Position numbers and translations under genes: made by a program. A stretch of DNA of 64,000 nt from Daejeonella oryzae DSM 19973. GTDB lineage: Bacteria; Bacteroidota; Bacteroidia; Sphingobacteriales; Sphingobacteriaceae. This document shows, piece by piece, positions 1 to 64,000 of this stretch; the first letter of the stretch is position 1, and the number at the start of each line of letters is the position of its first letter. Where the stretch lies: NCBI RefSeq assembly GCF_000422945.1, contig NZ_KE383964.1, positions 186,001-250,000 on the forward strand, in the 5' to 3' direction. Below the pieces are notes generated by a model. The model was given only the letters and a program-made list of their open reading frames with translations. It was not told where the DNA came from and searched no databases.

Positions 1-1
1 T

Positions 2-2566
2 ATTGCTTCACCTGAGCAATTGTTACAAGGTAGAGTGGCGGGTGTTCAGGTAACGCCGGCAAGTGGTGAACCCGGATCCGGAGCGACTATTAATATACGT
101 GGAACCAGCTCTATTCGTGCGGGAAATGGTCCATTGTATGTTGTGGATGGGGTTCCTTTAGATGGTGGTGGTACATCCGGCGGACTAGATGCTGGTGCGG
201 GTACTTCTTCAGCAAGAAATCCTTTGTCATTTATTAATCCTAGTGATATTGAGAATATCAGTATTTTGAAAGATGCGTCAGCATCTGCTATTTACGGATC
301 AAGGGGAGCTAACGGGGTAGTGTTAATTACTACCCGAAAAGGCTCGTCTTCTCAGGGAATTCAATTTGGGGCAAATACCAGTATTTCAACAGTAGCCAAA
401 AGATACGACTTATTAAATGCGGGTCAGTTCTTACCTGCAGTAGCTGCTACTGGCGCAGATGCAACTGCTGTTAATTTTGGTGGTGAAACAAACTGGCAGG
501 ATGAAATTTTCAGAACAGGAGTTTCCCAGAATTATAATTTAGGATTCGGAGGTGCAAAAGGTGCCTCATCATATCGTGCCTCTTTTAGCTATGATAATCA
601 AAACGGAACAATTAAAAATTCCGGGTTACAGCGTTTGACAGGACGTTTAAATGCCTCTCAGATGTTATTAAGCGATAAAATTAAGTTAGATCTCCAGTTT
701 ACTGCATCTAATATCAAAAATGATTTTGCTCCTATATCAGACAATGCAGGTTTTGAAGGTAGTTTAATTGGTGCAGTTCTTCAGGCTAATCCAACAGTAC
801 CTGTCAGAAATCCGAACGGAACCTTCTTCGATACAAAAGCCGGAGGTTTCAGAAATCCGGTTGCTATGCTTGAATTGATTGACGATACGGATAATATAAA
901 CAGATACCTTGGTAATTTTAGTGCCTCTTATACTTTTGTGAAAAATCTTACTTATAAAGGTACAATTGGTATTGATGAATCAAAAGCCGTAAGAACAACC
1001 TACCTTGATCCAAACCTCACCGGATATACTGGTGGTCAGAATATTAGAGGAATAAATATTAATCAGGTTACAGGTAACGGACGCGGAATTGTTCAAAATT
1101 TGCAACTTTCCTCTTACATTACAGAGCACACACTAAACTATGATAAGCAATTAAGTAATAGCAGTTCTTTAAATATTTTAGGAGGATTTTCTTATCAGCA
1201 ATTCAAAACTAATCCATTAAATGAAGTAGCGTATACGACTTCAACTCCCAATGTATTAGTTAAGGATATGAATTCTTTTACGAACAGATTGCCACTTTTC
1301 GGAGATAGCACCAAATCAGAGTTGCAATCTTTCTTCGGACGTGCTAACTACAATCTGAACGATAAGTATTTATTTACAGCAACTGTACGTACGGATGGTT
1401 CCTCTAAATTTGGAGAAAATAATAAATACGCCACTTTTCCAGCATTCGCTGTTAAATGGAAAATTATGAATGAAAGTTTTGCACCAAAAGAATCTTTTGA
1501 TGATCTGAGCCTTCGATTAAATTTTGGTATAACCGGTAACCAGGAATTTCCTGCATATGCTTCATTAGCTATTAAACAAGCTAATTTTAACGGTAGTTCT
1601 AATACTATAACCGCTGCCAGTCCTGATTTGAAATGGGAAACTACTACTCAGTATGGTGCGGGTATAGATTTCGCCATTTTGAAAAACAAATTGTCTGGAA
1701 CTCTGGATTATTTTAATAAATCAACAGAAGATCTATTATTCCTACAGGATTATGCACAGCCTGCAGCAATCCCCAGAAGATGGGTAAACTTACCTGGTAA
1801 AGTAATTAACTCAGGTCTGGAACTTGGTTTGAATCTTGATGCTGTAAGAAATTCCGGTTTCTCATGGGAAGTAATGTATAACATGACGATTCTTAAAAAC
1901 GAAGTAAAAGACTTTGGTAATAGAAACGTGATCACGGGTAATATCGACGGACAGGGATTATCTGGTGCATATGCGCAGATAATCACAAACGGTCAGCCTC
2001 TTGCTTCCTTTAATGTTCCAATTTTTGGTGGATATGATGCAAATGGATTAGGAATCTATCCAAATGCTGATGCTGGTACAATTCTTGGAAGTGCAATTCC
2101 TACGTTTACCGCTGGTTTAACCAATAATTTTAGTTTTGGCAAGTTTACTGCAAGCATTTTCCTGAATGCTGCCACAGGATTTTACATTTACAACAACACA
2201 GCCAATGCTTATTTTCTTAAGGGAAATTTAGTAACCGGTAGAAATGTCACTACTGAAGTTGCAAATAGTAATGAGAATCCACTTAACTCGGGTGAAGTTT
2301 CATCACGATTTCTGGAAAAAGGCGACTTTTTAAGACTGTCTAATGCAAACCTTGGATATACTTTTGACGTAACTAATATGAAGACAATTAAAAGTTTACG
2401 TCTTTCTTTGTCAGGTCAGAATTTATTCCTGATTACCAATTATTCAGGTATAGATCCGGAAATTAACACGAATAAGCAAAGAAACGGAGTGCCTTCACGA
2501 GGAATTGACTATACCGCATATCCAAGCGCTCGTACATTTACTCTTGGTTTAAATGCAGGCTTTTAA
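2..2566 (+). CDS. SusC/RagA TonB-linked outer-membrane protein, 5' truncated by window
   Basis: This is the C-terminal part of a SusC/RagA-family TonB-dependent outer-membrane transporter. The reading frame is open from base 2, so the signal peptide, carboxypeptidase-like domain and TonB box lie outside the window; the TTG at 20 is internal. The first ~100 visible residues are the end of the plug, with the family's [17 protein letters not shown] and [14 protein letters not shown] motifs. The rest is a long beta-barrel with alternating aromatic strands that ends in FTLGLNAGF, the usual terminal aromatic residue. A susD gene follows 18 bp downstream, so this is a SusCD importer, expected to take up an oligomer or glycan bound at the cell surface. 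The substrate cannot be read from the sequence. Downstream neighbours are VCBS/ASPIC lipoproteins rather than polysaccharide lyases or a GH battery. Confidence 0.95.
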
Positions 2567-2584
2567 TATTAAAGGATAAAGAAA

Positions 2585-4129
2585 ATGAAAAAGATAATCA
2601 CAAAAATTTCTGCTTTGGCCGGTATAGCTTTAGTCCTGTCTGCCGCTAGTTGCACGAAGCTGGATGAAGAAACCTTTGGGTCAAGATCTATTGATGAAGG
2701 TGGTGCTGCTACAGCAGCAAGTTTACAGGGCGTTTATGACCAATTGAATGGTCAAACAGATCAGGCGAACACATATGCTTTACAGGAACATTCCACTGAT
2801 GAAATGATGGGACCAACCCGTGGAACTGACTGGGGTGATTTTGGTACCTGGCGCAAGTTACATCAGCATACCTGGGATCCTTCGCATAATCAAATTAATG
2901 ATACCTGGGATCAGTTAAATACAGGAGTTTACCGGGCAACACAAGTTGTTGATGGGGCTACAGATGTTTCTATAAAAGCTCAGGCAAGTTTTTTAAGAGC
3001 CTGGTTTATGTTTCAGGTAACTGATCTTTTTGGTCAGCAACCATACAGAGATCCTAAAAGCGCTCCAGATGAAAATCCTGAGGTTAAGACCCGTACAGAA
3101 GCTACCGACTTTATAATTAAAGATTTAGAGTTTGCTGAAGCCAACTTAGGAACAGCTACTCTCGGAAAGGCGAGTAAAGCAGCAGCTCAGGCGCTTTTAG
3201 CAAAAGTTTATCTGAATAGAGCAGTGTATAATGCTGCTACAGTAGGCGGACCTTTTACATTTGCTAAAGCAGATATGGATAAGGTGATTGAGTATGCTAA
3301 TAAAATTACTGCCGCAGGAAGCTTTCAATTAGCCAGTTCAGGAAAATATTTTGATAATTTTTCATGGGATAACGCAACCTTATCAAAAGAAATAATTTTT
3401 GGTATTGAGAATACAGATGTTCAAGCACCAGGTACTACAAGAAATCGTTGGAGAATGGGACTGCACTATAATCAAACGCCTGACGGATGGAATGGATTTA
3501 CCACTTTAGCTGATTTTTATAAATCATTCGAAGCAGGTGATGAGCGTAGAGGGGGAGATTATCCTGGATTAACTGATAAAATTGGATTAAAGACTGGTTT
3601 TTTAATTGGTCAGCAATTTGGTCCGGGTAATGTAGCTTTGAAACAAAGAGGCGGACAACCATTAGTATTTACTGAAAATGTGAATATTAATTTCTCTACA
3701 GAAGCCCAGGGTATCAGGGTTATCAAATACTTTCCAAAGCCAACCGCAGATAATAAAGTTAATGATGACCAAGCAGGTAATGATTATATTTTCCTGAGAT
3801 ATGCAGATGTTATGCTTATGAAAGCAGAGGCAATTTTAAGAGGCGGAACAGATCCAAACGGTCAGACAGCGCTTGCAATTGTAAATGCTATTCGTACGCC
3901 GCGTGGAGCTACTGCATTAACTTCAGTTGACGAAGCCACTTTACTTGCTGAAAGAGGTCGTGAGTTATATTATGAAGGCTGGAGAAGAAATGATCAGATA
4001 CGTTTCGGAACATTTAATAATCCGGTTGATCAGCGTCCAAATGCCTCTGATAAAACACGGACTTTGTATCCAATTCCACAGCGTGCAGTTGATACAAATC
4101 CTAACTTGAAACAAAATCCTGGATATTAA
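2585..4129 (+). CDS. SusD/RagB-family surface lipoprotein
   Basis: This is a SusD-like lipoprotein, the surface lid and substrate-binding partner of the preceding SusC. The N-terminus has a signal peptide with lipobox SAASC, giving lipidated Cys23. The N-terminal TPR-like part contains the family patterns FLRAWFMFQVTDLFG (near residue 138) and AAAQALLAKVYLN (near 200). The C-terminal part has YIFLRYADVMLMKAEA and ERGRELYYEGWRRNDQIRFG, followed by the typical ending YPIPQRAVDTNPNLKQNPGY. At 514 residues it has normal family length. It starts 18 bp after the susC stop and is followed by a terminator-like hairpin at 4168, so the first transcript probably stops, or is attenuated, there before the two large lipoprotein genes. 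Confidence 0.95.
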   Translation: MKKIITKISALAGIALVLSAASCTKLDEETFGSRSIDEGGAATAASLQGVYDQLNGQTDQANTYALQEHSTDEMMGPTRGTDWGDFGTWRKLHQHTWDPSHNQINDTWDQLNTGVYRATQVVDGATDVSIKAQASFLRAWFMFQVTDLFGQQPYRDPKSAPDENPEVKTRTEATDFIIKDLEFAEANLGTATLGKASKAAAQALLAKVYLNRAVYNAATVGGPFTFAKADMDKVIEYANKITAAGSFQLASSGKYFDNFSWDNATLSKEIIFGIENTDVQAPGTTRNRWRMGLHYNQTPDGWNGFTTLADFYKSFEAGDERRGGDYPGLTDKIGLKTGFLIGQQFGPGNVALKQRGGQPLVFTENVNINFSTEAQGIRVIKYFPKPTADNKVNDDQAGNDYIFLRYADVMLMKAEAILRGGTDPNGQTALAIVNAIRTPRGATALTSVDEATLLAERGRELYYEGWRRNDQIRFGTFNNPVDQRPNASDKTRTLYPIPQRAVDTNPNLKQNPGY

Positions 4130-4167
4130 TTTCTGATTTATTTAAGTTTATAATATTTATATTTAAA

Positions 4168-4200
4168 ATGTAGCGGGATTTATCTCGCTACATTTGTTTT
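4168..4200 (+). terminator. Rho-independent terminator after susD
   Basis: An 11-bp stem (4168-4178 with 4183-4193, one G-U pair) and TTTA loop is followed by TTGTTTT. It separates susD from the first VCBS/ASPIC gene, which begins 20 bp later, so read-through or a separate promoter must supply that gene. Confidence 0.7.
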
Positions 4201-4219
4201 AGGCCATTTTTAATAGCAG

Positions 4220-7200
4220 ATGTACAGAAACTTTTATTTTTTAAGCTTAATCCTACTAATATTATCAGGCTCCTGCACCCGTACTAATAAGGATCAATTA
4301 TTTACTCTTCAGGATAATAAATCTATAGGAATTGAATTTAGCAATCAGCTGAGCGATCGAACAGGTACCAATATATTTTCTTTCCGAAATTATTACAATG
4401 GGGGCGGAGTTGCCATAGGAGATGTTAATAATGATGGTTTAAATGATATATTTCTAACATCCAATCAGGAAGGGAACCAGCTTTTATTAAATAAAGGGAA
4501 TTGGCAGTTTGACAATGTTAGCGCAAAGGCAGGTGTAAAAGGCAGCAAATATTGGAGTACAGGAGTTACCATGGTAGATATAAATGCGGATGGATGGCTT
4601 GATATCTATGTTTGTAATAGTGGGAATGCTCAGGGAAACGAGACTGAGAATGAACTTTTTATAAATCAGCAAGACGGGAAATTTAAAGAAGAAGGAAAAA
4701 AGTATGGATTAGCTGATAGGGGGCTATCTACCCACGCTGTATTTTTTGATTATGATTTGGATGGCGATCTGGATTGTTATGTTCTAAATAATTCCTTCAG
4801 GCCTATCGGGAGTTTTGATTTTTCAAAAGATATCCGGAATGTAGTGGACGAACTTGGTGGTGACCGATTATATCAAAATAACAATGGATATTACAAAGAG
4901 GTAAATAAACTGGCTAATATTTACTCAAGTGATATTGGGTTTGGCCTTGGTGTTTCGGTTGTTGATATAAACCAGGATGGTTATCCGGATATTTACGTTT
5001 CCAATGATTTTTTTGAACGTGATTATCTATATATCAATCAGAAAAACGGAACTTTTAAAGAGAATATTCAGTCTATGACAGGACATTTAAGCCTTGCTTC
5101 TATGGGGTCTGATATTGCAGATATTAACAATGACGGCTTATTTGATATTTTTACAACAGAAATGCTTCCCGAAGGAGATCAGCGACTTAAATCAATGACT
5201 TCGTTTGAATCCTATGATGTTGGCCGGCTCAAACAACGCGACGGTTTTTATAATCAATACATGCAAAATTGTCTCCAGCTCAATAATGGCGACAGCACTT
5301 TTTCAGAAATCGGTTTTTATTCGGGGGTAGCGGCTACTGACTGGAGCTGGGGCGCTTTGTTTTTTGATATGAATAATGATGGATGGAAAGATATATTCGT
5401 TTCCAACGGAATTTATAAAGATTTAACCAATCAGGACTACATAGAGTTCCTTGCTAATAAGGAAAATATGGAGAAAATAGCTGCAGGTAAAAAATTCGAT
5501 CACAAGGATTTTACTGATAAAATGACCTCGACTCCTATTCCTAATTATGCATTTATCAATAATAAAAATTTAACATTTGGCAGTAAATCTTCTGAGCTTG
5601 GTTTAGACCAGCCTTCATTTAGCAACGGTGCCGCTTACGGGGATCTGGATAATGATGGAGATGATGATTTGGTGATCAATAATGTGAATATGCCGTTATT
5701 TGTTTACAAGAATAACGCTGAAAAATTAAACAACCATTCTATTCAGTTTAAGCTGCAGGGCGATAGATTAAATACCTATGCTGTGGGAAGTACTGTTAAA
5801 GTATTTACAGCAGGAAATTCTCTAATTTATTACCATCAGCCAGCCAGAGGTTTTCAGAGCAGTATTTCTCCAAATTTGATCACTGTTGGGCTTGGAAAAG
5901 AAAAAACGATTGATTCTGTACAGATAATCTGGCCGGATGGAAAGTATAAAACAATTAAAAATCTCAAAGCTGATTCGGTGTATAAATACAGTTATGAAAT
6001 TGATAACCAGCAATATGCCTTTAAAAGCAATAATCGAAAACCGTTCTTAAGCCAGAATACTTCCGAATTATTTGATAGCATACCAAGGCACATTGAAAAT
6101 GATTTTATAGATTTTGACAATGAGCGGTTAATGCTGCAAATGTTATCAACGGAAAATCCATATATGGCTAAAGGAGATTTAAATGCCGATGGTTTGGAAG
6201 ATTTCTATTTTAGTAATTCCCAGGATTCTGAGGCAGCCATCTATGTTCAACAATCCGGCGGACGATTTTTGAAATACATTCCGGATGATTTCAAAAAGCA
6301 TATTTACCTGGAAAATGCCGGTGCTGTTTTCGGAGATTTTGATAAAGATGGCGATGAAGATCTTATGTGCACATACGGTGGGAATCAGGAAGAAGCAGAC
6401 TCCAAAGTTTTATATCCCAGGTTCTATGAGAATGACGGGAGAGGAAAATTAAAGTGGAATTCTGAAAAATCCATTAAATTTTCAATCAATGCATCAGTAA
6501 TCATAAAATCTGATTTTGATGATGATGGAGATGATGATCTTCTTATTGGAGGCCGCAGCACCCCCGGGGTTTATGGAAGCGCTCCTAAATCTTATGTGCT
6601 CGAAAACGATGGCAGCGGAAATTTTAAAGATGTTTCATCCCTGGTTTTTGGTAAAAATCAGAATAATTTAGGAATGGTAACAGATGCTAAATGGGCAGAT
6701 CTGGATGGAAATGGTTCAGAGGATCTGGTTATAGCAGGTAACTGGATGGGAATACGGATTTTTATGAATACCAAAGGAAAGTTTAGTCCTGATAATTCTT
6801 TGTTAAAATTTAAAGGATGGTGGAGCAGTCTACAAATTTCTGATATCAACAAGGATGGAAAATTAGACATCCTTGCAGGCAATCTGGGGACTAACTCTAA
6901 GTTTAAAGCAACAGAAAAAGAGCCCTTACGCATATTTGTTAAAGATTTTGACAATAATGGAACGAAGGAATGCATCACTTCAATATATAAATCAGATCAT
7001 AAATCATACGTATTTCATCTCAAACCTGATCTGGTTGGCCAACTTCCTTCCCTTAAAAAGAGATTTTTACGATATGAAGATTATGCCGGTAAAACGTTTG
7101 ACGAGGTGTTTACTCCAGAATTGCTTAAAGGAGCGGAGTCTCATGAAATTAATTTTTTACAATCTGCAGTTTTTTTCAATAAAGGAAAAGGGAATTATGC

Positions 7201-7522
7201 GGTTAGTCCTTTTCCGGCAAGAGCTCAGTTTACATCTGTAAACAGTATTTTGGTGGATGACTTAAACCGAGATGGCAATACCGAAATTATCCTTACCGGA
7301 AACTTTTATGGGTTTAAGCCAGAGGTTGGCAGATTAGATGCCGGATACGGAGATGTTTTTACATTTAAAAATAACAAGTTCATTTTTGTTCAATCGGCCG
7401 AAAGCGGATTAAAGATCAATGGCCAGGTAAGGTCTTCAATAGTGATAAAAAATAAATCCGGAGAAAAATATTATTTGTTCGGAAGGAATAACGATAGTCT
7501 GCTAAGTTACCGCTTAAACTGA
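4220..7522 (+). CDS. FG-GAP/VCBS-repeat lipoprotein with ASPIC/UnbV domain (1)
   Basis: This is a predicted surface lipoprotein of 1100 residues with lipobox LSGSC (Cys19). I count about 14 Asp-rich Ca-binding loops of the form DxNxDGxxDI, for example DVNNDGLNDIF, DINQDGYPDIY and DFDDDGDDDLL. They lie in two blocks (roughly residues 60-500 and 640-1080), as expected of integrin-like FG-GAP/VCBS beta-propellers. Between them, at about residues 515-585, is an ASPIC/UnbV domain with a VGLG turn and an IIWPDG motif. Automatic pipelines sometimes call such proteins RNA-binding or CRTAC1-like; an extracytoplasmic adhesive or ligand-binding role is more likely given the lipobox. A paralogue of similar length and architecture lies 61 bp downstream, and the SusCD pair is just upstream. 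The ligand is unknown, and no catalytic motif is visible. Confidence 0.85.
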   Translation: MYRNFYFLSLILLILSGSCTRTNKDQLFTLQDNKSIGIEFSNQLSDRTGTNIFSFRNYYNGGGVAIGDVNNDGLNDIFLTSNQEGNQLLLNKGNWQFDNVSAKAGVKGSKYWSTGVTMVDINADGWLDIYVCNSGNAQGNETENELFINQQDGKFKEEGKKYGLADRGLSTHAVFFDYDLDGDLDCYVLNNSFRPIGSFDFSKDIRNVVDELGGDRLYQNNNGYYKEVNKLANIYSSDIGFGLGVSVVDINQDGYPDIYVSNDFFERDYLYINQKNGTFKENIQSMTGHLSLASMGSDIADINNDGLFDIFTTEMLPEGDQRLKSMTSFESYDVGRLKQRDGFYNQYMQNCLQLNNGDSTFSEIGFYSGVAATDWSWGALFFDMNNDGWKDIFVSNGIYKDLTNQDYIEFLANKENMEKIAAGKKFDHKDFTDKMTSTPIPNYAFINNKNLTFGSKSSELGLDQPSFSNGAAYGDLDNDGDDDLVINNVNMPLFVYKNNAEKLNNHSIQFKLQGDRLNTYAVGSTVKVFTAGNSLIYYHQPARGFQSSISPNLITVGLGKEKTIDSVQIIWPDGKYKTIKNLKADSVYKYSYEIDNQQYAFKSNNRKPFLSQNTSELFDSIPRHIENDFIDFDNERLMLQMLSTENPYMAKGDLNADGLEDFYFSNSQDSEAAIYVQQSGGRFLKYIPDDFKKHIYLENAGAVFGDFDKDGDEDLMCTYGGNQEEADSKVLYPRFYENDGRGKLKWNSEKSIKFSINASVIIKSDFDDDGDDDLLIGGRSTPGVYGSAPKSYVLENDGSGNFKDVSSLVFGKNQNNLGMVTDAKWADLDGNGSEDLVIAGNWMGIRIFMNTKGKFSPDNSLLKFKGWWSSLQISDINKDGKLDILAGNLGTNSKFKATEKEPLRIFVKDFDNNGTKECITSIYKSDHKSYVFHLKPDLVGQLPSLKKRFLRYEDYAGKTFDEVFTPELLKGAESHEINFLQSAVFFNKGKGNYAVSPFPARAQFTSVNSILVDDLNRDGNTEIILTGNFYGFKPEVGRLDAGYGDVFTFKNNKFIFVQSAESGLKINGQVRSSIVIKNKSGEKYYLFGRNNDSLLSYRLN

Positions 7523-7583
7523 ATTTCTGATATAACATGAACCACTTATACATTCAAACTTCGCAGCTCAAATCTATTTGTAG

Positions 7584-10500
7584 ATGAATTTCAGATCCTT
7601 TACACTCCTTATTTCCGCTTTGTTTCTCTTTTCCTGCAAAGAAAAAAACGTAGATAAACAGACATTTTCATTGCTTGATCCTTCAAAAAGCAACGTAAAT
7701 TTCATTAATACGATTACGGAAAGTGATTCTTTAAATATTCTGGATTATCTGTATTTCTACAATGGTGCGGGCCTGGCCTCAGCAGATTTTAATAATGACG
7801 GGCTGGAAGACCTTTATTTTATATCAAACCAGGAGAGCAACAAATTATATCTGAATAAAGGAAATCTGCAGTTTGAAGATATTACGGAGAAGTCGGGGGT
7901 TAGGGGTACGGGCGACTGGAAAACCGGTGTGACTATAGTCGATATTAACGGAGATGGTTTTAAAGATATTTATCTGTCTGTAGTTTCCGGATACAGAAAT
8001 TTTAAAGGCAAAAATCAGCTTTATATAAATAATGGCAACCTTACTTTTACAGAAAGTGCTGCAAAATACGGTATAGATTTCGCCGGACTTTCAACCCAGG
8101 CTTCTTTTTTTGATTATGATAAAGATGACGACCTGGATTTGTTTATTCTGACACATTCGGTGCATAGTAACGATACATATGGTGATTCTACTCAGCGATT
8201 TAAATACAGTCATGATGCCGGCGATCATCTCTTCAGAAATGACAATAACTCTTTTAAGGATGTTACTCAGGGCTCTGGAATTTATGCCGCACCCATTGGC
8301 TATGGCTTAGGTATTAGCATTGCAGATCTGAATAATGATGGCTGGGATGATATTTATATCAGCAATGATTTTTTTGAACAGGATTACTATTACATCAATC
8401 AGCAAAACGGGACTTTTAAGGAAAAATTAAAAGATGCATTCGGCCATACCAGCTTATTTTCGATGGGAAATACCATTAGCGATATGAATAAGGACGGGCA
8501 TTTGGACGTAATTTCTACTGATATGCTGCCTGAAGATATGAAGGTGCTTAAATCAACTATTAATGACGAGCCTCTGGATGTGTATAATCTGGAAGTGAAA
8601 AGTGGGTTTTATTATCAGTACTCCAAAAATTCGCTACAACTTAATGTGGGAAAAGGCGAGAAATTTGTTGATTTGGCTCTGTATTCGGGTATTTCCGCAA
8701 CAGACTGGACATGGTCTCCTCTGGCCCATGATTTTGATATGGATGGCAAAAAAGATCTGTTTTTCTCCAATGGAATTAAAAAAAGGCTAAATGATCTGGA
8801 TTATCTTAAATATTTGGGAGATCCTAATGTGGTAAAGGAATATAAAACCAACCGAGTTTTTGATCGTGATAATATTAACAGGATGCCGGACGGGAAAGTC
8901 CATAATTTCCTGTATAAGGGAGACAGTCTTCTCAAATTCAGAGATATATCTGTAAATAATGATATGATTAAGCCTTCTTCGTCTTCGGGAGCAATAATGG
9001 TTGATCTGGATAATGATGGCGATCTGGAAATTATCACAAATAATATAGATGAACCTGCTTTTATTTATCAAAATCTTACTATCCTAAAAGATCAGGGAAC
9101 AAAGCCTGAATTTTTAAAGTTGAAAGTTAAATACTCTAAAAATAACCCTGATGGAATTGGGACTAAGTTATTTTTGAAAACTAACCGCGGGGTTGATCAT
9201 CAGGAAGTACAAACCAGCAATGCCTTTCAGAGCAGCCATGACCTTAATCTTAATTTTACTTTTTCTACAGGAGAAAAGCCCCAAGAGCTGTTAGTAATCT
9301 GGCCTGATAATTCATGGCAAAGAATCAACAAATTTAATTCAGGCAAAGCTGAGGTTATAACTTATGACAGCCAGAAAATTAATCGTTCAGCAGACGTGTC
9401 TAATCTAATCGATTCTTTTATCAAAGAGCATAAGCAATTTGATAGTAAAAGGGTGGAGGCAAGTCTTTTAACAACGGTTTCTACAAATGAAACCCCCGAT
9501 TTTAACTACAATTCCTTAATTCCGCATGCTTATCTTCCAAAGACGCCGCCTTTGGCAATAAGTGATTTAAACGCTGATGGTCAGGATGATGTGTATGTTG
9601 GAGGAATTTCAGGACAGGAAAAGTATCTGATGATCAGTTCGCCTGACGGAAAATTTAAGAAAGTACAAATTCCGGCATTTGCCCGCTTTTTAGACTATTC
9701 CGATTCAGAGGCTCAGTGGGCCGATCTGGATAATGATGGGGATATGGATCTGGTGGTCCAAAGCGCCAATCATCCTTTTTCAGACCGGGATAAAATTCAG
9801 CCTGCCAGAGTATATATCAATCAGGGAAATTTAAAATTTGAATATAAATCTTTGCCGAAATTAGAAACTCAGACCTCAAAAATATGCCTGTTGGATTTTA
9901 ATGGTGATGGTTTAAGAGATATATTTTTAAGCGGTGCAATATCTTACAGAAATTATACAGAAGATTTGCCTTCTGCATTGTTTTTAAACTCCGGTAAAGG
10001 AAACTTCAGACCTGCATCTCAGAAACAATACGCTGATCTTTTAACTGTTCCGTATATCCGGAATATTATTGTTGCAGATGTAAATGGCGATGGGAGAGAA
10101 GACCTGATCATGGCCGCAGAATGGAAACCGTTGCAAGTTTTTCTGAATAAAGCCGGAAAATTTGAAAAATGGTCTTCGCCACTATTGGATAAAATGCAGG
10201 GCTGGTGGCAGAATGTAATGGTTACCGATCTAAACTCAGATGGTAAGCCTGATCTTATTGCCGGTAACTGGGGCTTAAACAATAAATATAATGTCACTGA
10301 AGCCACACCTTTAATAGCTTACAATAGTGATTTGGATCAATCGGGTAAGAATGATTTGATTCTTTCGTACAGTTACAAGGAGAAATATTATCCTTTCAGA
10401 CCTAAAAATGACCTCGAGCAGGAGCTTCCGTATCTTAAAAAAGAATGGCTTAGTTACCAGAAAATGGCTGATAAAACCACGGAAGAAATTTTTAAAGGCA

Positions 10501-10928
10501 GGCTTGATAATATAGTAAAACTAAGGGCTGATAACTTTAACAGTATATTTATTAGTGATTTGATGCACGCAGAAAAGGCGGTTAATCTCCCATATTTATA
10601 TCAGCAGGCACCTATACGCCATATTTTACCGGACGGAAATAAATCTCAAAATAAGGTTGTAATTAGTGGTAATTTTTCTGGGGTAATTCCTTACGAGGGA
10701 AAATATGATGCTTTAGGCATAGCCACATTAGAGTTAAATAAAGCCAAAAATCAGTTTTTAAGTCCACAATACTGGGTTAATCCTTCAATAAATTTTGAAG
10801 AAATTGAATTTATTAAGCCGTTTAAAAACAACAGTAAATTTAACTGGTTAATGATGACCTATGACGGAAAAGTATTTATGGTATCAGATAGAAGCGTGAA
10901 ACCCAAAGTAATTGCTTCCCTCAAATAG
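7584..10928 (+). CDS. FG-GAP/VCBS-repeat lipoprotein with ASPIC/UnbV domain (2)
   Basis: This is a second member of the same family, 1114 residues, with a signal peptide and lipobox LFLFSC (Cys18). About 13 DxNxDG-type loops are visible (DFNNDGLEDLY, DINGDGFKDIY, DLDNDGDMDLV, DVNGDGREDLI and others) in an N-terminal and a C-terminal propeller-like block. The ASPIC/UnbV-like middle domain lies near residues 513-585 and carries an IWPDNSW motif in place of the usual WPDG. Order and spacing of motifs match the upstream paralogue, so the pair probably arose by tandem duplication and then diverged. The gene ends 3 bp from the convergent 10932-11882 gene, with no obvious terminator between them. 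Function is unknown; surface binding of a SusCD substrate is an inference from context. Confidence 0.85.
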   Translation: MNFRSFTLLISALFLFSCKEKNVDKQTFSLLDPSKSNVNFINTITESDSLNILDYLYFYNGAGLASADFNNDGLEDLYFISNQESNKLYLNKGNLQFEDITEKSGVRGTGDWKTGVTIVDINGDGFKDIYLSVVSGYRNFKGKNQLYINNGNLTFTESAAKYGIDFAGLSTQASFFDYDKDDDLDLFILTHSVHSNDTYGDSTQRFKYSHDAGDHLFRNDNNSFKDVTQGSGIYAAPIGYGLGISIADLNNDGWDDIYISNDFFEQDYYYINQQNGTFKEKLKDAFGHTSLFSMGNTISDMNKDGHLDVISTDMLPEDMKVLKSTINDEPLDVYNLEVKSGFYYQYSKNSLQLNVGKGEKFVDLALYSGISATDWTWSPLAHDFDMDGKKDLFFSNGIKKRLNDLDYLKYLGDPNVVKEYKTNRVFDRDNINRMPDGKVHNFLYKGDSLLKFRDISVNNDMIKPSSSSGAIMVDLDNDGDLEIITNNIDEPAFIYQNLTILKDQGTKPEFLKLKVKYSKNNPDGIGTKLFLKTNRGVDHQEVQTSNAFQSSHDLNLNFTFSTGEKPQELLVIWPDNSWQRINKFNSGKAEVITYDSQKINRSADVSNLIDSFIKEHKQFDSKRVEASLLTTVSTNETPDFNYNSLIPHAYLPKTPPLAISDLNADGQDDVYVGGISGQEKYLMISSPDGKFKKVQIPAFARFLDYSDSEAQWADLDNDGDMDLVVQSANHPFSDRDKIQPARVYINQGNLKFEYKSLPKLETQTSKICLLDFNGDGLRDIFLSGAISYRNYTEDLPSALFLNSGKGNFRPASQKQYADLLTVPYIRNIIVADVNGDGREDLIMAAEWKPLQVFLNKAGKFEKWSSPLLDKMQGWWQNVMVTDLNSDGKPDLIAGNWGLNNKYNVTEATPLIAYNSDLDQSGKNDLILSYSYKEKYYPFRPKNDLEQELPYLKKEWLSYQKMADKTTEEIFKGRLDNIVKLRADNFNSIFISDLMHAEKAVNLPYLYQQAPIRHILPDGNKSQNKVVISGNFSGVIPYEGKYDALGIATLELNKAKNQFLSPQYWVNPSINFEEIEFIKPFKNNSKFNWLMMTYDGKVFMVSDRSVKPKVIASLK

Positions 10929-10931
10929 ATT

Positions 10932-11882
10932 TTATAAAACCGGATAATAAATCTGAGTAATCCATTTGCTGGTATCTTTTATGGCCTTTCTATCCGTAAT
11001 CATCATTTCGTAAGGCATAGCGGGTGAAATTAGTCTGTTATCTTTTACGTATTGCTGAAAAGAATTAAATGCATTCTTAATGGTTTGCGGTCCGCCTTTT
11101 ACCTCTGTTACAAGTAATTTTCCTTCCACCATTTTTGTTATAGATGCATTATTTGTAGAAGGGATTTCTTTGCTTGTAGGAATCGCCACCGTGATTTCAA
11201 AGTCTTTTTTATAGGGTTTGTGAACACTGAGCATGGGTGAAGCAGTTGCCGGTACATTGCCGGATTCAAGAATTTTCCGGAGATCAGTAACCATTTGATA
11301 AACAAAGTTAACATCCGGATATACAGGGCTTATTTTTACCATCGTCAGCAAAATCATATGCTTAACCCTTTCTTGCTTTATAGTAATACCATACACCCGA
11401 TTTTCATGATCAAAAAAAGTTTTTATTTGCTCTAATATGACCTTGAAATTTTTGCTGATCAGGGTTCCTTTTTGATAATTGCTAATTCGTTCCAGAGGAA
11501 ACCGGCCGGCCGGAAAATCAGTTACCAAACTTATATTCATGCTGTCTGTACTCGTGCCTATATAATTCAGATTAGCCTTACTATGTATATTTTTAGTTTT
11601 CAGCAGGATCTGAGCTCCGCTATTTGTTGTTTTAATAAGGTTGTAGCATACAGAATCAAAACAATATTCCGCCATATTATTTCTGCCAGATTTTGCAGAG
11701 CCTTTTTCCGGCCACCATTTTTGCCAGCCCTTTGCAGAACTTAAATACTTTAAAGAATTGAAATCACTCGCTTTGACAATGATATTCTGTTGAACATAAA
11801 TTGTATCAGGAATAAATAGATAAACGCCGGATAAAAAAAGCGCTGTTAGTATTCCGAAAGCTAAAAGTAATTTTCTCATCAT
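10932..11882 (-). CDS. Membrane-anchored SRPBCC/GyrI-like ligand-binding protein
   Basis: This 316-residue protein has an N-terminal hydrophobic anchor (about residues 4-26) followed by YVQQNIIVKASDF and GWQKWWPE, features typical of SRPBCC (START/polyketide-cyclase-like) domains. Its last ~150 residues resemble GyrI-like small-molecule-binding domains, with a VAIPTSKEIP strand, a VTEVKGGPQ stretch and the terminal ISPAMPYEMMITDR...QIYYPV pattern. Such two-domain proteins occur in Bacteroidota, but their ligands are unknown to me. It is transcribed against the SusCD/VCBS cluster and sits between it and the GH65 gene, so it is probably independent of both. Two adjacent ATG codons open the gene; I used the first. 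The fold call is by pattern only. Confidence 0.65.
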   Translation of the reverse strand: MMRKLLLAFGILTALFLSGVYLFIPDTIYVQQNIIVKASDFNSLKYLSSAKGWQKWWPEKGSAKSGRNNMAEYCFDSVCYNLIKTTNSGAQILLKTKNIHSKANLNYIGTSTDSMNISLVTDFPAGRFPLERISNYQKGTLISKNFKVILEQIKTFFDHENRVYGITIKQERVKHMILLTMVKISPVYPDVNFVYQMVTDLRKILESGNVPATASPMLSVHKPYKKDFEITVAIPTSKEIPSTNNASITKMVEGKLLVTEVKGGPQTIKNAFNSFQQYVKDNRLISPAMPYEMMITDRKAIKDTSKWITQIYYPVL

Positions 11883-12048
11883 TTAATAATACCGATAAAC
11901 ATAAACATTCTTATAATCATTAAATGTCCATGCAATTAGAATCTCAAATTAATTATCAGATTTAGATTTTAAAAATAACTATTGGGTAAATATTATTTTC
12001 GGTTGAATATCAGGCAGATTTTTATATTTTTAAATTAAATACCATTTT

Positions 12049-14091
12049 ATGTGTTTATTTAAAAAGCTGCTCGCATCTATATTTATTCTAATTTCTGCTA
12101 ATCTTTTTGGCCAGTCCAAACCGGATGCCTGGAAAATAAAGGCTGATAAAATAAATCCATCAGATTATTATGGAATAACTGTAGCAAATGGTATGATCGG
12201 GATTATTTCTTCTCCTGAACCTTTTAAAGTTAAAAATGTAGTTCTTGCCGGAGCTTATGATCTGTATGGAAGAGGTCGGGTGAGCAATTTTCTGAATAGC
12301 TTTAACCTTCTGAACATGAATTTTGATATTGATGGCAAAAGGCTGGATGCTAAATCGGTAACTAATTTTAGACAGGAACTGGATATGAAGCACGCTTCAT
12401 TTACCACCACTTTTGATTATGCCGATAAGGCAAGCATTAAATATACGTATTACTCTTTGCGTCAACTGCCTTATACAGTTTTAATGGATATTACAGTAAC
12501 TGCAAAAAAGGATATCAATATTTCACCTTCCAGCGTGATGGAAGCTCCGGATGCATTAAAAGAAGTTCAAAATTATTATAACGAAATCGATCGTCCGCAT
12601 GTAACCCTTGCACTATTAACTTCAACAGCAAAAAGCCCCACCGGCAAATTGCAGCTTTGCGCATCCAATACATTTCTGTTTAATGAGGGCCATGGAAAGG
12701 AACCCCGTGTTATTCACGAAATGTGGGATAATAACCTGCATTTAATGAAATTTACAAAAGCTGTTAAAGCGGGGCAAGCCTATCAATTTGCAATTGCCGG
12801 TTCCTCTATTACTTCTGCTCATCACGATGATCCCTTAAATGAAGCGGAGCGTTTAACCATTTTTGCCAAACTGGAAGGCCGTGACCGATTATTGAAATTC
12901 CACAATCAGGCTTGGGACGAACTCTGGAAAAGTGATATTCAAATAGAAGGCGATGCGCAGGCACAGCAGGATGTTCATAGCATGCTGTACCATTTATATT
13001 CTTTCTCACGTGCGGGTACTGATTTATCACCTTCTCCGATGGGACTTTCAGGATTGGGTTATAACGGTCATGTTTTCTGGGATACCGAAGTATGGATGTT
13101 TCCGGCATTGCTGGTGCTGCAGCCTGAAATAGCTCATTCACTGATTGAATACCGTTACCGCCGACTGGATGCGGCTAAGCGAAATGCATTTGCACATGGA
13201 TTTAAAGGTGCAATGTTTCCCTGGGAAAGTGCTGATTCTGGAGTTGAGGAAACGCCCGTATGGGCATTAAGTGGTCCTTTTGAACACCACATAACGGCCT
13301 GTGTGGGTTTGGCAGCCTGGAATTATTATAGCGTAACACAGGATAAAGAATGGCTTCGGGAAAAAGGCTGGCCAATTTTATCAGCTACCGCCGATTTTTG
13401 GGCCAGTAGAGTAGAGCGTAATGGTCCCGGGCATTACGACATAAAAAATGTGGTGGCTGCCGATGAGTGGGCAGAGAATGTGGATAATAATGCTTTCACA
13501 AATGCCTCTGCTAAAGTAAATCTGCAGAATGCAGCAGCTGCTGCAAAGATTTTAGGATTACCCGCTGACAGCGACTGGGTGCATGTAGCACAAAATATTC
13601 CCATTTTAAAAATGGCTAACGGAGTAACCCAGGAACATGCAACTTACAAAGGAGAAGGAATTAAACAGGCCGATGTTAATTTACTGCCCTATCCTTTGGG
13701 AGTAATTACAGATCCGGATCAGATCAGAAAAGATTTGGAATATTATGAAACACGGGTTCCGGATGAAGGAACTCCAGCCATGACACAGGCAATTTTTACG
13801 CTTCTTTATGCTCGGTTGGGTGATGGAGAAAAGGCGCATCATTTTTTTAAGGATTCCTATGAACCCAATCTAAATCCGCCTTTCAGAGTAATTGCAGAAA
13901 CCAAAGGCGGAACCAACCCTTACTTTGCCACCGGTGCCGGCGGAATAATACAGAGTTTACTAATGGGATTTGGTGGTCTGGATATTACTCCCCAGGGAAT
14001 TGTTCAGAAAAAAGGCACATTGCCGAAAGCCTGGAAATCACTAAAAATTACCGGAGCAGGACTTGAGAAAAAAACGTATATTGTTAAATAA
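12049..14091 (+). CDS. Secreted GH65-like glycosidase (ATHL1/PGGHG type)
   Basis: This 680-residue exported enzyme has a signal peptide ending near NLFGQ. The (alpha/alpha)6-barrel signatures of GH65 are present: GHVFWDTEVWMFP (about residues 341-353), an FPWESADSG stretch (near 392), and ADEWAENVDNN (near 471), where E473 is the likely catalytic acid. The WESADSG motif and the layout resemble the acid-trehalase-like/ATHL1 group, whose characterised human member is a protein-glucosylgalactosyl-hydroxylysine glucosidase. Other GH65 members are maltose, trehalose or kojibiose phosphorylases, but those are usually cytosolic and about 750-800 residues long. Release of an alpha-linked glucose in the periplasm is therefore the best guess; the exact linkage is not determinable. 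It is followed by a small membrane protein 18 bp downstream. Confidence 0.75.
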   Translation: MCLFKKLLASIFILISANLFGQSKPDAWKIKADKINPSDYYGITVANGMIGIISSPEPFKVKNVVLAGAYDLYGRGRVSNFLNSFNLLNMNFDIDGKRLDAKSVTNFRQELDMKHASFTTTFDYADKASIKYTYYSLRQLPYTVLMDITVTAKKDINISPSSVMEAPDALKEVQNYYNEIDRPHVTLALLTSTAKSPTGKLQLCASNTFLFNEGHGKEPRVIHEMWDNNLHLMKFTKAVKAGQAYQFAIAGSSITSAHHDDPLNEAERLTIFAKLEGRDRLLKFHNQAWDELWKSDIQIEGDAQAQQDVHSMLYHLYSFSRAGTDLSPSPMGLSGLGYNGHVFWDTEVWMFPALLVLQPEIAHSLIEYRYRRLDAAKRNAFAHGFKGAMFPWESADSGVEETPVWALSGPFEHHITACVGLAAWNYYSVTQDKEWLREKGWPILSATADFWASRVERNGPGHYDIKNVVAADEWAENVDNNAFTNASAKVNLQNAAAAAKILGLPADSDWVHVAQNIPILKMANGVTQEHATYKGEGIKQADVNLLPYPLGVITDPDQIRKDLEYYETRVPDEGTPAMTQAIFTLLYARLGDGEKAHHFFKDSYEPNLNPPFRVIAETKGGTNPYFATGAGGIIQSLLMGFGGLDITPQGIVQKKGTLPKAWKSLKITGAGLEKKTYIVK

Positions 14092-14109
14092 AAATATCAT
14101 CCAAAAAAC

Positions 14110-14649
14110 TTGAAAAAAGGAGTTTCTATATTGTTATTAGGATTTTTCCTGTTTAATATAATAGGCTATAAGCTTTTTTTCTACTATCAGATTGCCGTAG
14201 CTGATTCCCGGATGCAAAGTAAAATTGAAACGATGCATGAAACGGATAGGAGCCTATTTACAATCAAAATTCCTATCAGATTACCCTACCATACGGACTG
14301 GAAAGATTTTGAGTCTATAGAAGGGGAGATGACGTATAAAAATACAACCTATAAATACGTTAAACGGAAGGTACTTCGAGATACATTGATATTGTTATGT
14401 GTAAACCATCAGGAGAAATCCCTCATTCAAAAAAATAGTGACGATTATTTTAAAAAGGTAAATGATCTGAATACTGATAAATCCAAACAGGTTTTAAAGC
14501 AAAGTAAAGATGATTTTTTTGAGAAATCTGTAAAACTGTCTTTTCCAGATTATCCTATCATCCTTTTTGATCATTCTCTTTTCAGCAGAGTTCTGAAAAC
14601 CTCCACATACAAATCTTCGATAGAAATGCCGCCCGATCACTTAAGCTGA
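14110..14649 (+). CDS. Hypothetical single-span membrane protein
   Basis: I do not recognise a function for this 179-residue protein. It begins with a TTG codon at 14110, giving a positively charged MKKGVS start followed by a hydrophobic segment (about residues 5-28) that looks like a signal anchor. No ATG is available before the hydrophobic stretch, which is why TTG is chosen. The remainder is soluble, rich in Lys, Asp and Ser, with a predicted extracytoplasmic face. It lies 18 bp after the GH65 gene and 55 bp before the first haloperoxidase-like gene, all on the same strand, so it may belong to the same operon. No motif, repeat or cysteine pattern points to an activity. Confidence 0.6.
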   Translation: MKKGVSILLLGFFLFNIIGYKLFFYYQIAVADSRMQSKIETMHETDRSLFTIKIPIRLPYHTDWKDFESIEGEMTYKNTTYKYVKRKVLRDTLILLCVNHQEKSLIQKNSDDYFKKVNDLNTDKSKQVLKQSKDDFFEKSVKLSFPDYPIILFDHSLFSRVLKTSTYKSSIEMPPDHLS

Positions 14650-14704
14650 TCCTTATCTGGCTGTTTCAGCCCCTTATTTCTTATCTATAACTTAATTTAT
14701 TTGT

Positions 14705-16030
14705 ATGCATCGCTTTCTATTATGGATTGCAGGCTTGTGTATTTTATTTACGGCCTGTTCTAAATCCGATTATAAATCATTTACCTCAGATCCTGCCCTG
14801 TATCGTGTAACTGTTAAAAAACTGAACGATATCGTTTTAGAGAATAATTTTCCACCTGTAATTGCTTCACGAAATTATGCTTACGCAAATATTGCAGCGT
14901 ATGAAGTGATTGCAGCCGGAAATCCTCAAAAATTTCATTCTCTGGCCGGACAGATTAAACATTTAACGCCCGTTCCTAAACCGGTTTTACCTGAAATTGA
15001 TTTTCATTTCGCTTCGCTTCTGGCTTTTTGTACGGTTGGCAACGCCGTTACTTTTCCAGAAGGAAGTATGGATTTATATGTTGAGGATTTAAAAGAAAGG
15101 GTAAAAAATGCCGGAATGCCTTCTGATGTTTTTAAGCAGTCGGTTGAATATGCCGATACGGTTTCCAAACATATAATGAATTGGAGTAAGGGAGATAATT
15201 ATTTACAAACCCGTTCTGCCAGCAAATTTACCGTAAAAACAGAAGATGGTCGCTGGATTCCAACTCCGCCAATGTATTCACAGGCACTTGAACCTCATTG
15301 GAAAGAAATTCGTCCGATGGTATTAGATTCTGCTGCTCAAATTATCCCGCCGGCGCCACCGGTTTACAATATGAAGGATACAACAAGTCAGTTTTATAAA
15401 AACGCGTTGGAAGTAAAAATAATTGGAGATAGTTTGGATGAGGAGCAAAAGCATATTGCCGATTTCTGGGATGATAACCCTTTCCGTTTAAACGTGATTG
15501 GCCATGTAATGTATGCCACCAAAAAATTCTCTCCCGGCGGGCATTGGATGAATATTGTTGGAATTGCTACAGAAAGTCAAAAATCAGATTTTAACACAAC
15601 GGTAAGCATTTATACAGAAGCGTCCATTGCATTGTTTGATGGTTTTATCAGTTGCTGGCACACAAAATTTACAACCAATTACGTGCGACCTGAAACGGTG
15701 ATTAATAAGCATTTGGATTCAGACTGGCGCACATATCTTCAAACTCCGCCTTTTCCGGAATACAGCAGTGGCCACGCCGTAATTTCATCGGCCACAGCCG
15801 AAATATTAACCGCAAGATTGGGGGATAATATTGCTTTCCGCGATACGTCAGAGGCTGAATTTGGTATCGCAGACAGAGAATTTAAATCATTCAGGGCGGC
15901 TGCAGCGGAAGCGGGAATGTCAAGAGTTTATGGCGGAATTCATTATACTAATTCGTGCTTAATGGGCACAGAACAAGGTAAACAGGTTGCCGGAATTATT
16001 TTGAGCCGGCTTAAACTAAAAAAAATATAG
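14705..16030 (+). CDS. Vanadium-dependent haloperoxidase/PAP2-superfamily lipoprotein (1)
   Basis: This 441-residue protein has a lipobox ending LFTAC and so is probably anchored in the periplasm or at the surface. The C-terminal half carries the full vanadate/phosphate-binding signature of the PAP2/vanadium-haloperoxidase superfamily: K321-x6-R328-P329, S355-G356-H357 and S406-R407-x5-H413. H413 would be the residue that covalently coordinates vanadate in a haloperoxidase, or the nucleophile in an acid phosphatase. The upstream helices (for example FWDDNPFRLN and GHWMNI) fit the bacterial haloperoxidase-like group better than small membrane PAP2 phosphatases. A close functional relative lies two genes downstream, with an outer-membrane barrel between them. 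Whether it uses halide/peroxide or hydrolyses phosphate cannot be decided from the sequence. Confidence 0.85.
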   Translation: MHRFLLWIAGLCILFTACSKSDYKSFTSDPALYRVTVKKLNDIVLENNFPPVIASRNYAYANIAAYEVIAAGNPQKFHSLAGQIKHLTPVPKPVLPEIDFHFASLLAFCTVGNAVTFPEGSMDLYVEDLKERVKNAGMPSDVFKQSVEYADTVSKHIMNWSKGDNYLQTRSASKFTVKTEDGRWIPTPPMYSQALEPHWKEIRPMVLDSAAQIIPPAPPVYNMKDTTSQFYKNALEVKIIGDSLDEEQKHIADFWDDNPFRLNVIGHVMYATKKFSPGGHWMNIVGIATESQKSDFNTTVSIYTEASIALFDGFISCWHTKFTTNYVRPETVINKHLDSDWRTYLQTPPFPEYSSGHAVISSATAEILTARLGDNIAFRDTSEAEFGIADREFKSFRAAAAEAGMSRVYGGIHYTNSCLMGTEQGKQVAGIILSRLKLKKI

Positions 16031-16063
16031 AATTCTGCATCTGGTAATATTAAATAGATTGAT

Positions 16064-16993
16064 ATGTATTACACTAAAAATATAAGGATTTTGATCCTAC
16101 TGATCTTAGTAAATATCCCTTTGCTGAGTAAATCACAAACAGAACAGGATGCCTTGATGATGCCCCAACGGAATTTATGCGTTGCAGGTATTGTGGGATA
16201 TTCCAGCTGGACCAATTATTACGAAGGAACTTTTAAAAGAGACAATGCCAATATTGGGCGCCTGTCAACTACATCTGCTATGCTGGGATTAAATTATGGA
16301 CTCAATAAAAATGTAAATTTAATTGCCTCGCTGCCCTATGTATCTACCAAAGCATCACAGGGAACTTTGAGTGGTTTAGAGGGATTTCAAGATCTGGCAC
16401 TATATGTAAAATGGCGGCCCATTCAAAAGCAGTTGGGTAAACAAAATATTTCCTTATTTGGAGTGGGTGGCTTTTCTACCCCTTCAAATGATTATAATAT
16501 TGATTTTTTGCCTATGTCGGTAGGTCTGGGAAGTACAATGTTAAGTGCAAGAATGATAGTTGATATTCAGAGGAATAAGTTTTATTCGACGATATCTGCC
16601 GGATACTTATTAAGGGGCAATGTTAAAATAGACCGCCCGGCGTATTATACAAACCGTCAGATTAATTCTAATGAAGTTGAGATGCCCAATGTGGGTAGCT
16701 TTCAGTTCAGAACCGGCTACCGGTCCTCAAAATTAATTGCAGAGGCCTCTTTAGTAAATATGACCACCCTTGGCGGTTTTGATATACGGAAAAATGATAT
16801 GCCCTTTGTAAGTAATAAAATGAATGCTACCAGCGCTGGGGTAGAAGCTAAATATTATCCTGTAAATAATACTCTTGGATTGAATGCATCCGTATGGCAT
16901 ACGTTAGAAGGTCGGAATGTAGGTCAGTCTACAGGATATTCTGCGGGCATACTTTATACAATCAATTTTAAATCAAAAACTATCGCTAAATAA
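16064..16993 (+). CDS. Outer-membrane beta-barrel (transporter-like) protein
   Basis: This 309-residue exported protein has a signal peptide (about residues 1-25, ending near LSKSQ). The mature part is a run of short amphipathic beta-strands with Gly/aromatic turns, for example GLNYGLNKNVNLIASLPYVS and DLALYVKWRPI, and it ends in a strand (YSAGILYTINF). This matches the broad family of Bacteroidota outer-membrane transporters or meta-pathway phenol-degradation-type barrels. It starts 33 bp after one haloperoxidase-like lipoprotein gene and ends 5 bp before another, so the three are almost certainly co-transcribed. A barrel serving as a pore or assembly partner for the two lipoproteins is inferred only from that order; the substrate is unknown. 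Confidence 0.7.
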   Translation: MYYTKNIRILILLILVNIPLLSKSQTEQDALMMPQRNLCVAGIVGYSSWTNYYEGTFKRDNANIGRLSTTSAMLGLNYGLNKNVNLIASLPYVSTKASQGTLSGLEGFQDLALYVKWRPIQKQLGKQNISLFGVGGFSTPSNDYNIDFLPMSVGLGSTMLSARMIVDIQRNKFYSTISAGYLLRGNVKIDRPAYYTNRQINSNEVEMPNVGSFQFRTGYRSSKLIAEASLVNMTTLGGFDIRKNDMPFVSNKMNATSAGVEAKYYPVNNTLGLNASVWHTLEGRNVGQSTGYSAGILYTINFKSKTIAK

Positions 16994-16998
16994 ATACC

Positions 16999-18543
16999 AT
17001 GAAAAGAATTATAATTAACCTCATTTATGGTATATGCTTATTAAGTATATTATCATGCAATAAAGATATAATTGAAATCAATTCTAATTATGAAGCACTG
17101 CAGCCATCTAAATTAGATTTGGACGCAGGCAACTGGAAACCTTTTATTGTAGCCTCGTCAGCAGAATTTCCTGTACCCTCACCAGAAGCTGTTAATTCTG
17201 AGGCCTATCAGAATGAATTAAAAGATTTAAAGACACTATCTTCAAATTTAAGCGAGGAACAGAAAAGTATCATTAATTACTGGAAGGTGGGTAGTGTTTT
17301 AAGATGGAATGAAATTATGCGGGAGCTGGTAGCAAAGCATAATTTACCGCCTTATCAAAATCAGGATGGAACGTATCCGGTTCCCAGTGCTGCTAATCCA
17401 TTCGCTTATCCGGAGTTTCCTTTTTCAACTCCGCCCTATGCGGCACGGGCGTATGCGTATGTAAGCATTGCTCAATATGATGCTTTAATTATGGCCTGGA
17501 AATTTAAAACTCAATTTAACCGGCCCGCGCCTTATAAAACAGATGCAAGTATAATGGTGAGTATTCCTAAAAGTGAACTCTCATCTTATCCTTCTGAGGA
17601 TGCAGTGATTGCAGGAGCGTCTTTTGAACTAATGAAATTATTATTCCCGGCGGATATAGAGCTTATCTCCAAAATGGCACAGGATGAAAAAAATTACCGT
17701 TTATGGAGTGGAGCTAATGTGAAAAGTGATATCTCTGCCGGAGATTCACTGGGAAGATGGGTTGCACGGAAAGTTATACAGCGGGCAAAAACAGACGGGA
17801 TGGGTGTTGCCGGCGGAAGTCCGGCTATCTGGAAACAACTGGAGGATGATTGTGTAGCGAGAGGAGAAACACCATGGCTATCTCTTGAATCGCCAAAAAG
17901 ACCACCAATGCTTCCGGTTTTTGGAAATGTTAAACCTGTACTGTTCGAGGCTTCATTGGTTCCTTCCTTAAGAGCTGTTCCGCCTCCTCCAACCAACAGC
18001 GACCAAATGCGAAAAGAGCTGGATGAAGTTTTAAATTTTACTCAAAATCCTACAAAGGAACGCATGAGAATAATTAATTTTTGGGCTGATGGGGCCGGTA
18101 CGTATACCCCGCCCGGGCATTGGAATGCTATAGCAACTGAAGAATTTATAAAAAATCAATATAGTGAAGTGCGCTGGGCCCGTAATTATGCTTTATTAAA
18201 TGCCGCTATGATGGACGGAGCAATTGTTTGCTGGAATACCAAGAATTATTATTTTAATCCTCGTCCCTGCCAGTTAAATCCGGCTATTAAAACACTTACA
18301 GGTTTGCCCAATTTTCCGGCATATATTTCCGGTCATTCCACTTTTAGCGGTGCAGCAGCAACAATTCTGGGCTATTTATTCCCGCAGCGCAGGACTGATT
18401 TTGAGGCAATGGCTCTTGAAGCTTCTAACTCGAGAATGTATGGGGGCATTCATTATCGTGCAGATTGTGAACAGGGCTTAGTTACCGGTAAAAAAGTTGG
18501 TGACTTTGCGGTAGCCAGGGCACAGATCGATGGTGCGAATTAA
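16999..18543 (+). CDS. Vanadium-dependent haloperoxidase/PAP2-superfamily lipoprotein (2)
   Basis: This is a second haloperoxidase-like lipoprotein, 514 residues, with lipobox LSILSC near residue 20. The complete PAP2/vanadium-haloperoxidase signature is visible: K415-x6-R422-P423, S444-G445-H446, and S478-R479-x5-H485 followed three residues later by Asp489. It is longer than the first copy and differs through most of its N-terminal half, so the two are ancient rather than recent duplicates. It begins 5 bp after the outer-membrane barrel gene. A strong hairpin with a T-run follows at 18577 and closes the transcription unit. Peroxidase versus phosphatase activity is unresolved; lipid anchoring suggests action outside the cytoplasmic membrane. 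Confidence 0.85.
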   Translation: MKRIIINLIYGICLLSILSCNKDIIEINSNYEALQPSKLDLDAGNWKPFIVASSAEFPVPSPEAVNSEAYQNELKDLKTLSSNLSEEQKSIINYWKVGSVLRWNEIMRELVAKHNLPPYQNQDGTYPVPSAANPFAYPEFPFSTPPYAARAYAYVSIAQYDALIMAWKFKTQFNRPAPYKTDASIMVSIPKSELSSYPSEDAVIAGASFELMKLLFPADIELISKMAQDEKNYRLWSGANVKSDISAGDSLGRWVARKVIQRAKTDGMGVAGGSPAIWKQLEDDCVARGETPWLSLESPKRPPMLPVFGNVKPVLFEASLVPSLRAVPPPPTNSDQMRKELDEVLNFTQNPTKERMRIINFWADGAGTYTPPGHWNAIATEEFIKNQYSEVRWARNYALLNAAMMDGAIVCWNTKNYYFNPRPCQLNPAIKTLTGLPNFPAYISGHSTFSGAAATILGYLFPQRRTDFEAMALEASNSRMYGGIHYRADCEQGLVTGKKVGDFAVARAQIDGAN

Positions 18544-18576
18544 ATAACTGAGTATAGAACTTAATTTGAAACTTTT

Positions 18577-18624
18577 AAATAACTCCGTTCATGGAATCAT
18601 ATCTGTGATTGGAGTTATTTTTTA
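18577..18624 (+). terminator. Rho-independent terminator closing the haloperoxidase operon
   Basis: A 10-bp outer stem (18577-18586 with 18611-18620) encloses an inner 5-bp stem (18595-18599 with 18606-18610), and a run of seven T residues begins in the last arm. Confidence 0.8.
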
Positions 18625-18733
18625 GTGGCTTATTGAATCTATAGTGGTATTTCTTTTGGATTTTGATCGTTATCAGTACTCAAGCTTATGAAATAATTCT
18701 GTTATCTTAACCATACTATTTAAAACTACCGTA

Positions 18734-20305
18734 ATGCGTAAACTAACTTTATTTCTACTCTTTATATTTATTGGGTCGGAGCTCTTTTCTCAAACTGTTA
18801 AAACTCCTGATGAGATCTACGGAGAATTGTTTAGAGACGTACAGATGCAGCAGGTTTTTAGTGATGGTAAATCATTTGTAGATTGTGTTCCGCGGCGTGA
18901 TCCGTCGGCAATTATGGCTGATTATCGGAAAATTAAAGCTAATCCGGCCGTAAAGTTTTCGCTGAAATTGTTTATCGACAGCAATTTTACGCTTCCGGCC
19001 AATCCGGTTAATGCTTATAAATCAGATACCTCCAAAAGTGTAAAATATCATATTGAACATTTGTGGGAATTACTGCAAAGAAAGCCTGATATTGCTATTG
19101 AGGGTAGTTCATTACTTGCTCTGCCAAACCCGTATCTGGTGCCGGGTGGCCGTTTTCGCGAAATATATTATTGGGATTCTTATTTTACAATGCTTGGATT
19201 ACAGGAGAGTAAAGAAATCATGCTTATGGAAAACATGGTTAAAAACTTTGCTTACCTGATTGATACCTACGGCCATATTCCTAACGGCAACCGTTCTTAT
19301 TATGTGAGCCGGTCTCAACCTCCGTTTTTTTCGTTGATGGTGGGTTTGCTTGCTGAATCAAAAGGCGACAGCATCTATCAAACTTATCTGCCTGCTTTGG
19401 AAAAGGAATACGAATATTGGATGAATGCTGATGAAGGGAAATTAAAATCAAATTCGGCCGATCGTTCTGTTGTTGAGCTGAACGGATTTACTATGAACCG
19501 CTATTGGGATGAGTTGGAGATTCCGCGTCAGGAGAGCTATCGCGAAGACAGTTTAACTGCCAGAGAATCCGGCAGAAATGTTCAGGAAATGTATCGTCAT
19601 CTGCGCTCCGGTGCGGCCAGCGGTTGGGATTTTAGCAGTCGCTGGTTTGCTGATTCTAAAGAAATCAAAACTATTCAAACTGCTGACATTATTCCGGTTG
19701 ATCTGGTAAGTCTGTTATATGGACTTGAACAAACGCTTTACACCACCTACTTGAAAAATGCCGACACAAAAAAAGCTGCTATTTTCAAAAGCCGTTTAAA
19801 TAAGCGCATTGAATTTTTAAATACTTACTGCTGGAACAATGAAGATGGATTATATTATGATTACAATTTCAGAACTAAAAAGCAGGTAAAAATTCCAAGT
19901 TTAGCAACCACTTATCCCTTATTTTTTAAAATGGCTTCCGCCGAACAAGCGAAAAAAGTGGCCGGAAATATCAGGTCGAAATTCCTTAAATCTGGTGGAC
20001 TCACTACCACGCTGAACAATACCGGTCAGCAGTGGGATGCGCCTAACGGATGGGCTCCCCTACAATGGATGACCATTCAGGGATTAGAAAATTACCGTCA
20101 GCATGATTTAGCGAAAGATATCGCAGAGCGATGGACAAGCTTGAATATTAAGGTTTTTCATCGTACCGGAAAATTAATGGAAAAATATAATGTGATGGAT
20201 ACTAATCTGGAAGCTGGTGGCGGAGAATATCCGTCTCAGGATGGATTTGGCTGGACGAATGGGGTTTTATTAAAGCTGATGAATAAATATAAACTGCCGG
20301 ATTAA
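18734..20305 (+). CDS. treA: Exported trehalase, GH37
   Basis: This enzyme hydrolyses alpha,alpha-trehalose to two glucose molecules. The 523-residue length and both GH37 signatures fit: PGGRFREIYYWDSY at about residues 136-149 and QWDAPNGWAP near 433-442. They are followed by EKYNVMDTNLEAGGGEYPSQDG, which carries conserved acidic residues of the C-terminal active-site region; broken up here, the key elements are EKY, GGGEYPSQDG and GFGWTNGV. The N-terminus (MRKLTLFLLFIFIGSELFSQ) is a signal peptide, so the enzyme acts in the periplasm, as E. coli TreA does. The gene stands alone after a terminator and precedes an MscS channel gene. With GH15 and OtsAB nearby it forms a trehalose-turnover neighbourhood: outside degradation, inside synthesis. 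Confidence 0.93.
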   Translation: MRKLTLFLLFIFIGSELFSQTVKTPDEIYGELFRDVQMQQVFSDGKSFVDCVPRRDPSAIMADYRKIKANPAVKFSLKLFIDSNFTLPANPVNAYKSDTSKSVKYHIEHLWELLQRKPDIAIEGSSLLALPNPYLVPGGRFREIYYWDSYFTMLGLQESKEIMLMENMVKNFAYLIDTYGHIPNGNRSYYVSRSQPPFFSLMVGLLAESKGDSIYQTYLPALEKEYEYWMNADEGKLKSNSADRSVVELNGFTMNRYWDELEIPRQESYREDSLTARESGRNVQEMYRHLRSGAASGWDFSSRWFADSKEIKTIQTADIIPVDLVSLLYGLEQTLYTTYLKNADTKKAAIFKSRLNKRIEFLNTYCWNNEDGLYYDYNFRTKKQVKIPSLATTYPLFFKMASAEQAKKVAGNIRSKFLKSGGLTTTLNNTGQQWDAPNGWAPLQWMTIQGLENYRQHDLAKDIAERWTSLNIKVFHRTGKLMEKYNVMDTNLEAGGGEYPSQDGFGWTNGVLLKLMNKYKLPD

Positions 20306-20479
20306 TTATTTGGTTAAGCTTTCTGCCTAGAAAGATTTAATAAATAATTCATACAACTATCGGATTATTTGCAGTTGTTGTGATTACTGGTATTTATCGT
20401 AATTTTTACGATATGCCAGGTTTTGCAATCTTTTATACCTTTTATTAAACCAGTCCAGGCTTTTAAGCGTTAAAATTCT

Positions 20480-21561
20480 ATGATAAGCCAGATTAATGAA
20501 TTTGTAAATAATTTACCCGACCTTTTTTTTAACATTTTAATAGCATTCCTTGCGGTTCTTACCGGGCTGGTTCTGAAATTTTTTCTTCGCCAGATATTTA
20601 ATTATTACGCCCGTATTTCAGATAATTTCCTCATTAAAATTATTATAAAAAGATTGCGCAGGCCGATGAGTTTTTTTCTGCCTTTGCTCATGCTCAATTT
20701 AGCCTTACCTCTTATGAGGATGGAGGAAAGATATTATGCTCCGGTCAGTAAATCAGTTGAAATTCTTTTTACAATTTTCTTTGCCATAGTAGTTATCCAG
20801 GTTATTGGAATTCTGGAAGATTACTTTTATCACCGTTATGATTTTCATAAGGATGATAATTTAAAAGAGCGAAAAATCAGGACTCAGCTACAGTTTGTTC
20901 GGAAAGTACTCATCTCACTGGTTGTATTAATTACTGCGGGAATTATCCTGTTAAGTTTCGAAAGCCTGCGCAAAATAGGAGCGGGTATGCTTACAGGTGT
21001 GGGTATCGGTGGAATTATAATTGGTTTGGCCGCTCAAAAATCATTGGGAAATCTTCTGGCAGGATTTCAGATTGCTTTTACACAACCCATCCGGATTGAT
21101 GACGTTTTGGTAGTGGAGGGAGAATGGGGTAAAGTGGAGGATATTACTTTGACCTATGTGGTATTAAATATTTGGGATCAGCGTCGCCTGATCTTACCTA
21201 TTAATTATTTTATAGAAAAACCTTTTCAAAACTGGACACGCATATCATCAGAGCTTATCGGCACTGTATTTTTATATTTGGATTATACAGCGCCTGTAGA
21301 AAAGATCAGGACAGAATTAAGTCGTTTGCTCGATTTAATCCGCTGTGGGATAAGCGGGTAATGGCCCTTCAGGTCACTGAAACAAGGGAGAATAGCATCG
21401 AAATAAGGGCTTTGGTGAGCGGAAGAAATTCATCCGAAGTATTTGATTTGCGTTGTGAGATTAGGGAAGGTCTGATTGATTTTATTCAGAAAAATCATCC
21501 GGAATGCCTGCCTAAAACCCGGGCAGAAATCGGGCCTGAACCTTCAAAAAATCTATCGTAA
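20480..21561 (+). pseudogene. MscS-type mechanosensitive channel, interrupted by a frameshift
   Basis: This would encode a small-conductance mechanosensitive channel that releases solutes on hypo-osmotic shock. The first frame (20480-21361) has several N-terminal membrane spans, then the pore helix GVGIGGIIIGLAAQKSLGN and the beta-domain segment DDVLVVEGEWGKVEDITLTY. It then runs into an out-of-frame tail (LIRCGISG) and stops at 21361. The missing C-terminal domain continues in the +1-shifted frame: NPLWDKRVMALQVTET... on to 21561. Alignment of the two frames needs one extra base near 21335-21337, within the string TTTAA. The TAA stop overlaps the ATG of the distal frame (TAATG), so coupled translation of two pieces is formally possible, but a one-base deletion or sequencing error explains it better. 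Its trehalase and OtsAB neighbours suggest an osmotic role. Confidence 0.85.
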
Positions 21562-21672
21562 GATTTTGTTGGATTAATTGTTGCTGAATTGAAGGATTCA
21601 ATTTAATTTTTTATCTAATCATTTAATCTGTTTAAGTACAGGTTGGATATGATTTTAAATACAATAGTAAAC

Positions 21673-23454
21673 ATGGAAAGACACATTTATCAAACAGGAA
21701 TTATAGGTAACTGCGCATTTCTGGCGCATGTTCATAAAAATACAAATATAGAATGGCTATGCTGGCCGCGTTTCGATAGCTCATTTGTTTTCGGCGGACT
21801 GCTTGATCAGGATAAAGGTGGTTCGTTTACTGTTTTGCCCGAGGGAGAATATACTTCAAGTCAATTTTATCTGGAAAATACGAATGTGTTGTGTACAGAT
21901 ATTATTAGCTCTGAGGGTAGTTACCGGATTACCGATTTTGCTCCTCGTTTTAATCAGTATGATCGTTTTTATAAACCTTTAATGCTGATCAGGAAGATTG
22001 AAGTGCTCGAGGGTAATCCAAGAGTGCGGATTAAATGCAATCCGGTTTATAATTACGGTAAACAAAAACTAAGCCCACATCGCGGTAGCAGTCACATAGA
22101 ATACCGGGGAGCAGATGAAAATATCCGGCTGACCACAAATATTCCTATAAATTATGTATTGGATGAGCAGCTAACAGTACTTAATGAACCAAAATACCTG
22201 GTTCTTACTTATGGCGTTCCTCTGGAAGCGCCTTTGGTGAGTACAGCTGAGCAGTTTTTGCGAGAAACTATATCGTACTGGCGCATCTGGATTAAGCATT
22301 CATCCATTGCTGCTTTTTTTCAACCGAATGTGATCCGGTCTGCGCTGGCACTTAAAATTCACCAGTATGAAGATACCGGTGCTATCATAGCGGCAAGTAC
22401 CACCAGCCTTTCTGAATTTCCGGGAAGCGGAAGAAATTGGGATTACCGATATTGTTGGTTGCGTGATACTTTTTACGTACTTACCTCATTAAATCATATC
22501 GGCCATTTTGAAGAAATGGAACGTTATTTTAATTATGTTACTGACATTTCTGTTTCTGAAGATTTCAGGTATCAGCCATTGTACGGAATTACGGGTGAAA
22601 AAAAATTATATGAAACCACCCTCGATCATTTGGATGGGTATATGGGAAATAAGCCGGTTCGTATTGGGAATCAGGCATATGAACACATACAAAACGACAT
22701 TTATGGGCAGGTTTTAATTTCGCTGCTTCCTTTATATACCGATCATCGTTTTGTTTTTTCGGAGCGTAAAGATTCTGCCAGATGGATTGGTTATTTATTG
22801 TCAAAAGTAGAACGTACCATTGATGAAAAAGACGCAGGGATTTGGGAATTCAGAAATATTGCCAATACACACTGCTACAGTAATTTATTTCAGTGGGCAG
22901 GTTGCTCTGCCGCCGAAAAAATGGCTGAAGCAATAGGCGACGAAGCCCTGATGCAAAAAGCTGCCGATCTGAAAACAAGAGCCGCCAAACATATCGAAGA
23001 TTGTTATGATCCGGTTAGAAAAGTTTATACTCATGCTGTAGGAAGTCCTCATCTGGATGCCAGTACGCTGCAATTAATTATGATGAATTATCTCGATCCG
23101 CAGTCCGATCGTGCTAAAGATCATTTAATCGCTTTAGAAAAGGAACTTAAAACTCCTGCCGGATTATTTTACCGTTATCTCCATTCAGATGATTTCGGGA
23201 AACCAAAAACAACTTTTCTAATCTGTTCTTTCTGGTATGTTGAAGCACTGGCCTGCATTGGTCGTCTTGATGACGCCATTCGTGAATTTGAAAGCCTCAT
23301 GCAATATTCCAATCATTTATTGCTTTTCAGCGAGGATGTGGATGAAGAAACAGGTAGTCAGTGGGGTAATTTTCCGCAGGCATACAGTCATGTCGGCTTA
23401 ATGAATGCCGCTTACAGAATTGCAATTAAACTGGACCGACCTAATTTTTTGTAA
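21673..23454 (+). CDS. Glycoside hydrolase family 15 (glucoamylase/trehalase-like)
   Basis: This is a cytosolic inverting alpha-glucosidase of family GH15. After an N-terminal beta-domain that begins YQTGIIGNCAFLAHV and IEWLCWPRFDSSFVFG, the (alpha/alpha)6 barrel shows GSGRNWDYRYCWLRD, the general-acid region AGIWEFRN and the general-base region GSQWGNFPQAYSH. No signal peptide is present. I place the start at the ATG at 21673, giving 593 residues: MERHIYQTG matches where the family's conserved N-terminus begins, while the in-frame TTG at 21643 and ATG at 21649 add an unconserved leader. Members beside trehalose-phosphate synthase genes are often trehalases, so both trehalose and malto-oligosaccharides are candidate substrates. 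It converges on otsAB, with a shared terminator between them. Confidence 0.9.
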   Translation: MERHIYQTGIIGNCAFLAHVHKNTNIEWLCWPRFDSSFVFGGLLDQDKGGSFTVLPEGEYTSSQFYLENTNVLCTDIISSEGSYRITDFAPRFNQYDRFYKPLMLIRKIEVLEGNPRVRIKCNPVYNYGKQKLSPHRGSSHIEYRGADENIRLTTNIPINYVLDEQLTVLNEPKYLVLTYGVPLEAPLVSTAEQFLRETISYWRIWIKHSSIAAFFQPNVIRSALALKIHQYEDTGAIIAASTTSLSEFPGSGRNWDYRYCWLRDTFYVLTSLNHIGHFEEMERYFNYVTDISVSEDFRYQPLYGITGEKKLYETTLDHLDGYMGNKPVRIGNQAYEHIQNDIYGQVLISLLPLYTDHRFVFSERKDSARWIGYLLSKVERTIDEKDAGIWEFRNIANTHCYSNLFQWAGCSAAEKMAEAIGDEALMQKAADLKTRAAKHIEDCYDPVRKVYTHAVGSPHLDASTLQLIMMNYLDPQSDRAKDHLIALEKELKTPAGLFYRYLHSDDFGKPKTTFLICSFWYVEALACIGRLDDAIREFESLMQYSNHLLLFSEDVDEETGSQWGNFPQAYSHVGLMNAAYRIAIKLDRPNFL

Positions 23455-23461
23455 TTACCAT

Positions 23462-23490
23462 AAAGCCCGGATTTAGATTTCCGGGCTTTG
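23462..23490. terminator. Bidirectional terminator between GH15 and otsAB
   Basis: A 10-bp perfect stem (23462-23471 with 23480-23489) and an 8-nt loop sit between the convergent genes. The AAAGCCCGGA arm provides A/T flanks for both directions, followed by TTGTTTT on the plus strand. Confidence 0.8.
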
Positions 23491-23499
23491 TTTTGATAC

Positions 23500-25686
23500 T
23501 TATTTTGTGCTTCCTGAAAGTTTGGTAAGGAAACTTCTTACTTCTTCGGGATTACGCACATAAAACCGGGCAGTAGAAACCGTGCTTCCAACCTTTACGG
23601 TATAAGCCGCTTCCGGCAGGGATTTAAAAATATCTTCATCTGTATGATCATCGCCAACGGCAAATACAAAATCATAATCCTCAAGATATAAACGGGACAA
23701 GGCCGCTTTGCCCTTATTTACTTCTATATTTTTGATTTCAATAACCTTGTTTCCGGGTAATAATTGCAGTCCACGGTCTTTAGTAAGATAAACGAGGTTG
23801 TTAATCAGTTCGTTTGCTCTTAATTCGCCCAGTCCTTTCTGCGCCTTGCGGTAATGCCATACCAGCGAAAAGCTTTTTTCTTCAATAAATGAACCGGGTG
23901 TACGATCTACATAGGTATGGAGAATGGGCAGAATATCAGCCTTCCAAAGATCATTCAATCCGCGTATGCTTTTCCATTGCTGATTTTTTGATTTTTGCCA
24001 TGCTCCGTGTTCAGATATCATATGAACATTGGTATGTCCAAACCATTCGTCTAATTTTTGGTGATCCCGGCCGCTTATTAAAACTACTTCATTCTTTTCG
24101 TCGGCTGTTAAACTTTCTATTAACTGATACAATTTCTCGTCAGGACTTGCCTGGTTGATATTGGTTTGAAAACCCACCAAAGTGCCGTCATAATCTAAAA
24201 ACAGAATACGTTTCTTAGCTTCATCATATCTTATCTTAATCTTGTCAGCAACTTGCTGATCCACGTGCCTCGACTTCATAGTCATTTGCATCTGCTTCAC
24301 TTCTTTCAGTTTTTCCATATAGATTTTAACCCAATGGTACACGTTAAATTTAGAAACAAGTTCACGCATTTGCGCCATTCGGTGTTTTTGCTCTGATTCG
24401 GGCATGCTTAACGCTTTAACAATCGCTCTTGTTATATCGCCGATATTGTTGGGATTTACAATAATCGCGTCAAGCAATTCTTTGGAAGCGCCCGCCATTT
24501 CACTTAAAATCAGTACGCCGTTATTTTGTACACGGCTGGCTACATATTCTTTACTTACCAGATTCATGCCGTCACGCATGGGCGTTACCAAACCGATATG
24601 GGCCATGGAGTAAAGAGCCGAAATTGTTTCTACAGCAAATGAGCGATAGAAATACAGGATAGGAGTCCAGTCCATTGTACGGTACAATGAATTTATATTT
24701 CCAACGCGTTTATCAATTTCATCCCGAAGCTTTTTGTACTGGGGAACTGTATCCCGCGAAGGAACAACAATCATATAGATTACAATTTTCCCGATATATT
24801 CCGGGTGCAGTTCCAGCAGGAGCTCAATTGCCTGAAGGCGCTGCAAAATCCCCTTGCTGTAATCCAGGCGATCGACAGAAAGTATCACCTTATAATCTTT
24901 AAAATTTTCCTTTAAAAGATCAATCTGTTCTTGTACTTCAGGAGTTTTAGTTAAACCAGCAAATTTCTGATTATCAATGCCCAATGGAAAAGCCTCTGCA
25001 ACAATTTGGCGGTCATTTATGCTGATGATATTTGAATGCGAATTAACCGGAAGTATTCGGGTAGCCGCATTTAAAAAATGTTGTACATCATCATAGGTAT
25101 GAAATCCCACCAAATCGGCCCCGGCCATTCCTTCTAAAAGTTCTGTACGCCAGGGAATGAGCCTGAACATTTCATAAGAAGGAAAAGGAATATGCAGGAA
25201 AAACCCGATGGTCAGGTCGGCTTGCTCTGCCCGGATCATTCCCGGCAGCAGCAGAAGCTGATAATCATGTATCCAAATGGTATCTCCGGGTTCAGCAACG
25301 CTGAGCACCGCCTCTTTAAATTTATTGTTTACCTGCTGATAAAAATCCCAGTTTGATTGCTGGTAAGTAGTGAAGATGGAGGCATAATAATGAAAAATAG
25401 GCCATAGAATTTCATTGGAAAATCCTTCATAATATTCTTTAATTTCTTCCTGGTCTAAAAAAACCGGTAATAATCTTAGGGGCTTAAGCTCATCAATAAC
25501 CTCTTTTTGTTGCGCAGGATCTGTTACCTCAAGACCGGGCCAACCAATCCATAAGTTATCTCCTTCCTGATAAATTGATCCGAGACCGGTAGCTAATCCT
25601 CCTTCGCTGGGAGTGTAAGAATATTTGTCATTTTCCTGAATAATTTTAACAGGAAGCCTGTTTGAAACGATAATTGTTTTACCCAT
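23500..25686 (-). CDS. otsAB: Bifunctional trehalose-6-phosphate synthase/phosphatase (OtsA-OtsB fusion)
   Basis: This 728-residue fusion makes trehalose from a nucleotide-glucose and glucose-6-phosphate. Residues 1 to about 470 are a GT20 synthase, with the start MGKTIIVSNRLPV, the GGLATGLGSIY loop, WIGWPG, WIHDYQLLLLPGM, FFLHIPFPSYEMFR and VDRLDYSKGI. Residues from about 490 to the end are a HAD-type phosphatase, with the catalytic DYDGT motif (LFLDYDGTLVGF), a VVLISGRD segment and the Mg-binding GDDHTDEDIF. All key residues look intact. Fusion of the two activities in one chain is common in Bacteroidota and eukaryotes, whereas E. coli has separate OtsA and OtsB. The gene converges on GH15 and diverges from the sugar-transporter operon. 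A role in osmoprotection is inferred from the pathway and the nearby MscS gene. Confidence 0.95.
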   Translation of the reverse strand: MGKTIIVSNRLPVKIIQENDKYSYTPSEGGLATGLGSIYQEGDNLWIGWPGLEVTDPAQQKEVIDELKPLRLLPVFLDQEEIKEYYEGFSNEILWPIFHYYASIFTTYQQSNWDFYQQVNNKFKEAVLSVAEPGDTIWIHDYQLLLLPGMIRAEQADLTIGFFLHIPFPSYEMFRLIPWRTELLEGMAGADLVGFHTYDDVQHFLNAATRILPVNSHSNIISINDRQIVAEAFPLGIDNQKFAGLTKTPEVQEQIDLLKENFKDYKVILSVDRLDYSKGILQRLQAIELLLELHPEYIGKIVIYMIVVPSRDTVPQYKKLRDEIDKRVGNINSLYRTMDWTPILYFYRSFAVETISALYSMAHIGLVTPMRDGMNLVSKEYVASRVQNNGVLILSEMAGASKELLDAIIVNPNNIGDITRAIVKALSMPESEQKHRMAQMRELVSKFNVYHWVKIYMEKLKEVKQMQMTMKSRHVDQQVADKIKIRYDEAKKRILFLDYDGTLVGFQTNINQASPDEKLYQLIESLTADEKNEVVLISGRDHQKLDEWFGHTNVHMISEHGAWQKSKNQQWKSIRGLNDLWKADILPILHTYVDRTPGSFIEEKSFSLVWHYRKAQKGLGELRANELINNLVYLTKDRGLQLLPGNKVIEIKNIEVNKGKAALSRLYLEDYDFVFAVGDDHTDEDIFKSLPEAAYTVKVGSTVSTARFYVRNPEEVRSFLTKLSGSTK

Positions 25687-25899
25687 AATTTTTAATTTTT
25701 GATTGCTTGGGATAGCAGTTCAGTTCATAATAACAAAAAAATAGCAAAATTGATAGATTTAAGAGTGTTTTTTTAATTATTGGATTCTTTACAATCCATT
25801 TTTTATGGATTAAATAGCTGTAAAACACTACCGTTTCCTTCATTAATTTTTCCTAAATTTCTTTTCAGAAATGTTCTTAAGTTCTATCAATCAGTGCCT

Positions 25900-27258
25900 A
25901 TGATTTATAAAAAGCCTACTCTAAAATTCTGGCAAATTTTAAATATGAATTTTGGATTCTTTGGGATCCAGTACAGTTTTGGACTTCAGCAAACCAATAT
26001 GAGTCCCATATACTCCTATCTGGGAGCCGATGAAGCAACACTTCCTTTTTTGTGGCTGGCAGGACCCATGACAGGTTTAATTGTCCAGCCTATTATTGGC
26101 GCAATGAGTGATAGTACATTGAGTCCTTATGGCAGACGAAGACCCTATTTTCTGGTTGGAGCTATAATTTGCAGTTTATGTTTGTTTGCAATGCCTTTCA
26201 GCAGTTCCATTTGGATGGCAGCTAGCTTATTATGGATACTGGATGCAGCTAATAATATTACGATGGAGCCTTACAGAGCATTTGTAAGTGATAAGCTTCC
26301 TCCCAAACAACACTCGCTGGGATTTTTAACCCAAAGTTTCTTTACCGGACTCGGCATTACGCTGGCAAATTTTACTCCTGCAATTGTAGTCTCTTTAGGA
26401 TTGATAAGTATCAATGCCCGCAGCAGTAATAACATTACTTATACTACCTACGCAGCATTTATTATTGGATCAGTGGCGTCTATTGTTGCTATTGTTTATT
26501 CTCTCATCACTACCAAAGAAAATCCTTTAACACCCCAGGAAATCGCAGAAATTAAACGTAAGCCTAAAGGTATGTTAAACGTTTTCAAAGAAATTGTCGA
26601 GGCTATTAAAGATATGCCCCCAACCATGAAACAGCTGGCAATAGTATATCTTTTTAACTGGTATGCCATGTTCTGCTATTGGCAATACATTACTCTTTGC
26701 CTGGCAAAAACTATTTTTAATACCGCCGACCATAATTCAATAGAATTTAGCAATGCTCAAATATTAACCGGAAAAGTGAACGGAACTTACAATATTGTAA
26801 CATTTTGTGTTGCTTTTATCCTGGCATATTTTGCACGGAAAGTGGGTGCTAAAAGTGTTCACTTCGGAAGTTTATTATTAGCAGGTATCGGCCTGATCAG
26901 TATTCCCTTTATCAAAAACGAGTATTTTCTGCTTTTGCCGATGATTGGTTTTGGTATAGGATGGGCAAGCATGATGGGAACACCTTATGTCATGCTTGCC
27001 GGCAGTATTCCTCCACACAGAACCGGGGTTTACATGGGAATTTTAAATATGTTTATTGTACTTCCCATGCTTCTGCAAACTTTAACTTTTAGTTTTATCT
27101 ACAAACACCTGTTAAACTCAAATGCAGAAAATGCCATATACTTTGCCGGTGTTTTAATTATTATCGCTGCAATTGCGGTATTATTTATTAGGCTTAAAAA
27201 GACACAGTTTGACGGGATTGATGAAGCTGTTGAAGAATATGACAGATTAAAAGATTAA
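25900..27258 (+). CDS. MFS sugar transporter, SLC45/sucrose-maltose symporter-like
   Basis: This is an inner-membrane 12-helix transporter for a disaccharide, probably a proton symporter. Recognisable features are NMNFGFFGIQYSFGLQQTNMSPIY in helix 1 (key part GIQYSFGLQ), GPMTGLIVQPIIGAMSD with the family's SPYGRRRPYF loop after helix 2, and LDAANNITMEPYRAFVSD in the helix 4-5 region. The RRRPYF loop and EPYRAFV motif are typical of the glycoside/SLC45 sucrose-transporter group. I start it at ATG 25900, giving 452 residues; the upstream in-frame TTG at 25780 would add 40 unconserved residues. A GH100-like glycosidase gene follows after 3 bp and a PfkB kinase after that, which strongly suggests uptake of a sugar that is split and phosphorylated inside, sucrose being the simplest case. 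Confidence 0.85.
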   Translation: MIYKKPTLKFWQILNMNFGFFGIQYSFGLQQTNMSPIYSYLGADEATLPFLWLAGPMTGLIVQPIIGAMSDSTLSPYGRRRPYFLVGAIICSLCLFAMPFSSSIWMAASLLWILDAANNITMEPYRAFVSDKLPPKQHSLGFLTQSFFTGLGITLANFTPAIVVSLGLISINARSSNNITYTTYAAFIIGSVASIVAIVYSLITTKENPLTPQEIAEIKRKPKGMLNVFKEIVEAIKDMPPTMKQLAIVYLFNWYAMFCYWQYITLCLAKTIFNTADHNSIEFSNAQILTGKVNGTYNIVTFCVAFILAYFARKVGAKSVHFGSLLLAGIGLISIPFIKNEYFLLLPMIGFGIGWASMMGTPYVMLAGSIPPHRTGVYMGILNMFIVLPMLLQTLTFSFIYKHLLNSNAENAIYFAGVLIIIAAIAVLFIRLKKTQFDGIDEAVEEYDRLKD

Positions 27259-27261
27259 ACG

Positions 27262-28458
27262 ATGACCAGTCCAGAACAAACGGAAGCTTATTTAAAGAGC
27301 ATTGAGCTCCTCAAATCATCGTCAACACCTTTTGGTTTTGTTGCCAGTATTAATGAAATAAGCAATTACACCCGGGTATGGACCAGGGATGCAACAATAA
27401 CCGGCTTGGCATCTTTATTATCCGGCGATAAGCAGTTGACAGAGACTTTTAAAAATGTCATTAAAACCATTTTTGATCATCAGCATCAGGTTGGATTTAT
27501 GCCTTCGAATGTTGATCCGGCAAACGGAAAAGTTAGCTATGGCGGAACTGTGGGCCGTACAGACAATGTTTGCTGGGCACCCGTAGGGCTATTATCCTAT
27601 ACACTATTTACAGGTGATTATTCGCTAAGTACCCAGTACAGAGTTGAGGTAGACAAATGTTTTGCGTTATTAAATGCCTGGGAATATAATGGAAAAGGCT
27701 TGGTTTATGTGCCTCAAAGCGGCGATTGGGCTGACGAATACATGCAGCATGGCTACATTTTATATAACCAGTTGTTAAGAATTTGGGCGCTGGAACTGGC
27801 CGGTAAGGTTTATCACGATTCAAGATACCTGGAAAAGGCAGATGAGATCAGGTTAATTGTAGAACTTAATTATTGGAAGAATACGGAGAACACCATGAAC
27901 TATGCACCCAATATGATTCATCAGTCGAAAGATATATCCGATGAGTTTTGGGTTATGGGATTTAATCCATCACGCATTTATCCGCAGTTTGATCTTCAGG
28001 CAAACAGCCTGGCTCTATTACTGAACATAGGCAATACGGAGCAAAAAGATAAGTTGCTTAATTACATCATTACATTTATTGATCGACAGCAAAATCTTCT
28101 TCCTTCGTTTTATCCTTCACTCAAAGAAGGCGATATTTTATATGAAGATTTAAGACATAATTATGCTTACGAATTCCGGAATTTTCCGGATGAATTTCAT
28201 AATGGAGGATTATGGCAGGTTTGGAATGGATTTTTATCCGCAGCCTTGGTATCATCCGGTAAGGTTGATCAGGCAGAAAAAGTTCTGGAATATATAAAAC
28301 AGGCTAATTTAAAGAACACAGATGCAAAGTCTTGGGGTTTTTACGAAAACTGCAATGGCTCAACATTTGAACCTATTGGCGTTCAATATTGTACCTGGAG
28401 CGCAAGCGGACAAATTATTGCCAGTGAATATATAAATGGTAAAAAGCTTATAATTTAA
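27262..28458 (+). CDS. Cytosolic six-hairpin glycosidase, GH100 invertase-like
   Basis: This 398-residue (alpha/alpha)6-barrel protein lacks a signal peptide. Motifs include RVWTRDATITGLASLLSG near the N-terminus, GRTDNVCWAPVG, GDWADEYMQHGYILYNQLL (with the likely catalytic Asp in GDWADE) and NGSTFEPIGVQYCTWSASGQ near the end. These patterns fit GH100 neutral/alkaline invertases and the related amylo-alpha-1,6-glucosidase-like proteins; the family name should be checked by profile search. It is somewhat shorter than plant GH100 enzymes. Its place between an SLC45-like transporter (3 bp upstream) and a fructokinase-like gene (1 bp downstream) supports cleavage of imported sucrose or a similar fructoside to hexoses. 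An alternative is debranching or alpha-glucosidase activity on maltodextrin. Confidence 0.65.
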   Translation: MTSPEQTEAYLKSIELLKSSSTPFGFVASINEISNYTRVWTRDATITGLASLLSGDKQLTETFKNVIKTIFDHQHQVGFMPSNVDPANGKVSYGGTVGRTDNVCWAPVGLLSYTLFTGDYSLSTQYRVEVDKCFALLNAWEYNGKGLVYVPQSGDWADEYMQHGYILYNQLLRIWALELAGKVYHDSRYLEKADEIRLIVELNYWKNTENTMNYAPNMIHQSKDISDEFWVMGFNPSRIYPQFDLQANSLALLLNIGNTEQKDKLLNYIITFIDRQQNLLPSFYPSLKEGDILYEDLRHNYAYEFRNFPDEFHNGGLWQVWNGFLSAALVSSGKVDQAEKVLEYIKQANLKNTDAKSWGFYENCNGSTFEPIGVQYCTWSASGQIIASEYINGKKLII

Positions 28459-28459
28459 T

Positions 28460-29368
28460 ATGATGATTGCCGAAACCAATTTTTCATCTTCTGACTCAAG
28501 CTACGTTCTGGCTATTGGCGAATCTTTGATCGATGCTGTAAGTGGTGAATTTATCAATGATCTTTCTGAGGCGAAAAGCTTAAACCTGATTGCAGGGGGA
28601 AGCCCCGCAAATTTCTGTCGTTTTTTAGCTTCAAATAATATTCGGTCCAAACTGGTTGCAGCGGTTGGAAAAGATGGGTTGGGCAAAATTCTGTTGGAGG
28701 CAATGGAAAAGGCGGGGGTTTCTACAACGCATATTCAGCAGCTTGAAGGGCATTTCACATCAGTTATTATTGTGGCACGAACTAAAGAAACGCCTGATTT
28801 TTTGCCCTACCGGGACGCAGATAAATATCTTCAGCCTATTGAAGACAAGCTTTTGGAAGATTCTATTTTAGTTCATACAACTGCATTTGCTCTGAGTCAT
28901 GAACCTGCCAGGACTGTAATTCTGGATGCTTTTCATAAGGCATATGCTCTGGGCAAACCTGTTTCTGTCGACTGGAATTATGCAGAAAAAATTTGGGGCG
29001 CTACCAATTCTTCTTCAGAGGTATTTAAAATTCTGGAGACATTTAATCCCATCCTTAAATTCAGTTTGGATGATGCCGAACGCTTTTATAATAAATCACT
29101 TGGTATTGAGGACGCAAAAAATCTATTGTCATCGGTTAATGCTTCCGTAATTTGCTTAACTTGTGGTGCCGAAGGTGTTTGGTACAAATCAGCCGGAAAA
29201 GGATGGGAACATCAGCCGGCAAAGCCCGTTGAAGTAAAAGATGCAACCGGGGCAGGTGATGCATTTTGGTCCGGATTTATATCCGCCTATCTCAATAAAT
29301 TGCCTGTTTTAAATTGCGTTAATAAAGGTATTGAAACAGCAGCAAAAAGGTTAACCGGATTAATTTAA
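28460..29368 (+). CDS. PfkB-family carbohydrate kinase, probable fructokinase
   Basis: This 302-residue ribokinase/PfkB-superfamily kinase is predicted to phosphorylate the fructose released by the preceding glycosidase. The N-terminal sugar-binding region has IGESLIDAVSG and AGGSPANFCRFLA. The C-terminal ATP-binding/catalytic signature is DATGAGDAFWSGF, with the catalytic Asp in GAGDA. The AGGSPAN form and the overall length match bacterial fructokinases (ScrK/CscK type) more closely than ribokinases, but specificity is inferred mainly from the operon. It begins one base after the glycosidase stop, at the first of two tandem ATG codons, showing tight coupling of the three-gene transporter-glycosidase-kinase operon. 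Confidence 0.82.
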   Translation: MMIAETNFSSSDSSYVLAIGESLIDAVSGEFINDLSEAKSLNLIAGGSPANFCRFLASNNIRSKLVAAVGKDGLGKILLEAMEKAGVSTTHIQQLEGHFTSVIIVARTKETPDFLPYRDADKYLQPIEDKLLEDSILVHTTAFALSHEPARTVILDAFHKAYALGKPVSVDWNYAEKIWGATNSSSEVFKILETFNPILKFSLDDAERFYNKSLGIEDAKNLLSSVNASVICLTCGAEGVWYKSAGKGWEHQPAKPVEVKDATGAGDAFWSGFISAYLNKLPVLNCVNKGIETAAKRLTGLI

Positions 29369-29408
29369 ACGTTGGTACACTTAATTACTGCTTAATCCTC
29401 ATTTTCAG

Positions 29409-29438
29409 TTTGATTGAAGTTGGGAAGTGTTATATTTA
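29409..29438 (+). promoter_or_regulatory. Candidate Bacteroidota promoter of the amylase gene
   Basis: TTTG (29409-29412) is followed after 18 nt by TATATTTA (29431-29438), close to the TTTG/TAnnTTTG consensus with one mismatch. It lies 20 nt before the ATG at 29459 and supports that start. Confidence 0.45.
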
Positions 29439-29458
29439 CACTCACCTTCATTCTATCT

Positions 29459-32314
29459 ATGAGAACACGCTTACTATTAATTATCCTGTTTTTAATTACA
29501 TCTTTCCATCTAAAAGCTCAATTAATAACTCTCTCCCCAGATTTCCCTACCGAAACAAGTACCCTGACATTGACATTTGATGCCTCCAAAGGAAGCGGAG
29601 GATTAAATAATTTTACGGGCGATGTGTACATTCATACCGGTGTAATTACGGATAAGAGCACAAGTCCTGCAGATTGGAAATACGTTAAGCATCCCTGGGC
29701 AACTGTTTTTTCGGATATTAAAATGACACCCAAAGGAAATAATTTGTTTGAGATCATCATTACTAATCCCCGTTCTTATTATGCGGTTCCTTCAGGCGAA
29801 AAGATTTTAAAACTGGCGATGGTTTTCAGAAATGCTGATGGAACCAGAGAAGCAAAAAATTCGGATAACAGTGATATTTATGCTTCAGTTTATCCGGAAG
29901 GAGTTTTGGCCGTTAAGTTTAAGTCACCTCAACCCGAGCCAAAATTTAACCCGATTCCTGCTACAATCAGCAAAAAACTTGGTGAAAGTTTAGATGTTAC
30001 TGCAGTTTCATCATCTGCTTCCAATTTAAGTTTAACCTTAAATGATATTCAGTTTGCGTCTGCAAGTTCTTCAACCACTATTAATGGCAATGTCATGATC
30101 AGCACTACAGGTAAACAGGTTATCAAAATAACCGGGAATAACGGCACTTCTGCAGTTACTGATTCGTTTTCTTTTGTTGTTAATTCTGCAGTTCAAAATG
30201 CAGAACTTCCTGCAGGGGCAAAAGATGGAGTAACTTATCTTAATAACGGTACTTCGGTTCTGTTTAATTTGCTTGCACCATTAAAAAGCAATGTTTATGT
30301 AATAGGAGATTTTAATAACTGGCAGCCAAGTCCTGAAGGTTTTATGAAAAATACACCCGATGGAAAAAGATGGTGGGTACAAATTGATAACCTCACTGCC
30401 GGAACAGAATACGCCTATCAATTTCTGGTTGATGGAAATTTACGCATTGCAGATCCTTATTGCGAAAAAATACTGGATCCCAATAATGATCAGTACATCA
30501 GTAATTATCCTGCTTTGAAAGCCTATCCAAGCGGAAAAACAACCGGAATCGTAAGTGTTTTGCAGAGCAATTCCACTCCTTATTCCTGGAATATCAACAA
30601 TTTTTCAAGACCTAAAAAAACAGATCTGGTAATTTATGAATTGCACCTTCGTGATTTTTTAGCCGCTCATAATTATCAAACTCTAATCGATACATTGGGA
30701 TATCTTCAGAATTTGGGAATTAATGCCATCGAGATGATGCCCGTAAATGAGTTTGAAGGAAATGAAAGCTGGGGTTATAATCCTTCTTTTTATTTTGCTC
30801 CTGATAAATATTATGGTCCCAAAAATGAATTGAAGGCTTTTATTGATGAGGCTCACAAACGCGGAATGTCTGTAATTCTGGATATGGTTTTAAATCACTC
30901 TTTCGGACAATCGCCCATGGTGGAGTTGTATTTTGATAATGCAACAGGCAAACCCTCATTAAATAGTCCCTGGTTTAATCGTGATGCCACGCATCCGTTT
31001 AATGTAGGCTATGATTTTAATCACGAAAGCGCAGAAACCAAATACTTCTCTAAAAAAGTGATGGAATTCTGGCTTAAAGAGTATAAAATTGACGGTTACC
31101 GTTTCGATCTTTCCAAGGGTTTTACACAAAAGAATAATCCAAATAATGTAGGCGCCTGGGGTAATTTTGACCAGAGCCGTATTGATATATGGAAAGATTA
31201 TTATGATTTTATCACTTCTGTGGATGCCGGAGCACTGGTTATCCTGGAGCATTTTGCCGATAATTCTGAAGAAAAAGTTTTATCAGATTATGGTATGATG
31301 CTGTGGGGAAACATGAACCATAGCTATAATGAAGCTTCCATGGGATATCTCCCGGAATCTAATTTCTCGGGAGGTATTTACAGCGAAAGGGGATGGACTA
31401 AACCAAACCTGATCACCTATATGGAAAGTCATGATGAGGAGCGGTTGATGTTCAAGAATATTCAGTTTGGAAATAGCTCTGCAAATTATTCAGTGAAAGA
31501 TCCGGCTACGGCTTTAAAACGCCAGGAATTGGTAGCTGCATTCTTTTTAACTCTGCCCGGCCCTAAAATGATCTGGCAATTTGGCGAAAGGGGATATGAT
31601 CTGTCTATTAATTATCCTTCGGGAACGAGTAATGACCGGTTATCCAACAAGCCTCCACGCTGGGAATATATGAATGAGCCAAACAGAAAGCAGTTGTACA
31701 ATGTATATTCCAAACTTATTAAACTTCGTACAGCGCATGATGCGTTTGAGAATACCAATTTTACGTATTCACTTGCCGGTGGAATAAAAACAATTCATTT
31801 AAACGATGCGGCAGTAAATATTACCATTGTAGGAAATTTTGATGTAACGCCGCAGACTTCTGTAGTTAACTTTTCTAATACCGGAAAATGGTATGATTAT
31901 TTAACACAAGACAGTATAAATGTAACCAATACCGCTTTTAGTATGAGTATGCAGCCCGGCGAATACCATGTATATACATCTAAAAATTTAAATGCATCTA
32001 ACGGTTTACCGGTTGTTGATTCTGAACCTGATGTTAATAAGGAGGGAGATTATTTCTTTAATTTCCCAAATCCGGTAAATGATGAAACAACAATTGCTTA
32101 TAAATTACTGAAATCTTCGCAGGTAACTATCAAGCTGTATAATTTCATGGGGAAAGAAGTTCAAACATTGCTTGATTCTAAACAGCAGTCAGAAGGAGAA
32201 CATCAACTTAAATGGAATTTAAATAATGGCTCAAAAATTACAACAGGAGTGTATTTTCTGAAGCTGCAGTCTGATAATCAAACCAGGATACAGAAAATAA
32301 TAGTGAACAACTAA
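29459..32314 (+). CDS. T9SS-exported GH13 alpha-amylase with N-terminal E-set/CBM modules
   Basis: This 951-residue secreted alpha-glucan hydrolase has a signal peptide (RLLLIILFLITSF...KAQ), two N-terminal beta-sandwich modules, the second CBM48-like (VYVIGDFNNWQPSPEG, YAYQFLVDG), then a GH13 barrel. The four conserved regions are present: MVLNHSFG, DGYRFDLSKG (nucleophile D550), VILEHFAD (acid E597) and MESHDEER (D659). The last ~80 residues (FNFPNPVNDETTIAY ... GVYFLKLQSDNQTRIQKIIVNN) form a type A T9SS C-terminal sorting domain, so the enzyme is probably released or attached to the surface by type IX secretion. Start at 29459 rather than the in-frame TTG at 29414, because the signal peptide follows directly. 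Malto-oligosaccharides from this enzyme could feed the divergent SusCDE system. Confidence 0.92.
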   Translation: MRTRLLLIILFLITSFHLKAQLITLSPDFPTETSTLTLTFDASKGSGGLNNFTGDVYIHTGVITDKSTSPADWKYVKHPWATVFSDIKMTPKGNNLFEIIITNPRSYYAVPSGEKILKLAMVFRNADGTREAKNSDNSDIYASVYPEGVLAVKFKSPQPEPKFNPIPATISKKLGESLDVTAVSSSASNLSLTLNDIQFASASSSTTINGNVMISTTGKQVIKITGNNGTSAVTDSFSFVVNSAVQNAELPAGAKDGVTYLNNGTSVLFNLLAPLKSNVYVIGDFNNWQPSPEGFMKNTPDGKRWWVQIDNLTAGTEYAYQFLVDGNLRIADPYCEKILDPNNDQYISNYPALKAYPSGKTTGIVSVLQSNSTPYSWNINNFSRPKKTDLVIYELHLRDFLAAHNYQTLIDTLGYLQNLGINAIEMMPVNEFEGNESWGYNPSFYFAPDKYYGPKNELKAFIDEAHKRGMSVILDMVLNHSFGQSPMVELYFDNATGKPSLNSPWFNRDATHPFNVGYDFNHESAETKYFSKKVMEFWLKEYKIDGYRFDLSKGFTQKNNPNNVGAWGNFDQSRIDIWKDYYDFITSVDAGALVILEHFADNSEEKVLSDYGMMLWGNMNHSYNEASMGYLPESNFSGGIYSERGWTKPNLITYMESHDEERLMFKNIQFGNSSANYSVKDPATALKRQELVAAFFLTLPGPKMIWQFGERGYDLSINYPSGTSNDRLSNKPPRWEYMNEPNRKQLYNVYSKLIKLRTAHDAFENTNFTYSLAGGIKTIHLNDAAVNITIVGNFDVTPQTSVVNFSNTGKWYDYLTQDSINVTNTAFSMSMQPGEYHVYTSKNLNASNGLPVVDSEPDVNKEGDYFFNFPNPVNDETTIAYKLLKSSQVTIKLYNFMGKEVQTLLDSKQQSEGEHQLKWNLNNGSKITTGVYFLKLQSDNQTRIQKIIVNN

Positions 32315-32327
32315 AAACACCAGACAT

Positions 32328-32355
32328 AAAAAAACCTGCAAGCTGCAGGTTTTTT
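32328..32355. terminator. Bidirectional terminator between amylase and BadF-type kinase
   Basis: A 7-bp perfect stem ACCTGCA/TGCAGGT with AGC loop (32334-32350) is flanked by six A on the left and six T on the right, so it works for both convergent genes. Confidence 0.88.
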
Positions 32356-32366
32356 ATGTTTTGAAG

Positions 32367-33221
32367 TTATTTCTTTTTAGTTTCTATATGGTATTTAACC
32401 AGGTCATCTATAGGTGAGCGTATAATTCGTCCCACTTTCATTCCGTAATGATGCGCCAGTTCTTCGAGCACATTTCTGAAATTGTAACCTACAGAACCTA
32501 TACAGTTAAAAGTATATTCCTTGTAGTTGGGATAATGAATCACCAGATTTTCGAAAAAATCAATGAACGAATTTCTTACAATGTTTCTTGAATATTCAAT
32601 ATTAACAGGATTGTCGTAAACAAATTTACTAAAGCTTGCTAAAAACCGGTTTGGAAGAGGTTTGGTATACACGTTATCCAGAATTTCATCATGAGATAGT
32701 TTGTAAGTTTCAAAGAAAACATCTCTAACTTCCGGTGGCATGTATCCACGCAGGTAATCGGCAATCAATTTCTTGCCAATATAGCAGCCGCTTCCTTCAT
32801 CTCCTAAAATGTAAGCTAAAGAATCAATATTCAGCGCCACATCCCTGCCATCATAAATACAGGTGTTAGTGCCTGTTCCCAGGATAGCTGCGAAACCCTT
32901 TTTATGACCCAATAAGGCTCTGGCTGCGGCTAACAGATCATGTCCTACAAATACGTCAGCTTTAGGAAAGTGCATTTCTAAAGCTTTTTTAACAATATTT
33001 GCCTTTTCCTCATTGTGTACACCGGCTCCATAATAGTCAACTTCAGTTACCTTTTCATAGGCAATATCCTGAGGCATCGTTTTTCGTAATGAATCTATTA
33101 TATAATCCGTATCAGAAAAATATGGATTATAGCCTTCTGTATTGAAATAGATCTTTTGGCCTTTCTCATTGATTAAGCACCAATTTGTTTTTGTTGACCC
33201 TCCGTCTGCGATAATTATCAT
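32367..33221 (-). CDS. BadF/BadG-type sugar kinase, N-acetylglucosamine kinase-like
   Basis: This 284-residue ASKHA-fold kinase is predicted to phosphorylate an amino sugar or related hexose in the cytosol. The phosphate-1 motif is IIADGGSTKTNWCLI at the N-terminus, the second nucleotide-binding region is AILGTGTNTCIYDG, and LGDEGSGCYIGKKLI is a family hallmark that includes the catalytic-site loop. The C-terminal FNCIGSVGYNFRNVLEE matches the adenosine motif of GlcNAc kinases. It is flanked by a strong terminator on each side, so it is a single-gene transcript rather than part of the sus operon just upstream. GlcNAc (or glucosamine) kinase is the likely activity; glucose kinase is less likely. 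Confidence 0.8.
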   Translation of the reverse strand: MIIIADGGSTKTNWCLINEKGQKIYFNTEGYNPYFSDTDYIIDSLRKTMPQDIAYEKVTEVDYYGAGVHNEEKANIVKKALEMHFPKADVFVGHDLLAAARALLGHKKGFAAILGTGTNTCIYDGRDVALNIDSLAYILGDEGSGCYIGKKLIADYLRGYMPPEVRDVFFETYKLSHDEILDNVYTKPLPNRFLASFSKFVYDNPVNIEYSRNIVRNSFIDFFENLVIHYPNYKEYTFNCIGSVGYNFRNVLEELAHHYGMKVGRIIRSPIDDLVKYHIETKKK

Positions 33222-33293
33222 AGGTTTTTTTGATAAGAAATCTAAATGTAAGAAAATTACTTATTGTGCAATTAACACTTAGAGTTTTTTTAT

Positions 33294-33326
33294 AAAAAAA
33301 ATCCCGCTTCCTGGGAAGCGGGATTT
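33294..33326 (-). terminator. Rho-independent terminator of the susCDE operon
   Basis: A 10-bp stem (33301-33310 with 33315-33324) and 4-nt loop is followed, on the minus strand, by a run of eight T residues (33301 down to 33294). It lies 21 bp after the susE stop and isolates the kinase gene. Confidence 0.88.
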
Positions 33327-33347
33327 AAATACAGAGTTAAATTTAGA

Positions 33348-34379
33348 TTAAATTTTAGTCTTTTTGTATGTATTGTTCACCAGATTCAGCTCGAAAGTAT
33401 ACGTTCCAGCCGAAGTGATTTTGATGTTGTCTCCACCGCCTTCAAGAGAACCGTTATCTCCGTTATCTCCGAAATTATTACTCCAGTCGTTGTTAAGTCT
33501 GAATTTAAATTCACCAACCATCATTTCTGCAGTAACTGTCCAAAGCATTTTGCTATTGTCATACTTCATCACAATATCTTTACCGCCACCCCAGTCGCTT
33601 CCCACCGGAGCATTTCCAATTAATCCCCATGAAAAAGGTATGAATTCTAAAGTATTGTCATTTAAGTTAGCAACCAGTTTGTAATTTCCTGTTCCGGGAG
33701 CAGCCAGGTTTCCGCCACCTACTGAAATGGTTCCCGCTGATGCGCCCGTTCCATATTCTGGTGTTCCCCAGTCTCTTTTGGTCAGGATCTTAAATTCTGT
33801 ATTTCCGGGAGTGAAATTGATAACGCCTTCATAAATTCCATTACTGGTTGCAGATATTAAACTTTCTGCAGAGGAAGGAGTCCAGCCCTGGTAAGCTCCT
33901 GGTACATAAAGAAAAGAAATTAAAGCATAAGGAGTAACTTTAATAGCAGCTGCATTTGAGAATACAGGTGCAATGTTTGCAGAAATTGAAGATTTAATAC
34001 GGGCTTCGATATCAGCTGTAGCTTCGGGTGCTAAGTTCATACTTAACAACAAAGCGTTGAAATCAATTACAGTGAAGCTTTTCGTAAGAGCATTCGCATC
34101 CATATCAAATTCCTTTGCGTTAGCAAAGTTAGTTCCTTTAACCCCAAGCTGCAGGGTAGAGGTAACCGCAGCATCATATCCGTAATCGGGAGCTGTGATT
34201 GTAAAAGTAATAGCTGTATTTGCAGCATTAGCTTTGGTCAAAACTAAATTAGAGGAGGAGGCTGTAAGCACGGCTGCTTTACCGTCAGCTGCAATTACTC
34301 TTACCTCGTCTTTTTTACAAGACCAGATCAGCATGGACATAATACTGAGTAAGAAAAATTTGTTAAACAACGCTTTCAT
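33348..34379 (-). CDS. susE: SusE/SusF-like starch-binding lipoprotein
   Basis: This 343-residue surface lipoprotein has a signal peptide and lipobox MLIWSC. The N-terminal ~130 residues form the SusE-type Ig-like domain (LTLTKANAANTAITFTITAPDYGYDAAV region; key part TITAPDYGY). It is followed by two tandem CBM-like repeats: one around VPGAYQGWTP ... FKILTKRDWGTPEYG and one around WGLIGNAPVGSDWGGGKD ... FKFRLNNDWSNNFG. Paired Trp residues in these repeats are typical of malto-oligosaccharide binding in SusE and SusF. It is the last gene of the minus-strand susC-susD-susE operon, 67 bp after susD, with a hairpin between them and a strong terminator behind. It probably helps capture alpha-glucan for the SusCD importer. 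Confidence 0.88.
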   Translation of the reverse strand: MKALFNKFFLLSIMSMLIWSCKKDEVRVIAADGKAAVLTASSSNLVLTKANAANTAITFTITAPDYGYDAAVTSTLQLGVKGTNFANAKEFDMDANALTKSFTVIDFNALLLSMNLAPEATADIEARIKSSISANIAPVFSNAAAIKVTPYALISFLYVPGAYQGWTPSSAESLISATSNGIYEGVINFTPGNTEFKILTKRDWGTPEYGTGASAGTISVGGGNLAAPGTGNYKLVANLNDNTLEFIPFSWGLIGNAPVGSDWGGGKDIVMKYDNSKMLWTVTAEMMVGEFKFRLNNDWSNNFGDNGDNGSLEGGGDNIKITSAGTYTFELNLVNNTYKKTKI

Positions 34380-34416
34380 ATAAAAAGGGTTAGGGTTAAT
34401 TATTTAATTTAATAAA

Positions 34417-34437
34417 GGCGGAATGTCGAGTTCCGCC
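34417..34437 (-). terminator. Intercistronic hairpin between susD and susE (attenuator-like)
   Basis: A 7-bp perfect stem GGCGGAA/TTCCGCC with 7-nt loop is followed on the minus strand by TTTATTAAATT. It is too weak for full termination and may reduce susE output or stabilise susCD mRNA. Confidence 0.5.
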
Positions 34438-34446
34438 AATTGTATG

Positions 34447-36033
34447 TTAATAACCTGAATTTTGAATTAAGTTTGGATTGGCAGTCACATCTGCAGATGG
34501 TAATGGGAAAATGTTTTTAAACGATTCCACCGATTTACCTGCTTTAACACCACCTTTCCATGGCCATAAATATCCGGCTGTTGTAAACCTGTCGTATCTG
34601 ATTAAATCAGTTCTTCTGTGTCCTTCCCAGTATAACTCACGTGCTCTCTCATCTAAAATCACATCAAGGTTAATAGAACTTACGTTTCCTGAAGTATTTC
34701 CATATGCTCTGGCTCTTAATGTATTTACATACGTTAAAGCAGTTGCCGCATTTCCTGAGCCACCTCTTAAAGTTGCTTCGGCATAGATCAGGTACATTTC
34801 AGCAAGTCTGAATAATGGAATGTCTGCATCTACGAAAGTTGCGTTAGCACCAGCAGCACCTGCTCTGTTTTTATTTTGGTATTTGGTAATAGCGTAGCCA
34901 TCAGTAAAAGTAGTCAGGCTGGAAATTTCCAATGTCTGTCCGTTTGTATAAAACTGAGCTCTTTTATCTGTAGAACCATCTGCATTAGGGAAAAGATTAA
35001 CCAGTGATTTTGTGGTGCGTAATCCACCCCATCCACCATCAAGGCCATAATCTGATGCGTTCATACTTCCACCTACCGAAGCATGTGCAAGGAATGTTGT
35101 TCCTCCGTATAATTGTGTTTTAGCTCCATCATAATTAATCGTCATGATAGACTCTGTATTATTAACATTGTTATCGTTCAGCATCAAGTGACGATAGTTT
35201 GGAATTAAAGAGTAACCTCCGTCAATTACTTTCTTAGAATAAGTAACGGCATCGTTATTTCTTGCTGTTCCGGTATAAACCTGAGCATTTAGATAAATTC
35301 TGGCCAATAAAGCCTGAGCTGCAAACTTGTTAACGCGACCGTAATAATCTGCGGTTTTGGTGGTCGGTAATACCGTTTCGATATCCTTTAACTCAGATTC
35401 AACGTATGCGAATAAATCTGCACGGGATATTTGTTTTGGAAGCGGACCGCCAACCAGATCATTTTCTGTTATGAAAGGAGGATTTCCGAACATATCCATC
35501 AATACCCAATATTGAAAAGCTCTTAAGAACCGTACTTCAGCACGGTATTTCCGAATTTCATCTGCTTCAGTTCCGCTGATGGATCTCTGACTTAATTTCT
35601 CATCGGTAGATTGTCTTAAAAACTCATTTACCAACGTGATCTGGTACATGCTTTTGAAATATAAACCTTTTAAAAACGGATTGTCAGAAGTCCAGTTCAT
35701 GTTATGAAAATCCTGAACACCAGCATCACCCCAGGCAATTACTGCCTCGTCTGTGCTAAGTTCCTGAGCCTGCCAGTAAGTTCTGAAGAAATCACCGTTG
35801 CTTCCTTCATCTAAACCAACGATATCTGCTGACCCTGCAGGACCGCTGTTTCCGGTTAAAGCAAAGCTTCCGTAAACTTTAGCTAATGATTGTTTGTATC
35901 CTGCGGCATTACTGTAAACCACTTCTGATGTTACATCATTTAGAGGCTGCAGGTCTAAAACCTTTTCGCAGGATGTTAAGGTTATAGCAGCAATGGATAA
36001 TCCTAAGGCTGCCTGATATATGTATTTTTTCAT
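34447..36033 (-). CDS. susD: SusD/RagB-family nutrient-binding lipoprotein
   Basis: This 528-residue SusD homologue has lipobox TLTSC near residue 22. Conserved SusD features are YRAEVRFLRAFQYWVLMDMFGNPPF (key part RFLRAFQYW), NKFAAQALLARIYLNA, the C-terminal IPLFRLAEMYLIYAEA and LDERARELYWEGHRRTDLIRY, and the terminal FPLPSADVTANPNLIQNSGY pattern. It forms the surface lid of the SusC transporter encoded 23 bp upstream. With a SusE-like protein downstream, a LacI regulator upstream and a GH13 amylase next door, the pair most likely imports malto-oligosaccharides. Direct evidence of substrate is not in the sequence. Confidence 0.93.
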   Translation of the reverse strand: MKKYIYQAALGLSIAAITLTSCEKVLDLQPLNDVTSEVVYSNAAGYKQSLAKVYGSFALTGNSGPAGSADIVGLDEGSNGDFFRTYWQAQELSTDEAVIAWGDAGVQDFHNMNWTSDNPFLKGLYFKSMYQITLVNEFLRQSTDEKLSQRSISGTEADEIRKYRAEVRFLRAFQYWVLMDMFGNPPFITENDLVGGPLPKQISRADLFAYVESELKDIETVLPTTKTADYYGRVNKFAAQALLARIYLNAQVYTGTARNNDAVTYSKKVIDGGYSLIPNYRHLMLNDNNVNNTESIMTINYDGAKTQLYGGTTFLAHASVGGSMNASDYGLDGGWGGLRTTKSLVNLFPNADGSTDKRAQFYTNGQTLEISSLTTFTDGYAITKYQNKNRAGAAGANATFVDADIPLFRLAEMYLIYAEATLRGGSGNAATALTYVNTLRARAYGNTSGNVSSINLDVILDERARELYWEGHRRTDLIRYDRFTTAGYLWPWKGGVKAGKSVESFKNIFPLPSADVTANPNLIQNSGY

Positions 36034-36056
36034 ATCTGTTTATCTATGTATTAGAA

Positions 36057-39000
36057 TTAAAAATCAAGATTTAAACCTAAAACAAATGTTCTTGGACGTG
36101 GATAGAAATTGTTGTCTATTCCGCCATTAATTTCCGGATCGATTCCTTTGTATTTGGTGATGGTAAACACATTCTGAGCATTAGCATTTAACCGAAGATT
36201 AGCGCTGTTGTTAAACACTTTTCCAACAGTATAGCCAACATTCAAATTATCCATCTTTAAGAACGAAGCATTTTGAATGTAGTAATCAGATTTGAAATAT
36301 CTTGTTCCAGATCCGGAGAAGTTAGTTTCAAGAATATCGCTTGAACCGTTATTCAAAAAGTTTAACGGATTGAAAATGTTTCTGAAGGTACCTGTGCTTG
36401 AAGCTACGTTATTGTACACGTAGTTGCCAAGGCTGGCACGCATTACAAAACCTGCATTCCATTTTTTGTAGCTTACATTACTGTTAAAGCCTAAGTATAC
36501 TTGTGCATCAGGTCCTTTAAAACGGTACAAATCTTTATCTGTGATTTGACCATCCAGGTTTCTATCTACATACGTATCTTCAATTGGTTTTCCTTCTGCA
36601 TTATAAACCTGCTGATAAACATAGAATGCCGATCTGTTAAAACCAGTACTGTGAATTTGAATATTATTTCCGGTTCCTCCGCTAATTCCACCGTGTGTAA
36701 CACCGATGTAGTTAGGATCTGCAACAGAAGTTAAATTAGTAATGGTGTTTTTGTTGTAAGTAGCGTTAAAACCAACATTCCAGCTAACATCTTTCTTTTG
36801 AATAACTTCTGTGTTGATTAAAAATTCTAAACCTTTATTCTCCATGTTTCCAACATTCGCAATAAACTCATTAATAAAGTTTGTTCCGGCAGGTTGAGTG
36901 ATAACATTTAAAAGATCTTTGGTTTTTTTGAAGTAATAATCTAAGCTACCTGTAACGCGATTCTTTGCAAAACCAAAGTCAATACCTGCATTGGCAGTAG
37001 CAGTTTCTTCCCATTTTAAGTTAGGATTGTATGCTGATGGACGGTACATATTGAAAAATGTTCCTCCTAATTGATACTGAGCAGTTGCACCGCTTAATCC
37101 ATAGTTACCAAGGTAAGAATAGTTGTTTATTCCATCCTGCTGACCGGTAATACCGTAACCAACTCTTAATTTTAAGTTTGATATAGTTTTAGAATCTTTA
37201 ATAAAAGCCTCTTCGCTGATGTTCCAGGCTAAAGCAGCTGAAGGAAATACACCCCAGCGATTCTCAGGTGACAAACGTGATGAACCATCCGCACGTACAG
37301 TAGTGGTTAAGATATATTTACTGTTCAAAGAATAAACCATTCTTCCGTAATATGATAATAAACGATTTTGTGGTTTATCAAATGCGAAATTCGGATCTGA
37401 TCCTGGTCTTTTAACACCATCAGTACTGAAATCAGCAAATGCATATTCAGTAGCATAGAAATCCTGAAAAGAAGTACCTGCCATTAAATCAATACGACTT
37501 TTAGCTGATGTTAGATCTTTTGTATAATTTAAATAGAAATCAACCAGCTTGTTGGTTTTTTCCTGAAGATATTCGTTGTTGGTTCCGCTTCTGAAAGTTC
37601 CGTCAGCATCTTTAAATCTCATGTTGTTTGAAGCAGCAGCTTCAGGAACAAAGATAGTTCCAGAGCCTTTGGATACATCATATCCAAGGTTAAGATTTGC
37701 TCTTAAATCTCTTAAGAAAGGAAGAGTATAATCAAACTGGATATTACCAATGCTTCTTTTAACATTACTATTGTCATCTCTTTGCTCTAACAACCCAAGT
37801 GGATTTTTTGGAGATAAACTTCTTAATCCATTAGTTGAAGCAGCATCAAGCCATTCATAGTACCCGCCGTAATTGGCATTTCCTGATTCAACAGGCTGAG
37901 TAGGATCAAAGCTTGCAGCGGCACCGATAGCGCCCTGATCAGCAAAACGGCTGTTGCTTAAACTTCCTTTCAGATTAACATTAACTTTTAGCAAATCATT
38001 AAAGAAACGCGGATTTACGTTTAATGACAATGAAGTTCTTTCAAGGTTTCCGGTTCTTAATACACCATCCTGGTTTAAATAACCAAGTGAAACTCTATAA
38101 GGCAGATTTTTCACCGAACCAATTAAACTTAAGTTATTATCTGTTGAAACTGCCGACTGATAGATTTCATTTTGCCAGTCTGTAGAAGACGTTCCTGCTA
38201 AGGTTTTTAATGCGGGTGTTGCCAGTGGGCTGTTGGTATTGTTAATTAAGGTTGTAAATTCCTCAGCCGATAAAATATCAACTTTATTTCCGGTATTAGC
38301 TACTGATAAGTTGGTATTGAAACTTAATTGTGGTTTACCTGTCTGACCTTTTTTAGTGGTGATAATAATTACACCATTAGATGCTCTTGAACCGTAGATT
38401 GCAGCTGCTGATGCATCCTTTAAAATATTCATTGATTCAATATCATTTGGATTGATCAGAGAAAGTGCATTTGGAGATCCGGAAATACCATTGTTGTCAA
38501 TTGGAACTCCATCAATTACGATTAAAGGATCATTGCTTGCATTTAAAGAGGCTCCGCCACGAATACGGATAGTACTTCCCGCACCGGGCGCACCACCATT
38601 CGAAGTGATCTGAACACCGGCTACTTTACCCATGATTAATTGCTCAGGGGTTGTAATCTGACCTTTTACGAAATCTTTAGTGGTTAAAGTGGCTATTGAA
38701 CCTGTAACATCAGCTTTTCGCTGAGTTCCGTAACCAACAATCACTACTTCATTTAAATTTTCTGAAGAAGGACTTAAAGTGAAATTTACAACCTGGTTAG
38801 TATTGCTGATAGTTACCAGTTTTTCAAAAGGTAAGTATCCGATAAATTTTACTACCAGCGTAGCCGATCCGGTTGGAACATTGTTGAAATTAAAATTTCC
38901 GCTTACATCTGTAGATGTACTGCGGTCAGTTCCTTTCAACGATACGGTAGCACCTGGTAAGGGCTGATTTGTTTCGTCCATCACACGTCCGCTTACACTT

Positions 39001-39080
39001 CCGGTTTGAGCTGATGCAATAATTGCTGACATCAGAAAAATACAGGAAAGCATAAGCTTCATCAAGTAATTTTTTTTCAT
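36057..39080 (-). CDS. susC: SusC/RagA TonB-linked outer-membrane transporter
   Basis: This complete SusC homologue has 1007 residues. A signal peptide (ending IIASAQ) is followed by a carboxypeptidase-regulatory-like domain (GSVSGRVMDETNQPLPGATV), the TonB box/start of plug (LNEVVIVGYGTQRKADVTGS), the plug motifs GKVAGVQITSNGGAPG, IRIRGGASL, IVIDGVPID and AIYGSRASNGVIIITTKKG, and a 22-strand-type barrel ending RTFVLGLNLDF. It powers uptake across the outer membrane using TonB/ExbBD encoded elsewhere. It heads the susC-susD-susE operon, and a candidate promoter and a 36-bp palindrome lie upstream. A malto-oligosaccharide substrate is inferred from SusE and the GH13 amylase nearby. Confidence 0.95.
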   Translation of the reverse strand: MKKNYLMKLMLSCIFLMSAIIASAQTGSVSGRVMDETNQPLPGATVSLKGTDRSTSTDVSGNFNFNNVPTGSATLVVKFIGYLPFEKLVTISNTNQVVNFTLSPSSENLNEVVIVGYGTQRKADVTGSIATLTTKDFVKGQITTPEQLIMGKVAGVQITSNGGAPGAGSTIRIRGGASLNASNDPLIVIDGVPIDNNGISGSPNALSLINPNDIESMNILKDASAAAIYGSRASNGVIIITTKKGQTGKPQLSFNTNLSVANTGNKVDILSAEEFTTLINNTNSPLATPALKTLAGTSSTDWQNEIYQSAVSTDNNLSLIGSVKNLPYRVSLGYLNQDGVLRTGNLERTSLSLNVNPRFFNDLLKVNVNLKGSLSNSRFADQGAIGAAASFDPTQPVESGNANYGGYYEWLDAASTNGLRSLSPKNPLGLLEQRDDNSNVKRSIGNIQFDYTLPFLRDLRANLNLGYDVSKGSGTIFVPEAAASNNMRFKDADGTFRSGTNNEYLQEKTNKLVDFYLNYTKDLTSAKSRIDLMAGTSFQDFYATEYAFADFSTDGVKRPGSDPNFAFDKPQNRLLSYYGRMVYSLNSKYILTTTVRADGSSRLSPENRWGVFPSAALAWNISEEAFIKDSKTISNLKLRVGYGITGQQDGINNYSYLGNYGLSGATAQYQLGGTFFNMYRPSAYNPNLKWEETATANAGIDFGFAKNRVTGSLDYYFKKTKDLLNVITQPAGTNFINEFIANVGNMENKGLEFLINTEVIQKKDVSWNVGFNATYNKNTITNLTSVADPNYIGVTHGGISGGTGNNIQIHSTGFNRSAFYVYQQVYNAEGKPIEDTYVDRNLDGQITDKDLYRFKGPDAQVYLGFNSNVSYKKWNAGFVMRASLGNYVYNNVASSTGTFRNIFNPLNFLNNGSSDILETNFSGSGTRYFKSDYYIQNASFLKMDNLNVGYTVGKVFNNSANLRLNANAQNVFTITKYKGIDPEINGGIDNNFYPRPRTFVLGLNLDF

Positions 39081-39141
39081 GTAAAGTCTTGTTTAGTTAG
39101 TTTAAAATGTTTGTGGCTAATTGTGTTGAATACACTATGGT

Positions 39142-39172
39142 TAAAATTACGTTACTGCATCACAATTCCAAA
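39142..39172 (-). promoter_or_regulatory. Candidate susC promoter
   Basis: On the minus strand TTTG (39172-39169) and, after 19 nt, TAATTTTA (39149-39142) resemble the Bacteroidota -33/-7 elements with one mismatch. It would give a leader of about 55 nt before the susC ATG. Confidence 0.45.
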
Positions 39173-39358
39173 TTTTGTGAATTAATAATTTGTCGCTTCC
39201 AAACAATCATTTTTTTTAAGCGAAATTCACCTTTATTATATTCTGTTTTATTATAATTATTTAACTGTTGTAAAATTTAAATGACTGAAAAAGAGCTAAT
39301 TGAAAAAGCGTATTTCGATTTGTAAGTGTAAAAATTACACTAAGTTTAATTTGAACGC

Positions 39359-39394
39359 TTTTTCGGGAACGGTACCGGTAACGTTCCCGAAAAA
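39359..39394. promoter_or_regulatory. 36-bp near-perfect palindrome, candidate LacI-family operator
   Basis: The arms TTTTTCGGGAACG (39359-39371) and CGTTCCCGAAAAA (39382-39394) are exact inverse complements. The 10-nt centre continues the symmetry around CCGG, so the inner 18 bases AACGGTACCGGTAACGTT match their own reverse complement at 16 positions. A CG-centred palindrome between a lacI-type gene and the sus operon is what a LacI-family dimer would bind. It lies about 190 bp upstream of the promoter candidate, so an activator or looping role is as possible as simple repression. Confidence 0.6.
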
Positions 39395-39685
39395 GGAACA
39401 GAAATCGAAATCTCATCATATAAATTCAACCGGAATTCTGCTTATTTTCGGAAATTCGGCTATGAATTTTATCAAAATCAAACGAAAAATGATGAAGAAA
39501 AAAATGGAAAATCAGGGAGTTGTTTGGCCCGTTTTAAGTCGAAATCGGGACAGGATTTTAAAGCAATCCGGAGAGTACTTTCTTTTGATAATCAGCATAT
39601 TTTGTCAAAAAAATTCTACTCTTACCAACAAGAGATTTTTATGTAGACCGCATGGAGAATAAAAATTCCAGAATATACTATCCTG

Positions 39686-40699
39686 CTATTTAGAAGCGGA
39701 GGATTTTCGCCCAATGATCTGTGATTTGCAAACTACCTGATCAGTTACCATTTGCTCATCACCGGAGTTAATGGCTTTAAAAAGTAATTTCGCAGCCTCA
39801 ATACCCATTTCCAATGCCGGCTGGGTAATGGTAGATAAGGAAGGATTTAACAAAGCGGCAATTTCTAAACTGGAAAAGCTTATGATTTTTATATCCTCAG
39901 GAATTCGGATGTTCTGATCCTGGCAAACCTGGTAAGTGGCAATGGCCAATCTCTCAACCGAAGCAAAAATGCCGTCTGGTTTTAAATCATTAAATACCTG
40001 CTTAAGAATTTCCTGGGTTTGTTCCAAATCATTGCTGCAATCAATAATAAGATCGTCGCGGTAACTTATTTGATGTGCGGCAAGAGCATCTGTATAGCCA
40101 CGCATCCTCATTTTCCCGATGGAGTGGCTTTTGTTTACCACCAGGTAGGCAATATTTTTGCAGCCGTTGTTTATTAAATGTTCTGTTGCAGAAAAACTGC
40201 TTTCATAATCATTACTGGTTACTTTAGCGGTATCAATATCCTCATATACCCGATCGAAAAATACCAGCGGAATTTTCTTTTTCTTTAATTTATTGAGGTA
40301 ATCATGGTTATTTGCTTCACCGGAAACCGACATGATTATTCCATCCACACGTCCGCTGTGCAAATTATTTATAAAAGAGATTTCTTTCTCAAAGTCATCG
40401 TAAGTCAGGTAAATTAAAATATGGTATCCTTTTTCGCGGGCAACCCTTTCAATTCCGTTAATTGCCTGAGAAAAGAAGTTATTTGCAATTTCGGGTACTA
40501 TAACGGCAATAGTATTGCTTTTTTGCTCACGTAAATTACTGGCGTAATGATTTGGCTCATAATTTAACTCGTAAGCAGCAGATAAAACCCGTTCTTTGGT
40601 TGCTTTATTAATGTCGCTGCTTCCTCTAAAAGCCCGCGATATGGTTGAAGTAGATAAATTAAGCTCTTTTGCTAATTTTTTGATGTTAATACTGTCCAT
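39686..40699 (-). CDS. LacI/GalR-family transcriptional regulator
   Basis: This is a 337-residue DNA-binding regulator with a periplasmic-binding-protein-like sensor domain. The N-terminal helix-turn-helix (residues 4-24: INIKKLAKELNLSTSTISRAF) and hinge ERVLSAAYELNYEPNHYASNL are classical. The effector domain starts with NTIAVIVPEIANNFFSQ and contains VDGIIMSVSG, PLVFFDRVY and TISQPALEMG-like (TITQPALEMGIEAAKLL) segments. I place the start at 40699 (MDSINIKK), because HTH domains of this family begin within a few residues of Met; an in-frame upstream ATG at 40750 would add 17 unconserved residues. It lies upstream of and in the same direction as susCDE, and is the natural regulator of that operon and perhaps of the neighbouring amylase. 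Confidence 0.92.
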   Translation of the reverse strand: MDSINIKKLAKELNLSTSTISRAFRGSSDINKATKERVLSAAYELNYEPNHYASNLREQKSNTIAVIVPEIANNFFSQAINGIERVAREKGYHILIYLTYDDFEKEISFINNLHSGRVDGIIMSVSGEANNHDYLNKLKKKKIPLVFFDRVYEDIDTAKVTSNDYESSFSATEHLINNGCKNIAYLVVNKSHSIGKMRMRGYTDALAAHQISYRDDLIIDCSNDLEQTQEILKQVFNDLKPDGIFASVERLAIATYQVCQDQNIRIPEDIKIISFSSLEIAALLNPSLSTITQPALEMGIEAAKLLFKAINSGDEQMVTDQVVCKSQIIGRKSSASK

Positions 40700-40813
40700 A
40701 TAATAGTTAAAGCAGGGCGATGTTAGGATTTTTTTTTCTAAGTTAATCAAGAAATAAAAAATCTGATATATCTACTTTAGCCGATCTTAATAATTTAACC
40801 ATTCGATATTTGT

Positions 40814-41962
40814 ATGCCTTCTGTGAAATTATTCTTTACGTTTTTAATGCCCGGAATTTTATTTTCCCTGCTTAGCACTGCCCAAACAAACAAAGTGAGC
40901 TTTATAATAATGAATTCGGACGCAATAATTAACGTTGATTCGGATATTTTTGCAGCCGGAAATATGAATAACTGGAATCCATCTGACAGCAATTACCGGT
41001 TTAAAAAAAAATCAGACCGGTATGAATTGGTTTTGGATCTCCTACCGGGATTAAAGGAATTTAAAATAACAAGGGGATCCTGGGGAACAGTTGAAACAAA
41101 ATTGGACGGACAACCGATATCTAACAGGAGTTTTTTCCTGAAAAAGGATACAGTTATTAATTTAACTATTAAACAATGGCAGGATAGTTTTAAATCACCG
41201 GAAAAGGTCCATACGGCAAGCAAGAATGTTCAAGTATTGGATACCGCATTTAATATTCCTCAGCTGAATAGAAAAAGGAGAATCTGGGTTTATCTACTTC
41301 CGGATTACCAAACTTCCGGAAAGAAATATCCGGTGGTTTATATGCATGACGGACAGAATTTATTTGATGCATTCACTTCGGGCTATGGAGAATGGAACAT
41401 TGACGAAACAATGGACAGTCTGGCCAGTGAGAACAAAGTAATGGCTATTATTGTGGGTATAGATCATGGCGACCAGCACCGTTTAACGGAATATAATCCT
41501 TACAGTAATAGTAGGTTTGGAAAGGGCAGAGGCCAGGAATATGTTGAATTTCTGGCTAAGACATTAAAACCATATATCGATCAGAAATTCAGAACTAAAA
41601 AATCCGGAAAACATACCGCTATTGCGGGAAGTTCAATGGGAGGTTTAATTTCAATGTATGCGGTTGCCAAATATCCGCGGGTATTTGGTAAAGCGGGAAT
41701 TTTCTCGCCTTCGTTCTGGCTTGCACCCGAAATCTACACGTATATTTCCCAAAGCAATATTCATAAGTCTAAGATATATTTCCTTGCAGGAGAACAGGAG
41801 AGTAGAGAAATGGTGCCTGATATGAAAAAAATGTATGATCAGCTGGTGTCTCAGGGATTGAACAAAAAATACATGCATTTTAAAACTGCTGCTGATGGAA
41901 AGCACAGCGAATGGTTCTGGCATCGTGAATTTCCGGAATTTTATAACTGGATCAGTAAATAA
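40814..41962 (+). CDS. Exported alpha/beta-hydrolase esterase with N-terminal glycan-binding-like domain
   Basis: This 382-residue secreted protein has a signal peptide ending near LLSTAQ. Residues about 28-130 form a CBM48/CBM20-like beta-sandwich (IFAAGNMNNWNPSD, KEFKITRGSWGTVE). The C-terminal ~250 residues are an esterase-D/enterochelin-esterase-like alpha/beta-hydrolase with KYPVVYMHDGQNLFD, the nucleophile elbow GSSMGG (Ser274) and a late catalytic His in the DGKHSEWFW segment. The combination of a glycan-binding-like fold and a serine esterase suggests removal of acyl groups from a carbohydrate, or a glycan-ester hydrolase. It diverges from lacI, and its own promoter is not clear: GATATTTG just before the ATG is one base off the -7 consensus. 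Confidence 0.8.
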   Translation: MPSVKLFFTFLMPGILFSLLSTAQTNKVSFIIMNSDAIINVDSDIFAAGNMNNWNPSDSNYRFKKKSDRYELVLDLLPGLKEFKITRGSWGTVETKLDGQPISNRSFFLKKDTVINLTIKQWQDSFKSPEKVHTASKNVQVLDTAFNIPQLNRKRRIWVYLLPDYQTSGKKYPVVYMHDGQNLFDAFTSGYGEWNIDETMDSLASENKVMAIIVGIDHGDQHRLTEYNPYSNSRFGKGRGQEYVEFLAKTLKPYIDQKFRTKKSGKHTAIAGSSMGGLISMYAVAKYPRVFGKAGIFSPSFWLAPEIYTYISQSNIHKSKIYFLAGEQESREMVPDMKKMYDQLVSQGLNKKYMHFKTAADGKHSEWFWHREFPEFYNWISK

Positions 41963-42108
41963 TAAAGTTTAATCGCTTTATCTTAGCCTGTTGAAATTAC
42001 TAAGCTCACATTTAAAAAGGGTTAAATCTTTTAATTAGGGTTTGGGAAAAGGAATTTAATTTCAATGCTAATCAAATCCGAAACATCCCTCGGACAATAC
42101 GAAAATAA

Positions 42109-43137
42109 ATGAAAAATATGATTGTTGATCTGCGCAGTGACACCGTAACCCGGCCCGGAAAAGGAATGCTTGACGCAATGATGAATGCCAAAGTGGGCGA
42201 TGATGTGTTTGGTGAAGACGAAACTGTTAATGAACTGGAGCAAAAAACCGCTCATTTGTTTGGGATGGAATCAGGTTTGTTTTGTCCTTCGGGAACAATG
42301 ACCAATCAGATCGCTATCAAATGTTTTACCAACCCGATGGACGAGGTGATTTGCGATGAAACAGCTCACGTTTACCGTTATGAGGGTGGCGGAATTGCTT
42401 ATAATTCAATGGCATCGGTTCGACTGCTGTACGGAGATCGGGGCAGAATTAACCCGGATCTGATCGAACCTAATATTAATCCGGATAATATTCATTATCC
42501 CAAAAGCACCCTGGTTGTTCTGGAAAATACAGTAAACAGGGGCGGCGGAAGTTGTTATACATTGGAAGATATTCAGCCAATTTACCATTTGTGTAAACTA
42601 AAAAATCTTAAACTCCATTTAGACGGCGCACGGATATTTAATGCACTTACACAAACCGGTGATCATGCGAAAGATTACGGACAACTGTTCGATGGAATTT
42701 CTGTTTGCCTATCAAAAGGTTTGGGAGCGCCTGTTGGCTCAGTACTTTTAGGGAGCATAGAAACTATTGAAAAGGCAAAACGTATTCGTAAAGTATTAGG
42801 AGGCGGAATGAGACAGGCCGGTTTTTTAGCTGCCGCCGGTATTTATGCGCTTGATAATAATATAAGCCGATTAAGCGAAGATCATAAAAATGCTAAGGCG
42901 CTGGCAGCTGCTTTAAAAGAGCTTCCGTTTGTAATAAAAGTTATGCCTGCTGATACCAATATTGTAATTTTTGAACTCGATAAAAAGCATGATGCAGAAG
43001 ATTTTGTTGATAAACTTCTTAATCACGGCATTAAATGCAATACGTTTGGTAAACAAATGATCCGTTTTGTAACACATCTGGATATCAATACAGACATGAT
43101 TAATCATACCATTGAAGTCTTAAAGAAAATCCATTAA
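42109..43137 (+). CDS. ltaE: Low-specificity L-threonine aldolase
   Basis: This PLP enzyme splits L-threonine/L-allo-threonine to glycine and acetaldehyde. Its 342 residues show the family start VDLRSDTVTRPGKGML, the VGDDVFGEDETVNELE segment, GLFCPSGTMTNQIA, HLDGARIFNA (Asp binding the pyridine nitrogen) and the PLP-lysine motif SKGLGAPVGS with Lys203. All residues typical of the aspartate-aminotransferase fold class appear intact. The gene stands between the esterase and the biotin carboxylase genes on the same strand with wide spacing and is probably its own transcript. It contributes to glycine supply or threonine breakdown. Confidence 0.93.
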   Translation: MKNMIVDLRSDTVTRPGKGMLDAMMNAKVGDDVFGEDETVNELEQKTAHLFGMESGLFCPSGTMTNQIAIKCFTNPMDEVICDETAHVYRYEGGGIAYNSMASVRLLYGDRGRINPDLIEPNINPDNIHYPKSTLVVLENTVNRGGGSCYTLEDIQPIYHLCKLKNLKLHLDGARIFNALTQTGDHAKDYGQLFDGISVCLSKGLGAPVGSVLLGSIETIEKAKRIRKVLGGGMRQAGFLAAAGIYALDNNISRLSEDHKNAKALAAALKELPFVIKVMPADTNIVIFELDKKHDAEDFVDKLLNHGIKCNTFGKQMIRFVTHLDINTDMINHTIEVLKKIH

Positions 43138-43229
43138 TAAAGTCTTTCATTTTGATTTCCGGGAAATACACTGATTTATTTGGCATATAATCCGGAGGAT
43201 TGTGAAGTGCACAAATATTTTAAAAAAAC

Positions 43230-43237
43230 TACATTTG
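43230..43237 (+). promoter_or_regulatory. -7 promoter box (TACATTTG) of accC
   Basis: TACATTTG fits the Bacteroidota TAnnTTTG consensus and ends only 5 nt before the ATG at 43243, so transcription would start at or next to the start codon. This decides against the upstream TTG at 43180. Confidence 0.6.
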
Positions 43238-43242
43238 TGCCA

Positions 43243-44724
43243 ATGAAGAAAATCCTGATAGCAAATCGCGGCGAAATTGCATTGCGAATTATGCGCTCTG
43301 CCCGGGAAATGGGCATTAAAACAGTTGCAGTATATTCCGAAGCTGACCGTAATGCCTTGCATGTTCGGTATGCTGACGAAGCAATTTGCATTGGTCCGGC
43401 GGCTTCCAGTCAATCGTACTTAGTAATTGATAAAATTATTGATGCCTGCAAACAATCAGGTGCAGATGCTATTCATCCAGGTTACGGTTTTTTGTCAGAG
43501 AATGCATCTTTCGCCCGGCAGGTTTCAGAAGCAGGAATTACGTTGATTGGCCCATCGCCGGAGGCAATGGAAATAATGGGTAACAAATTATCTGCAAAAG
43601 CTGCCGCATTAAAATATAATATACCCATGGTTCCCGGAACGGAACAAGCCATCACAGATATGGGGGAAGCGAAAGACAGGGCAGAGGAAGTTGGATTTCC
43701 TATCCTGATTAAAGCTGCTGCGGGTGGTGGTGGTAAGGGAATGCGAATTGTAGAAAAGGCCTCTGATTTTGAAGAACAGATGCATGCAGCTATATCTGAA
43801 GCTACCTCGGCATTTGGGGATGGTTCTGTTTTTATTGAACGCTATGTTTCATCGCCCCGTCATATAGAAATTCAGGTTTTGGGGGATACGCACGGAAATA
43901 TAGTTCATCTTTTTGAACGGGATTGCTCCGTTCAGCGTCGCCATCAGAAGGTGATAGAAGAAGCTCCTTCGTCAGTTCTAAGTCCTGAATTAAGAGCAAA
44001 AATGGGAAAATGTGCTGTTGATGCAGCACGTTCTTGTAATTATACAGGTGCCGGTACCGTTGAATTTATTCTGGATGAGAATCTCGATTTCTTTTTTCTG
44101 GAGATGAATACCCGCTTACAGGTAGAACATCCGGTTACGGAAATGATAACCGGGGTGGATCTTGTAAAAGAGCAGATAAGGGTTGCAAGAGGTGAGGTTT
44201 TATCTTTTAAGCAGGAAGATCTTTCAATAACCGGTCATGCCATAGAAGTTCGGGTATATGCCGAAGATCCTAAAAATAATTTCCTGCCGGATATTGGCAC
44301 GCTGCAAACCTATGTAACACCTAAAGGCCCGGGAGTACGGGTGGATGACGGCTTTGAGCAGGGGATGGAAATTCCAATTTATTATGATCCGATGATTGCT
44401 AAGCTGATTACGTATGGTAAGGATCGAACGGAAGCCATTGAGCGGATGTTGCGGGCAATTGATGAATATCAGATCACGGGAATTCAAACTACACTGGCTT
44501 TCGGAAAGTTTGTTTTGCAGCACCAGGCTTTTGTTTCCGGAAATTTTGATACTCATTTTGTAGAGAAATATTTTAGTCTGGAGAATTTGGAAAACGCTGA
44601 TGAGCAGGAAGCCTTTATTGCCGCTTTAATTGCTGCAAAATATATAGGACAGCAGAATCCAGAAAAAATGGAACAATTAACCCAAACAACTGCATCCGGC
44701 TGGAAAAAAAACAGACGGGGATAG
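43243..44724 (+). CDS. accC: Biotin carboxylase (acetyl-CoA carboxylase AccC subunit)
   Basis: This ATP-grasp enzyme carboxylates the biotin carrier in acetyl-CoA (or another acyl-CoA) carboxylase. The 493-residue chain starts KKILIANRGEIALRIMRSARE and contains HPGYGFLSENASFA, the glycine-rich KAAAGGGGKGMR loop (near residue 157), RDCSVQRRHQKVIEEAP, EMNTRLQVEHPVTE, and the C-terminal VRVYAEDP and YYDPMIAKLI motifs. It ends with about 45 residues beyond the usual E. coli length, including a basic tail. No accB gene is adjacent, so the carrier is encoded elsewhere or this subunit serves another carboxylase. The -7 box just before the ATG supports the chosen start. Confidence 0.92.
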   Translation: MKKILIANRGEIALRIMRSAREMGIKTVAVYSEADRNALHVRYADEAICIGPAASSQSYLVIDKIIDACKQSGADAIHPGYGFLSENASFARQVSEAGITLIGPSPEAMEIMGNKLSAKAAALKYNIPMVPGTEQAITDMGEAKDRAEEVGFPILIKAAAGGGGKGMRIVEKASDFEEQMHAAISEATSAFGDGSVFIERYVSSPRHIEIQVLGDTHGNIVHLFERDCSVQRRHQKVIEEAPSSVLSPELRAKMGKCAVDAARSCNYTGAGTVEFILDENLDFFFLEMNTRLQVEHPVTEMITGVDLVKEQIRVARGEVLSFKQEDLSITGHAIEVRVYAEDPKNNFLPDIGTLQTYVTPKGPGVRVDDGFEQGMEIPIYYDPMIAKLITYGKDRTEAIERMLRAIDEYQITGIQTTLAFGKFVLQHQAFVSGNFDTHFVEKYFSLENLENADEQEAFIAALIAAKYIGQQNPEKMEQLTQTTASGWKKNRRG

Positions 44725-44783
44725 TCAAAAGTTTAATCTGTTTAACTCCATTTTAATACATAGAATAATATCATATAGTAAAA

Positions 44784-45374
44784 ATGTTTACCGGAATTAT
44801 AGAAACTTTGGGCCGGGTGATTAGCCTGCAAAAAGAGGAGAGCAATCTTCACATTACAATCGGGTCATCTATATCAGAAGAATTAAAAATAGATCAGAGT
44901 GTATCGCATAACGGTGTCTGTTTAACGGTTGTTGAATTAAAACCAGGCGAGCATACTGTTACAGCTATTTCTGAAACTTTAGAAAAAAGCAATCTGGGAA
45001 ATTTAAGCGTTGGTGATTTGGTAAATCTTGAACGCTGCATGCAAATGAACGGGCGCCTGGATGGACATATTGTACAGGGACACGTAGATCAAACAGCTGT
45101 TTGCATCGCTTTAGTAGATATGCACGGAAGCTGGTTATATACTTTTCAGTATGATGTTTCTATGGGAAATGTTACGGTTGAGAAGGGATCTGTGTGTGTT
45201 AACGGAATTAGTTTGACGGTAGTTAATTCTGCTGATGATCATTTTTCGGTAGCTATAATTCCCTATACTTTTGAGCATACAAACCTGCAGAAAGTAGGTC
45301 CCGGATCAGTGGTCAACCTCGAATTTGATATCATCGGGAAATATGTAAGTCGTCTACTCAGAAAATCTGAATAA
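44784..45374 (+). CDS. ribE: Riboflavin synthase alpha chain
   Basis: This enzyme dismutates two 6,7-dimethyl-8-ribityllumazine molecules to riboflavin. The 196-residue protein has the two lumazine-binding repeats of the family. The first begins MFTGIIETLGRV and carries SVSHNGVCLTVVE; the second begins GHIVQGHVDQTA with VEKGSVCVNGISLTVVN. It closes with NLEFDIIGKYVSRLL. Length and the MFTGIIE start are standard, so the ATG at 44784 is secure. It lies 59 bp after accC; no other rib gene is in the window, so the pathway is scattered, as in many Bacteroidota. Confidence 0.96.
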   Translation: MFTGIIETLGRVISLQKEESNLHITIGSSISEELKIDQSVSHNGVCLTVVELKPGEHTVTAISETLEKSNLGNLSVGDLVNLERCMQMNGRLDGHIVQGHVDQTAVCIALVDMHGSWLYTFQYDVSMGNVTVEKGSVCVNGISLTVVNSADDHFSVAIIPYTFEHTNLQKVGPGSVVNLEFDIIGKYVSRLLRKSE

Positions 45375-45462
45375 GCACCAAATTCCTCATTTATAATTTT
45401 TCTTAAAACTGTGTTGGCTCTATAATTGTTATTCATCAATTAAATAAACTCAAAAACCAACT

Positions 45463-45777
45463 ATGGATAAGTTAAAAAAATTCGACCTGATGGAAAAAAT
45501 TACCCGTGAGCTCGAGGATTTAAAGAATAGTCAAACGGCTATTGTTCAAAAAATTGGTAAAATCGAGGTAGATAATATTGAATTAGGTAACAAAGCTCTG
45601 GATCGTCTGTTACCAGCAATGCATCAAAATGTGGCTGACAATCTGGATAAAATTGCAGAGATTCTTCAGGATTTTGAAGATACCAAAAACAATTACGGTA
45701 AGGATATAAATGTAGATGCTTTACGTGAGCAGGAAGCTATCCGCGAAGCAACAGAAGGCGGAGAAAAACAATCTTAA
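45463..45777 (+). CDS. Small charged hypothetical protein
   Basis: I do not recognise this 104-residue protein. It is cytosolic, without Cys, and strongly charged, with long predicted helices. Residues about 1-40 (KLKKFDLMEKITRELEDLKN) and 55-85 look like coiled-coil or helix-bundle segments, and the C-terminus is acidic and polar (REQEAIREATEGGEKQS). It begins 88 bp after ribE and is closed by a strong terminator 20 bp downstream. It converges on hscA. Composition matches its neighbours, and the downstream terminator suggests a real expressed gene. Confidence 0.6.
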   Translation: MDKLKKFDLMEKITRELEDLKNSQTAIVQKIGKIEVDNIELGNKALDRLLPAMHQNVADNLDKIAEILQDFEDTKNNYGKDINVDALREQEAIREATEGGEKQS

Positions 45778-45797
45778 TTTAAATAATTATCAATTGG

Positions 45798-45843
45798 AGT
45801 GACGAATAAAGAGTAACAATACACTTTATTCGTCACTTTTTTT
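45798..45843 (+). terminator. Terminator of the 104-residue gene
   Basis: A 14-bp perfect stem (45798-45811 with 45824-45837) and a 12-nt loop are followed by seven T residues. It overlaps the end of the convergent hscA gene by two bases. Confidence 0.88.
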
Positions 45844-47698
45844 AATCAATTGTTTTACCTTTCATTGCAGTTGAAATAGCCTGATCCATTAAACGTTCTG
45901 CAAAAGGCCTTGTAAATTCATTGATTTCATCAATTTTTTTCAGGATATGATCCTTATCTCCGGAACTTAAAGCGGATTTCAATTCGTTAAGGAAAATATT
46001 TGTTTCTGCAATTTCCTCATCAGAAACATAACTCTTATTCTTTTCAAGAAATCGCTCAACGGTGTAAACCATTTGTTCTCCTTCTGTCCGGGCTTCAATC
46101 AGCATCCGTTGGCTTACATCCTCTTTTGCATGTTGTATACTATCAATCAGCATTTGCTCTACTTCAGCATCTGTTAAGCCATAGGTCGGTTTTACTTCCA
46201 CTTCCTGTTTTACTCCAGAACGAACTTCGGTTGCGTGTACCTTTAAAATTCCATCGGCATTTAAAAGAAAATTGATATCTACTTTCGGAAAACCTGCCGG
46301 CATCGACGGAATTCCTTTCAAATCGAATTCAGCTAATTTTCGATTTTCCTTAACCAGATCACGTTCTCCCTGATAAACAGAAATTTTCATATTTACCTGG
46401 CCGTCAATAGAAGTTGTATACTGTCGACCGGCCTTAGTCGGAATTTTTGCGTTTCTGGGAATAATTACATCCATTAATCCGCCCATTGTTTCAATTCCCA
46501 GAGATAATGGAGTAACATCCAGCAAAAGAATATCTTTTCTGTTGCCCGCCAAGATATCAGATTGTATAGCTGCTCCCAAAGCCACCACTTCATCCGGATT
46601 TATTTTGTCGTGCACCGGTTTTTTAAAAAACTCAGATACCGTTGATTTTACCAAAGGAGTTCTGGTTGAGCCACCTACCATAATCACTTCCTGAATATCC
46701 TCAGATGTTAAAGAAGCATCTTTAAGAGCATTCTGGCAACATTTTATAGTTTCTTGTATTTTATCGCTAATCAGTTCTTCAAATTTGATACGGGTAATTT
46801 CACAGGGGATTGTATCAACAAACCCATTAAAAATATTTTGGGTGGTCAGCGCTATTTTGGCTTCTTCTGCTTTAAGCCTCAAAGCCTGCATAAATTCCGG
46901 ATTTTCGGATATTGAATTTCGATCCAGCTCATTTGCTTCGATCCAGTAATTAACAATAGCCCGGTCAAAATCATCGCCACCCAAAAATGTATTTCCATTA
47001 GTTGATAAAACTTCAAAAATTCCGTTCTGGATTTTTAGAACCGATACGTCAAAAGTTCCTCCTCCAAGGTCATAAACCGCAATAGTTTTTTCCTCTTCCG
47101 GATTTAATCCGATTCCGTAAGCCAGACTTGCGGCAGTTGGTTCATTAACAATTCGCAGTACATCAAGCCCGGCAAGTTTGCCCGCATCACGTGTTGCCTG
47201 ACGCTGGCTGTCGTTAAAATAAGCAGGAACGGTAATCACCGCACGGTTAACCGAAGTTTTTAATGCGTGTTCGGTTCGATCTTTAAGCTCTTTCAGAATC
47301 ATTCCCGAAAGCTCAATTGGCGTATAAAATTTATCGCCAACCATAATCTTAACCAGGCTTTCTGTATCATCATCAATAATTTTGTATGAAAACAGGTCTT
47401 TATGATTTTCAATATCATGATACGACCGACCCAATAATCGCTTGACAGAAAAAATAGTGTTTTGGGGATCTGATATCAGAAAAGCTTTGGCATCATTGCC
47501 AATTACAACATTGCCATCCGCCTGAAAGTGAACTATTGAAGGAACCAGAACTCCTTTACCGGTGTCATTAATAACCTGTGGATTTCCCTCAGGGTTAATA
47601 AAAGCAACCAGACTGTTAGTGGTTCCCAGATCGATACCTACAATAATATCTTCTTTTTGAACAGAACCTGTAGTCAGATTTATAGAAATTTTGGCCAT
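45842..47698 (-). CDS. hscA: Hsp70-family chaperone HscA
   Basis: This 618-residue Hsp70 is of the HscA type, which in E. coli acts on IscU in Fe-S cluster assembly. The ATPase domain has VGIDLGTTNSLVAFI, VITVPAYFNDSQRQATRDAGKLAG, RIVNEPTAASLAYGIG, VYDLGGGTFDVS and VMVGGSTRTPLV. HscA-like traits are a short N-terminal leader before GIDLGTT, the NTIFSVKRLLGRS stretch, and a C-terminus ending FAERLMDQAISTAMKGKTID, with no EEVD or Gly-rich tail as found in DnaK. The start is the ATG at 47698 (MAKISIN); the in-frame 47722 start would overlap the promoter box. No hscB, iscU or fdx gene is adjacent; a 2Fe-2S ferredoxin lies ~16 kb away. Confidence 0.88.
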   Translation of the reverse strand: MAKISINLTTGSVQKEDIIVGIDLGTTNSLVAFINPEGNPQVINDTGKGVLVPSIVHFQADGNVVIGNDAKAFLISDPQNTIFSVKRLLGRSYHDIENHKDLFSYKIIDDDTESLVKIMVGDKFYTPIELSGMILKELKDRTEHALKTSVNRAVITVPAYFNDSQRQATRDAGKLAGLDVLRIVNEPTAASLAYGIGLNPEEEKTIAVYDLGGGTFDVSVLKIQNGIFEVLSTNGNTFLGGDDFDRAIVNYWIEANELDRNSISENPEFMQALRLKAEEAKIALTTQNIFNGFVDTIPCEITRIKFEELISDKIQETIKCCQNALKDASLTSEDIQEVIMVGGSTRTPLVKSTVSEFFKKPVHDKINPDEVVALGAAIQSDILAGNRKDILLLDVTPLSLGIETMGGLMDVIIPRNAKIPTKAGRQYTTSIDGQVNMKISVYQGERDLVKENRKLAEFDLKGIPSMPAGFPKVDINFLLNADGILKVHATEVRSGVKQEVEVKPTYGLTDAEVEQMLIDSIQHAKEDVSQRMLIEARTEGEQMVYTVERFLEKNKSYVSDEEIAETNIFLNELKSALSSGDKDHILKKIDEINEFTRPFAERLMDQAISTAMKGKTID

Positions 47699-47719
47699 AT
47701 CACAATATTCAACAAGCCG

Positions 47720-47727
47720 CAAATGTA
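47720..47727 (-). promoter_or_regulatory. -7 promoter box (TACATTTG) of hscA
   Basis: Read on the minus strand this is TACATTTG, a full match to TAnnTTTG, 21 nt before the hscA ATG at 47698. It supports that start over the upstream one. Confidence 0.55.
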
Positions 47728-47993
47728 ATCAGTTTAGAATGATTCTGAAAAGGTAGGAACGGTATTGACTTGCCTGTGATAAAATAGTTGGCTAGTTTTT
47801 GACTAGAGAGCTATGCTACAGATTATTAAATAACATAATCCAATCGATGTTAATTCTATTCGGATGATAGTCAGAAATTTCCTCAGGCAGCCTGATTTAA
47901 ATACCATACTATTAGATGATCGGAATTTTGGTCTTTTCTTAAAACAGAATACTCCAATATATTCTTACATTTAAGGAACTTAAATTTTAACCG

Positions 47994-48509
47994 ATGAAAT
48001 CTATCCTTGTTAATTACCTGCGTTATAATCACTGGGCCAACCAAAAGATGTGTAATTATTTAAGTACCATTGATTATGTGGAAGAAAACAGCTCTAAACA
48101 GGATGAATATTTTGCTATTAAAAACATCATGTTACACATTGCAGATGGAGAACAAACATGGCTTTCGAGGTTAAATGGCGAAAATATTCCTCATATGCAT
48201 AACCTTGATTTAAATGGATCTTTTAAAAGTATTTGCCACTTAATTCTGAATAATTCTAAATTATTTATAGAATTTGCTGATCAAAAGAAGGATTCTTTTT
48301 TTAAGGATAATACTGAATATATCAATTTAAAGGGTGTAAATTTTAAACAGAATAATGCCGAAATAATTTTGCATTGCATGAATCACTCTACTTTTCATCG
48401 CGGACAGGTAATTAATATGCTGCGCCATGTAGGCTATACAGATCAGTCGGCAAGTGATTTTATAATGTTTTTAAGAGAGCAGGAAGCCGAATCATCTATT
48501 GAAAATTAA
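47994..48509 (+). CDS. DinB-family four-helix protein
   Basis: This 171-residue member of the DinB/YfiT-like metal-binding helical-bundle superfamily shows the N-terminal LRYNHWANQKM pattern, IMLHIADGEQTWLSRL with a metal-ligand His, and NHSTFHRGQVINMLRHVG with two further His residues. Such proteins are often putative thiol transferases or stress proteins; no precise activity can be assigned. The last 18 bp overlap the 3' end of the convergent pyrC gene. No strong promoter or Shine-Dalgarno sequence was seen upstream, though TACATTTA near 47966 is a one-mismatch -7 box. Confidence 0.85.
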   Translation: MKSILVNYLRYNHWANQKMCNYLSTIDYVEENSSKQDEYFAIKNIMLHIADGEQTWLSRLNGENIPHMHNLDLNGSFKSICHLILNNSKLFIEFADQKKDSFFKDNTEYINLKGVNFKQNNAEIILHCMNHSTFHRGQVINMLRHVGYTDQSASDFIMFLREQEAESSIEN

Positions 48510-49826
48510 TCTTTTGCCACAGTGTTGTTCATGAAAAATCCCATTTTCATAAACCAGATTGCCTGAAACGATTGTGTGACTGACAGAGGATTTGAAAGTA
48601 TGATCTATAAACGGACTCCAGCGGCATTTTGATAAAAGAGTGTCGTAAGTTACCTGCTTTGGTTTATTCAGATCCGTTAATACCAGATCTGCCCAATAAC
48701 CTTCGCGAATAAAGCCCCGTTTTTCTATTTGGAAACAAATAGCCGGGTTATGGCTCATTTTCTGGGCAATCATTTCCAGTGAAATTTTACCCTGATGATA
48801 CAGATCAATCATTGCCTGAAGCGCATGTTGTACCAATGGCCCGCCCGATGGAGCCATCAAATACGGCTGCGACTTTTCTGCAAGTGTGTGCGGAGCATGA
48901 TCGGTTGCAATTACATCTATACGCCCGTCGAGTACAGCTTTTAAAATAGCCTCTCTATCTTCCTTGGATTTTATAGCCGGATTCCATTTTATCATGTTAC
49001 CTTTTTCAGCATAGTCCTCGTCAGAAAACCACAGATGATGTATGCAGGCTTCAGCGGTAATCTTTTTATCGGCAAGTGAGCTTGAATTTTCAAATAACTC
49101 TGTTTCTATGGCTGTAGAAATATGCAGTATATGTAATCGGGTTTGATGTTTTTTGGCCAGCTCAACAGCAAAAGCAGATGATTTATAACATGCTTCGGCA
49201 CTGCGGATCATGGGATGCATCTCCGGAGTCATCTCTGTACCGTAAAGTGTTGTAAATCGGCTAAAATTTTCCCGTATAATTCCTTCATCTTCGCAATGAA
49301 CAGCTATAAGCATCGGCACTTTAGAGAAAAGTCCTTCGAGGGTTTTTTTATTATCGACCAGCATATTTCCGGTAGACGAACCCATGAAAACTTTCACACC
49401 GCATACTTTTTTTGGATCTGTTTTTAAAACTTCCTCCAGATTGTTATTGCCGGCACCCATGTAGAAGGAGTAATTGGCTAAAGAATTAATAGAGGCGATG
49501 TCATATTTATCCTGCAATAAAATCTGCGTCAACGTATTTGGTACCGTATTGGGCATCTCCATATAAGAGGTAATTCCTCCGGCCACGGCAGCCCGGCTTT
49601 CCGAATAAATATCTCCCTTGTAAGTTAATCCCGGTTCACGGAAATGTACCTGATCATCAATACAACCCGGGAAAAGATGTAATCCTTCTGCATTAATTTC
49701 ACGGTCGGCTTTTACATCAAGCTGTGGAGCAATTTTTTCAATAATGCCGTTTTTAACATATACGTCGGCGATAAATTGTTTTCCTTCATTAACCAGATTA
49801 GCAGATTTTATAAGGATACTTGACAT
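48492..49826 (-). CDS. pyrC: Dihydroorotase
   Basis: This zinc amidohydrolase of pyrimidine synthesis closes carbamoyl-aspartate to dihydroorotate. Its 444 residues include GCIDDQVHFREPGLTYKGD (two metal His), the EMPNTVPNT stretch, VKVFMGSSTGNM (region of the carbamylated Lys), HCEDEG, HILHIST and ATDHAPHT with the catalytic Asp. Length and motifs place it with class I dihydroorotases; allantoinase and hydantoinase are related alternatives, but FREPG and ATDHAPH favour dihydroorotase. Its 3' end overlaps the convergent dinB-like gene by 18 bp. A TATATTTG box lies 65 nt upstream of the start. Confidence 0.92.
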   Translation of the reverse strand: MSSILIKSANLVNEGKQFIADVYVKNGIIEKIAPQLDVKADREINAEGLHLFPGCIDDQVHFREPGLTYKGDIYSESRAAVAGGITSYMEMPNTVPNTLTQILLQDKYDIASINSLANYSFYMGAGNNNLEEVLKTDPKKVCGVKVFMGSSTGNMLVDNKKTLEGLFSKVPMLIAVHCEDEGIIRENFSRFTTLYGTEMTPEMHPMIRSAEACYKSSAFAVELAKKHQTRLHILHISTAIETELFENSSSLADKKITAEACIHHLWFSDEDYAEKGNMIKWNPAIKSKEDREAILKAVLDGRIDVIATDHAPHTLAEKSQPYLMAPSGGPLVQHALQAMIDLYHQGKISLEMIAQKMSHNPAICFQIEKRGFIREGYWADLVLTDLNKPKQVTYDTLLSKCRWSPFIDHTFKSSVSHTIVSGNLVYENGIFHEQHCGKRLIFNR

Positions 49827-49891
49827 AGTTACTGGAGATTAATTAAATTAAAAATAAAGAGCAATCGAATTTCTTCAACCTGTTTATATTT

Positions 49892-49899
49892 CAAATATA
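49892..49899 (-). promoter_or_regulatory. -7 promoter box (TATATTTG) of pyrC
   Basis: On the minus strand the sequence is TATATTTG, matching TAnnTTTG, 65 nt ahead of the pyrC ATG. No clear -33 TTTG was found at the expected distance. Confidence 0.45.
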
Positions 49900-50074
49900 G
49901 TTACAATGTGGAATAGATAATTGATTCCACAAGGCTGAAAAATTTTTGTCAGCATAATATTATTTCTGTTTTGGGCTATTTTAAATCTTTATAAAGATAA
50001 CATGAACGGTTTTGAATGTTAAACCAAACAAATTCTGTATTAGATTATTAATTATACATAGTTTTAAATAAAAA

Positions 50075-51532
50075 ATGATGCTAAAATATATCATAACCAT
50101 TACCATAATTGCTGCCTTCACATTTATTTTAGTAAGCTTTAATAGATGGGAAAAAGCACCTGAATTAATTCACAGAAATTCTCCTGTTCAGGATAGTGCA
50201 TTTGGAAATGCAGCGGCTCATTACCAAACTTATTGCGGAGGTTGCCATGGTGAAAAAATGAACGCTTTTGTCGACCGGAAATGGAAACACGGCAACAGCC
50301 GAAATGATCTCTTTAAAGCTATTAAAATGGGTTATGAAAATGAAGGTATGCCTTCATTTGATTCTGCTTTTAATGAAAAGGAGATATACCAGCTATCAGA
50401 TTATATTTTGAGCGGTATAAAAAACGTGGATCGTTATTCATCATCTGACAAGCCCCAGTCAAATATTTTTAAGACAGAAGAATTAACTATTCGATTAGAT
50501 ACAGTGCTGAAAGGCTTAGACGTTCCCTGGGGAATGGCTTTTTTGCCCGCCGGTGAAATGCTTGTAACAGACAGGAACGGGAAATTTTATTATGTAAAAA
50601 AAGATCGTTCTTTTACCCTTGTTAAGGGAACTCCTGAAGTTGTCGCAGCCGGTCAGGGGGGATTACTGGATGTAGTTTTGGATCCGGATTATGCTTCTAA
50701 TAAAAATATTTACCTTTCTTATTCAAGAGGCAAAAAAGACGACAATGGTAAAGAATTAGCAACAACAGCTATATTAAAAGCCAGGTTTGAAAACGGCGTT
50801 CTGACTAACCAAAAAGATATTTTTATAGCCCAGCCTTATTCTCCAACCAAACATCACTATGGATCAAGAATGCAGTTTGGAAAAGACGGTTATTTATATT
50901 TTTCTGTAGGAGAGAGAGGGAACGAAAAACAAAATCCTCAGCAAATAAAAGGGAATGATTTAGGTAAAATCCATCGGATCAAGTCTGATGGGTCAATTCC
51001 TGCAGATAATCCGTTCGTGAAAACAGCAGGTGCACAGGCTTCGATTTATTCCTACGGTCACCGCAATCCTCAGGGAATGAGTATTCATCCGCAAACGGGA
51101 AAAATATGGACTAATGAGCATGGGCCAAGAGGCGGGGATGAAATCAACATCATTAATCCGGGATTAAATTATGGCTGGCCCGACATTACTTATGGAATTA
51201 ATTATAGCGGCAAACCAATGAGTCCGAACACAAAAACTGAAAAACCAGGTATGGAGCAGCCGCTCTATCAATGGACTCCATCAATTGGCCCGAGTGGTTT
51301 AGCTTTTGTAACCGGTAACAAATATAAAGGCTGGGAAGGAAATCTGATGTCGGGATCTTTGCGTTTTCAATATATTAACAGGAGTGTATTAAAAGATACT
51401 AAAGTTGTAAGAGAAGAAATCCTGTTTAAGAATATTGGCCGGGTTAGGGATGTTAGAATGGCACCGGATGGTTATCTCTACATTGCCGTAGAGAGCCCCG
51501 GAATAATTTATAAACTGACTCCTGTAGATTAA
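50075..51532 (+). CDS. Cytochrome c - PQQ-dependent aldose dehydrogenase fusion
   Basis: This is a periplasmic sugar dehydrogenase in which an electron-accepting cytochrome c domain is joined to the catalytic propeller. After an N-terminal anchor (residues 3-22), residues about 45-125 hold a haem-binding CGGCH motif (Cys54, Cys57, His58) and a probable axial Met in EGMPSFD. The rest is a six-bladed PQQ propeller of the soluble glucose/aldose dehydrogenase family: GLDVPWGMAFLP, GGLLDVVLDPDY, a HHYGSRMQFGKDGYLYFSVGERG stretch (key part HHYGSRMQF), YSYGHRNPQG and EHGPRGGDEIN. Electrons from sugar oxidation could pass straight to haem and the respiratory chain. The needed haem-attachment genes (ccm) lie 5-11 kb downstream. 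Confidence 0.88.
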   Translation: MMLKYIITITIIAAFTFILVSFNRWEKAPELIHRNSPVQDSAFGNAAAHYQTYCGGCHGEKMNAFVDRKWKHGNSRNDLFKAIKMGYENEGMPSFDSAFNEKEIYQLSDYILSGIKNVDRYSSSDKPQSNIFKTEELTIRLDTVLKGLDVPWGMAFLPAGEMLVTDRNGKFYYVKKDRSFTLVKGTPEVVAAGQGGLLDVVLDPDYASNKNIYLSYSRGKKDDNGKELATTAILKARFENGVLTNQKDIFIAQPYSPTKHHYGSRMQFGKDGYLYFSVGERGNEKQNPQQIKGNDLGKIHRIKSDGSIPADNPFVKTAGAQASIYSYGHRNPQGMSIHPQTGKIWTNEHGPRGGDEINIINPGLNYGWPDITYGINYSGKPMSPNTKTEKPGMEQPLYQWTPSIGPSGLAFVTGNKYKGWEGNLMSGSLRFQYINRSVLKDTKVVREEILFKNIGRVRDVRMAPDGYLYIAVESPGIIYKLTPVD

Positions 51533-51575
51533 TAACCTAATTGGAATAAGCATTTATAAACATAGTAATTTTTGA

Positions 51576-51642
51576 AATGCAGGTTTTATGTTGTTTATAG
51601 GATACGATCTTCAACAACGATTAACGATTTAAAACCTGCATT
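51576..51642. repeat. Inverted repeat with nested stem, possible structured RNA
   Basis: AATGCAGGTTTTA (51576-51588) and TAAAACCTGCATT (51630-51642) are exact 13-nt inverse complements. Inside the 41-nt loop a second stem GTTGTT/AACAAC (51590-51595 with 51613-51618) follows almost at once. There is no T-run after it, so it is not a standard terminator. It lies between the aldose-dehydrogenase and DEAD-box genes. Confidence 0.6.
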
Positions 51643-51714
51643 CATTAATTGGAATGAAATTCTTTTGTCTATTTCCAGAGTCCCAAAAAGACGCAATTTC
51701 TGTTAAGCCTCAGC

Positions 51715-51750
51715 TTTGAGGGCTGACTCAAGACAAAAAGCCTATCTTTG
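51715..51750 (+). promoter_or_regulatory. Promoter of the DEAD-box helicase gene
   Basis: TTTG (51715-51718) and TATCTTTG (51743-51750) are spaced by 24 nt and match the -33/-7 consensus. The -7 box ends 5 nt before the ATG at 51756, predicting a leaderless or nearly leaderless mRNA. Confidence 0.6.
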
Positions 51751-51755
51751 CGCTT

Positions 51756-53126
51756 ATGCCTCAATCTTTTGAAGACTTTAAGCTGAACCGACAGATATTA
51801 AATGCTGTTGCCGATGCTGGTTATACTATACCAACACCCATTCAGGAAAAAGCTATTATGCCTATTTTATCCGGACAGGATATTATGGGAGTAGCACAAA
51901 CCGGAACAGGTAAAACTGCCGCGTTTGTTTTGCCTATTTTAATGAAGCTGAAATATGCCCAAGGAATCGATCCCCGTGCGCTGATTATTGCTCCAACACG
52001 GGAGCTAGCTATGCAGATAGAAGAAAACATCCGCACATTTGCCAAATTTACTGATCTGAGAACAGTTGTGATTTATGGTGGCCTTGGTCCCAAAACTCAA
52101 ATCGCAGAATTGAAAAAAGGAGTGGATATACTGGTAGCTACTCCCGGGAGGTTTTTAGATCTCTATCTGGCGGGTCACATAAATACCCAGTACATCAGCT
52201 TTATGGTAATGGACGAAGCTGATAAAATGATGGATATGGGATTTATTGGTTCCATTCACCGCATTTTGGAAGTTGTTCCCAGAAAGCGTCAGAACTTATT
52301 GTTCTCGGCCACTATGAGTGAACTTGTTCATAAAATATCCGGTGATTTTTTAAAGCATCCGACAGTAATTGAAGTAAGTGCACAGGCCACTCCGGCTCAA
52401 ACGATAAGCCAGTCTTTATATCACGTTCCTAATTTAAAAACCAAGCTAAACCTTCTTCAGCATTTGCTGAAACAGGATGAAGAGGTAAAAAGGCTCATTA
52501 TTTTTTGCAAAACCAAAACAGTTGCCGATAATATTTTCCATTTTCTGGAGAAGAGATATGGTGCAAAAGAAGTGCGGGTTATTCACGCAAATAAAGGCCA
52601 AAATACCCGTATTAATTCCATTAATGCATTTAAGGAAGGAGAGGTTCGGATTCTGGTTGCCACCGATGTTGCTTCACGCGGATTAGATGTAAGTAATGTA
52701 AGTCATGTGATTAATTTTGATGTTCCCATCATTATCGAAGATTACGTTCACCGTATTGGTCGTACAGGTCGTGCTTTTCAAAGCGGAGATGCCATAACTT
52801 TTTGCAGTCCGGCCGAAGAGTATTATGTGAGCAGAATTGAGAAACTCATTCGCCAGCAAATTCCTGTTTTTAATATCCCGGAAGGCGTATTTATTGAGGA
52901 AACCCCGTATGAAGAACGCCAGAATATTGCAAAGGACGTTGATATGCAAAAGCGTAAAGATGACCCCGATTTTAAAGGAGCATTTCATGAAAAGAAGGCG
53001 AAAAATATTGGCAATGCTAAACCTGTAAAAGCAACTTCTCTGCATAATAATAAGCCCGGCGCAGCAAGACGAAAAAAGAGCCCGAAATTTGATGCAGTTC
53101 ATAAAAAAGATCGGAAACGGAAATGA
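51756..53126 (+). CDS. DEAD-box ATP-dependent RNA helicase, RhlE-like
   Basis: This 456-residue RNA helicase is expected in ribosome assembly, RNA decay or cold adaptation. All motifs are intact: Q motif (SFEDFKLNRQIL ... PTPIQEKAI), AQTGTGKT, PTRELAMQI, TPGR, DEAD in VMDEADKMMDMGF, SAT, FCKTKTVADN, ATDVASRGLDV and HRIGRTGR. The C-terminal ~70 residues are Lys/Arg-rich and low in complexity (GAARRKKSPKF, KKDRKRK), a usual RNA-binding tail of RhlE-type proteins. The stop codon overlaps the start of a small membrane-protein gene (ATGA), which suggests translational coupling. Confidence 0.93.
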   Translation: MPQSFEDFKLNRQILNAVADAGYTIPTPIQEKAIMPILSGQDIMGVAQTGTGKTAAFVLPILMKLKYAQGIDPRALIIAPTRELAMQIEENIRTFAKFTDLRTVVIYGGLGPKTQIAELKKGVDILVATPGRFLDLYLAGHINTQYISFMVMDEADKMMDMGFIGSIHRILEVVPRKRQNLLFSATMSELVHKISGDFLKHPTVIEVSAQATPAQTISQSLYHVPNLKTKLNLLQHLLKQDEEVKRLIIFCKTKTVADNIFHFLEKRYGAKEVRVIHANKGQNTRINSINAFKEGEVRILVATDVASRGLDVSNVSHVINFDVPIIIEDYVHRIGRTGRAFQSGDAITFCSPAEEYYVSRIEKLIRQQIPVFNIPEGVFIEETPYEERQNIAKDVDMQKRKDDPDFKGAFHEKKAKNIGNAKPVKATSLHNNKPGAARRKKSPKFDAVHKKDRKRK

Positions 53127-53383
53127 ACATCAGGTTTACTCCTCTCAATGTAATATCTGCGTTATTACTGGTTGGTGGCATATATTTCATGTTCTTTGAT
53201 GCTTCTGCAGGATTTGAATTATACGGAATCATTTCTCTTCTGTTTATGGTGCTAATCTGTTTTGTGGCTGATCTAGTTTTTAGAAGATTACTTTCGGATA
53301 CCAAACGGATTTGGTTATTTGAATTACTATTTATCATCTTTGTGGCTGCATTAATAACAATAATTAGGGTAGTTATCAATTAG
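53123..53383 (+). CDS. Small three-span membrane protein
   Basis: This 86-residue protein has no family I can name. It consists almost wholly of three hydrophobic helices (about residues 8-26, 31-50 and 63-84) separated by short loops, with the charged loop RRLLSDTKR between the second and third. Its ATG overlaps the helicase stop codon by four bases (ATGA), so it is probably translated by coupling to the helicase. A gldC gene follows 75 bp later. Similar tiny integral membrane proteins often go unannotated; the overlap with a bona fide gene and the clean hydrophobic pattern support it being real. Confidence 0.6.
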   Translation: MNIRFTPLNVISALLLVGGIYFMFFDASAGFELYGIISLLFMVLICFVADLVFRRLLSDTKRIWLFELLFIIFVAALITIIRVVIN

Positions 53384-53458
53384 CACTCACGGTCTCAATA
53401 AAATAAAAAAATTACAAGCAGAAATGACGCTTCCAGCTTGCTTAAGCAAATTAGTTAA

Positions 53459-53821
53459 ATGAAAAAAGCAGAAATAAAACTTACAATAGAATTAGATGAT
53501 CAGAATGTTCCTGAAAATATTTTGTGGGAATCAACAGATAGCACCAATAAAGAGGCATTGCCTGTTAAATCCATGATGCTCGCTTTATGGGATCACAATT
53601 ATAAAAATTCATTACGTATTGATCTCTGGACAAAAGATATGCCTGCCGATGAAATGAAGCGTTTCTTTTATGAAACCCTTCAGACAATGGGCGACAGCTT
53701 TTTAAGAGCCACAGGGGAAAAAAATATTGTAGAAGATTTGCGTGATTACTGTGCTCATTTTGCAGAAAAAATGGAACTGACGGAAGGTAACGCTCCTCAA
53801 TCGGCTTTAGGTAAAAAATAA
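53459..53821 (+). CDS. gldC: Gliding motility-associated protein GldC
   Basis: This 120-residue protein resembles GldC of Flavobacterium johnsoniae, a small soluble protein required for efficient gliding and associated with GldB. Characteristic stretches are KAEIKLTIELDDQNVPENI, SMMLALWDH, LRIDLWTKDMPADEMKRFFY and ETLQTMGDSFLRATGE; there is no signal peptide. GldC is found widely in Bacteroidota, including non-gliding species. No gldB is next to it here. Together with the T9SS sorting domain on the amylase, it shows that the organism carries parts of the gliding/T9SS gene set. Confidence 0.88.
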   Translation: MKKAEIKLTIELDDQNVPENILWESTDSTNKEALPVKSMMLALWDHNYKNSLRIDLWTKDMPADEMKRFFYETLQTMGDSFLRATGEKNIVEDLRDYCAHFAEKMELTEGNAPQSALGKK

Positions 53822-53828
53822 AATTCTG

Positions 53829-54242
53829 ATGAATTCCCGTAATTACGCCGGTATATTCGGCTCTCTTTTAATCATTGCAGGTGGCTTAAGCCCCATGCTG
53901 CATATTCCAATTATTGGTAACTGGAATTATTTTGATATAGATGTTGTTCTGGCAAGCATAGTTTTTGTGCTTGCTGCACTGGGTTTAATTGGCGGGGCAT
54001 TTGGTAAAAATTCTTTGCTTAAACTTTCAGGATGGCTTTCGCTTACGGTTATCATTTTTACACTGGCAGCAGTTTATTTTAAGGTGAACAACTATTTTAG
54101 CTTCATTCCATTAAAAAAACTGGCCGCCGCAGCCAGCTCAATTATACATTACCGCTGGCTGGGCTGGGGGTTAATGGTTCTTGGTTCATTAACCTTAATT
54201 ATTTTTTCAAGAAAAAAGGAAATAGGAATAAGGAAGAAATAA
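53829..54242 (+). CDS. Hypothetical four-span membrane protein
   Basis: This 137-residue membrane protein has no assigned function. Four hydrophobic helices are apparent (about residues 6-24, 36-58, 66-84 and 108-127), with a Lys-rich C-terminus (SRKKEIGIRKK) that should face the cytosol. The loop HIPIIGNWNYFDIDVV between helices 1 and 2 is rich in aromatic residues. It starts 7 bp after gldC, and the two genes are probably one transcript. No catalytic or transport motif is visible. Confidence 0.6.
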   Translation: MNSRNYAGIFGSLLIIAGGLSPMLHIPIIGNWNYFDIDVVLASIVFVLAALGLIGGAFGKNSLLKLSGWLSLTVIIFTLAAVYFKVNNYFSFIPLKKLAAAASSIIHYRWLGWGLMVLGSLTLIIFSRKKEIGIRKK

Positions 54243-54298
54243 TTTATTTAAATTAGGTATAGTCAATTCACAGGATTACTATACTTAAATAAATAAAT

Positions 54299-54661
54299 AT
54301 GAATCAATTATTACCTCCCGGCGTTTTAAGAGTTCTTTTTGCCATTCCTTTTGCGGTATTCGGCGTAATGCATTTTATGTATGCTGAGAATATGCAGGGC
54401 ATGGTTCCGGCTTATATACCTGGCGGAGTAATTTGGGTTTACATTACCGGAGCTTGTTTAATATTGGCGGCCCTTGCATTAGTAATCAATAAATTTGCAA
54501 AGATTGCCGGCTACCTCCTGGCATTAATGCTATTGGTTTTTATACTCACTATTCATTTGCCGGCATTATTGGGTGGCGATCAAAACGCGATGGGAAGCCT
54601 TCTTAAAGACTTTTCATTAATGGCTGCAGCAATGTTTGTAGCTAACTTTTCATCCAAGTAA
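54299..54661 (+). CDS. DoxX-like family membrane protein
   Basis: This 120-residue protein with four membrane spans has the DoxX/DoxD-like layout. The first helix ends with AVFGVMHFMYAENMQGMVPAYIPGG, where the helix-1 FGxxHFMYAE and the short amphipathic loop PAYIPGG are typical. It is followed by ITGACLILAALALVI, a third helix with FILTIHLPAL, and a last helix near the C-terminus. DoxX relatives have been tied to terminal-oxidase or redox/sulfur functions, but most, this one included, have no proven role. A 7-bp dyad GTATAGT/ACTATAC (54257-54284) lies just upstream. Confidence 0.75.
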   Translation: MNQLLPPGVLRVLFAIPFAVFGVMHFMYAENMQGMVPAYIPGGVIWVYITGACLILAALALVINKFAKIAGYLLALMLLVFILTIHLPALLGGDQNAMGSLLKDFSLMAAAMFVANFSSK

Positions 54662-54724
54662 TAATTCAATTATTTTGAATAATTTGTTGCGCTCAATTAA
54701 ATGAGTTAAGGCAATTCAATTAAA

Positions 54725-55753
54725 ATGAACAAAACCGGATCTTTCAGAAACTGGAAATATTTCTTTATCCTATTTCCGGTAGTATTGCTGGTATTTGGAA
54801 ACCTGATGGGTGGATGGTATACACTCATCAATTTTATTTTTTCTTTTGTTGGCTTAGGGATTGCAGAATTAATATTGCCTGAAGACAAATCGAATGATGA
54901 TATTTCAGAAGATAATCTACCCGATGTTTTATTAATCCTTTGCGTTGTTGCGCAAATTGTATCCATCTCCAGTCTTGTATTTGGAATTGCATCTGGTCGC
55001 ATAACCGGTTTTTATCTATTTTCTGCTGCACTCTCCACCGGAAGCTCTTCCGGTACATTAGCCATTGTTGTTGCGCATGAACTGATTCATCACAAGGAAA
55101 AATGGTGGAATTTTTTGGGGAGATTTTTATTGTTCAGTGTATTTAATCCGTACTTCTATGTACATCATTTAAAAATTCATCATAAACATGTTGGAACAGA
55201 TGCAGATCCTGTTACGGCCAGATATGGTGAAACGTATTATCATTATCTCGTCCGCTCAATTGCGGGGCAGGTTAAGCAATCTTTACAATCCGAAAAACAA
55301 CGATGTAATAAAAAGGGATATCTGCCTTACGGCTTTCATAATTATTTTATTGCTTGTCTTGCAGGATATAGTGCCTTTCTTTTATTCATTGGCATTTTTT
55401 TTGGATTTGAGGTTTCCACAGCATTGATTCTTCAGGCTGTATTTGCCAATTTATTGCTGGAGTACACCAATTACATTGAGCACTACGGCCTGAGCAGATT
55501 AAGTAAAGAACGGGTAAATGAGCAGCACTCCTGGCAAAGTGATAAGGTAATAAGCCGTTTTTTTCTGATCGATCTGAGCCGGCATGCCGATCATCATTAT
55601 CATGCTTCCAAGCCATTTAACCAGCTGCTGTCGCATGCTAATAGTCCGGTATTACCCGGCGGATATGCCAGCATGTTTCTGCCTGCTTTAATTCCACCGC
55701 TTTGGTTTAAACTGGTTAATAATCGAATTCCTACAAGAAAATTAGAAATCTGA
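54725..55753 (+). CDS. AlkB-like membrane di-iron hydroxylase (alkane 1-monooxygenase family)
   Basis: This 342-residue integral membrane protein has the histidine boxes of the alkane hydroxylase/fatty-acid desaturase superfamily: VAHELIHHKEKWWN, HHLKIHHKHVGT, and SRHADHHYHASKPF near the C-terminus, plus the TNYIEHYGLSR segment diagnostic of AlkB rather than desaturases. Four to six hydrophobic helices surround them. The family oxidises the terminal carbon of alkanes or related chains with O2 and a rubredoxin as electron donor; no rubredoxin gene is adjacent. Its final stop lies 3 bp from the convergent ogt gene. Many Bacteroidota homologues are uncharacterised, so the substrate (alkane, fatty acid or lipid) is open. 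Confidence 0.85.
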   Translation: MNKTGSFRNWKYFFILFPVVLLVFGNLMGGWYTLINFIFSFVGLGIAELILPEDKSNDDISEDNLPDVLLILCVVAQIVSISSLVFGIASGRITGFYLFSAALSTGSSSGTLAIVVAHELIHHKEKWWNFLGRFLLFSVFNPYFYVHHLKIHHKHVGTDADPVTARYGETYYHYLVRSIAGQVKQSLQSEKQRCNKKGYLPYGFHNYFIACLAGYSAFLLFIGIFFGFEVSTALILQAVFANLLLEYTNYIEHYGLSRLSKERVNEQHSWQSDKVISRFFLIDLSRHADHHYHASKPFNQLLSHANSPVLPGGYASMFLPALIPPLWFKLVNNRIPTRKLEI

Positions 55754-55756
55754 TTT

Positions 55757-56236
55757 TTAAAGTATCAGAAAAGACTGGCCGCTTTGTGTGGTCATGGCTT
55801 CATGGTTCAGCAGCCACTTTTTTCTCCACAAACCTCCGGCATAACCTACCAGATCGCCATTACTGCCAATTACCCGGTGGCAAGGAATAAGGATCATTAA
55901 ATTGTTTTTTCCGTTTGCCGCCGCAATCGCTCTGATTGCTAAAGGATGATGCATTTTTTTAGAAAGTGCAGCATAGCTAATGGGTTTCCCGGCAGGAATA
56001 CTCAATAAAGCTTTCCATACATTCTGCTGAAAGTCTGTTCCGGGCTGTTCGAATGGAAAATCAAATTCGGTTCTTTTGGATGCAAAGTATTCGGATAATT
56101 GACTTATAGCCATTTCAGTCAGCTCGTTTGAATTCTCCTCAGAAATTTCTTCGGCAAATCCGATATAACAAACGGCACTTTCATTGGCTTTAACAAAAAT
56201 CTTCCCGATAGGAGAGTCTAATGATGAACAAAACAT
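55757..56236 (-). CDS. ogt: Methylated-DNA--[protein]-cysteine S-methyltransferase
   Basis: This 159-residue DNA-repair protein removes methyl groups from O6-methylguanine in a single-use reaction. The active-site motif IPCHRVIGSNG carries the acceptor Cys, preceded by the helix-turn-helix region GKPISYAALSKKMHHP and IRAIAAANGKN, and followed by VGYAGGLWRKKWLLNHE. The N-terminal ~70 residues (SPIGKIFVKANESAVCYIGF) fit the Ogt type without an Ada sensor domain. The ORF converges with the AlkB-like gene (3 bp apart). Its TATATTTG box ends 5 nt before the ATG. Confidence 0.95.
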   Translation of the reverse strand: MFCSSLDSPIGKIFVKANESAVCYIGFAEEISEENSNELTEMAISQLSEYFASKRTEFDFPFEQPGTDFQQNVWKALLSIPAGKPISYAALSKKMHHPLAIRAIAAANGKNNLMILIPCHRVIGSNGDLVGYAGGLWRKKWLLNHEAMTTQSGQSFLIL

Positions 56237-56241
56237 ACAGC

Positions 56242-56249
56242 CAAATATA
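56242..56249 (-). promoter_or_regulatory. -7 promoter box (TATATTTG) of ogt
   Basis: On the minus strand TATATTTG matches TAnnTTTG and ends 5 nt before the ogt ATG at 56236, predicting a leaderless transcript. Confidence 0.55.
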
Positions 56250-56321
56250 CAAGCTGAAATTACTTAAATGGCATTGAGGTTCCAATCCGTAAAGGATATC
56301 GGCAAACTCAGATTCAAACTA

Positions 56322-56329
56322 TATATTTG
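56322..56329 (+). promoter_or_regulatory. -7 promoter box (TATATTTG) of ccmB
   Basis: TATATTTG matches TAnnTTTG and ends 6 nt before the ATG at 56336. It overlaps the in-frame TTG at 56327, so that upstream codon cannot be the start if this box is used. Confidence 0.55.
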
Positions 56330-56335
56330 TGGCCA

Positions 56336-56995
56336 ATGAATTTACTAAACCAGGTTAAATTTTTGATCCGCAAAGAAATTGTGCTCGAATGGCGTTCAAA
56401 ATATGCTTTTAACGGCATATTGCTCTATGTGGTTTCTACAGTATTTGTTTGCTTTCTGGCATTTAAATCCATTCAGCCAATTACCTGGAATGCTTTGTTT
56501 TGGATTATCATGTTATTTGCTTCTGTTAATGCCATAACCAAAAGTTTTGTGCAGGAGAACCGAGGAAGGCAATTGTACTATTATACTATTGCAAGTCCGC
56601 AGGCTATTATCATTTCTAAAATAATTTACAATATCCTGCTGATGCTTTTATTGTCAGTAATTGCTCTTGCATTTTATTCGCTCGTTTTTAAAAACCCGGT
56701 GGGCGACCCTTTATTTTATTTCATATCGGTCTTACTAGGAAGTATAAGTTTTGCTACTGTTTTTACGATGATTTCGGGGATTGCTTCCAAAGCTCATAAC
56801 AGCGGTGCGCTGATGGCAATTCTTAGTTTCCCGGTCATTATTCCGTTATTAATAGTATTGATCAAATTATCTAAGAATGCAATGGATGGATTAGATCGTT
56901 CAGTTTCAATGGATGAGATCGGAGTTCTGGGTGGAATTAACGTAATTGTGATTGCCGTATCACTAATTCTTTTTCCTTATTTATGGCGAGAATAA
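56336..56995 (+). CDS. ccmB: Haem exporter membrane subunit CcmB
   Basis: This 219-residue inner-membrane subunit belongs to the CcmAB transporter that drives release of haem-CcmE in system I cytochrome c maturation. The conserved N-terminus LIRKEIVLEWRSKYAFNG, the NAITKSFVQENRGRQLYYY loop and six hydrophobic helices match CcmB, as does the FPVIIPLLIVLIKLS segment near helix 5. I place the start at ATG 56336, supported by the promoter box. It heads a plus-strand group of ccmB, ccmC, ccmD, then gdhA, ccmE and ccmF. The ATPase gene ccmA is not in the window. Confidence 0.9.
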   Translation: MNLLNQVKFLIRKEIVLEWRSKYAFNGILLYVVSTVFVCFLAFKSIQPITWNALFWIIMLFASVNAITKSFVQENRGRQLYYYTIASPQAIIISKIIYNILLMLLLSVIALAFYSLVFKNPVGDPLFYFISVLLGSISFATVFTMISGIASKAHNSGALMAILSFPVIIPLLIVLIKLSKNAMDGLDRSVSMDEIGVLGGINVIVIAVSLILFPYLWRE

Positions 56996-57093
56996 ATTTG
57001 TTCGATTTAGAATGTTGAGAATTAGGGGTTTATTTAAGAGATTTCAGGCCATTTAAATTTAATCCGCTTGCTGCGTACTTATTGATATTTCAT

Positions 57094-57101
57094 TACCTTT
57101 G
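57094..57101 (+). promoter_or_regulatory. -7 promoter box (TACCTTTG) of ccmC
   Basis: TACCTTTG matches TAnnTTTG and lies 11 nt before the ccmC ATG at 57113. A TTG at 57068-57070 could serve as the -33 element with 23-nt spacing. Confidence 0.55.
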
Positions 57102-57112
57102 GCCCATAAATC

Positions 57113-57784
57113 ATGCTATCTATGACTAAAAACTGGTGGAAAATTATAGCCTCAGTTCTTGTTCTCTACTCCATTATTGGAGGGTTATTAATTGAAGTTC
57201 CAAGCTTGCCTATTCTTCATGAGAGCATCCGTAATTTATATTTTCATGTTCCGATGTGGTTTACCATGATCATATTGTATTTGGTATCTGTAATTTACAG
57301 TATCAAGTATTTGAGTTCGGGGAATGAAAATGATGATCTTTTAGCCGTAGAAAGCGTTAATGCAGGTATTATTTTTGGATTTTTAGGTTTACTAACAGGG
57401 ATGATCTGGGCTAATTATACCTGGGGAGATCCATGGCCTAATGACCCGAAATTAAACAGTGCAGCCATTAGCACCTTGATGTATATGGCTTATCTCGTAT
57501 TAAGAAATTCTCTGGAGGAAGAACAAAAAAGGGCTCGTATATCTGCCATATATAATATTTTCGCCTTTCCGGTGATGATTGTTCTCTTGTTCATATTACC
57601 AAGAATGACAGATTCCCTGCATCCCGGTAACGGAGGTAATCCCGGTTTTGGTGGATATGATCTGGATGACAATATGCGTTGGGTTTTTTATCCGGCCTGC
57701 CTGGGCTGGATTATGTTGGGAGTGTGGATTGCAACTTTACGTTACCGTATTCGTAAATTAGAAAACAGTCAGCTTGATAGTTGA
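57113..57784 (+). CDS. ccmC: Cytochrome c maturation protein CcmC
   Basis: This 223-residue six-helix membrane protein of the haem-handling family passes haem to CcmE. It shows IRNLYFHVPMWFTM (first conserved His), GLLTGMIWANYTWGDPWPNDPK, the family's tryptophan-rich haem signature, and a later His/Pro region before YPACLGWIMLGVWIATLRYR. It lies 117 bp after ccmB with its own -7 box and is followed 79 bp later by a ccmD-like gene. Two in-frame starts (ATG at 57113 and 57122) are possible; I used the first. Confidence 0.92.
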   Translation: MLSMTKNWWKIIASVLVLYSIIGGLLIEVPSLPILHESIRNLYFHVPMWFTMIILYLVSVIYSIKYLSSGNENDDLLAVESVNAGIIFGFLGLLTGMIWANYTWGDPWPNDPKLNSAAISTLMYMAYLVLRNSLEEEQKRARISAIYNIFAFPVMIVLLFILPRMTDSLHPGNGGNPGFGGYDLDDNMRWVFYPACLGWIMLGVWIATLRYRIRKLENSQLDS

Positions 57785-57863
57785 TTTTTGCTAACCTTTA
57801 TCGCCGCCAATTTAAATCATCAAAAGCTTTGTAAAGCATATCAATATTTATAAAATTAGTTGA

Positions 57864-58079
57864 ATGAAGAAATCAGTATTCCTTTTCTTAACAATAATTG
57901 TGCTTGCACAAACTGTATTAGCACAAAATTCTGGAGCAGTTGAAATGGCTGATACTATGCGTGACTCCGGTAAAATTTACGTGGTAGTTGCTGTAATCAG
58001 CATTATTTTTATTGGAATTGTAGCCTATTTATTCAGTATCGATAAAAGAGTAAAAAAAGTTGAAAAGGGAAATGGATAG
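57864..58079 (+). CDS. ccmD: CcmD-like small membrane protein
   Basis: This 71-residue protein has a cleavable-looking signal peptide (KKSVFLFLTIIVLAQTVLAQ), a short polar segment and one membrane helix (about residues 39-59: YVVVAVISIIFIGIVAYLF), then the basic tail DKRVKKVEKGNG. The one-helix-plus-basic-tail pattern and its position just after ccmC identify it as the Bacteroidota CcmD type, which stabilises the CcmABC-CcmE complex. It is longer than proteobacterial CcmD because of the signal peptide. A hairpin at 58117 follows. Confidence 0.78.
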   Translation: MKKSVFLFLTIIVLAQTVLAQNSGAVEMADTMRDSGKIYVVVAVISIIFIGIVAYLFSIDKRVKKVEKGNG

Positions 58080-58116
58080 AATAATCAAGGTTTAAAGGTA
58101 TTTAAATCTGGATTTT

Positions 58117-58162
58117 AATGAAAAAACCGGGAGTGTAACACATACACTAAGATTTTTTCATT
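58117..58162 (+). terminator. Hairpin after ccmD, probable terminator
   Basis: A 10-bp stem AATGAAAAAA/TTTTTTCATT (58117-58126 with 58153-58162) encloses an inner 5-bp stem AGTGT/ACACT (58132-58136 with 58144-58148). The T-rich right arm could end transcription before gdhA. Confidence 0.55.
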
Positions 58163-58235
58163 TGCAGGAATCCTTTTTTTTAACTCAAATTTGCGTCAGA
58201 AAAACAATTAAATCTATAAACTCTAAGAAATAGTT

Positions 58236-59672
58236 ATGGCTAAGTCTACAGAAACTGCCCATTTAGAAACCAATTTTTTTGGTGATGTGTGCGAGTTCTT
58301 TGATCATGCAGCCCAGTTCACTTCGCATCCCGAAGGATTGCTGGACCAGATCAGATCATGTAACAGCGTTTACCGCTTTCGTTTCCCGATAAGAAGGGGC
58401 AACGGATTTGAGGTAATTGATGCATGGCGTGTTGAACATTCTCATCATAAATCGCCTACAAAAGGTGGTATCCGTTACAGTGATATGGTGAATGAGGATG
58501 AAGTAATGGCTTTGGCCGCCCTTATGAGCTATAAGTGTGCTATTGTAAATGTTCCTTTTGGTGGTGCAAAAGGCGGTATTAAAATTAATCCTAAAAATTA
58601 TACTGTAGCCGAATTAGAAAATATTACCCGCCGTTATACGGTAGAACTGATTAAGAAAAACTTTATTGGTCCCGGTATTGACGTACCTGCGCCGGATTAT
58701 GGATCAGGCGAACGTGAAATGAGCTGGATTGCGGATACTTATCAAACCATGAACCCTGGTCAGTTAGATGCTTTGGGTTGTGTTACCGGAAAGCCATTGG
58801 CATTACACGGTATTGCCGGAAGAAGAGAAGCTACCGGACGTGGTGTTGCAATATCTATCAGGGAATGTGTAGACGTAGCTGAGGATATGATTAAATTGGG
58901 ATTAACTCCCGGTTTAGATGGAAAAAAGGTAATTGTGCAGGGATTAGGTAACGTAGGATATCATTCTGCAAAATATCTGATTGAATTTGGAGCTACGGTT
59001 GTTGGATTTTGCGAGTACGAAGGTGCAATTTATAATGAAAACGGTTTAGATCTTGATGATGTATTTAATCACCGTAAATCAACCGGATCTATCTTAGGAT
59101 TTAGCGGAGCGCAGGTAGAATTTACAAATTCATCCGAAGGTTTAGAGCAGCTATGCGATATATTGGTGCCGGCAGCATTAGAAAACCAAATCACAGAACA
59201 TAATATTGGCAACATCAAGGCAAAGATTATTGCCGAAGGTGCTAACGGTCCAACAACTCCGGCAGCAGCTGCAGCCTTTATCGAACGCGGATGTATCATC
59301 ATTCCGGATATGTACTGTAACGCCGGCGGTGTAACTGTATCTTATTTTGAGTGGTTGAAAAATCTTTCTCACGTGGCATTTGGCCGTATGGATAAGCGTT
59401 ACGAAGAAACCGCTAACCGGAATCTGGTTAATATGGTAGAAAAAACTACCGGTGTTACCTTAGATAGCGTTCAGCGTAATCTGATTATTAAAGGTGCTAC
59501 AGAATTAGAATTGGTTAATTCTGGTTTGGAAGATACCATGATTCGCTCTTACCATGAAATTCGCGAAATCAAAATGAACAATCCTAAAATAGATAGTTTA
59601 AGAACTGCTGCTTTTGTTAGTTCTATTGATAAAATCGCTGTTTCTTATATGAATATGGGAATCTGGCCCTGA
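58236..59672 (+). CDS. gdhA: Glu/Leu/Phe/Val dehydrogenase, glutamate dehydrogenase type
   Basis: This 478-residue dehydrogenase oxidatively deaminates an amino acid, most likely glutamate, with NAD(P). The N-terminal domain has [12 protein letters not shown] and the catalytic [14 protein letters not shown] motif, with [17 protein letters not shown]. The C-terminal Rossmann domain has [29 protein letters not shown] and [16 protein letters not shown]. The length exceeds the 410-450 residues of many relatives, with an extra ~30-residue N-terminal lead. It sits alone between hairpins (58117 and 59696) inside the ccm group, so it is probably transcribed on its own. Confidence 0.92.
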
Positions 59673-59695
59673 TCAAATATAATTCAGAACATATT

Positions 59696-59729
59696 AAAAA
59701 GGGCAGCGGTTTATTCAGCTGCCCTTTTT
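59696..59729 (+). terminator. Rho-independent terminator of gdhA
   Basis: A 12-bp stem (59696-59707 with 59718-59729) consists of GGGCAGC/GCTGCCC flanked by five A and five T; the loop is 10 nt and TTGTTTTC follows. Confidence 0.92.
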
Positions 59730-59800
59730 GTTTTCTTATTTAGAATGGTTCTTAATAAATAACAATGTTGTTATAGTTAGGGCTAAAGTGTAGTATTTTG

Positions 59801-59808
59801 TACTTTTG
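59801..59808 (+). promoter_or_regulatory. -7 promoter box (TACTTTTG) of ccmE-ccmF
   Basis: TACTTTTG matches TAnnTTTG and lies 35 nt before the ccmE ATG. It follows the gdhA terminator, so ccmEF can be expressed apart from gdhA. Confidence 0.5.
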
Positions 59809-59843
59809 TAACCGCATAGACTAATCGTTTAAGCAAATTAAAT

Positions 59844-60254
59844 ATGAAGAAGAGCTCGATAGTAGGAATTGTAATTATTGCAATTGCTATCTGCGTTATC
59901 ATAAGCACTTATGCAGATTCCAGTACTTATGGTAACTTTACTGATGCCCGCGATACGCAATCAGAATTGCATGTGGTTGGACAGTTAAATAAAGAGAAAG
60001 AATTATTCTATAAGCCTCAGCAAGACGCTAATTATTTTGCTTTTTATATGAAAGATAATAAAGGCGGAGAATGCAAAGTTGTTTTTAATGGAACAAAACC
60101 TCAGGATTTTGAACGCTCCGAGCAAATCGTGCTAACCGGTAAAATGGTAGGAAATGAGTTTCACGCTTCTAAAATACTGATGAAGTGCCCCTCAAAATAT
60201 ACAAAAGACCAGATAGAGGTCACGGAAGCCAATGCTGTTACCGTAAAAAGTTAA
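59844..60254 (+). CDS. ccmE: Cytochrome c maturation haem chaperone CcmE
   Basis: This 136-residue protein is a membrane-anchored OB-fold haem chaperone. A single N-terminal helix (about residues 4-24) is followed by a beta-barrel domain with SELHVVGQLNKEKELFYK, YFAFYMKDNKGGECKVVFNGTKPQDFERSEQIVLTGKMV and FHASKILMKCPSKY. The last of these corresponds to the C-terminal part of CcmE. In classical CcmE haem is bound covalently by His in an HxxxY motif; here the equivalent place reads CPSKY, so a Cys replaces the His, as in the CcmE variants known from archaea and some bacteria. It is 7 bp upstream of ccmF. Confidence 0.88.
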   Translation: MKKSSIVGIVIIAIAICVIISTYADSSTYGNFTDARDTQSELHVVGQLNKEKELFYKPQQDANYFAFYMKDNKGGECKVVFNGTKPQDFERSEQIVLTGKMVGNEFHASKILMKCPSKYTKDQIEVTEANAVTVKS

Positions 60255-60261
60255 ATTATAA

Positions 60262-62733
60262 ATGGATATACAATTTGTTGGAGAAAACCTTCTTCCTGGT
60301 AAGTTAGGTCAGTTCTTCGTTATACTTTCGTTTTGTTCTGCTCTTCTTGCAACAATCAGCTATTACTTTGCAACTGTAAATAAAAATAAAAGCCCTCTTG
60401 GAGGTGAGTTTAATTTGCTTGCCGCATCCTGGCAGCGAATTGGGCGTATTGCCTTTCTGCTAAATTTGCTGGCTATAATCGGTATAGGTTCCTGCTTATT
60501 TTATATCATTTACAACCACCTGTTTGAGTATCACTATGCATGGGCACATTCATCTAAAACACTTCCGGTTTATTATATAATATCCAGTTTTTGGGAAGGA
60601 CAGGAAGGAAGTTTTTGGCTTTGGATGTTCTGGCAGGGTGTTTTAGGAAGTGTTATTTTCTGGAAAGGTAAATCGTGGGAAGGTTCTGTGATGACTACAG
60701 TTATGTTTTCACAAACATTTCTGGCATCGATGCTTATTGGAATTGAAATTTTCGATATCCGCATCGGAAGTTCTCCATTTATTCTTTTACGCGATGCAAT
60801 TGAAGGTCCGATATTTTCACGTCCCGATTATTTAAGTCTCATTCAGGATGGAAACGGCTTAAATCCATTGCTTCAAAATTACTGGATGGTAATTCATCCT
60901 CCTACTTTATTCCTTGGTTTTGCTTCCATGATTATTCCGTTTGCATACGCAATAGCGGGTCTTTGGGAAAAACGATACAGCGAATGGGTTAAAGTTGCTT
61001 TACCCTGGGCTTTGTTCGCTGTAATGATCTTGGGAACAGGAATTATTATGGGTTCATTCTGGGCCTACGAAGCTCTTAACTTTGGTGGCTTCTGGGCATG
61101 GGATCCTGTAGAAAATGCATCGATCATTCCGTGGCTTACTTTAATTGCCGCAATACATGTTTTAATCGCTTATAAAAATTCCGGACACTCATATTTTACA
61201 GCAACTTTCCTGGTTCTGATCAGTTTTTTCATGGTGCTGTATGCTTCTTTTTTAACCCGAAGCGGAATTTTAGGTGAAACTTCTGTTCATGCTTTTACGG
61301 ATCTTGGAATGTTCTGGCATTTGGTTATATACATGCTAACCTTCTTATTTCTATCTGTTGGCTTAATTATTTACCGCTGGAAAGAACTTCCGATTACTAA
61401 AAAAGATGAGGAAACTTATTCCCGTGAATTCTGGCTTTTTATTGGTGCGTTAATTCTGACTATCGCTTGTGTGCAAATCATCGCTACAACATCAATCCCT
61501 GTATTTAATGCAGTTTTCGGGACTAAAGTTGCGCCTCCGGCAGATGTTATAAAGCATTATAATAAATGGCAGGTTCCTTTTGCCATCGTTATAGCCATGA
61601 TATCTGCTTTTTCGCAGTTTTTAAAATACAAGAATACCGATATCCGAAAGTTCTTTATCAGTATTGCTGTATCATTGATTGCAGCACTAATTGTTACAGC
61701 AATTGCGGTATACATAACTAAAGTATACAATAATGCAATGTATATTTTGCTGACCTATGCATCAGTATTTTCTATTATTGCAAACGCTAAAATACTTGGC
61801 GAAGCTCTAAAAGGGAAATGGAAACTGGCTGGTTCTTCAGTTGCTCATATTGGTTTTGCCATGCTGCTTATCGGTGCGCTTGTTGCCGCTGCCACAAGTA
61901 AAACTGTTTCTATCAATAATACAGGTGGGGGCTTTGGAGATGAATTTGCTAAAAGCAATGATCCTAAAGAAAATATTCTTCTTTACAAGGATGAGCCGAT
62001 TAAAATGGATCGCTACACTGTAACTTATCGTGGCGATTCTACAGAAGGCGTGAATACATATTATCGGGTAAATTATCAGGTAATAGATGAAAAAACAGGT
62101 AAGATAAAAGAGAATTTTGATCTCTATCCAAATGCGCAGCAAAATGCGAAGATGAAACAGATCATTGCCTCACCGGATACAAGACATTATCTGTTTCATG
62201 ATATTTATACACACGTAAGCAGTGTTCCATTGAAAGAAGAAACACATGCCGATCATGAAGGACACACGGACGAAGAGAATTATGAAAAACCGGTTATTCA
62301 TGAAGTTAACGTAGGAGATACGGTTCGCTATCGCGATGGATTTATGGTTGTAAAAGCCATTAACCGAAACGCCAGCATTCAAAATATTCCGGTTGCCAGT
62401 GGCGATGTAGCTATCGGCATGCAGGTTGAAGTGAACACTGAGGGTAAAAAATATACTGCAGAGCCTGTGTATTTATTAAAAGGGGGCTCTCTGTATGATT
62501 TCGGTAAAACTGTTGAAGAAGTTGGTTTGAAAGTAAGATTTACTAATGTATATCCAGACAGAGATAAATTGGAATTACAGGTTTATCAGAAACCCAAAGT
62601 TGAAAAAACATGGATCGTGATGAAAGCCATCGAGTTTCCCTACATTAACCTGTTTTGGGGCGGTACTATAATCATGGTTGTTGGATTTTTACTTTCGATA
62701 TTTAGAAGGAACAAGGAAAATAAAACTACCTGA
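60262..62733 (+). CDS. ccmF: Cytochrome c haem lyase CcmF/CcsA-family protein
   Basis: This 823-residue polytopic membrane protein attaches haem to apocytochrome c. The haem-handling tryptophan-rich motif GGFWAWDPVENASIIPW is present, along with the preceding LNFGG, conserved His residues in IHPPTLFLGF and VHAFTDLGMFW, and ASFLTRSGILGETSVHAF. About 14-15 hydrophobic helices occupy residues 15-560, followed by a large periplasmic domain (about 570-790) and a final helix near the C-terminus. It forms a two-gene unit with ccmE. The remaining ccm partners (CcmA, CcmG, CcmH) are not in the window. Confidence 0.9.
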   Translation: MDIQFVGENLLPGKLGQFFVILSFCSALLATISYYFATVNKNKSPLGGEFNLLAASWQRIGRIAFLLNLLAIIGIGSCLFYIIYNHLFEYHYAWAHSSKTLPVYYIISSFWEGQEGSFWLWMFWQGVLGSVIFWKGKSWEGSVMTTVMFSQTFLASMLIGIEIFDIRIGSSPFILLRDAIEGPIFSRPDYLSLIQDGNGLNPLLQNYWMVIHPPTLFLGFASMIIPFAYAIAGLWEKRYSEWVKVALPWALFAVMILGTGIIMGSFWAYEALNFGGFWAWDPVENASIIPWLTLIAAIHVLIAYKNSGHSYFTATFLVLISFFMVLYASFLTRSGILGETSVHAFTDLGMFWHLVIYMLTFLFLSVGLIIYRWKELPITKKDEETYSREFWLFIGALILTIACVQIIATTSIPVFNAVFGTKVAPPADVIKHYNKWQVPFAIVIAMISAFSQFLKYKNTDIRKFFISIAVSLIAALIVTAIAVYITKVYNNAMYILLTYASVFSIIANAKILGEALKGKWKLAGSSVAHIGFAMLLIGALVAAATSKTVSINNTGGGFGDEFAKSNDPKENILLYKDEPIKMDRYTVTYRGDSTEGVNTYYRVNYQVIDEKTGKIKENFDLYPNAQQNAKMKQIIASPDTRHYLFHDIYTHVSSVPLKEETHADHEGHTDEENYEKPVIHEVNVGDTVRYRDGFMVVKAINRNASIQNIPVASGDVAIGMQVEVNTEGKKYTAEPVYLLKGGSLYDFGKTVEEVGLKVRFTNVYPDRDKLELQVYQKPKVEKTWIVMKAIEFPYINLFWGGTIIMVVGFLLSIFRRNKENKTT

Positions 62734-62802
62734 TTTTCTTAGCTGATAATTCTTAGATCCAAAAAGGATAAAGATCGGCTGGATTACTACAATATTATTA
62801 AG

Positions 62803-63573
62803 ATGAAAATTGTGCTTTTGGGAAGTGGAAATGTGGCCACACATCTGGGTCGCTCATTTAAAATGGCCGGTCAGGATATAGTGCAGGTTTACAGCCGCGA
62901 ATTAGAAAATGCTTATCATCTTGCAGATTCATTAGCTGCCGAGGCGGTAGAAAAACTGGAAGACATTACCTCCACTGCTGACTTATATATTATTGCGGTA
63001 AAAGATGATGCTATCCGTGAAGTTGCCGCCGGTCTTTCATTAACAGATCAGCTGGTAATTCATACGTCCGGAACTACAGATATGAATATTCTGGATGGAA
63101 TATCTGACAGAATTGGAGTTTTTTATCCATTGCAAACTTTTTCTAAATCAAAGGCTGTTGATTTCAGACAAATTCCAATAGCTATAGAAGGAAATACGGA
63201 AGAAGTAACTTCAACTCTAAAGGGAATAGCAGACCGCTTGTCAGAAAAAGTGATCGAGTTAAATTCATTGGAAAGAAGAACATTGCACATCGCTGCTGTA
63301 TTTGCCTCAAATTTCAGCAACCACATGTATGCACTTGCCTCCAGGTTGTTGAAAACTCAAAATCTCAGTTTCGATGTGCTAAGACCATTAATTTTAGAAA
63401 CTGCATTAAAGGTGCAAACCAACGATCCGGCAGATATGCAAACCGGTCCGGCTGTTCGTAAAGACTACAATACACTTGAAAAGCAAAAAGAATTATTGCT
63501 TCAGGATGAATCAACTCTTGAATTGTATGAGAAAATAAGTCAGAGTATCATCAATTATGATAAGCAGGGCTAA
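62803..63573 (+). CDS. Rossmann-like/DUF2520 oxidoreductase
   Basis: This 256-residue protein has an N-terminal NAD(P)-binding domain (VLLGSGNVATHLGRSF with the GxGxxA fingerprint; DLYIIAVKDDAI; VIHTSGTTDM) and a C-terminal helical DUF2520 domain (RRTLHIAAVFASNFSNHMYALASRLL, TGPAVRKDYNTLEKQ). The fold resembles pyrroline-5-carboxylate and ketopantoate reductases. The substrate is not known to me. It follows ccmF after 69 bp and precedes the ferredoxin gene by 33 bp, so it may be co-transcribed with neither. Confidence 0.85.
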   Translation: MKIVLLGSGNVATHLGRSFKMAGQDIVQVYSRELENAYHLADSLAAEAVEKLEDITSTADLYIIAVKDDAIREVAAGLSLTDQLVIHTSGTTDMNILDGISDRIGVFYPLQTFSKSKAVDFRQIPIAIEGNTEEVTSTLKGIADRLSEKVIELNSLERRTLHIAAVFASNFSNHMYALASRLLKTQNLSFDVLRPLILETALKVQTNDPADMQTGPAVRKDYNTLEKQKELLLQDESTLELYEKISQSIINYDKQG

Positions 63574-63591
63574 CGACCCCGTTAAATTTGT

Positions 63592-63599
63592 TAATTTTG
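63592..63599 (+). promoter_or_regulatory. -7 promoter box (TAATTTTG) of the ferredoxin gene
   Basis: TAATTTTG matches TAnnTTTG and ends 7 nt before the ATG at 63607, predicting a very short or absent leader. Confidence 0.55.
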
Positions 63600-63606
63600 C
63601 GGCATA

Positions 63607-63939
63607 ATGAGTATTTATAAGATAAAAATCAATTTCGAGGAAGCGGGAAAAGAATCTGTGGAATTGCCTATTAGCCAGAACGAATCTGTTTTAGATGTTT
63701 GCCTTGATAATGGTATAGAATTACAGCATAATTGTGGCGGTGTTTGCGGATGCAGTACCTGCCATGTTTATGTGAATCAGGGCATGGATAATCTTCAGGA
63801 AATTTCAGATAAGGAAGAAGATTTTATTGACCGGGCAGTTAATCCACGTATCACTTCCAGGCTGGGTTGCCAATGCGTAGTGGTCGATGGAGATATTGAA
63901 GTAACCTTACCGGATCAAAACCAATTTTTAGGTCACTAA
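63607..63939 (+). CDS. 2Fe-2S ferredoxin, adrenodoxin/Isc-Fdx type
   Basis: This 110-residue electron carrier has a plant/adrenodoxin-type [2Fe-2S] fold. The cluster ligands lie in HNCGGVCGCSTCHVYV (Cys spacing C-x3-C-x-C-x2-C, of which three would bind) and the fourth in LGCQCVV near the C-terminus. Acidic patches such as SDKEEDFIDRA between them match docking regions of adrenodoxin-like ferredoxins. The class supplies electrons for Fe-S assembly or to P450-type enzymes. It is not adjacent to hscA (about 16 kb apart), although in proteobacteria fdx and hscA are neighbours. Confidence 0.9.
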   Translation: MSIYKIKINFEEAGKESVELPISQNESVLDVCLDNGIELQHNCGGVCGCSTCHVYVNQGMDNLQEISDKEEDFIDRAVNPRITSRLGCQCVVVDGDIEVTLPDQNQFLGH

Positions 63940-63981
63940 CCATCGTTTTACCAATATATTATAACCTAATTTACTAGCCAT

Positions 63982-64000
63982 ATGACTCAAAATAAATTTG
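63982..64000 (+). CDS. Possible start of next gene, cut by the window end
   Basis: An ATG at 63982 opens MTQNKF and runs to the window edge. Position (43 bp after the ferredoxin stop) suggests a new gene, but too little is visible to assign anything. Confidence 0.25.

Follow-up and report, generated by a model that had tools for sequence, protein, structure and literature searches.

A recurrent Bacteroidota locus joins a SusC/SusD importer to ASPIC propeller lipoproteins and a vanadium haloperoxidase-family protein

Many Bacteroidota genomes, a few of them with more than one copy, contain a sugar-uptake cluster that couples a SusC/SusD importer to large propeller proteins and a vanadium haloperoxidase-like protein. 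The literature searched gave no account of a SusCD–ASPIC–haloperoxidase uptake unit of this kind. The example analysed here lies in a 64,000-nucleotide stretch (the window) of the Daejeonella oryzae DSM 19973 genome. Its genes, their intact catalytic residues and their recurrent linkage are observed directly. We propose, with a probability of roughly 0.45, that this is an alpha-glucoside uptake locus whose haloperoxidase makes reactive halogen species at the importer, and that SusC–SusD–ASPIC–VHPO1 forms the core of its class.

Organization of the locus

All genes listed in an earlier note on this DNA are present where it placed them. The window begins within a SusC-type TonB-dependent receptor (3′ part, 2–2566; plus strand, as are the window features from here to the GH37 trehalase unless noted); the complete gene (L009:9585–12566 in the extended locus region), whose product has 993 amino acids, begins 416 bases ahead of the window. 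Immediately upstream of SusC is an NrtR/AraR-type NUDIX regulator (L009:8454–9149); a regulator family of ten ORFs occupies ten sister loci, and the one member scanned is of the same type. SusC adjoins a SusD lipoprotein (2585–4129; PF07980, PF14322), the arrangement of a Sus-type polysaccharide utilisation locus, and GH65 and GH37 genes supply linked carbohydrate-active enzymes. The terminator reported near 4168, in the gap after SusD, is real as a hairpin (4166–4195): read by eye, its arms at 4166–4175 and 4186–4195 form an exact 10-bp stem followed by GTTTT. A terminator scanner with a loop limit of 8 did not list it.

Beyond this gap follow two FG-GAP/ASPIC-UnbV lipoproteins, ASPIC1 (4220–7522) and its paralogue ASPIC2 (7584–10928), a membrane-anchored SRPBCC/GyrI-like protein on the minus strand (10932–11882), a GH65 enzyme (12049–14091), a small membrane protein with no Pfam match (14110–14649), the first PAP2 protein VHPO1 (14705–16030), a modelled outer-membrane barrel (16064–16993) and the second PAP2 protein VHPO2 (16999–18543). 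The earlier note had ended the cluster at 18543. The gene set extends beyond this point, because a GH37 trehalase comes next (18734–20305), followed by MscS, GH15/TREH_N, OtsA–OtsB and a sucrose-type operon that reaches 29368. Homologues of the GH37 trehalase occur at 32 related loci.

Recurrent linkage of ASPIC and VHPO1 genes

Genome samples were drawn evenly at the family and phylum levels. In the 121 genomes of the family-level sample, 67 of 74 VHPO1 genes have an ASPIC gene no more than 12 kb away, compared with 1.74 expected at random, although such counts are inflated because the loci are related, and Fisher values are not independent tests because many loci are kin to each other. VHPO1 and its nearest ASPIC gene share a strand in 63 of these 67 cases. 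The 74 genes are what is left of 89 matches once 15 weak ones (E above 1e-40) are set aside, 13 of which have no ASPIC gene within 12 kb. An ASPIC ORF of at least 870 amino acids is present in 29 of the 121 genomes, every one of which also has VHPO1 (29/29), and three genomes of the 121 have VHPO1 without such an ORF. At the phylum level, where the lists were compared by eye, 58 of 59 VHPO1 genomes have an ASPIC match versus 140 of 296 overall; ASPIC positions at this level are those among the matches listed, and distances are taken from fetched regions.

The strict order SusC, SusD, one to three ASPIC genes and VHPO1 is found at 64 of 184 usable loci, spread over several families (185 loci before the double entry L050/L148 was reduced to one). 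The fetched regions reach roughly 13 kb upstream at most, or 10 kb for the set with Mucilaginibacter, Pedobacter and Chitinophagaceae relatives, so a SusCD pair separated from VHPO1 by several ASPIC genes can go unseen. Outside the family, 80 of 81 VHPO1 places were taken in; at L161 the VHPO1 gene was lost to the ORF overlap filter. Of 214 loci, 77 have less than 400 bp between ASPIC and VHPO1, with a median of 15 bp, and the linkage recurs both in paralogous loci within genomes and in other families. SusCD and VHPO1 run head to tail in Mucilaginibacter, where GH65 and VHPO1 are ordered differently than in the window genome. The earlier note had made conserved synteny the test of a system, and this expectation is strongly borne out for SusCD–ASPIC–VHPO1, an order that is not unique to the window genome. 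That genome has two ASPIC matches, both in the window, versus 12 SusD and 8 PAP2 matches.

The association also has exceptions. No ASPIC gene lies within 10 kb at 61 of 184 VHPO1 loci, many of which hold the second module described below or distant VHPO1 relatives, and 17 of 96 large ASPIC genes lack a VHPO1 partner within 12 kb, possibly owing to contig ends for some. Along the VHPO1 tree, the ASPIC neighbour changes at least 23 times and GH65 at least 11 times. Because sister loci carry GH2, GH3, GH20, GH29, GH35 and GH43 enzymes, the ligand is not identical across loci. Some sister loci also adjoin redox cargo, namely cytochrome c, GSDH, redoxin and multihaem proteins.

Propellers and haloperoxidase-family proteins

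The two window ASPIC proteins score 62.8 and 31.3 bits against PF07593 (cut-off 23.4) and contain an FG-GAP propeller. A structure model of ASPIC1 predicts a CRTAC1-like propeller, an ASPIC domain and a second propeller, and Cys19 is invariant across 24 aligned homologues. Compared with CRTAC1 and other ASPIC-UnbV proteins (9etn), the window proteins differ in their length of about 1,100 residues, in the second, C-terminal propeller and in being bacterial lipoproteins.

Judged by its sequence, the lipoprotein VHPO1 is a member of the family of the Zobellia galactanivorans vanadium iodoperoxidase (4cit/4usz), which it matches with E 2e-113; no phosphatase chain is listed among its structure matches at E up to 1. 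A relative encoded beside three ASPIC genes reaches 760 bits against 4cit. VHPO1 contains the same oxyanion pocket residues (Lys, Arg, Ser-Gly-His, Arg and His) as well as the Trp and Phe positions of the 4cit pocket. VHPO2 is a more distant vanadium haloperoxidase/PAP2 lipoprotein (E 1.3e-17 to the Zobellia enzyme), which matches the acid phosphatase structures 7f17 and 1d2t besides 4cit. The pocket Lys, first Arg and last His are present in 216/216 VHPO1 and 36/36 VHPO2 rows, and the equivalent of Arg410 is kept in 213/216 and 36/36, respectively; the complete VHPO2 set (Lys, Arg, Ser, Gly, His, Arg, His) occurs in all 36 rows. Both proteins are candidates for use of vanadium, halide and peroxide, and halide specificity is not readable from a VHPO sequence.

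The GH65 sub-system and a second module

The GH65 assignment of the earlier note stands and can be made more exact: with 1,220 bits against the kojibiose hydrolase family model (cut-off 800), the gene product is, on sequence grounds, a kojibiose hydrolase (alpha-1,2-glucosidase). Its catalytic residues Glu473 (acid), Glu617 (base) and Trp392 (+1 site) are intact, and its N-terminus, read by eye, resembles a signal peptide. The acid, base and Trp are shared with the kojibiose hydrolase FjGH65A (7fe3; E 1.3e-285), an enzyme that sits in another locus and presumably has another natural substrate. The SRPBCC/GyrI-like gene, which had been seen as an interruption, is instead a conserved partner: 43 of 51 GH65 loci hold both ASPIC and this gene, which therefore belongs to the GH65 sub-system, and its relatives accompany the GH65 gene in other families too. 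The window protein has no match to PF06445 (GyrI-like), and relatives score 19.2 and 25.9 bits, below the cut-off of 26; a profile comparison joins the window SRPBCC-like group to the GyrI-like relatives. The GH65 version is a sub-system of a wider ASPIC–VHPO1 locus class. Both the GH65 family and the adjoining genes for trehalose and sucrose suggest that the ligand here is a small alpha-glucoside, rather than the glycoprotein or phosphorylated compound suggested earlier.

The haloperoxidase–barrel–haloperoxidase genes had also been taken as one trio acting with SusCD and ASPIC. However, the small membrane protein, conserved upstream of VHPO1, forms with the barrel and VHPO2 a second, separable module, which is more often found without ASPIC (19 of 28 loci, within the fetched region). 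The window barrel has no Pfam match above cut-off; its model has 12 strands and a strong fold match to COG4313-type outer-membrane channels, with 15% identity to 4rl8. What stands of the proposal of a surface system acting on a ligand before import is the SusCD–ASPIC–VHPO1 synteny, and not the unity of the trio, the SRPBCC break or the ligand type.

Proposed function and alternatives

If our model is correct, SusCD would import a small glucoside, and the ASPIC double propellers, as calcium-loop lipoproteins beside SusCD, would hold the ligand or organize the complex. VHPO1, as a lipoprotein at the outer membrane, would use peroxide to oxidize halide to hypohalous acid, which could act on captured material or on the surroundings. 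A periplasmic GH65 enzyme would then cleave imported alpha-1,2-glucosides, with neighbouring genes handling trehalose and sucrose, and the second module (small protein, COG4313-like channel and VHPO2) would have been joined to the window version. Two observations count against this model: the Pfam matches of the cluster include no oxidase, the genome's single match to the GMC oxidoreductase family, the one searched for, lying about 45 kb away; and the Mucilaginibacter, Pedobacter and Chitinophagaceae relatives are largely terrestrial or freshwater organisms, in whose habitats iodide is scarce.

The PAP2 proteins might instead be phosphatases acting on phosphorylated sugars or teichoic-type glycans, given that fold and pocket are common to both enzyme types. 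Acid phosphatases bind phosphate in the same pocket, kojibiose is found in teichoic acids, and VHPO2 matches phosphatase structures as well as 4cit; yet VHPO1 is far nearer to 4cit than to any phosphatase chain and has its Trp and Phe positions, and we consider this reading unlikely. If a haloperoxidase operon merely adjoined an alpha-glucoside locus, this would agree with the frequent absence of ASPIC from second-module loci and with the differing GH65/VHPO1 order in Mucilaginibacter. Such chance placement is very improbable for VHPO1, considering the excess over random expectation, its recurrence in paralogous loci and other families, and the fact that GH65 and VHPO1 are reordered yet stay together; it may still apply to VHPO2 and the barrel.

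The locus could also serve iodine or halogen acquisition, with VHPO1 making hypoiodous acid from peroxide derived from hydrolase-released glucose, and SusCD or the COG4313-like channel importing oxidized iodine or an iodinated carrier. The closest solved relative of VHPO1 is indeed an iodoperoxidase, and the ASPIC proteins have calcium loops. However, glycan hydrolases and sugar transporters make up the conserved neighbourhood, and the cluster has no gene of the glucose oxidase (GMC) type; this explanation is rather improbable. We give still less credence to a glycoside-fuelled outer-membrane machine in which glucose yields peroxide, VHPO1 converts iodide or bromide to hypohalous acid and a calcium-loaded ASPIC propeller receives this product to halogenate or oxidize the ligand or to supply the cell with iodine. 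Enediyne clusters, whose pathway goes through iodinated intermediates, hold an unbV gene, which fits this scheme. Were it true, such loci would give a genetic basis to the uptake of iodine by marine Flavobacteriaceae, which depends on glucose, oxygen and calcium. Finally, the haloperoxidase may be protective, destroying peroxide or making hypohalite to counter competitors or the defences of algae and plants, and owe its place in uptake loci solely to the induction of these loci on host tissue. This is doubtful: redox cargo at some sister loci favours it, as does the reported up-regulation of Zobellia vIPO3 on Ascophyllum versus alginate (PMC9296495), but it leaves the tight ASPIC pairing and the head-to-tail order behind SusD unexplained.

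Relation to a branched-dextran locus and implications

FjDexUL of Flavobacterium johnsoniae (PMC10316084) shares SusC, SusD and a secreted GH65 kojibiose hydrolase with the window locus, in which a sugar-type regulator adjoins SusC. FjDexUL has SusR, SusE/F, GH66, GH31 and GH97; in the window locus, ASPIC propellers and haloperoxidases take the place of SusE/F and the endo-hydrolases. The Pfam matches of 2–18543 include no GH66, GH97 or SusE, and those of the 15 proteins of 2–27258 and eight upstream ORFs that were scanned include neither GH66 nor GH97, which sets the locus apart from the FjDexUL type. The words 'vanadium' and 'VCBS' are absent from the main text of the FjDexUL paper.

If the alpha-glucoside model is correct, Bacteroidota would possess a recurrent class of uptake locus with a built-in halide-oxidizing enzyme, which would connect the import of carbohydrates with the halogen cycle. 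A common task, testable gene by gene, would then fall to bacterial haloperoxidases and ASPIC/UnbV proteins. Even with another chemistry, the SusCD–ASPIC–VHPO1 order guides the naming of genes now listed as FG-GAP, ASPIC or PAP2.

Organization of the window locus

Every gene listed in an earlier note on this DNA was found in the window, and the cluster that it described around SusC and SusD is real, extending wider than was visible from sequence alone. SusC and SusD lie directly 5′ of two FG-GAP/ASPIC-UnbV lipoprotein genes (ASPIC1, 4220–7522; ASPIC2, 7584–10928). An SRPBCC/GyrI-like gene on the minus strand (10932–11882), with ASPIC2 on one side and GH65 (12049–14091) on the other, separates these from a small membrane protein gene (14110–14649) and two vanadium-haloperoxidase/PAP2 lipoprotein genes (VHPO1, 14705–16030; VHPO2, 16999–18543) that enclose a barrel gene (16064–16993). 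Intergenic gaps computed from gene coordinates are short within both plus-strand runs: 61 bases between ASPIC1 and ASPIC2, 18 between GH65 and the small protein, 55 from there to VHPO1, 33 between VHPO1 and the barrel and 5 between the barrel and VHPO2. The SusD–ASPIC1 interval carries a hairpin whose 10-bp stem pairs perfectly and is trailed by GTTTT (read by eye).

Upstream of SusC lie a NUDIX/AraR-type regulator, then phosphofructokinase and GAPDH genes, with further genes for an alpha/beta hydrolase, a GH13 protein with CBM48 (branching-enzyme-like) and a GH31 protein. The downstream side holds a GH37 trehalase, MscS, a GH15 protein with a trehalase-like N-domain and OtsA–OtsB, after which come an MFS carrier, a GH100-like invertase and a PfkB kinase (a sucrose-type operon, 25780–29368). 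A starch-type Sus locus follows (29414–40750), comprising a GH13 protein with a type IX tail, SusE, SusD, an ORF of SusC length and a LacI regulator (39686–40750).

Identity of the enzymes

The GH65 protein scores 1220 bits against the NCBI kojibiose hydrolase model (cut-off 800) and matches FjGH65A, the Flavobacterium johnsoniae kojibiose hydrolase, at E 1.3e-285. Its Glu473, Glu617 and Trp392 align with FjGH65A Glu472, Glu616 and Trp391, described as the acid, the base and a kojibiose-recognising residue, respectively (PMC8626586).

VHPO1 has an E value of 2e-113 against the Zobellia vanadium iodoperoxidase (4cit), and its structure-chain matches listed at E up to 1 include no phosphatase. 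The match of VHPO2 to 4cit is at 1.3e-17, with acid phosphatases following from 2.3e-10. Both proteins, as well as most relatives, have a complete oxyanion pocket. Across 216 aligned VHPO1 rows the Lys, first Arg and last His are invariant, and the equivalents of His360, Arg410, Gly359 and Ser358 are kept in 212, 213, 204 and 194 rows; the 36 VHPO2 rows conserve all seven positions without exception. We take these residue numbers to be those of ZgVIPO1, and they agree with 4cit chain numbering at an offset of 8. At one locus (L165), three ASPIC genes precede a VHPO1 gene whose product scores 760 bits against 4cit, with a GyrI-like gene adjoining; thus, a very close relative of a proven iodoperoxidase occupies such a locus.

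Linkage of ASPIC and VHPO1 genes

One set of 121 genomes of the family was searched for GH65, ASPIC and VHPO1. An ASPIC gene lies within 12 kb of 67 of the 74 VHPO1 genes with E ≤1e-40, against 1.74 expected from random placement. Conversely, VHPO1 is found within 12 kb of 79 of 96 ASPIC ORFs of at least 870 aa and of none of 11 shorter ones. A large ASPIC gene is present in 29 genomes, each of which also has VHPO1; three hold VHPO1 without one, and the remaining 89 have neither. Two genomes (G089 and G044) carry five ASPIC–VHPO1 loci apiece, so the pairing has been retained in paralogous copies. Against this linkage stand 7 VHPO1 and 17 large ASPIC genes that are unpaired.

We fetched 55 sister regions around VHPO1 genes with E 1e-150 to 1e-40 and annotated them with profiles built here. 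SusC–SusD–ASPIC–VHPO1 is the commonest form, found in 33 of the 51 regions having 8 kb upstream. ASPIC and VHPO1 lie on opposite strands in four regions (L100–L103), and ASPIC is absent from six (L110, L118, L144–L147). Cargo, identified by scanning one representative per protein family, includes GH3, GH2, GH29, GH20, GH35, GH43 and GH5 with a ricin domain. Redox cargo comprises an FG-GAP protein of 517 residues in which a CXXCH motif was seen by eye, a multihaem cytochrome, a glucose/sorbosone dehydrogenase with cytochrome c, and a redoxin.

Several regions have distinctive neighbours. In the same-genus loci L093–L099, a single run holds, with variations, ASPIC, cytochrome c–glucose/sorbosone dehydrogenase, a PLP enzyme, VHPO1, SMP-30, RidA and cytochrome c; these loci are a redox form of the ASPIC–VHPO1 unit. 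L155, L157 and L162 place a GH116/MGH1-like enzyme of 881–903 residues (the L162 member was scanned) between ASPIC and VHPO1, near a gene resembling 4-alpha-glucanotransferase by its N-terminus alone. A 3-keto-disaccharide hydrolase and a cytochrome c protein lie close to the small protein–VHPO1 pair in L044 and L045, and several 180–210-residue ORFs of one family (cluster c56) lie close to VHPO1 in L046 and L053.

Across the phylum Bacteroidota, 140 of 296 genomes hold ASPIC and 59 hold VHPO1 at E 1e-20 or better; ASPIC is also present in 58 of these 59 (genome lists compared by eye). Outside the family, 80 of 81 VHPO1 regions were fetched. After removal of one duplicate, the pooled loci include 184 with at least 8 kb upstream of VHPO1, of which 123 have ASPIC within 10 kb of VHPO1 and 64 the strict order SusC, SusD, one to three ASPIC genes, VHPO1.

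The GH65 form and the second haloperoxidase-family gene

GH65 lies near VHPO1 at 17 of its 28 places in the family and near ASPIC at 18. Across the phylum, 25 kojibiose hydrolases exceed the cut-off. VHPO1 is located within 16 kb of 14 of these and not of 10 others, and the remaining one (G126) adjoins ASPIC in a genome without VHPO1. One GH65 match in an incomplete genome (G009:C158:6204-8186) has one internal TGA. The GyrI-like gene is present in 45 of 51 usable GH65 loci, together with ASPIC in 43, and six have neither; among the 133 loci that lack GH65, six have it. An hhalign comparison shows the two groups of GyrI-like genes to be distantly homologous (probability 96.4, E 1e-9). In L037 and L039 a GyrI-like match is flanked by SusD and ASPIC, all on one strand. 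The order of GH65 and VHPO1 in Mucilaginibacter is swapped relative to the window, and thus the genes have been kept together through rearrangement.

Trehalase is present in 32 fetched loci, and homologues of the window MFS carrier (41–57%) occur in eight. Homologues of the PfkB kinase (36–38%) occur in L178, L179 and L182 next to a GH13 family. In L179 the member of this family resembles sucrose phosphorylase (316 bits, below the cut-off of 334). L180 holds an invertase relative. The neighbours of GH65 loci point consistently to small non-reducing glucosides.

Of 184 loci, 28 contain the small protein, barrel and VHPO2 genes as a set, 9 with ASPIC and 19 without. Therefore, this trio is a real unit, which has become attached to the ASPIC locus in the window and in some of its relatives. 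A 363-residue family, present at 35 of 80 loci of one locus set and frequently located between the VHPO1 and barrel genes, may by its sequence be a second channel. An apparent relative in L149 scores 23.2 bits against the phenol-channel Pfam family (cut-off 22); another member, when scanned, gave no clear match.

A proposed haloperoxidase at a glucoside importer

Gene content, catalytic residues and recurrent order are established for this locus, and the interpretation with most support is that it takes up alpha-glucosides and places a haloperoxidase beside the importer. ASPIC and VHPO1 would reside at the outer membrane, judging from lipoprotein-type N-termini; ASPIC1 Cys19 is invariant in 24 aligned rows. 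We infer each of the chemical steps, from the use of vanadium, peroxide and a halide to what becomes of the hypohalous acid. The component protein families are each known already, and the locus is a variant of the Sus-type uptake locus; in the literature searched we found no description of the recurrent SusCD–ASPIC–VHPO1 combination.

Iodine uptake by Arenibacter C-21 requires glucose, oxygen and calcium, and glucose oxidase plus haloperoxidase has been proposed for it; five or more homologues of the Zobellia enzyme are encoded in its genome (PMC5064120). The ASPIC–VHPO1 locus offers a putative link to this uptake.
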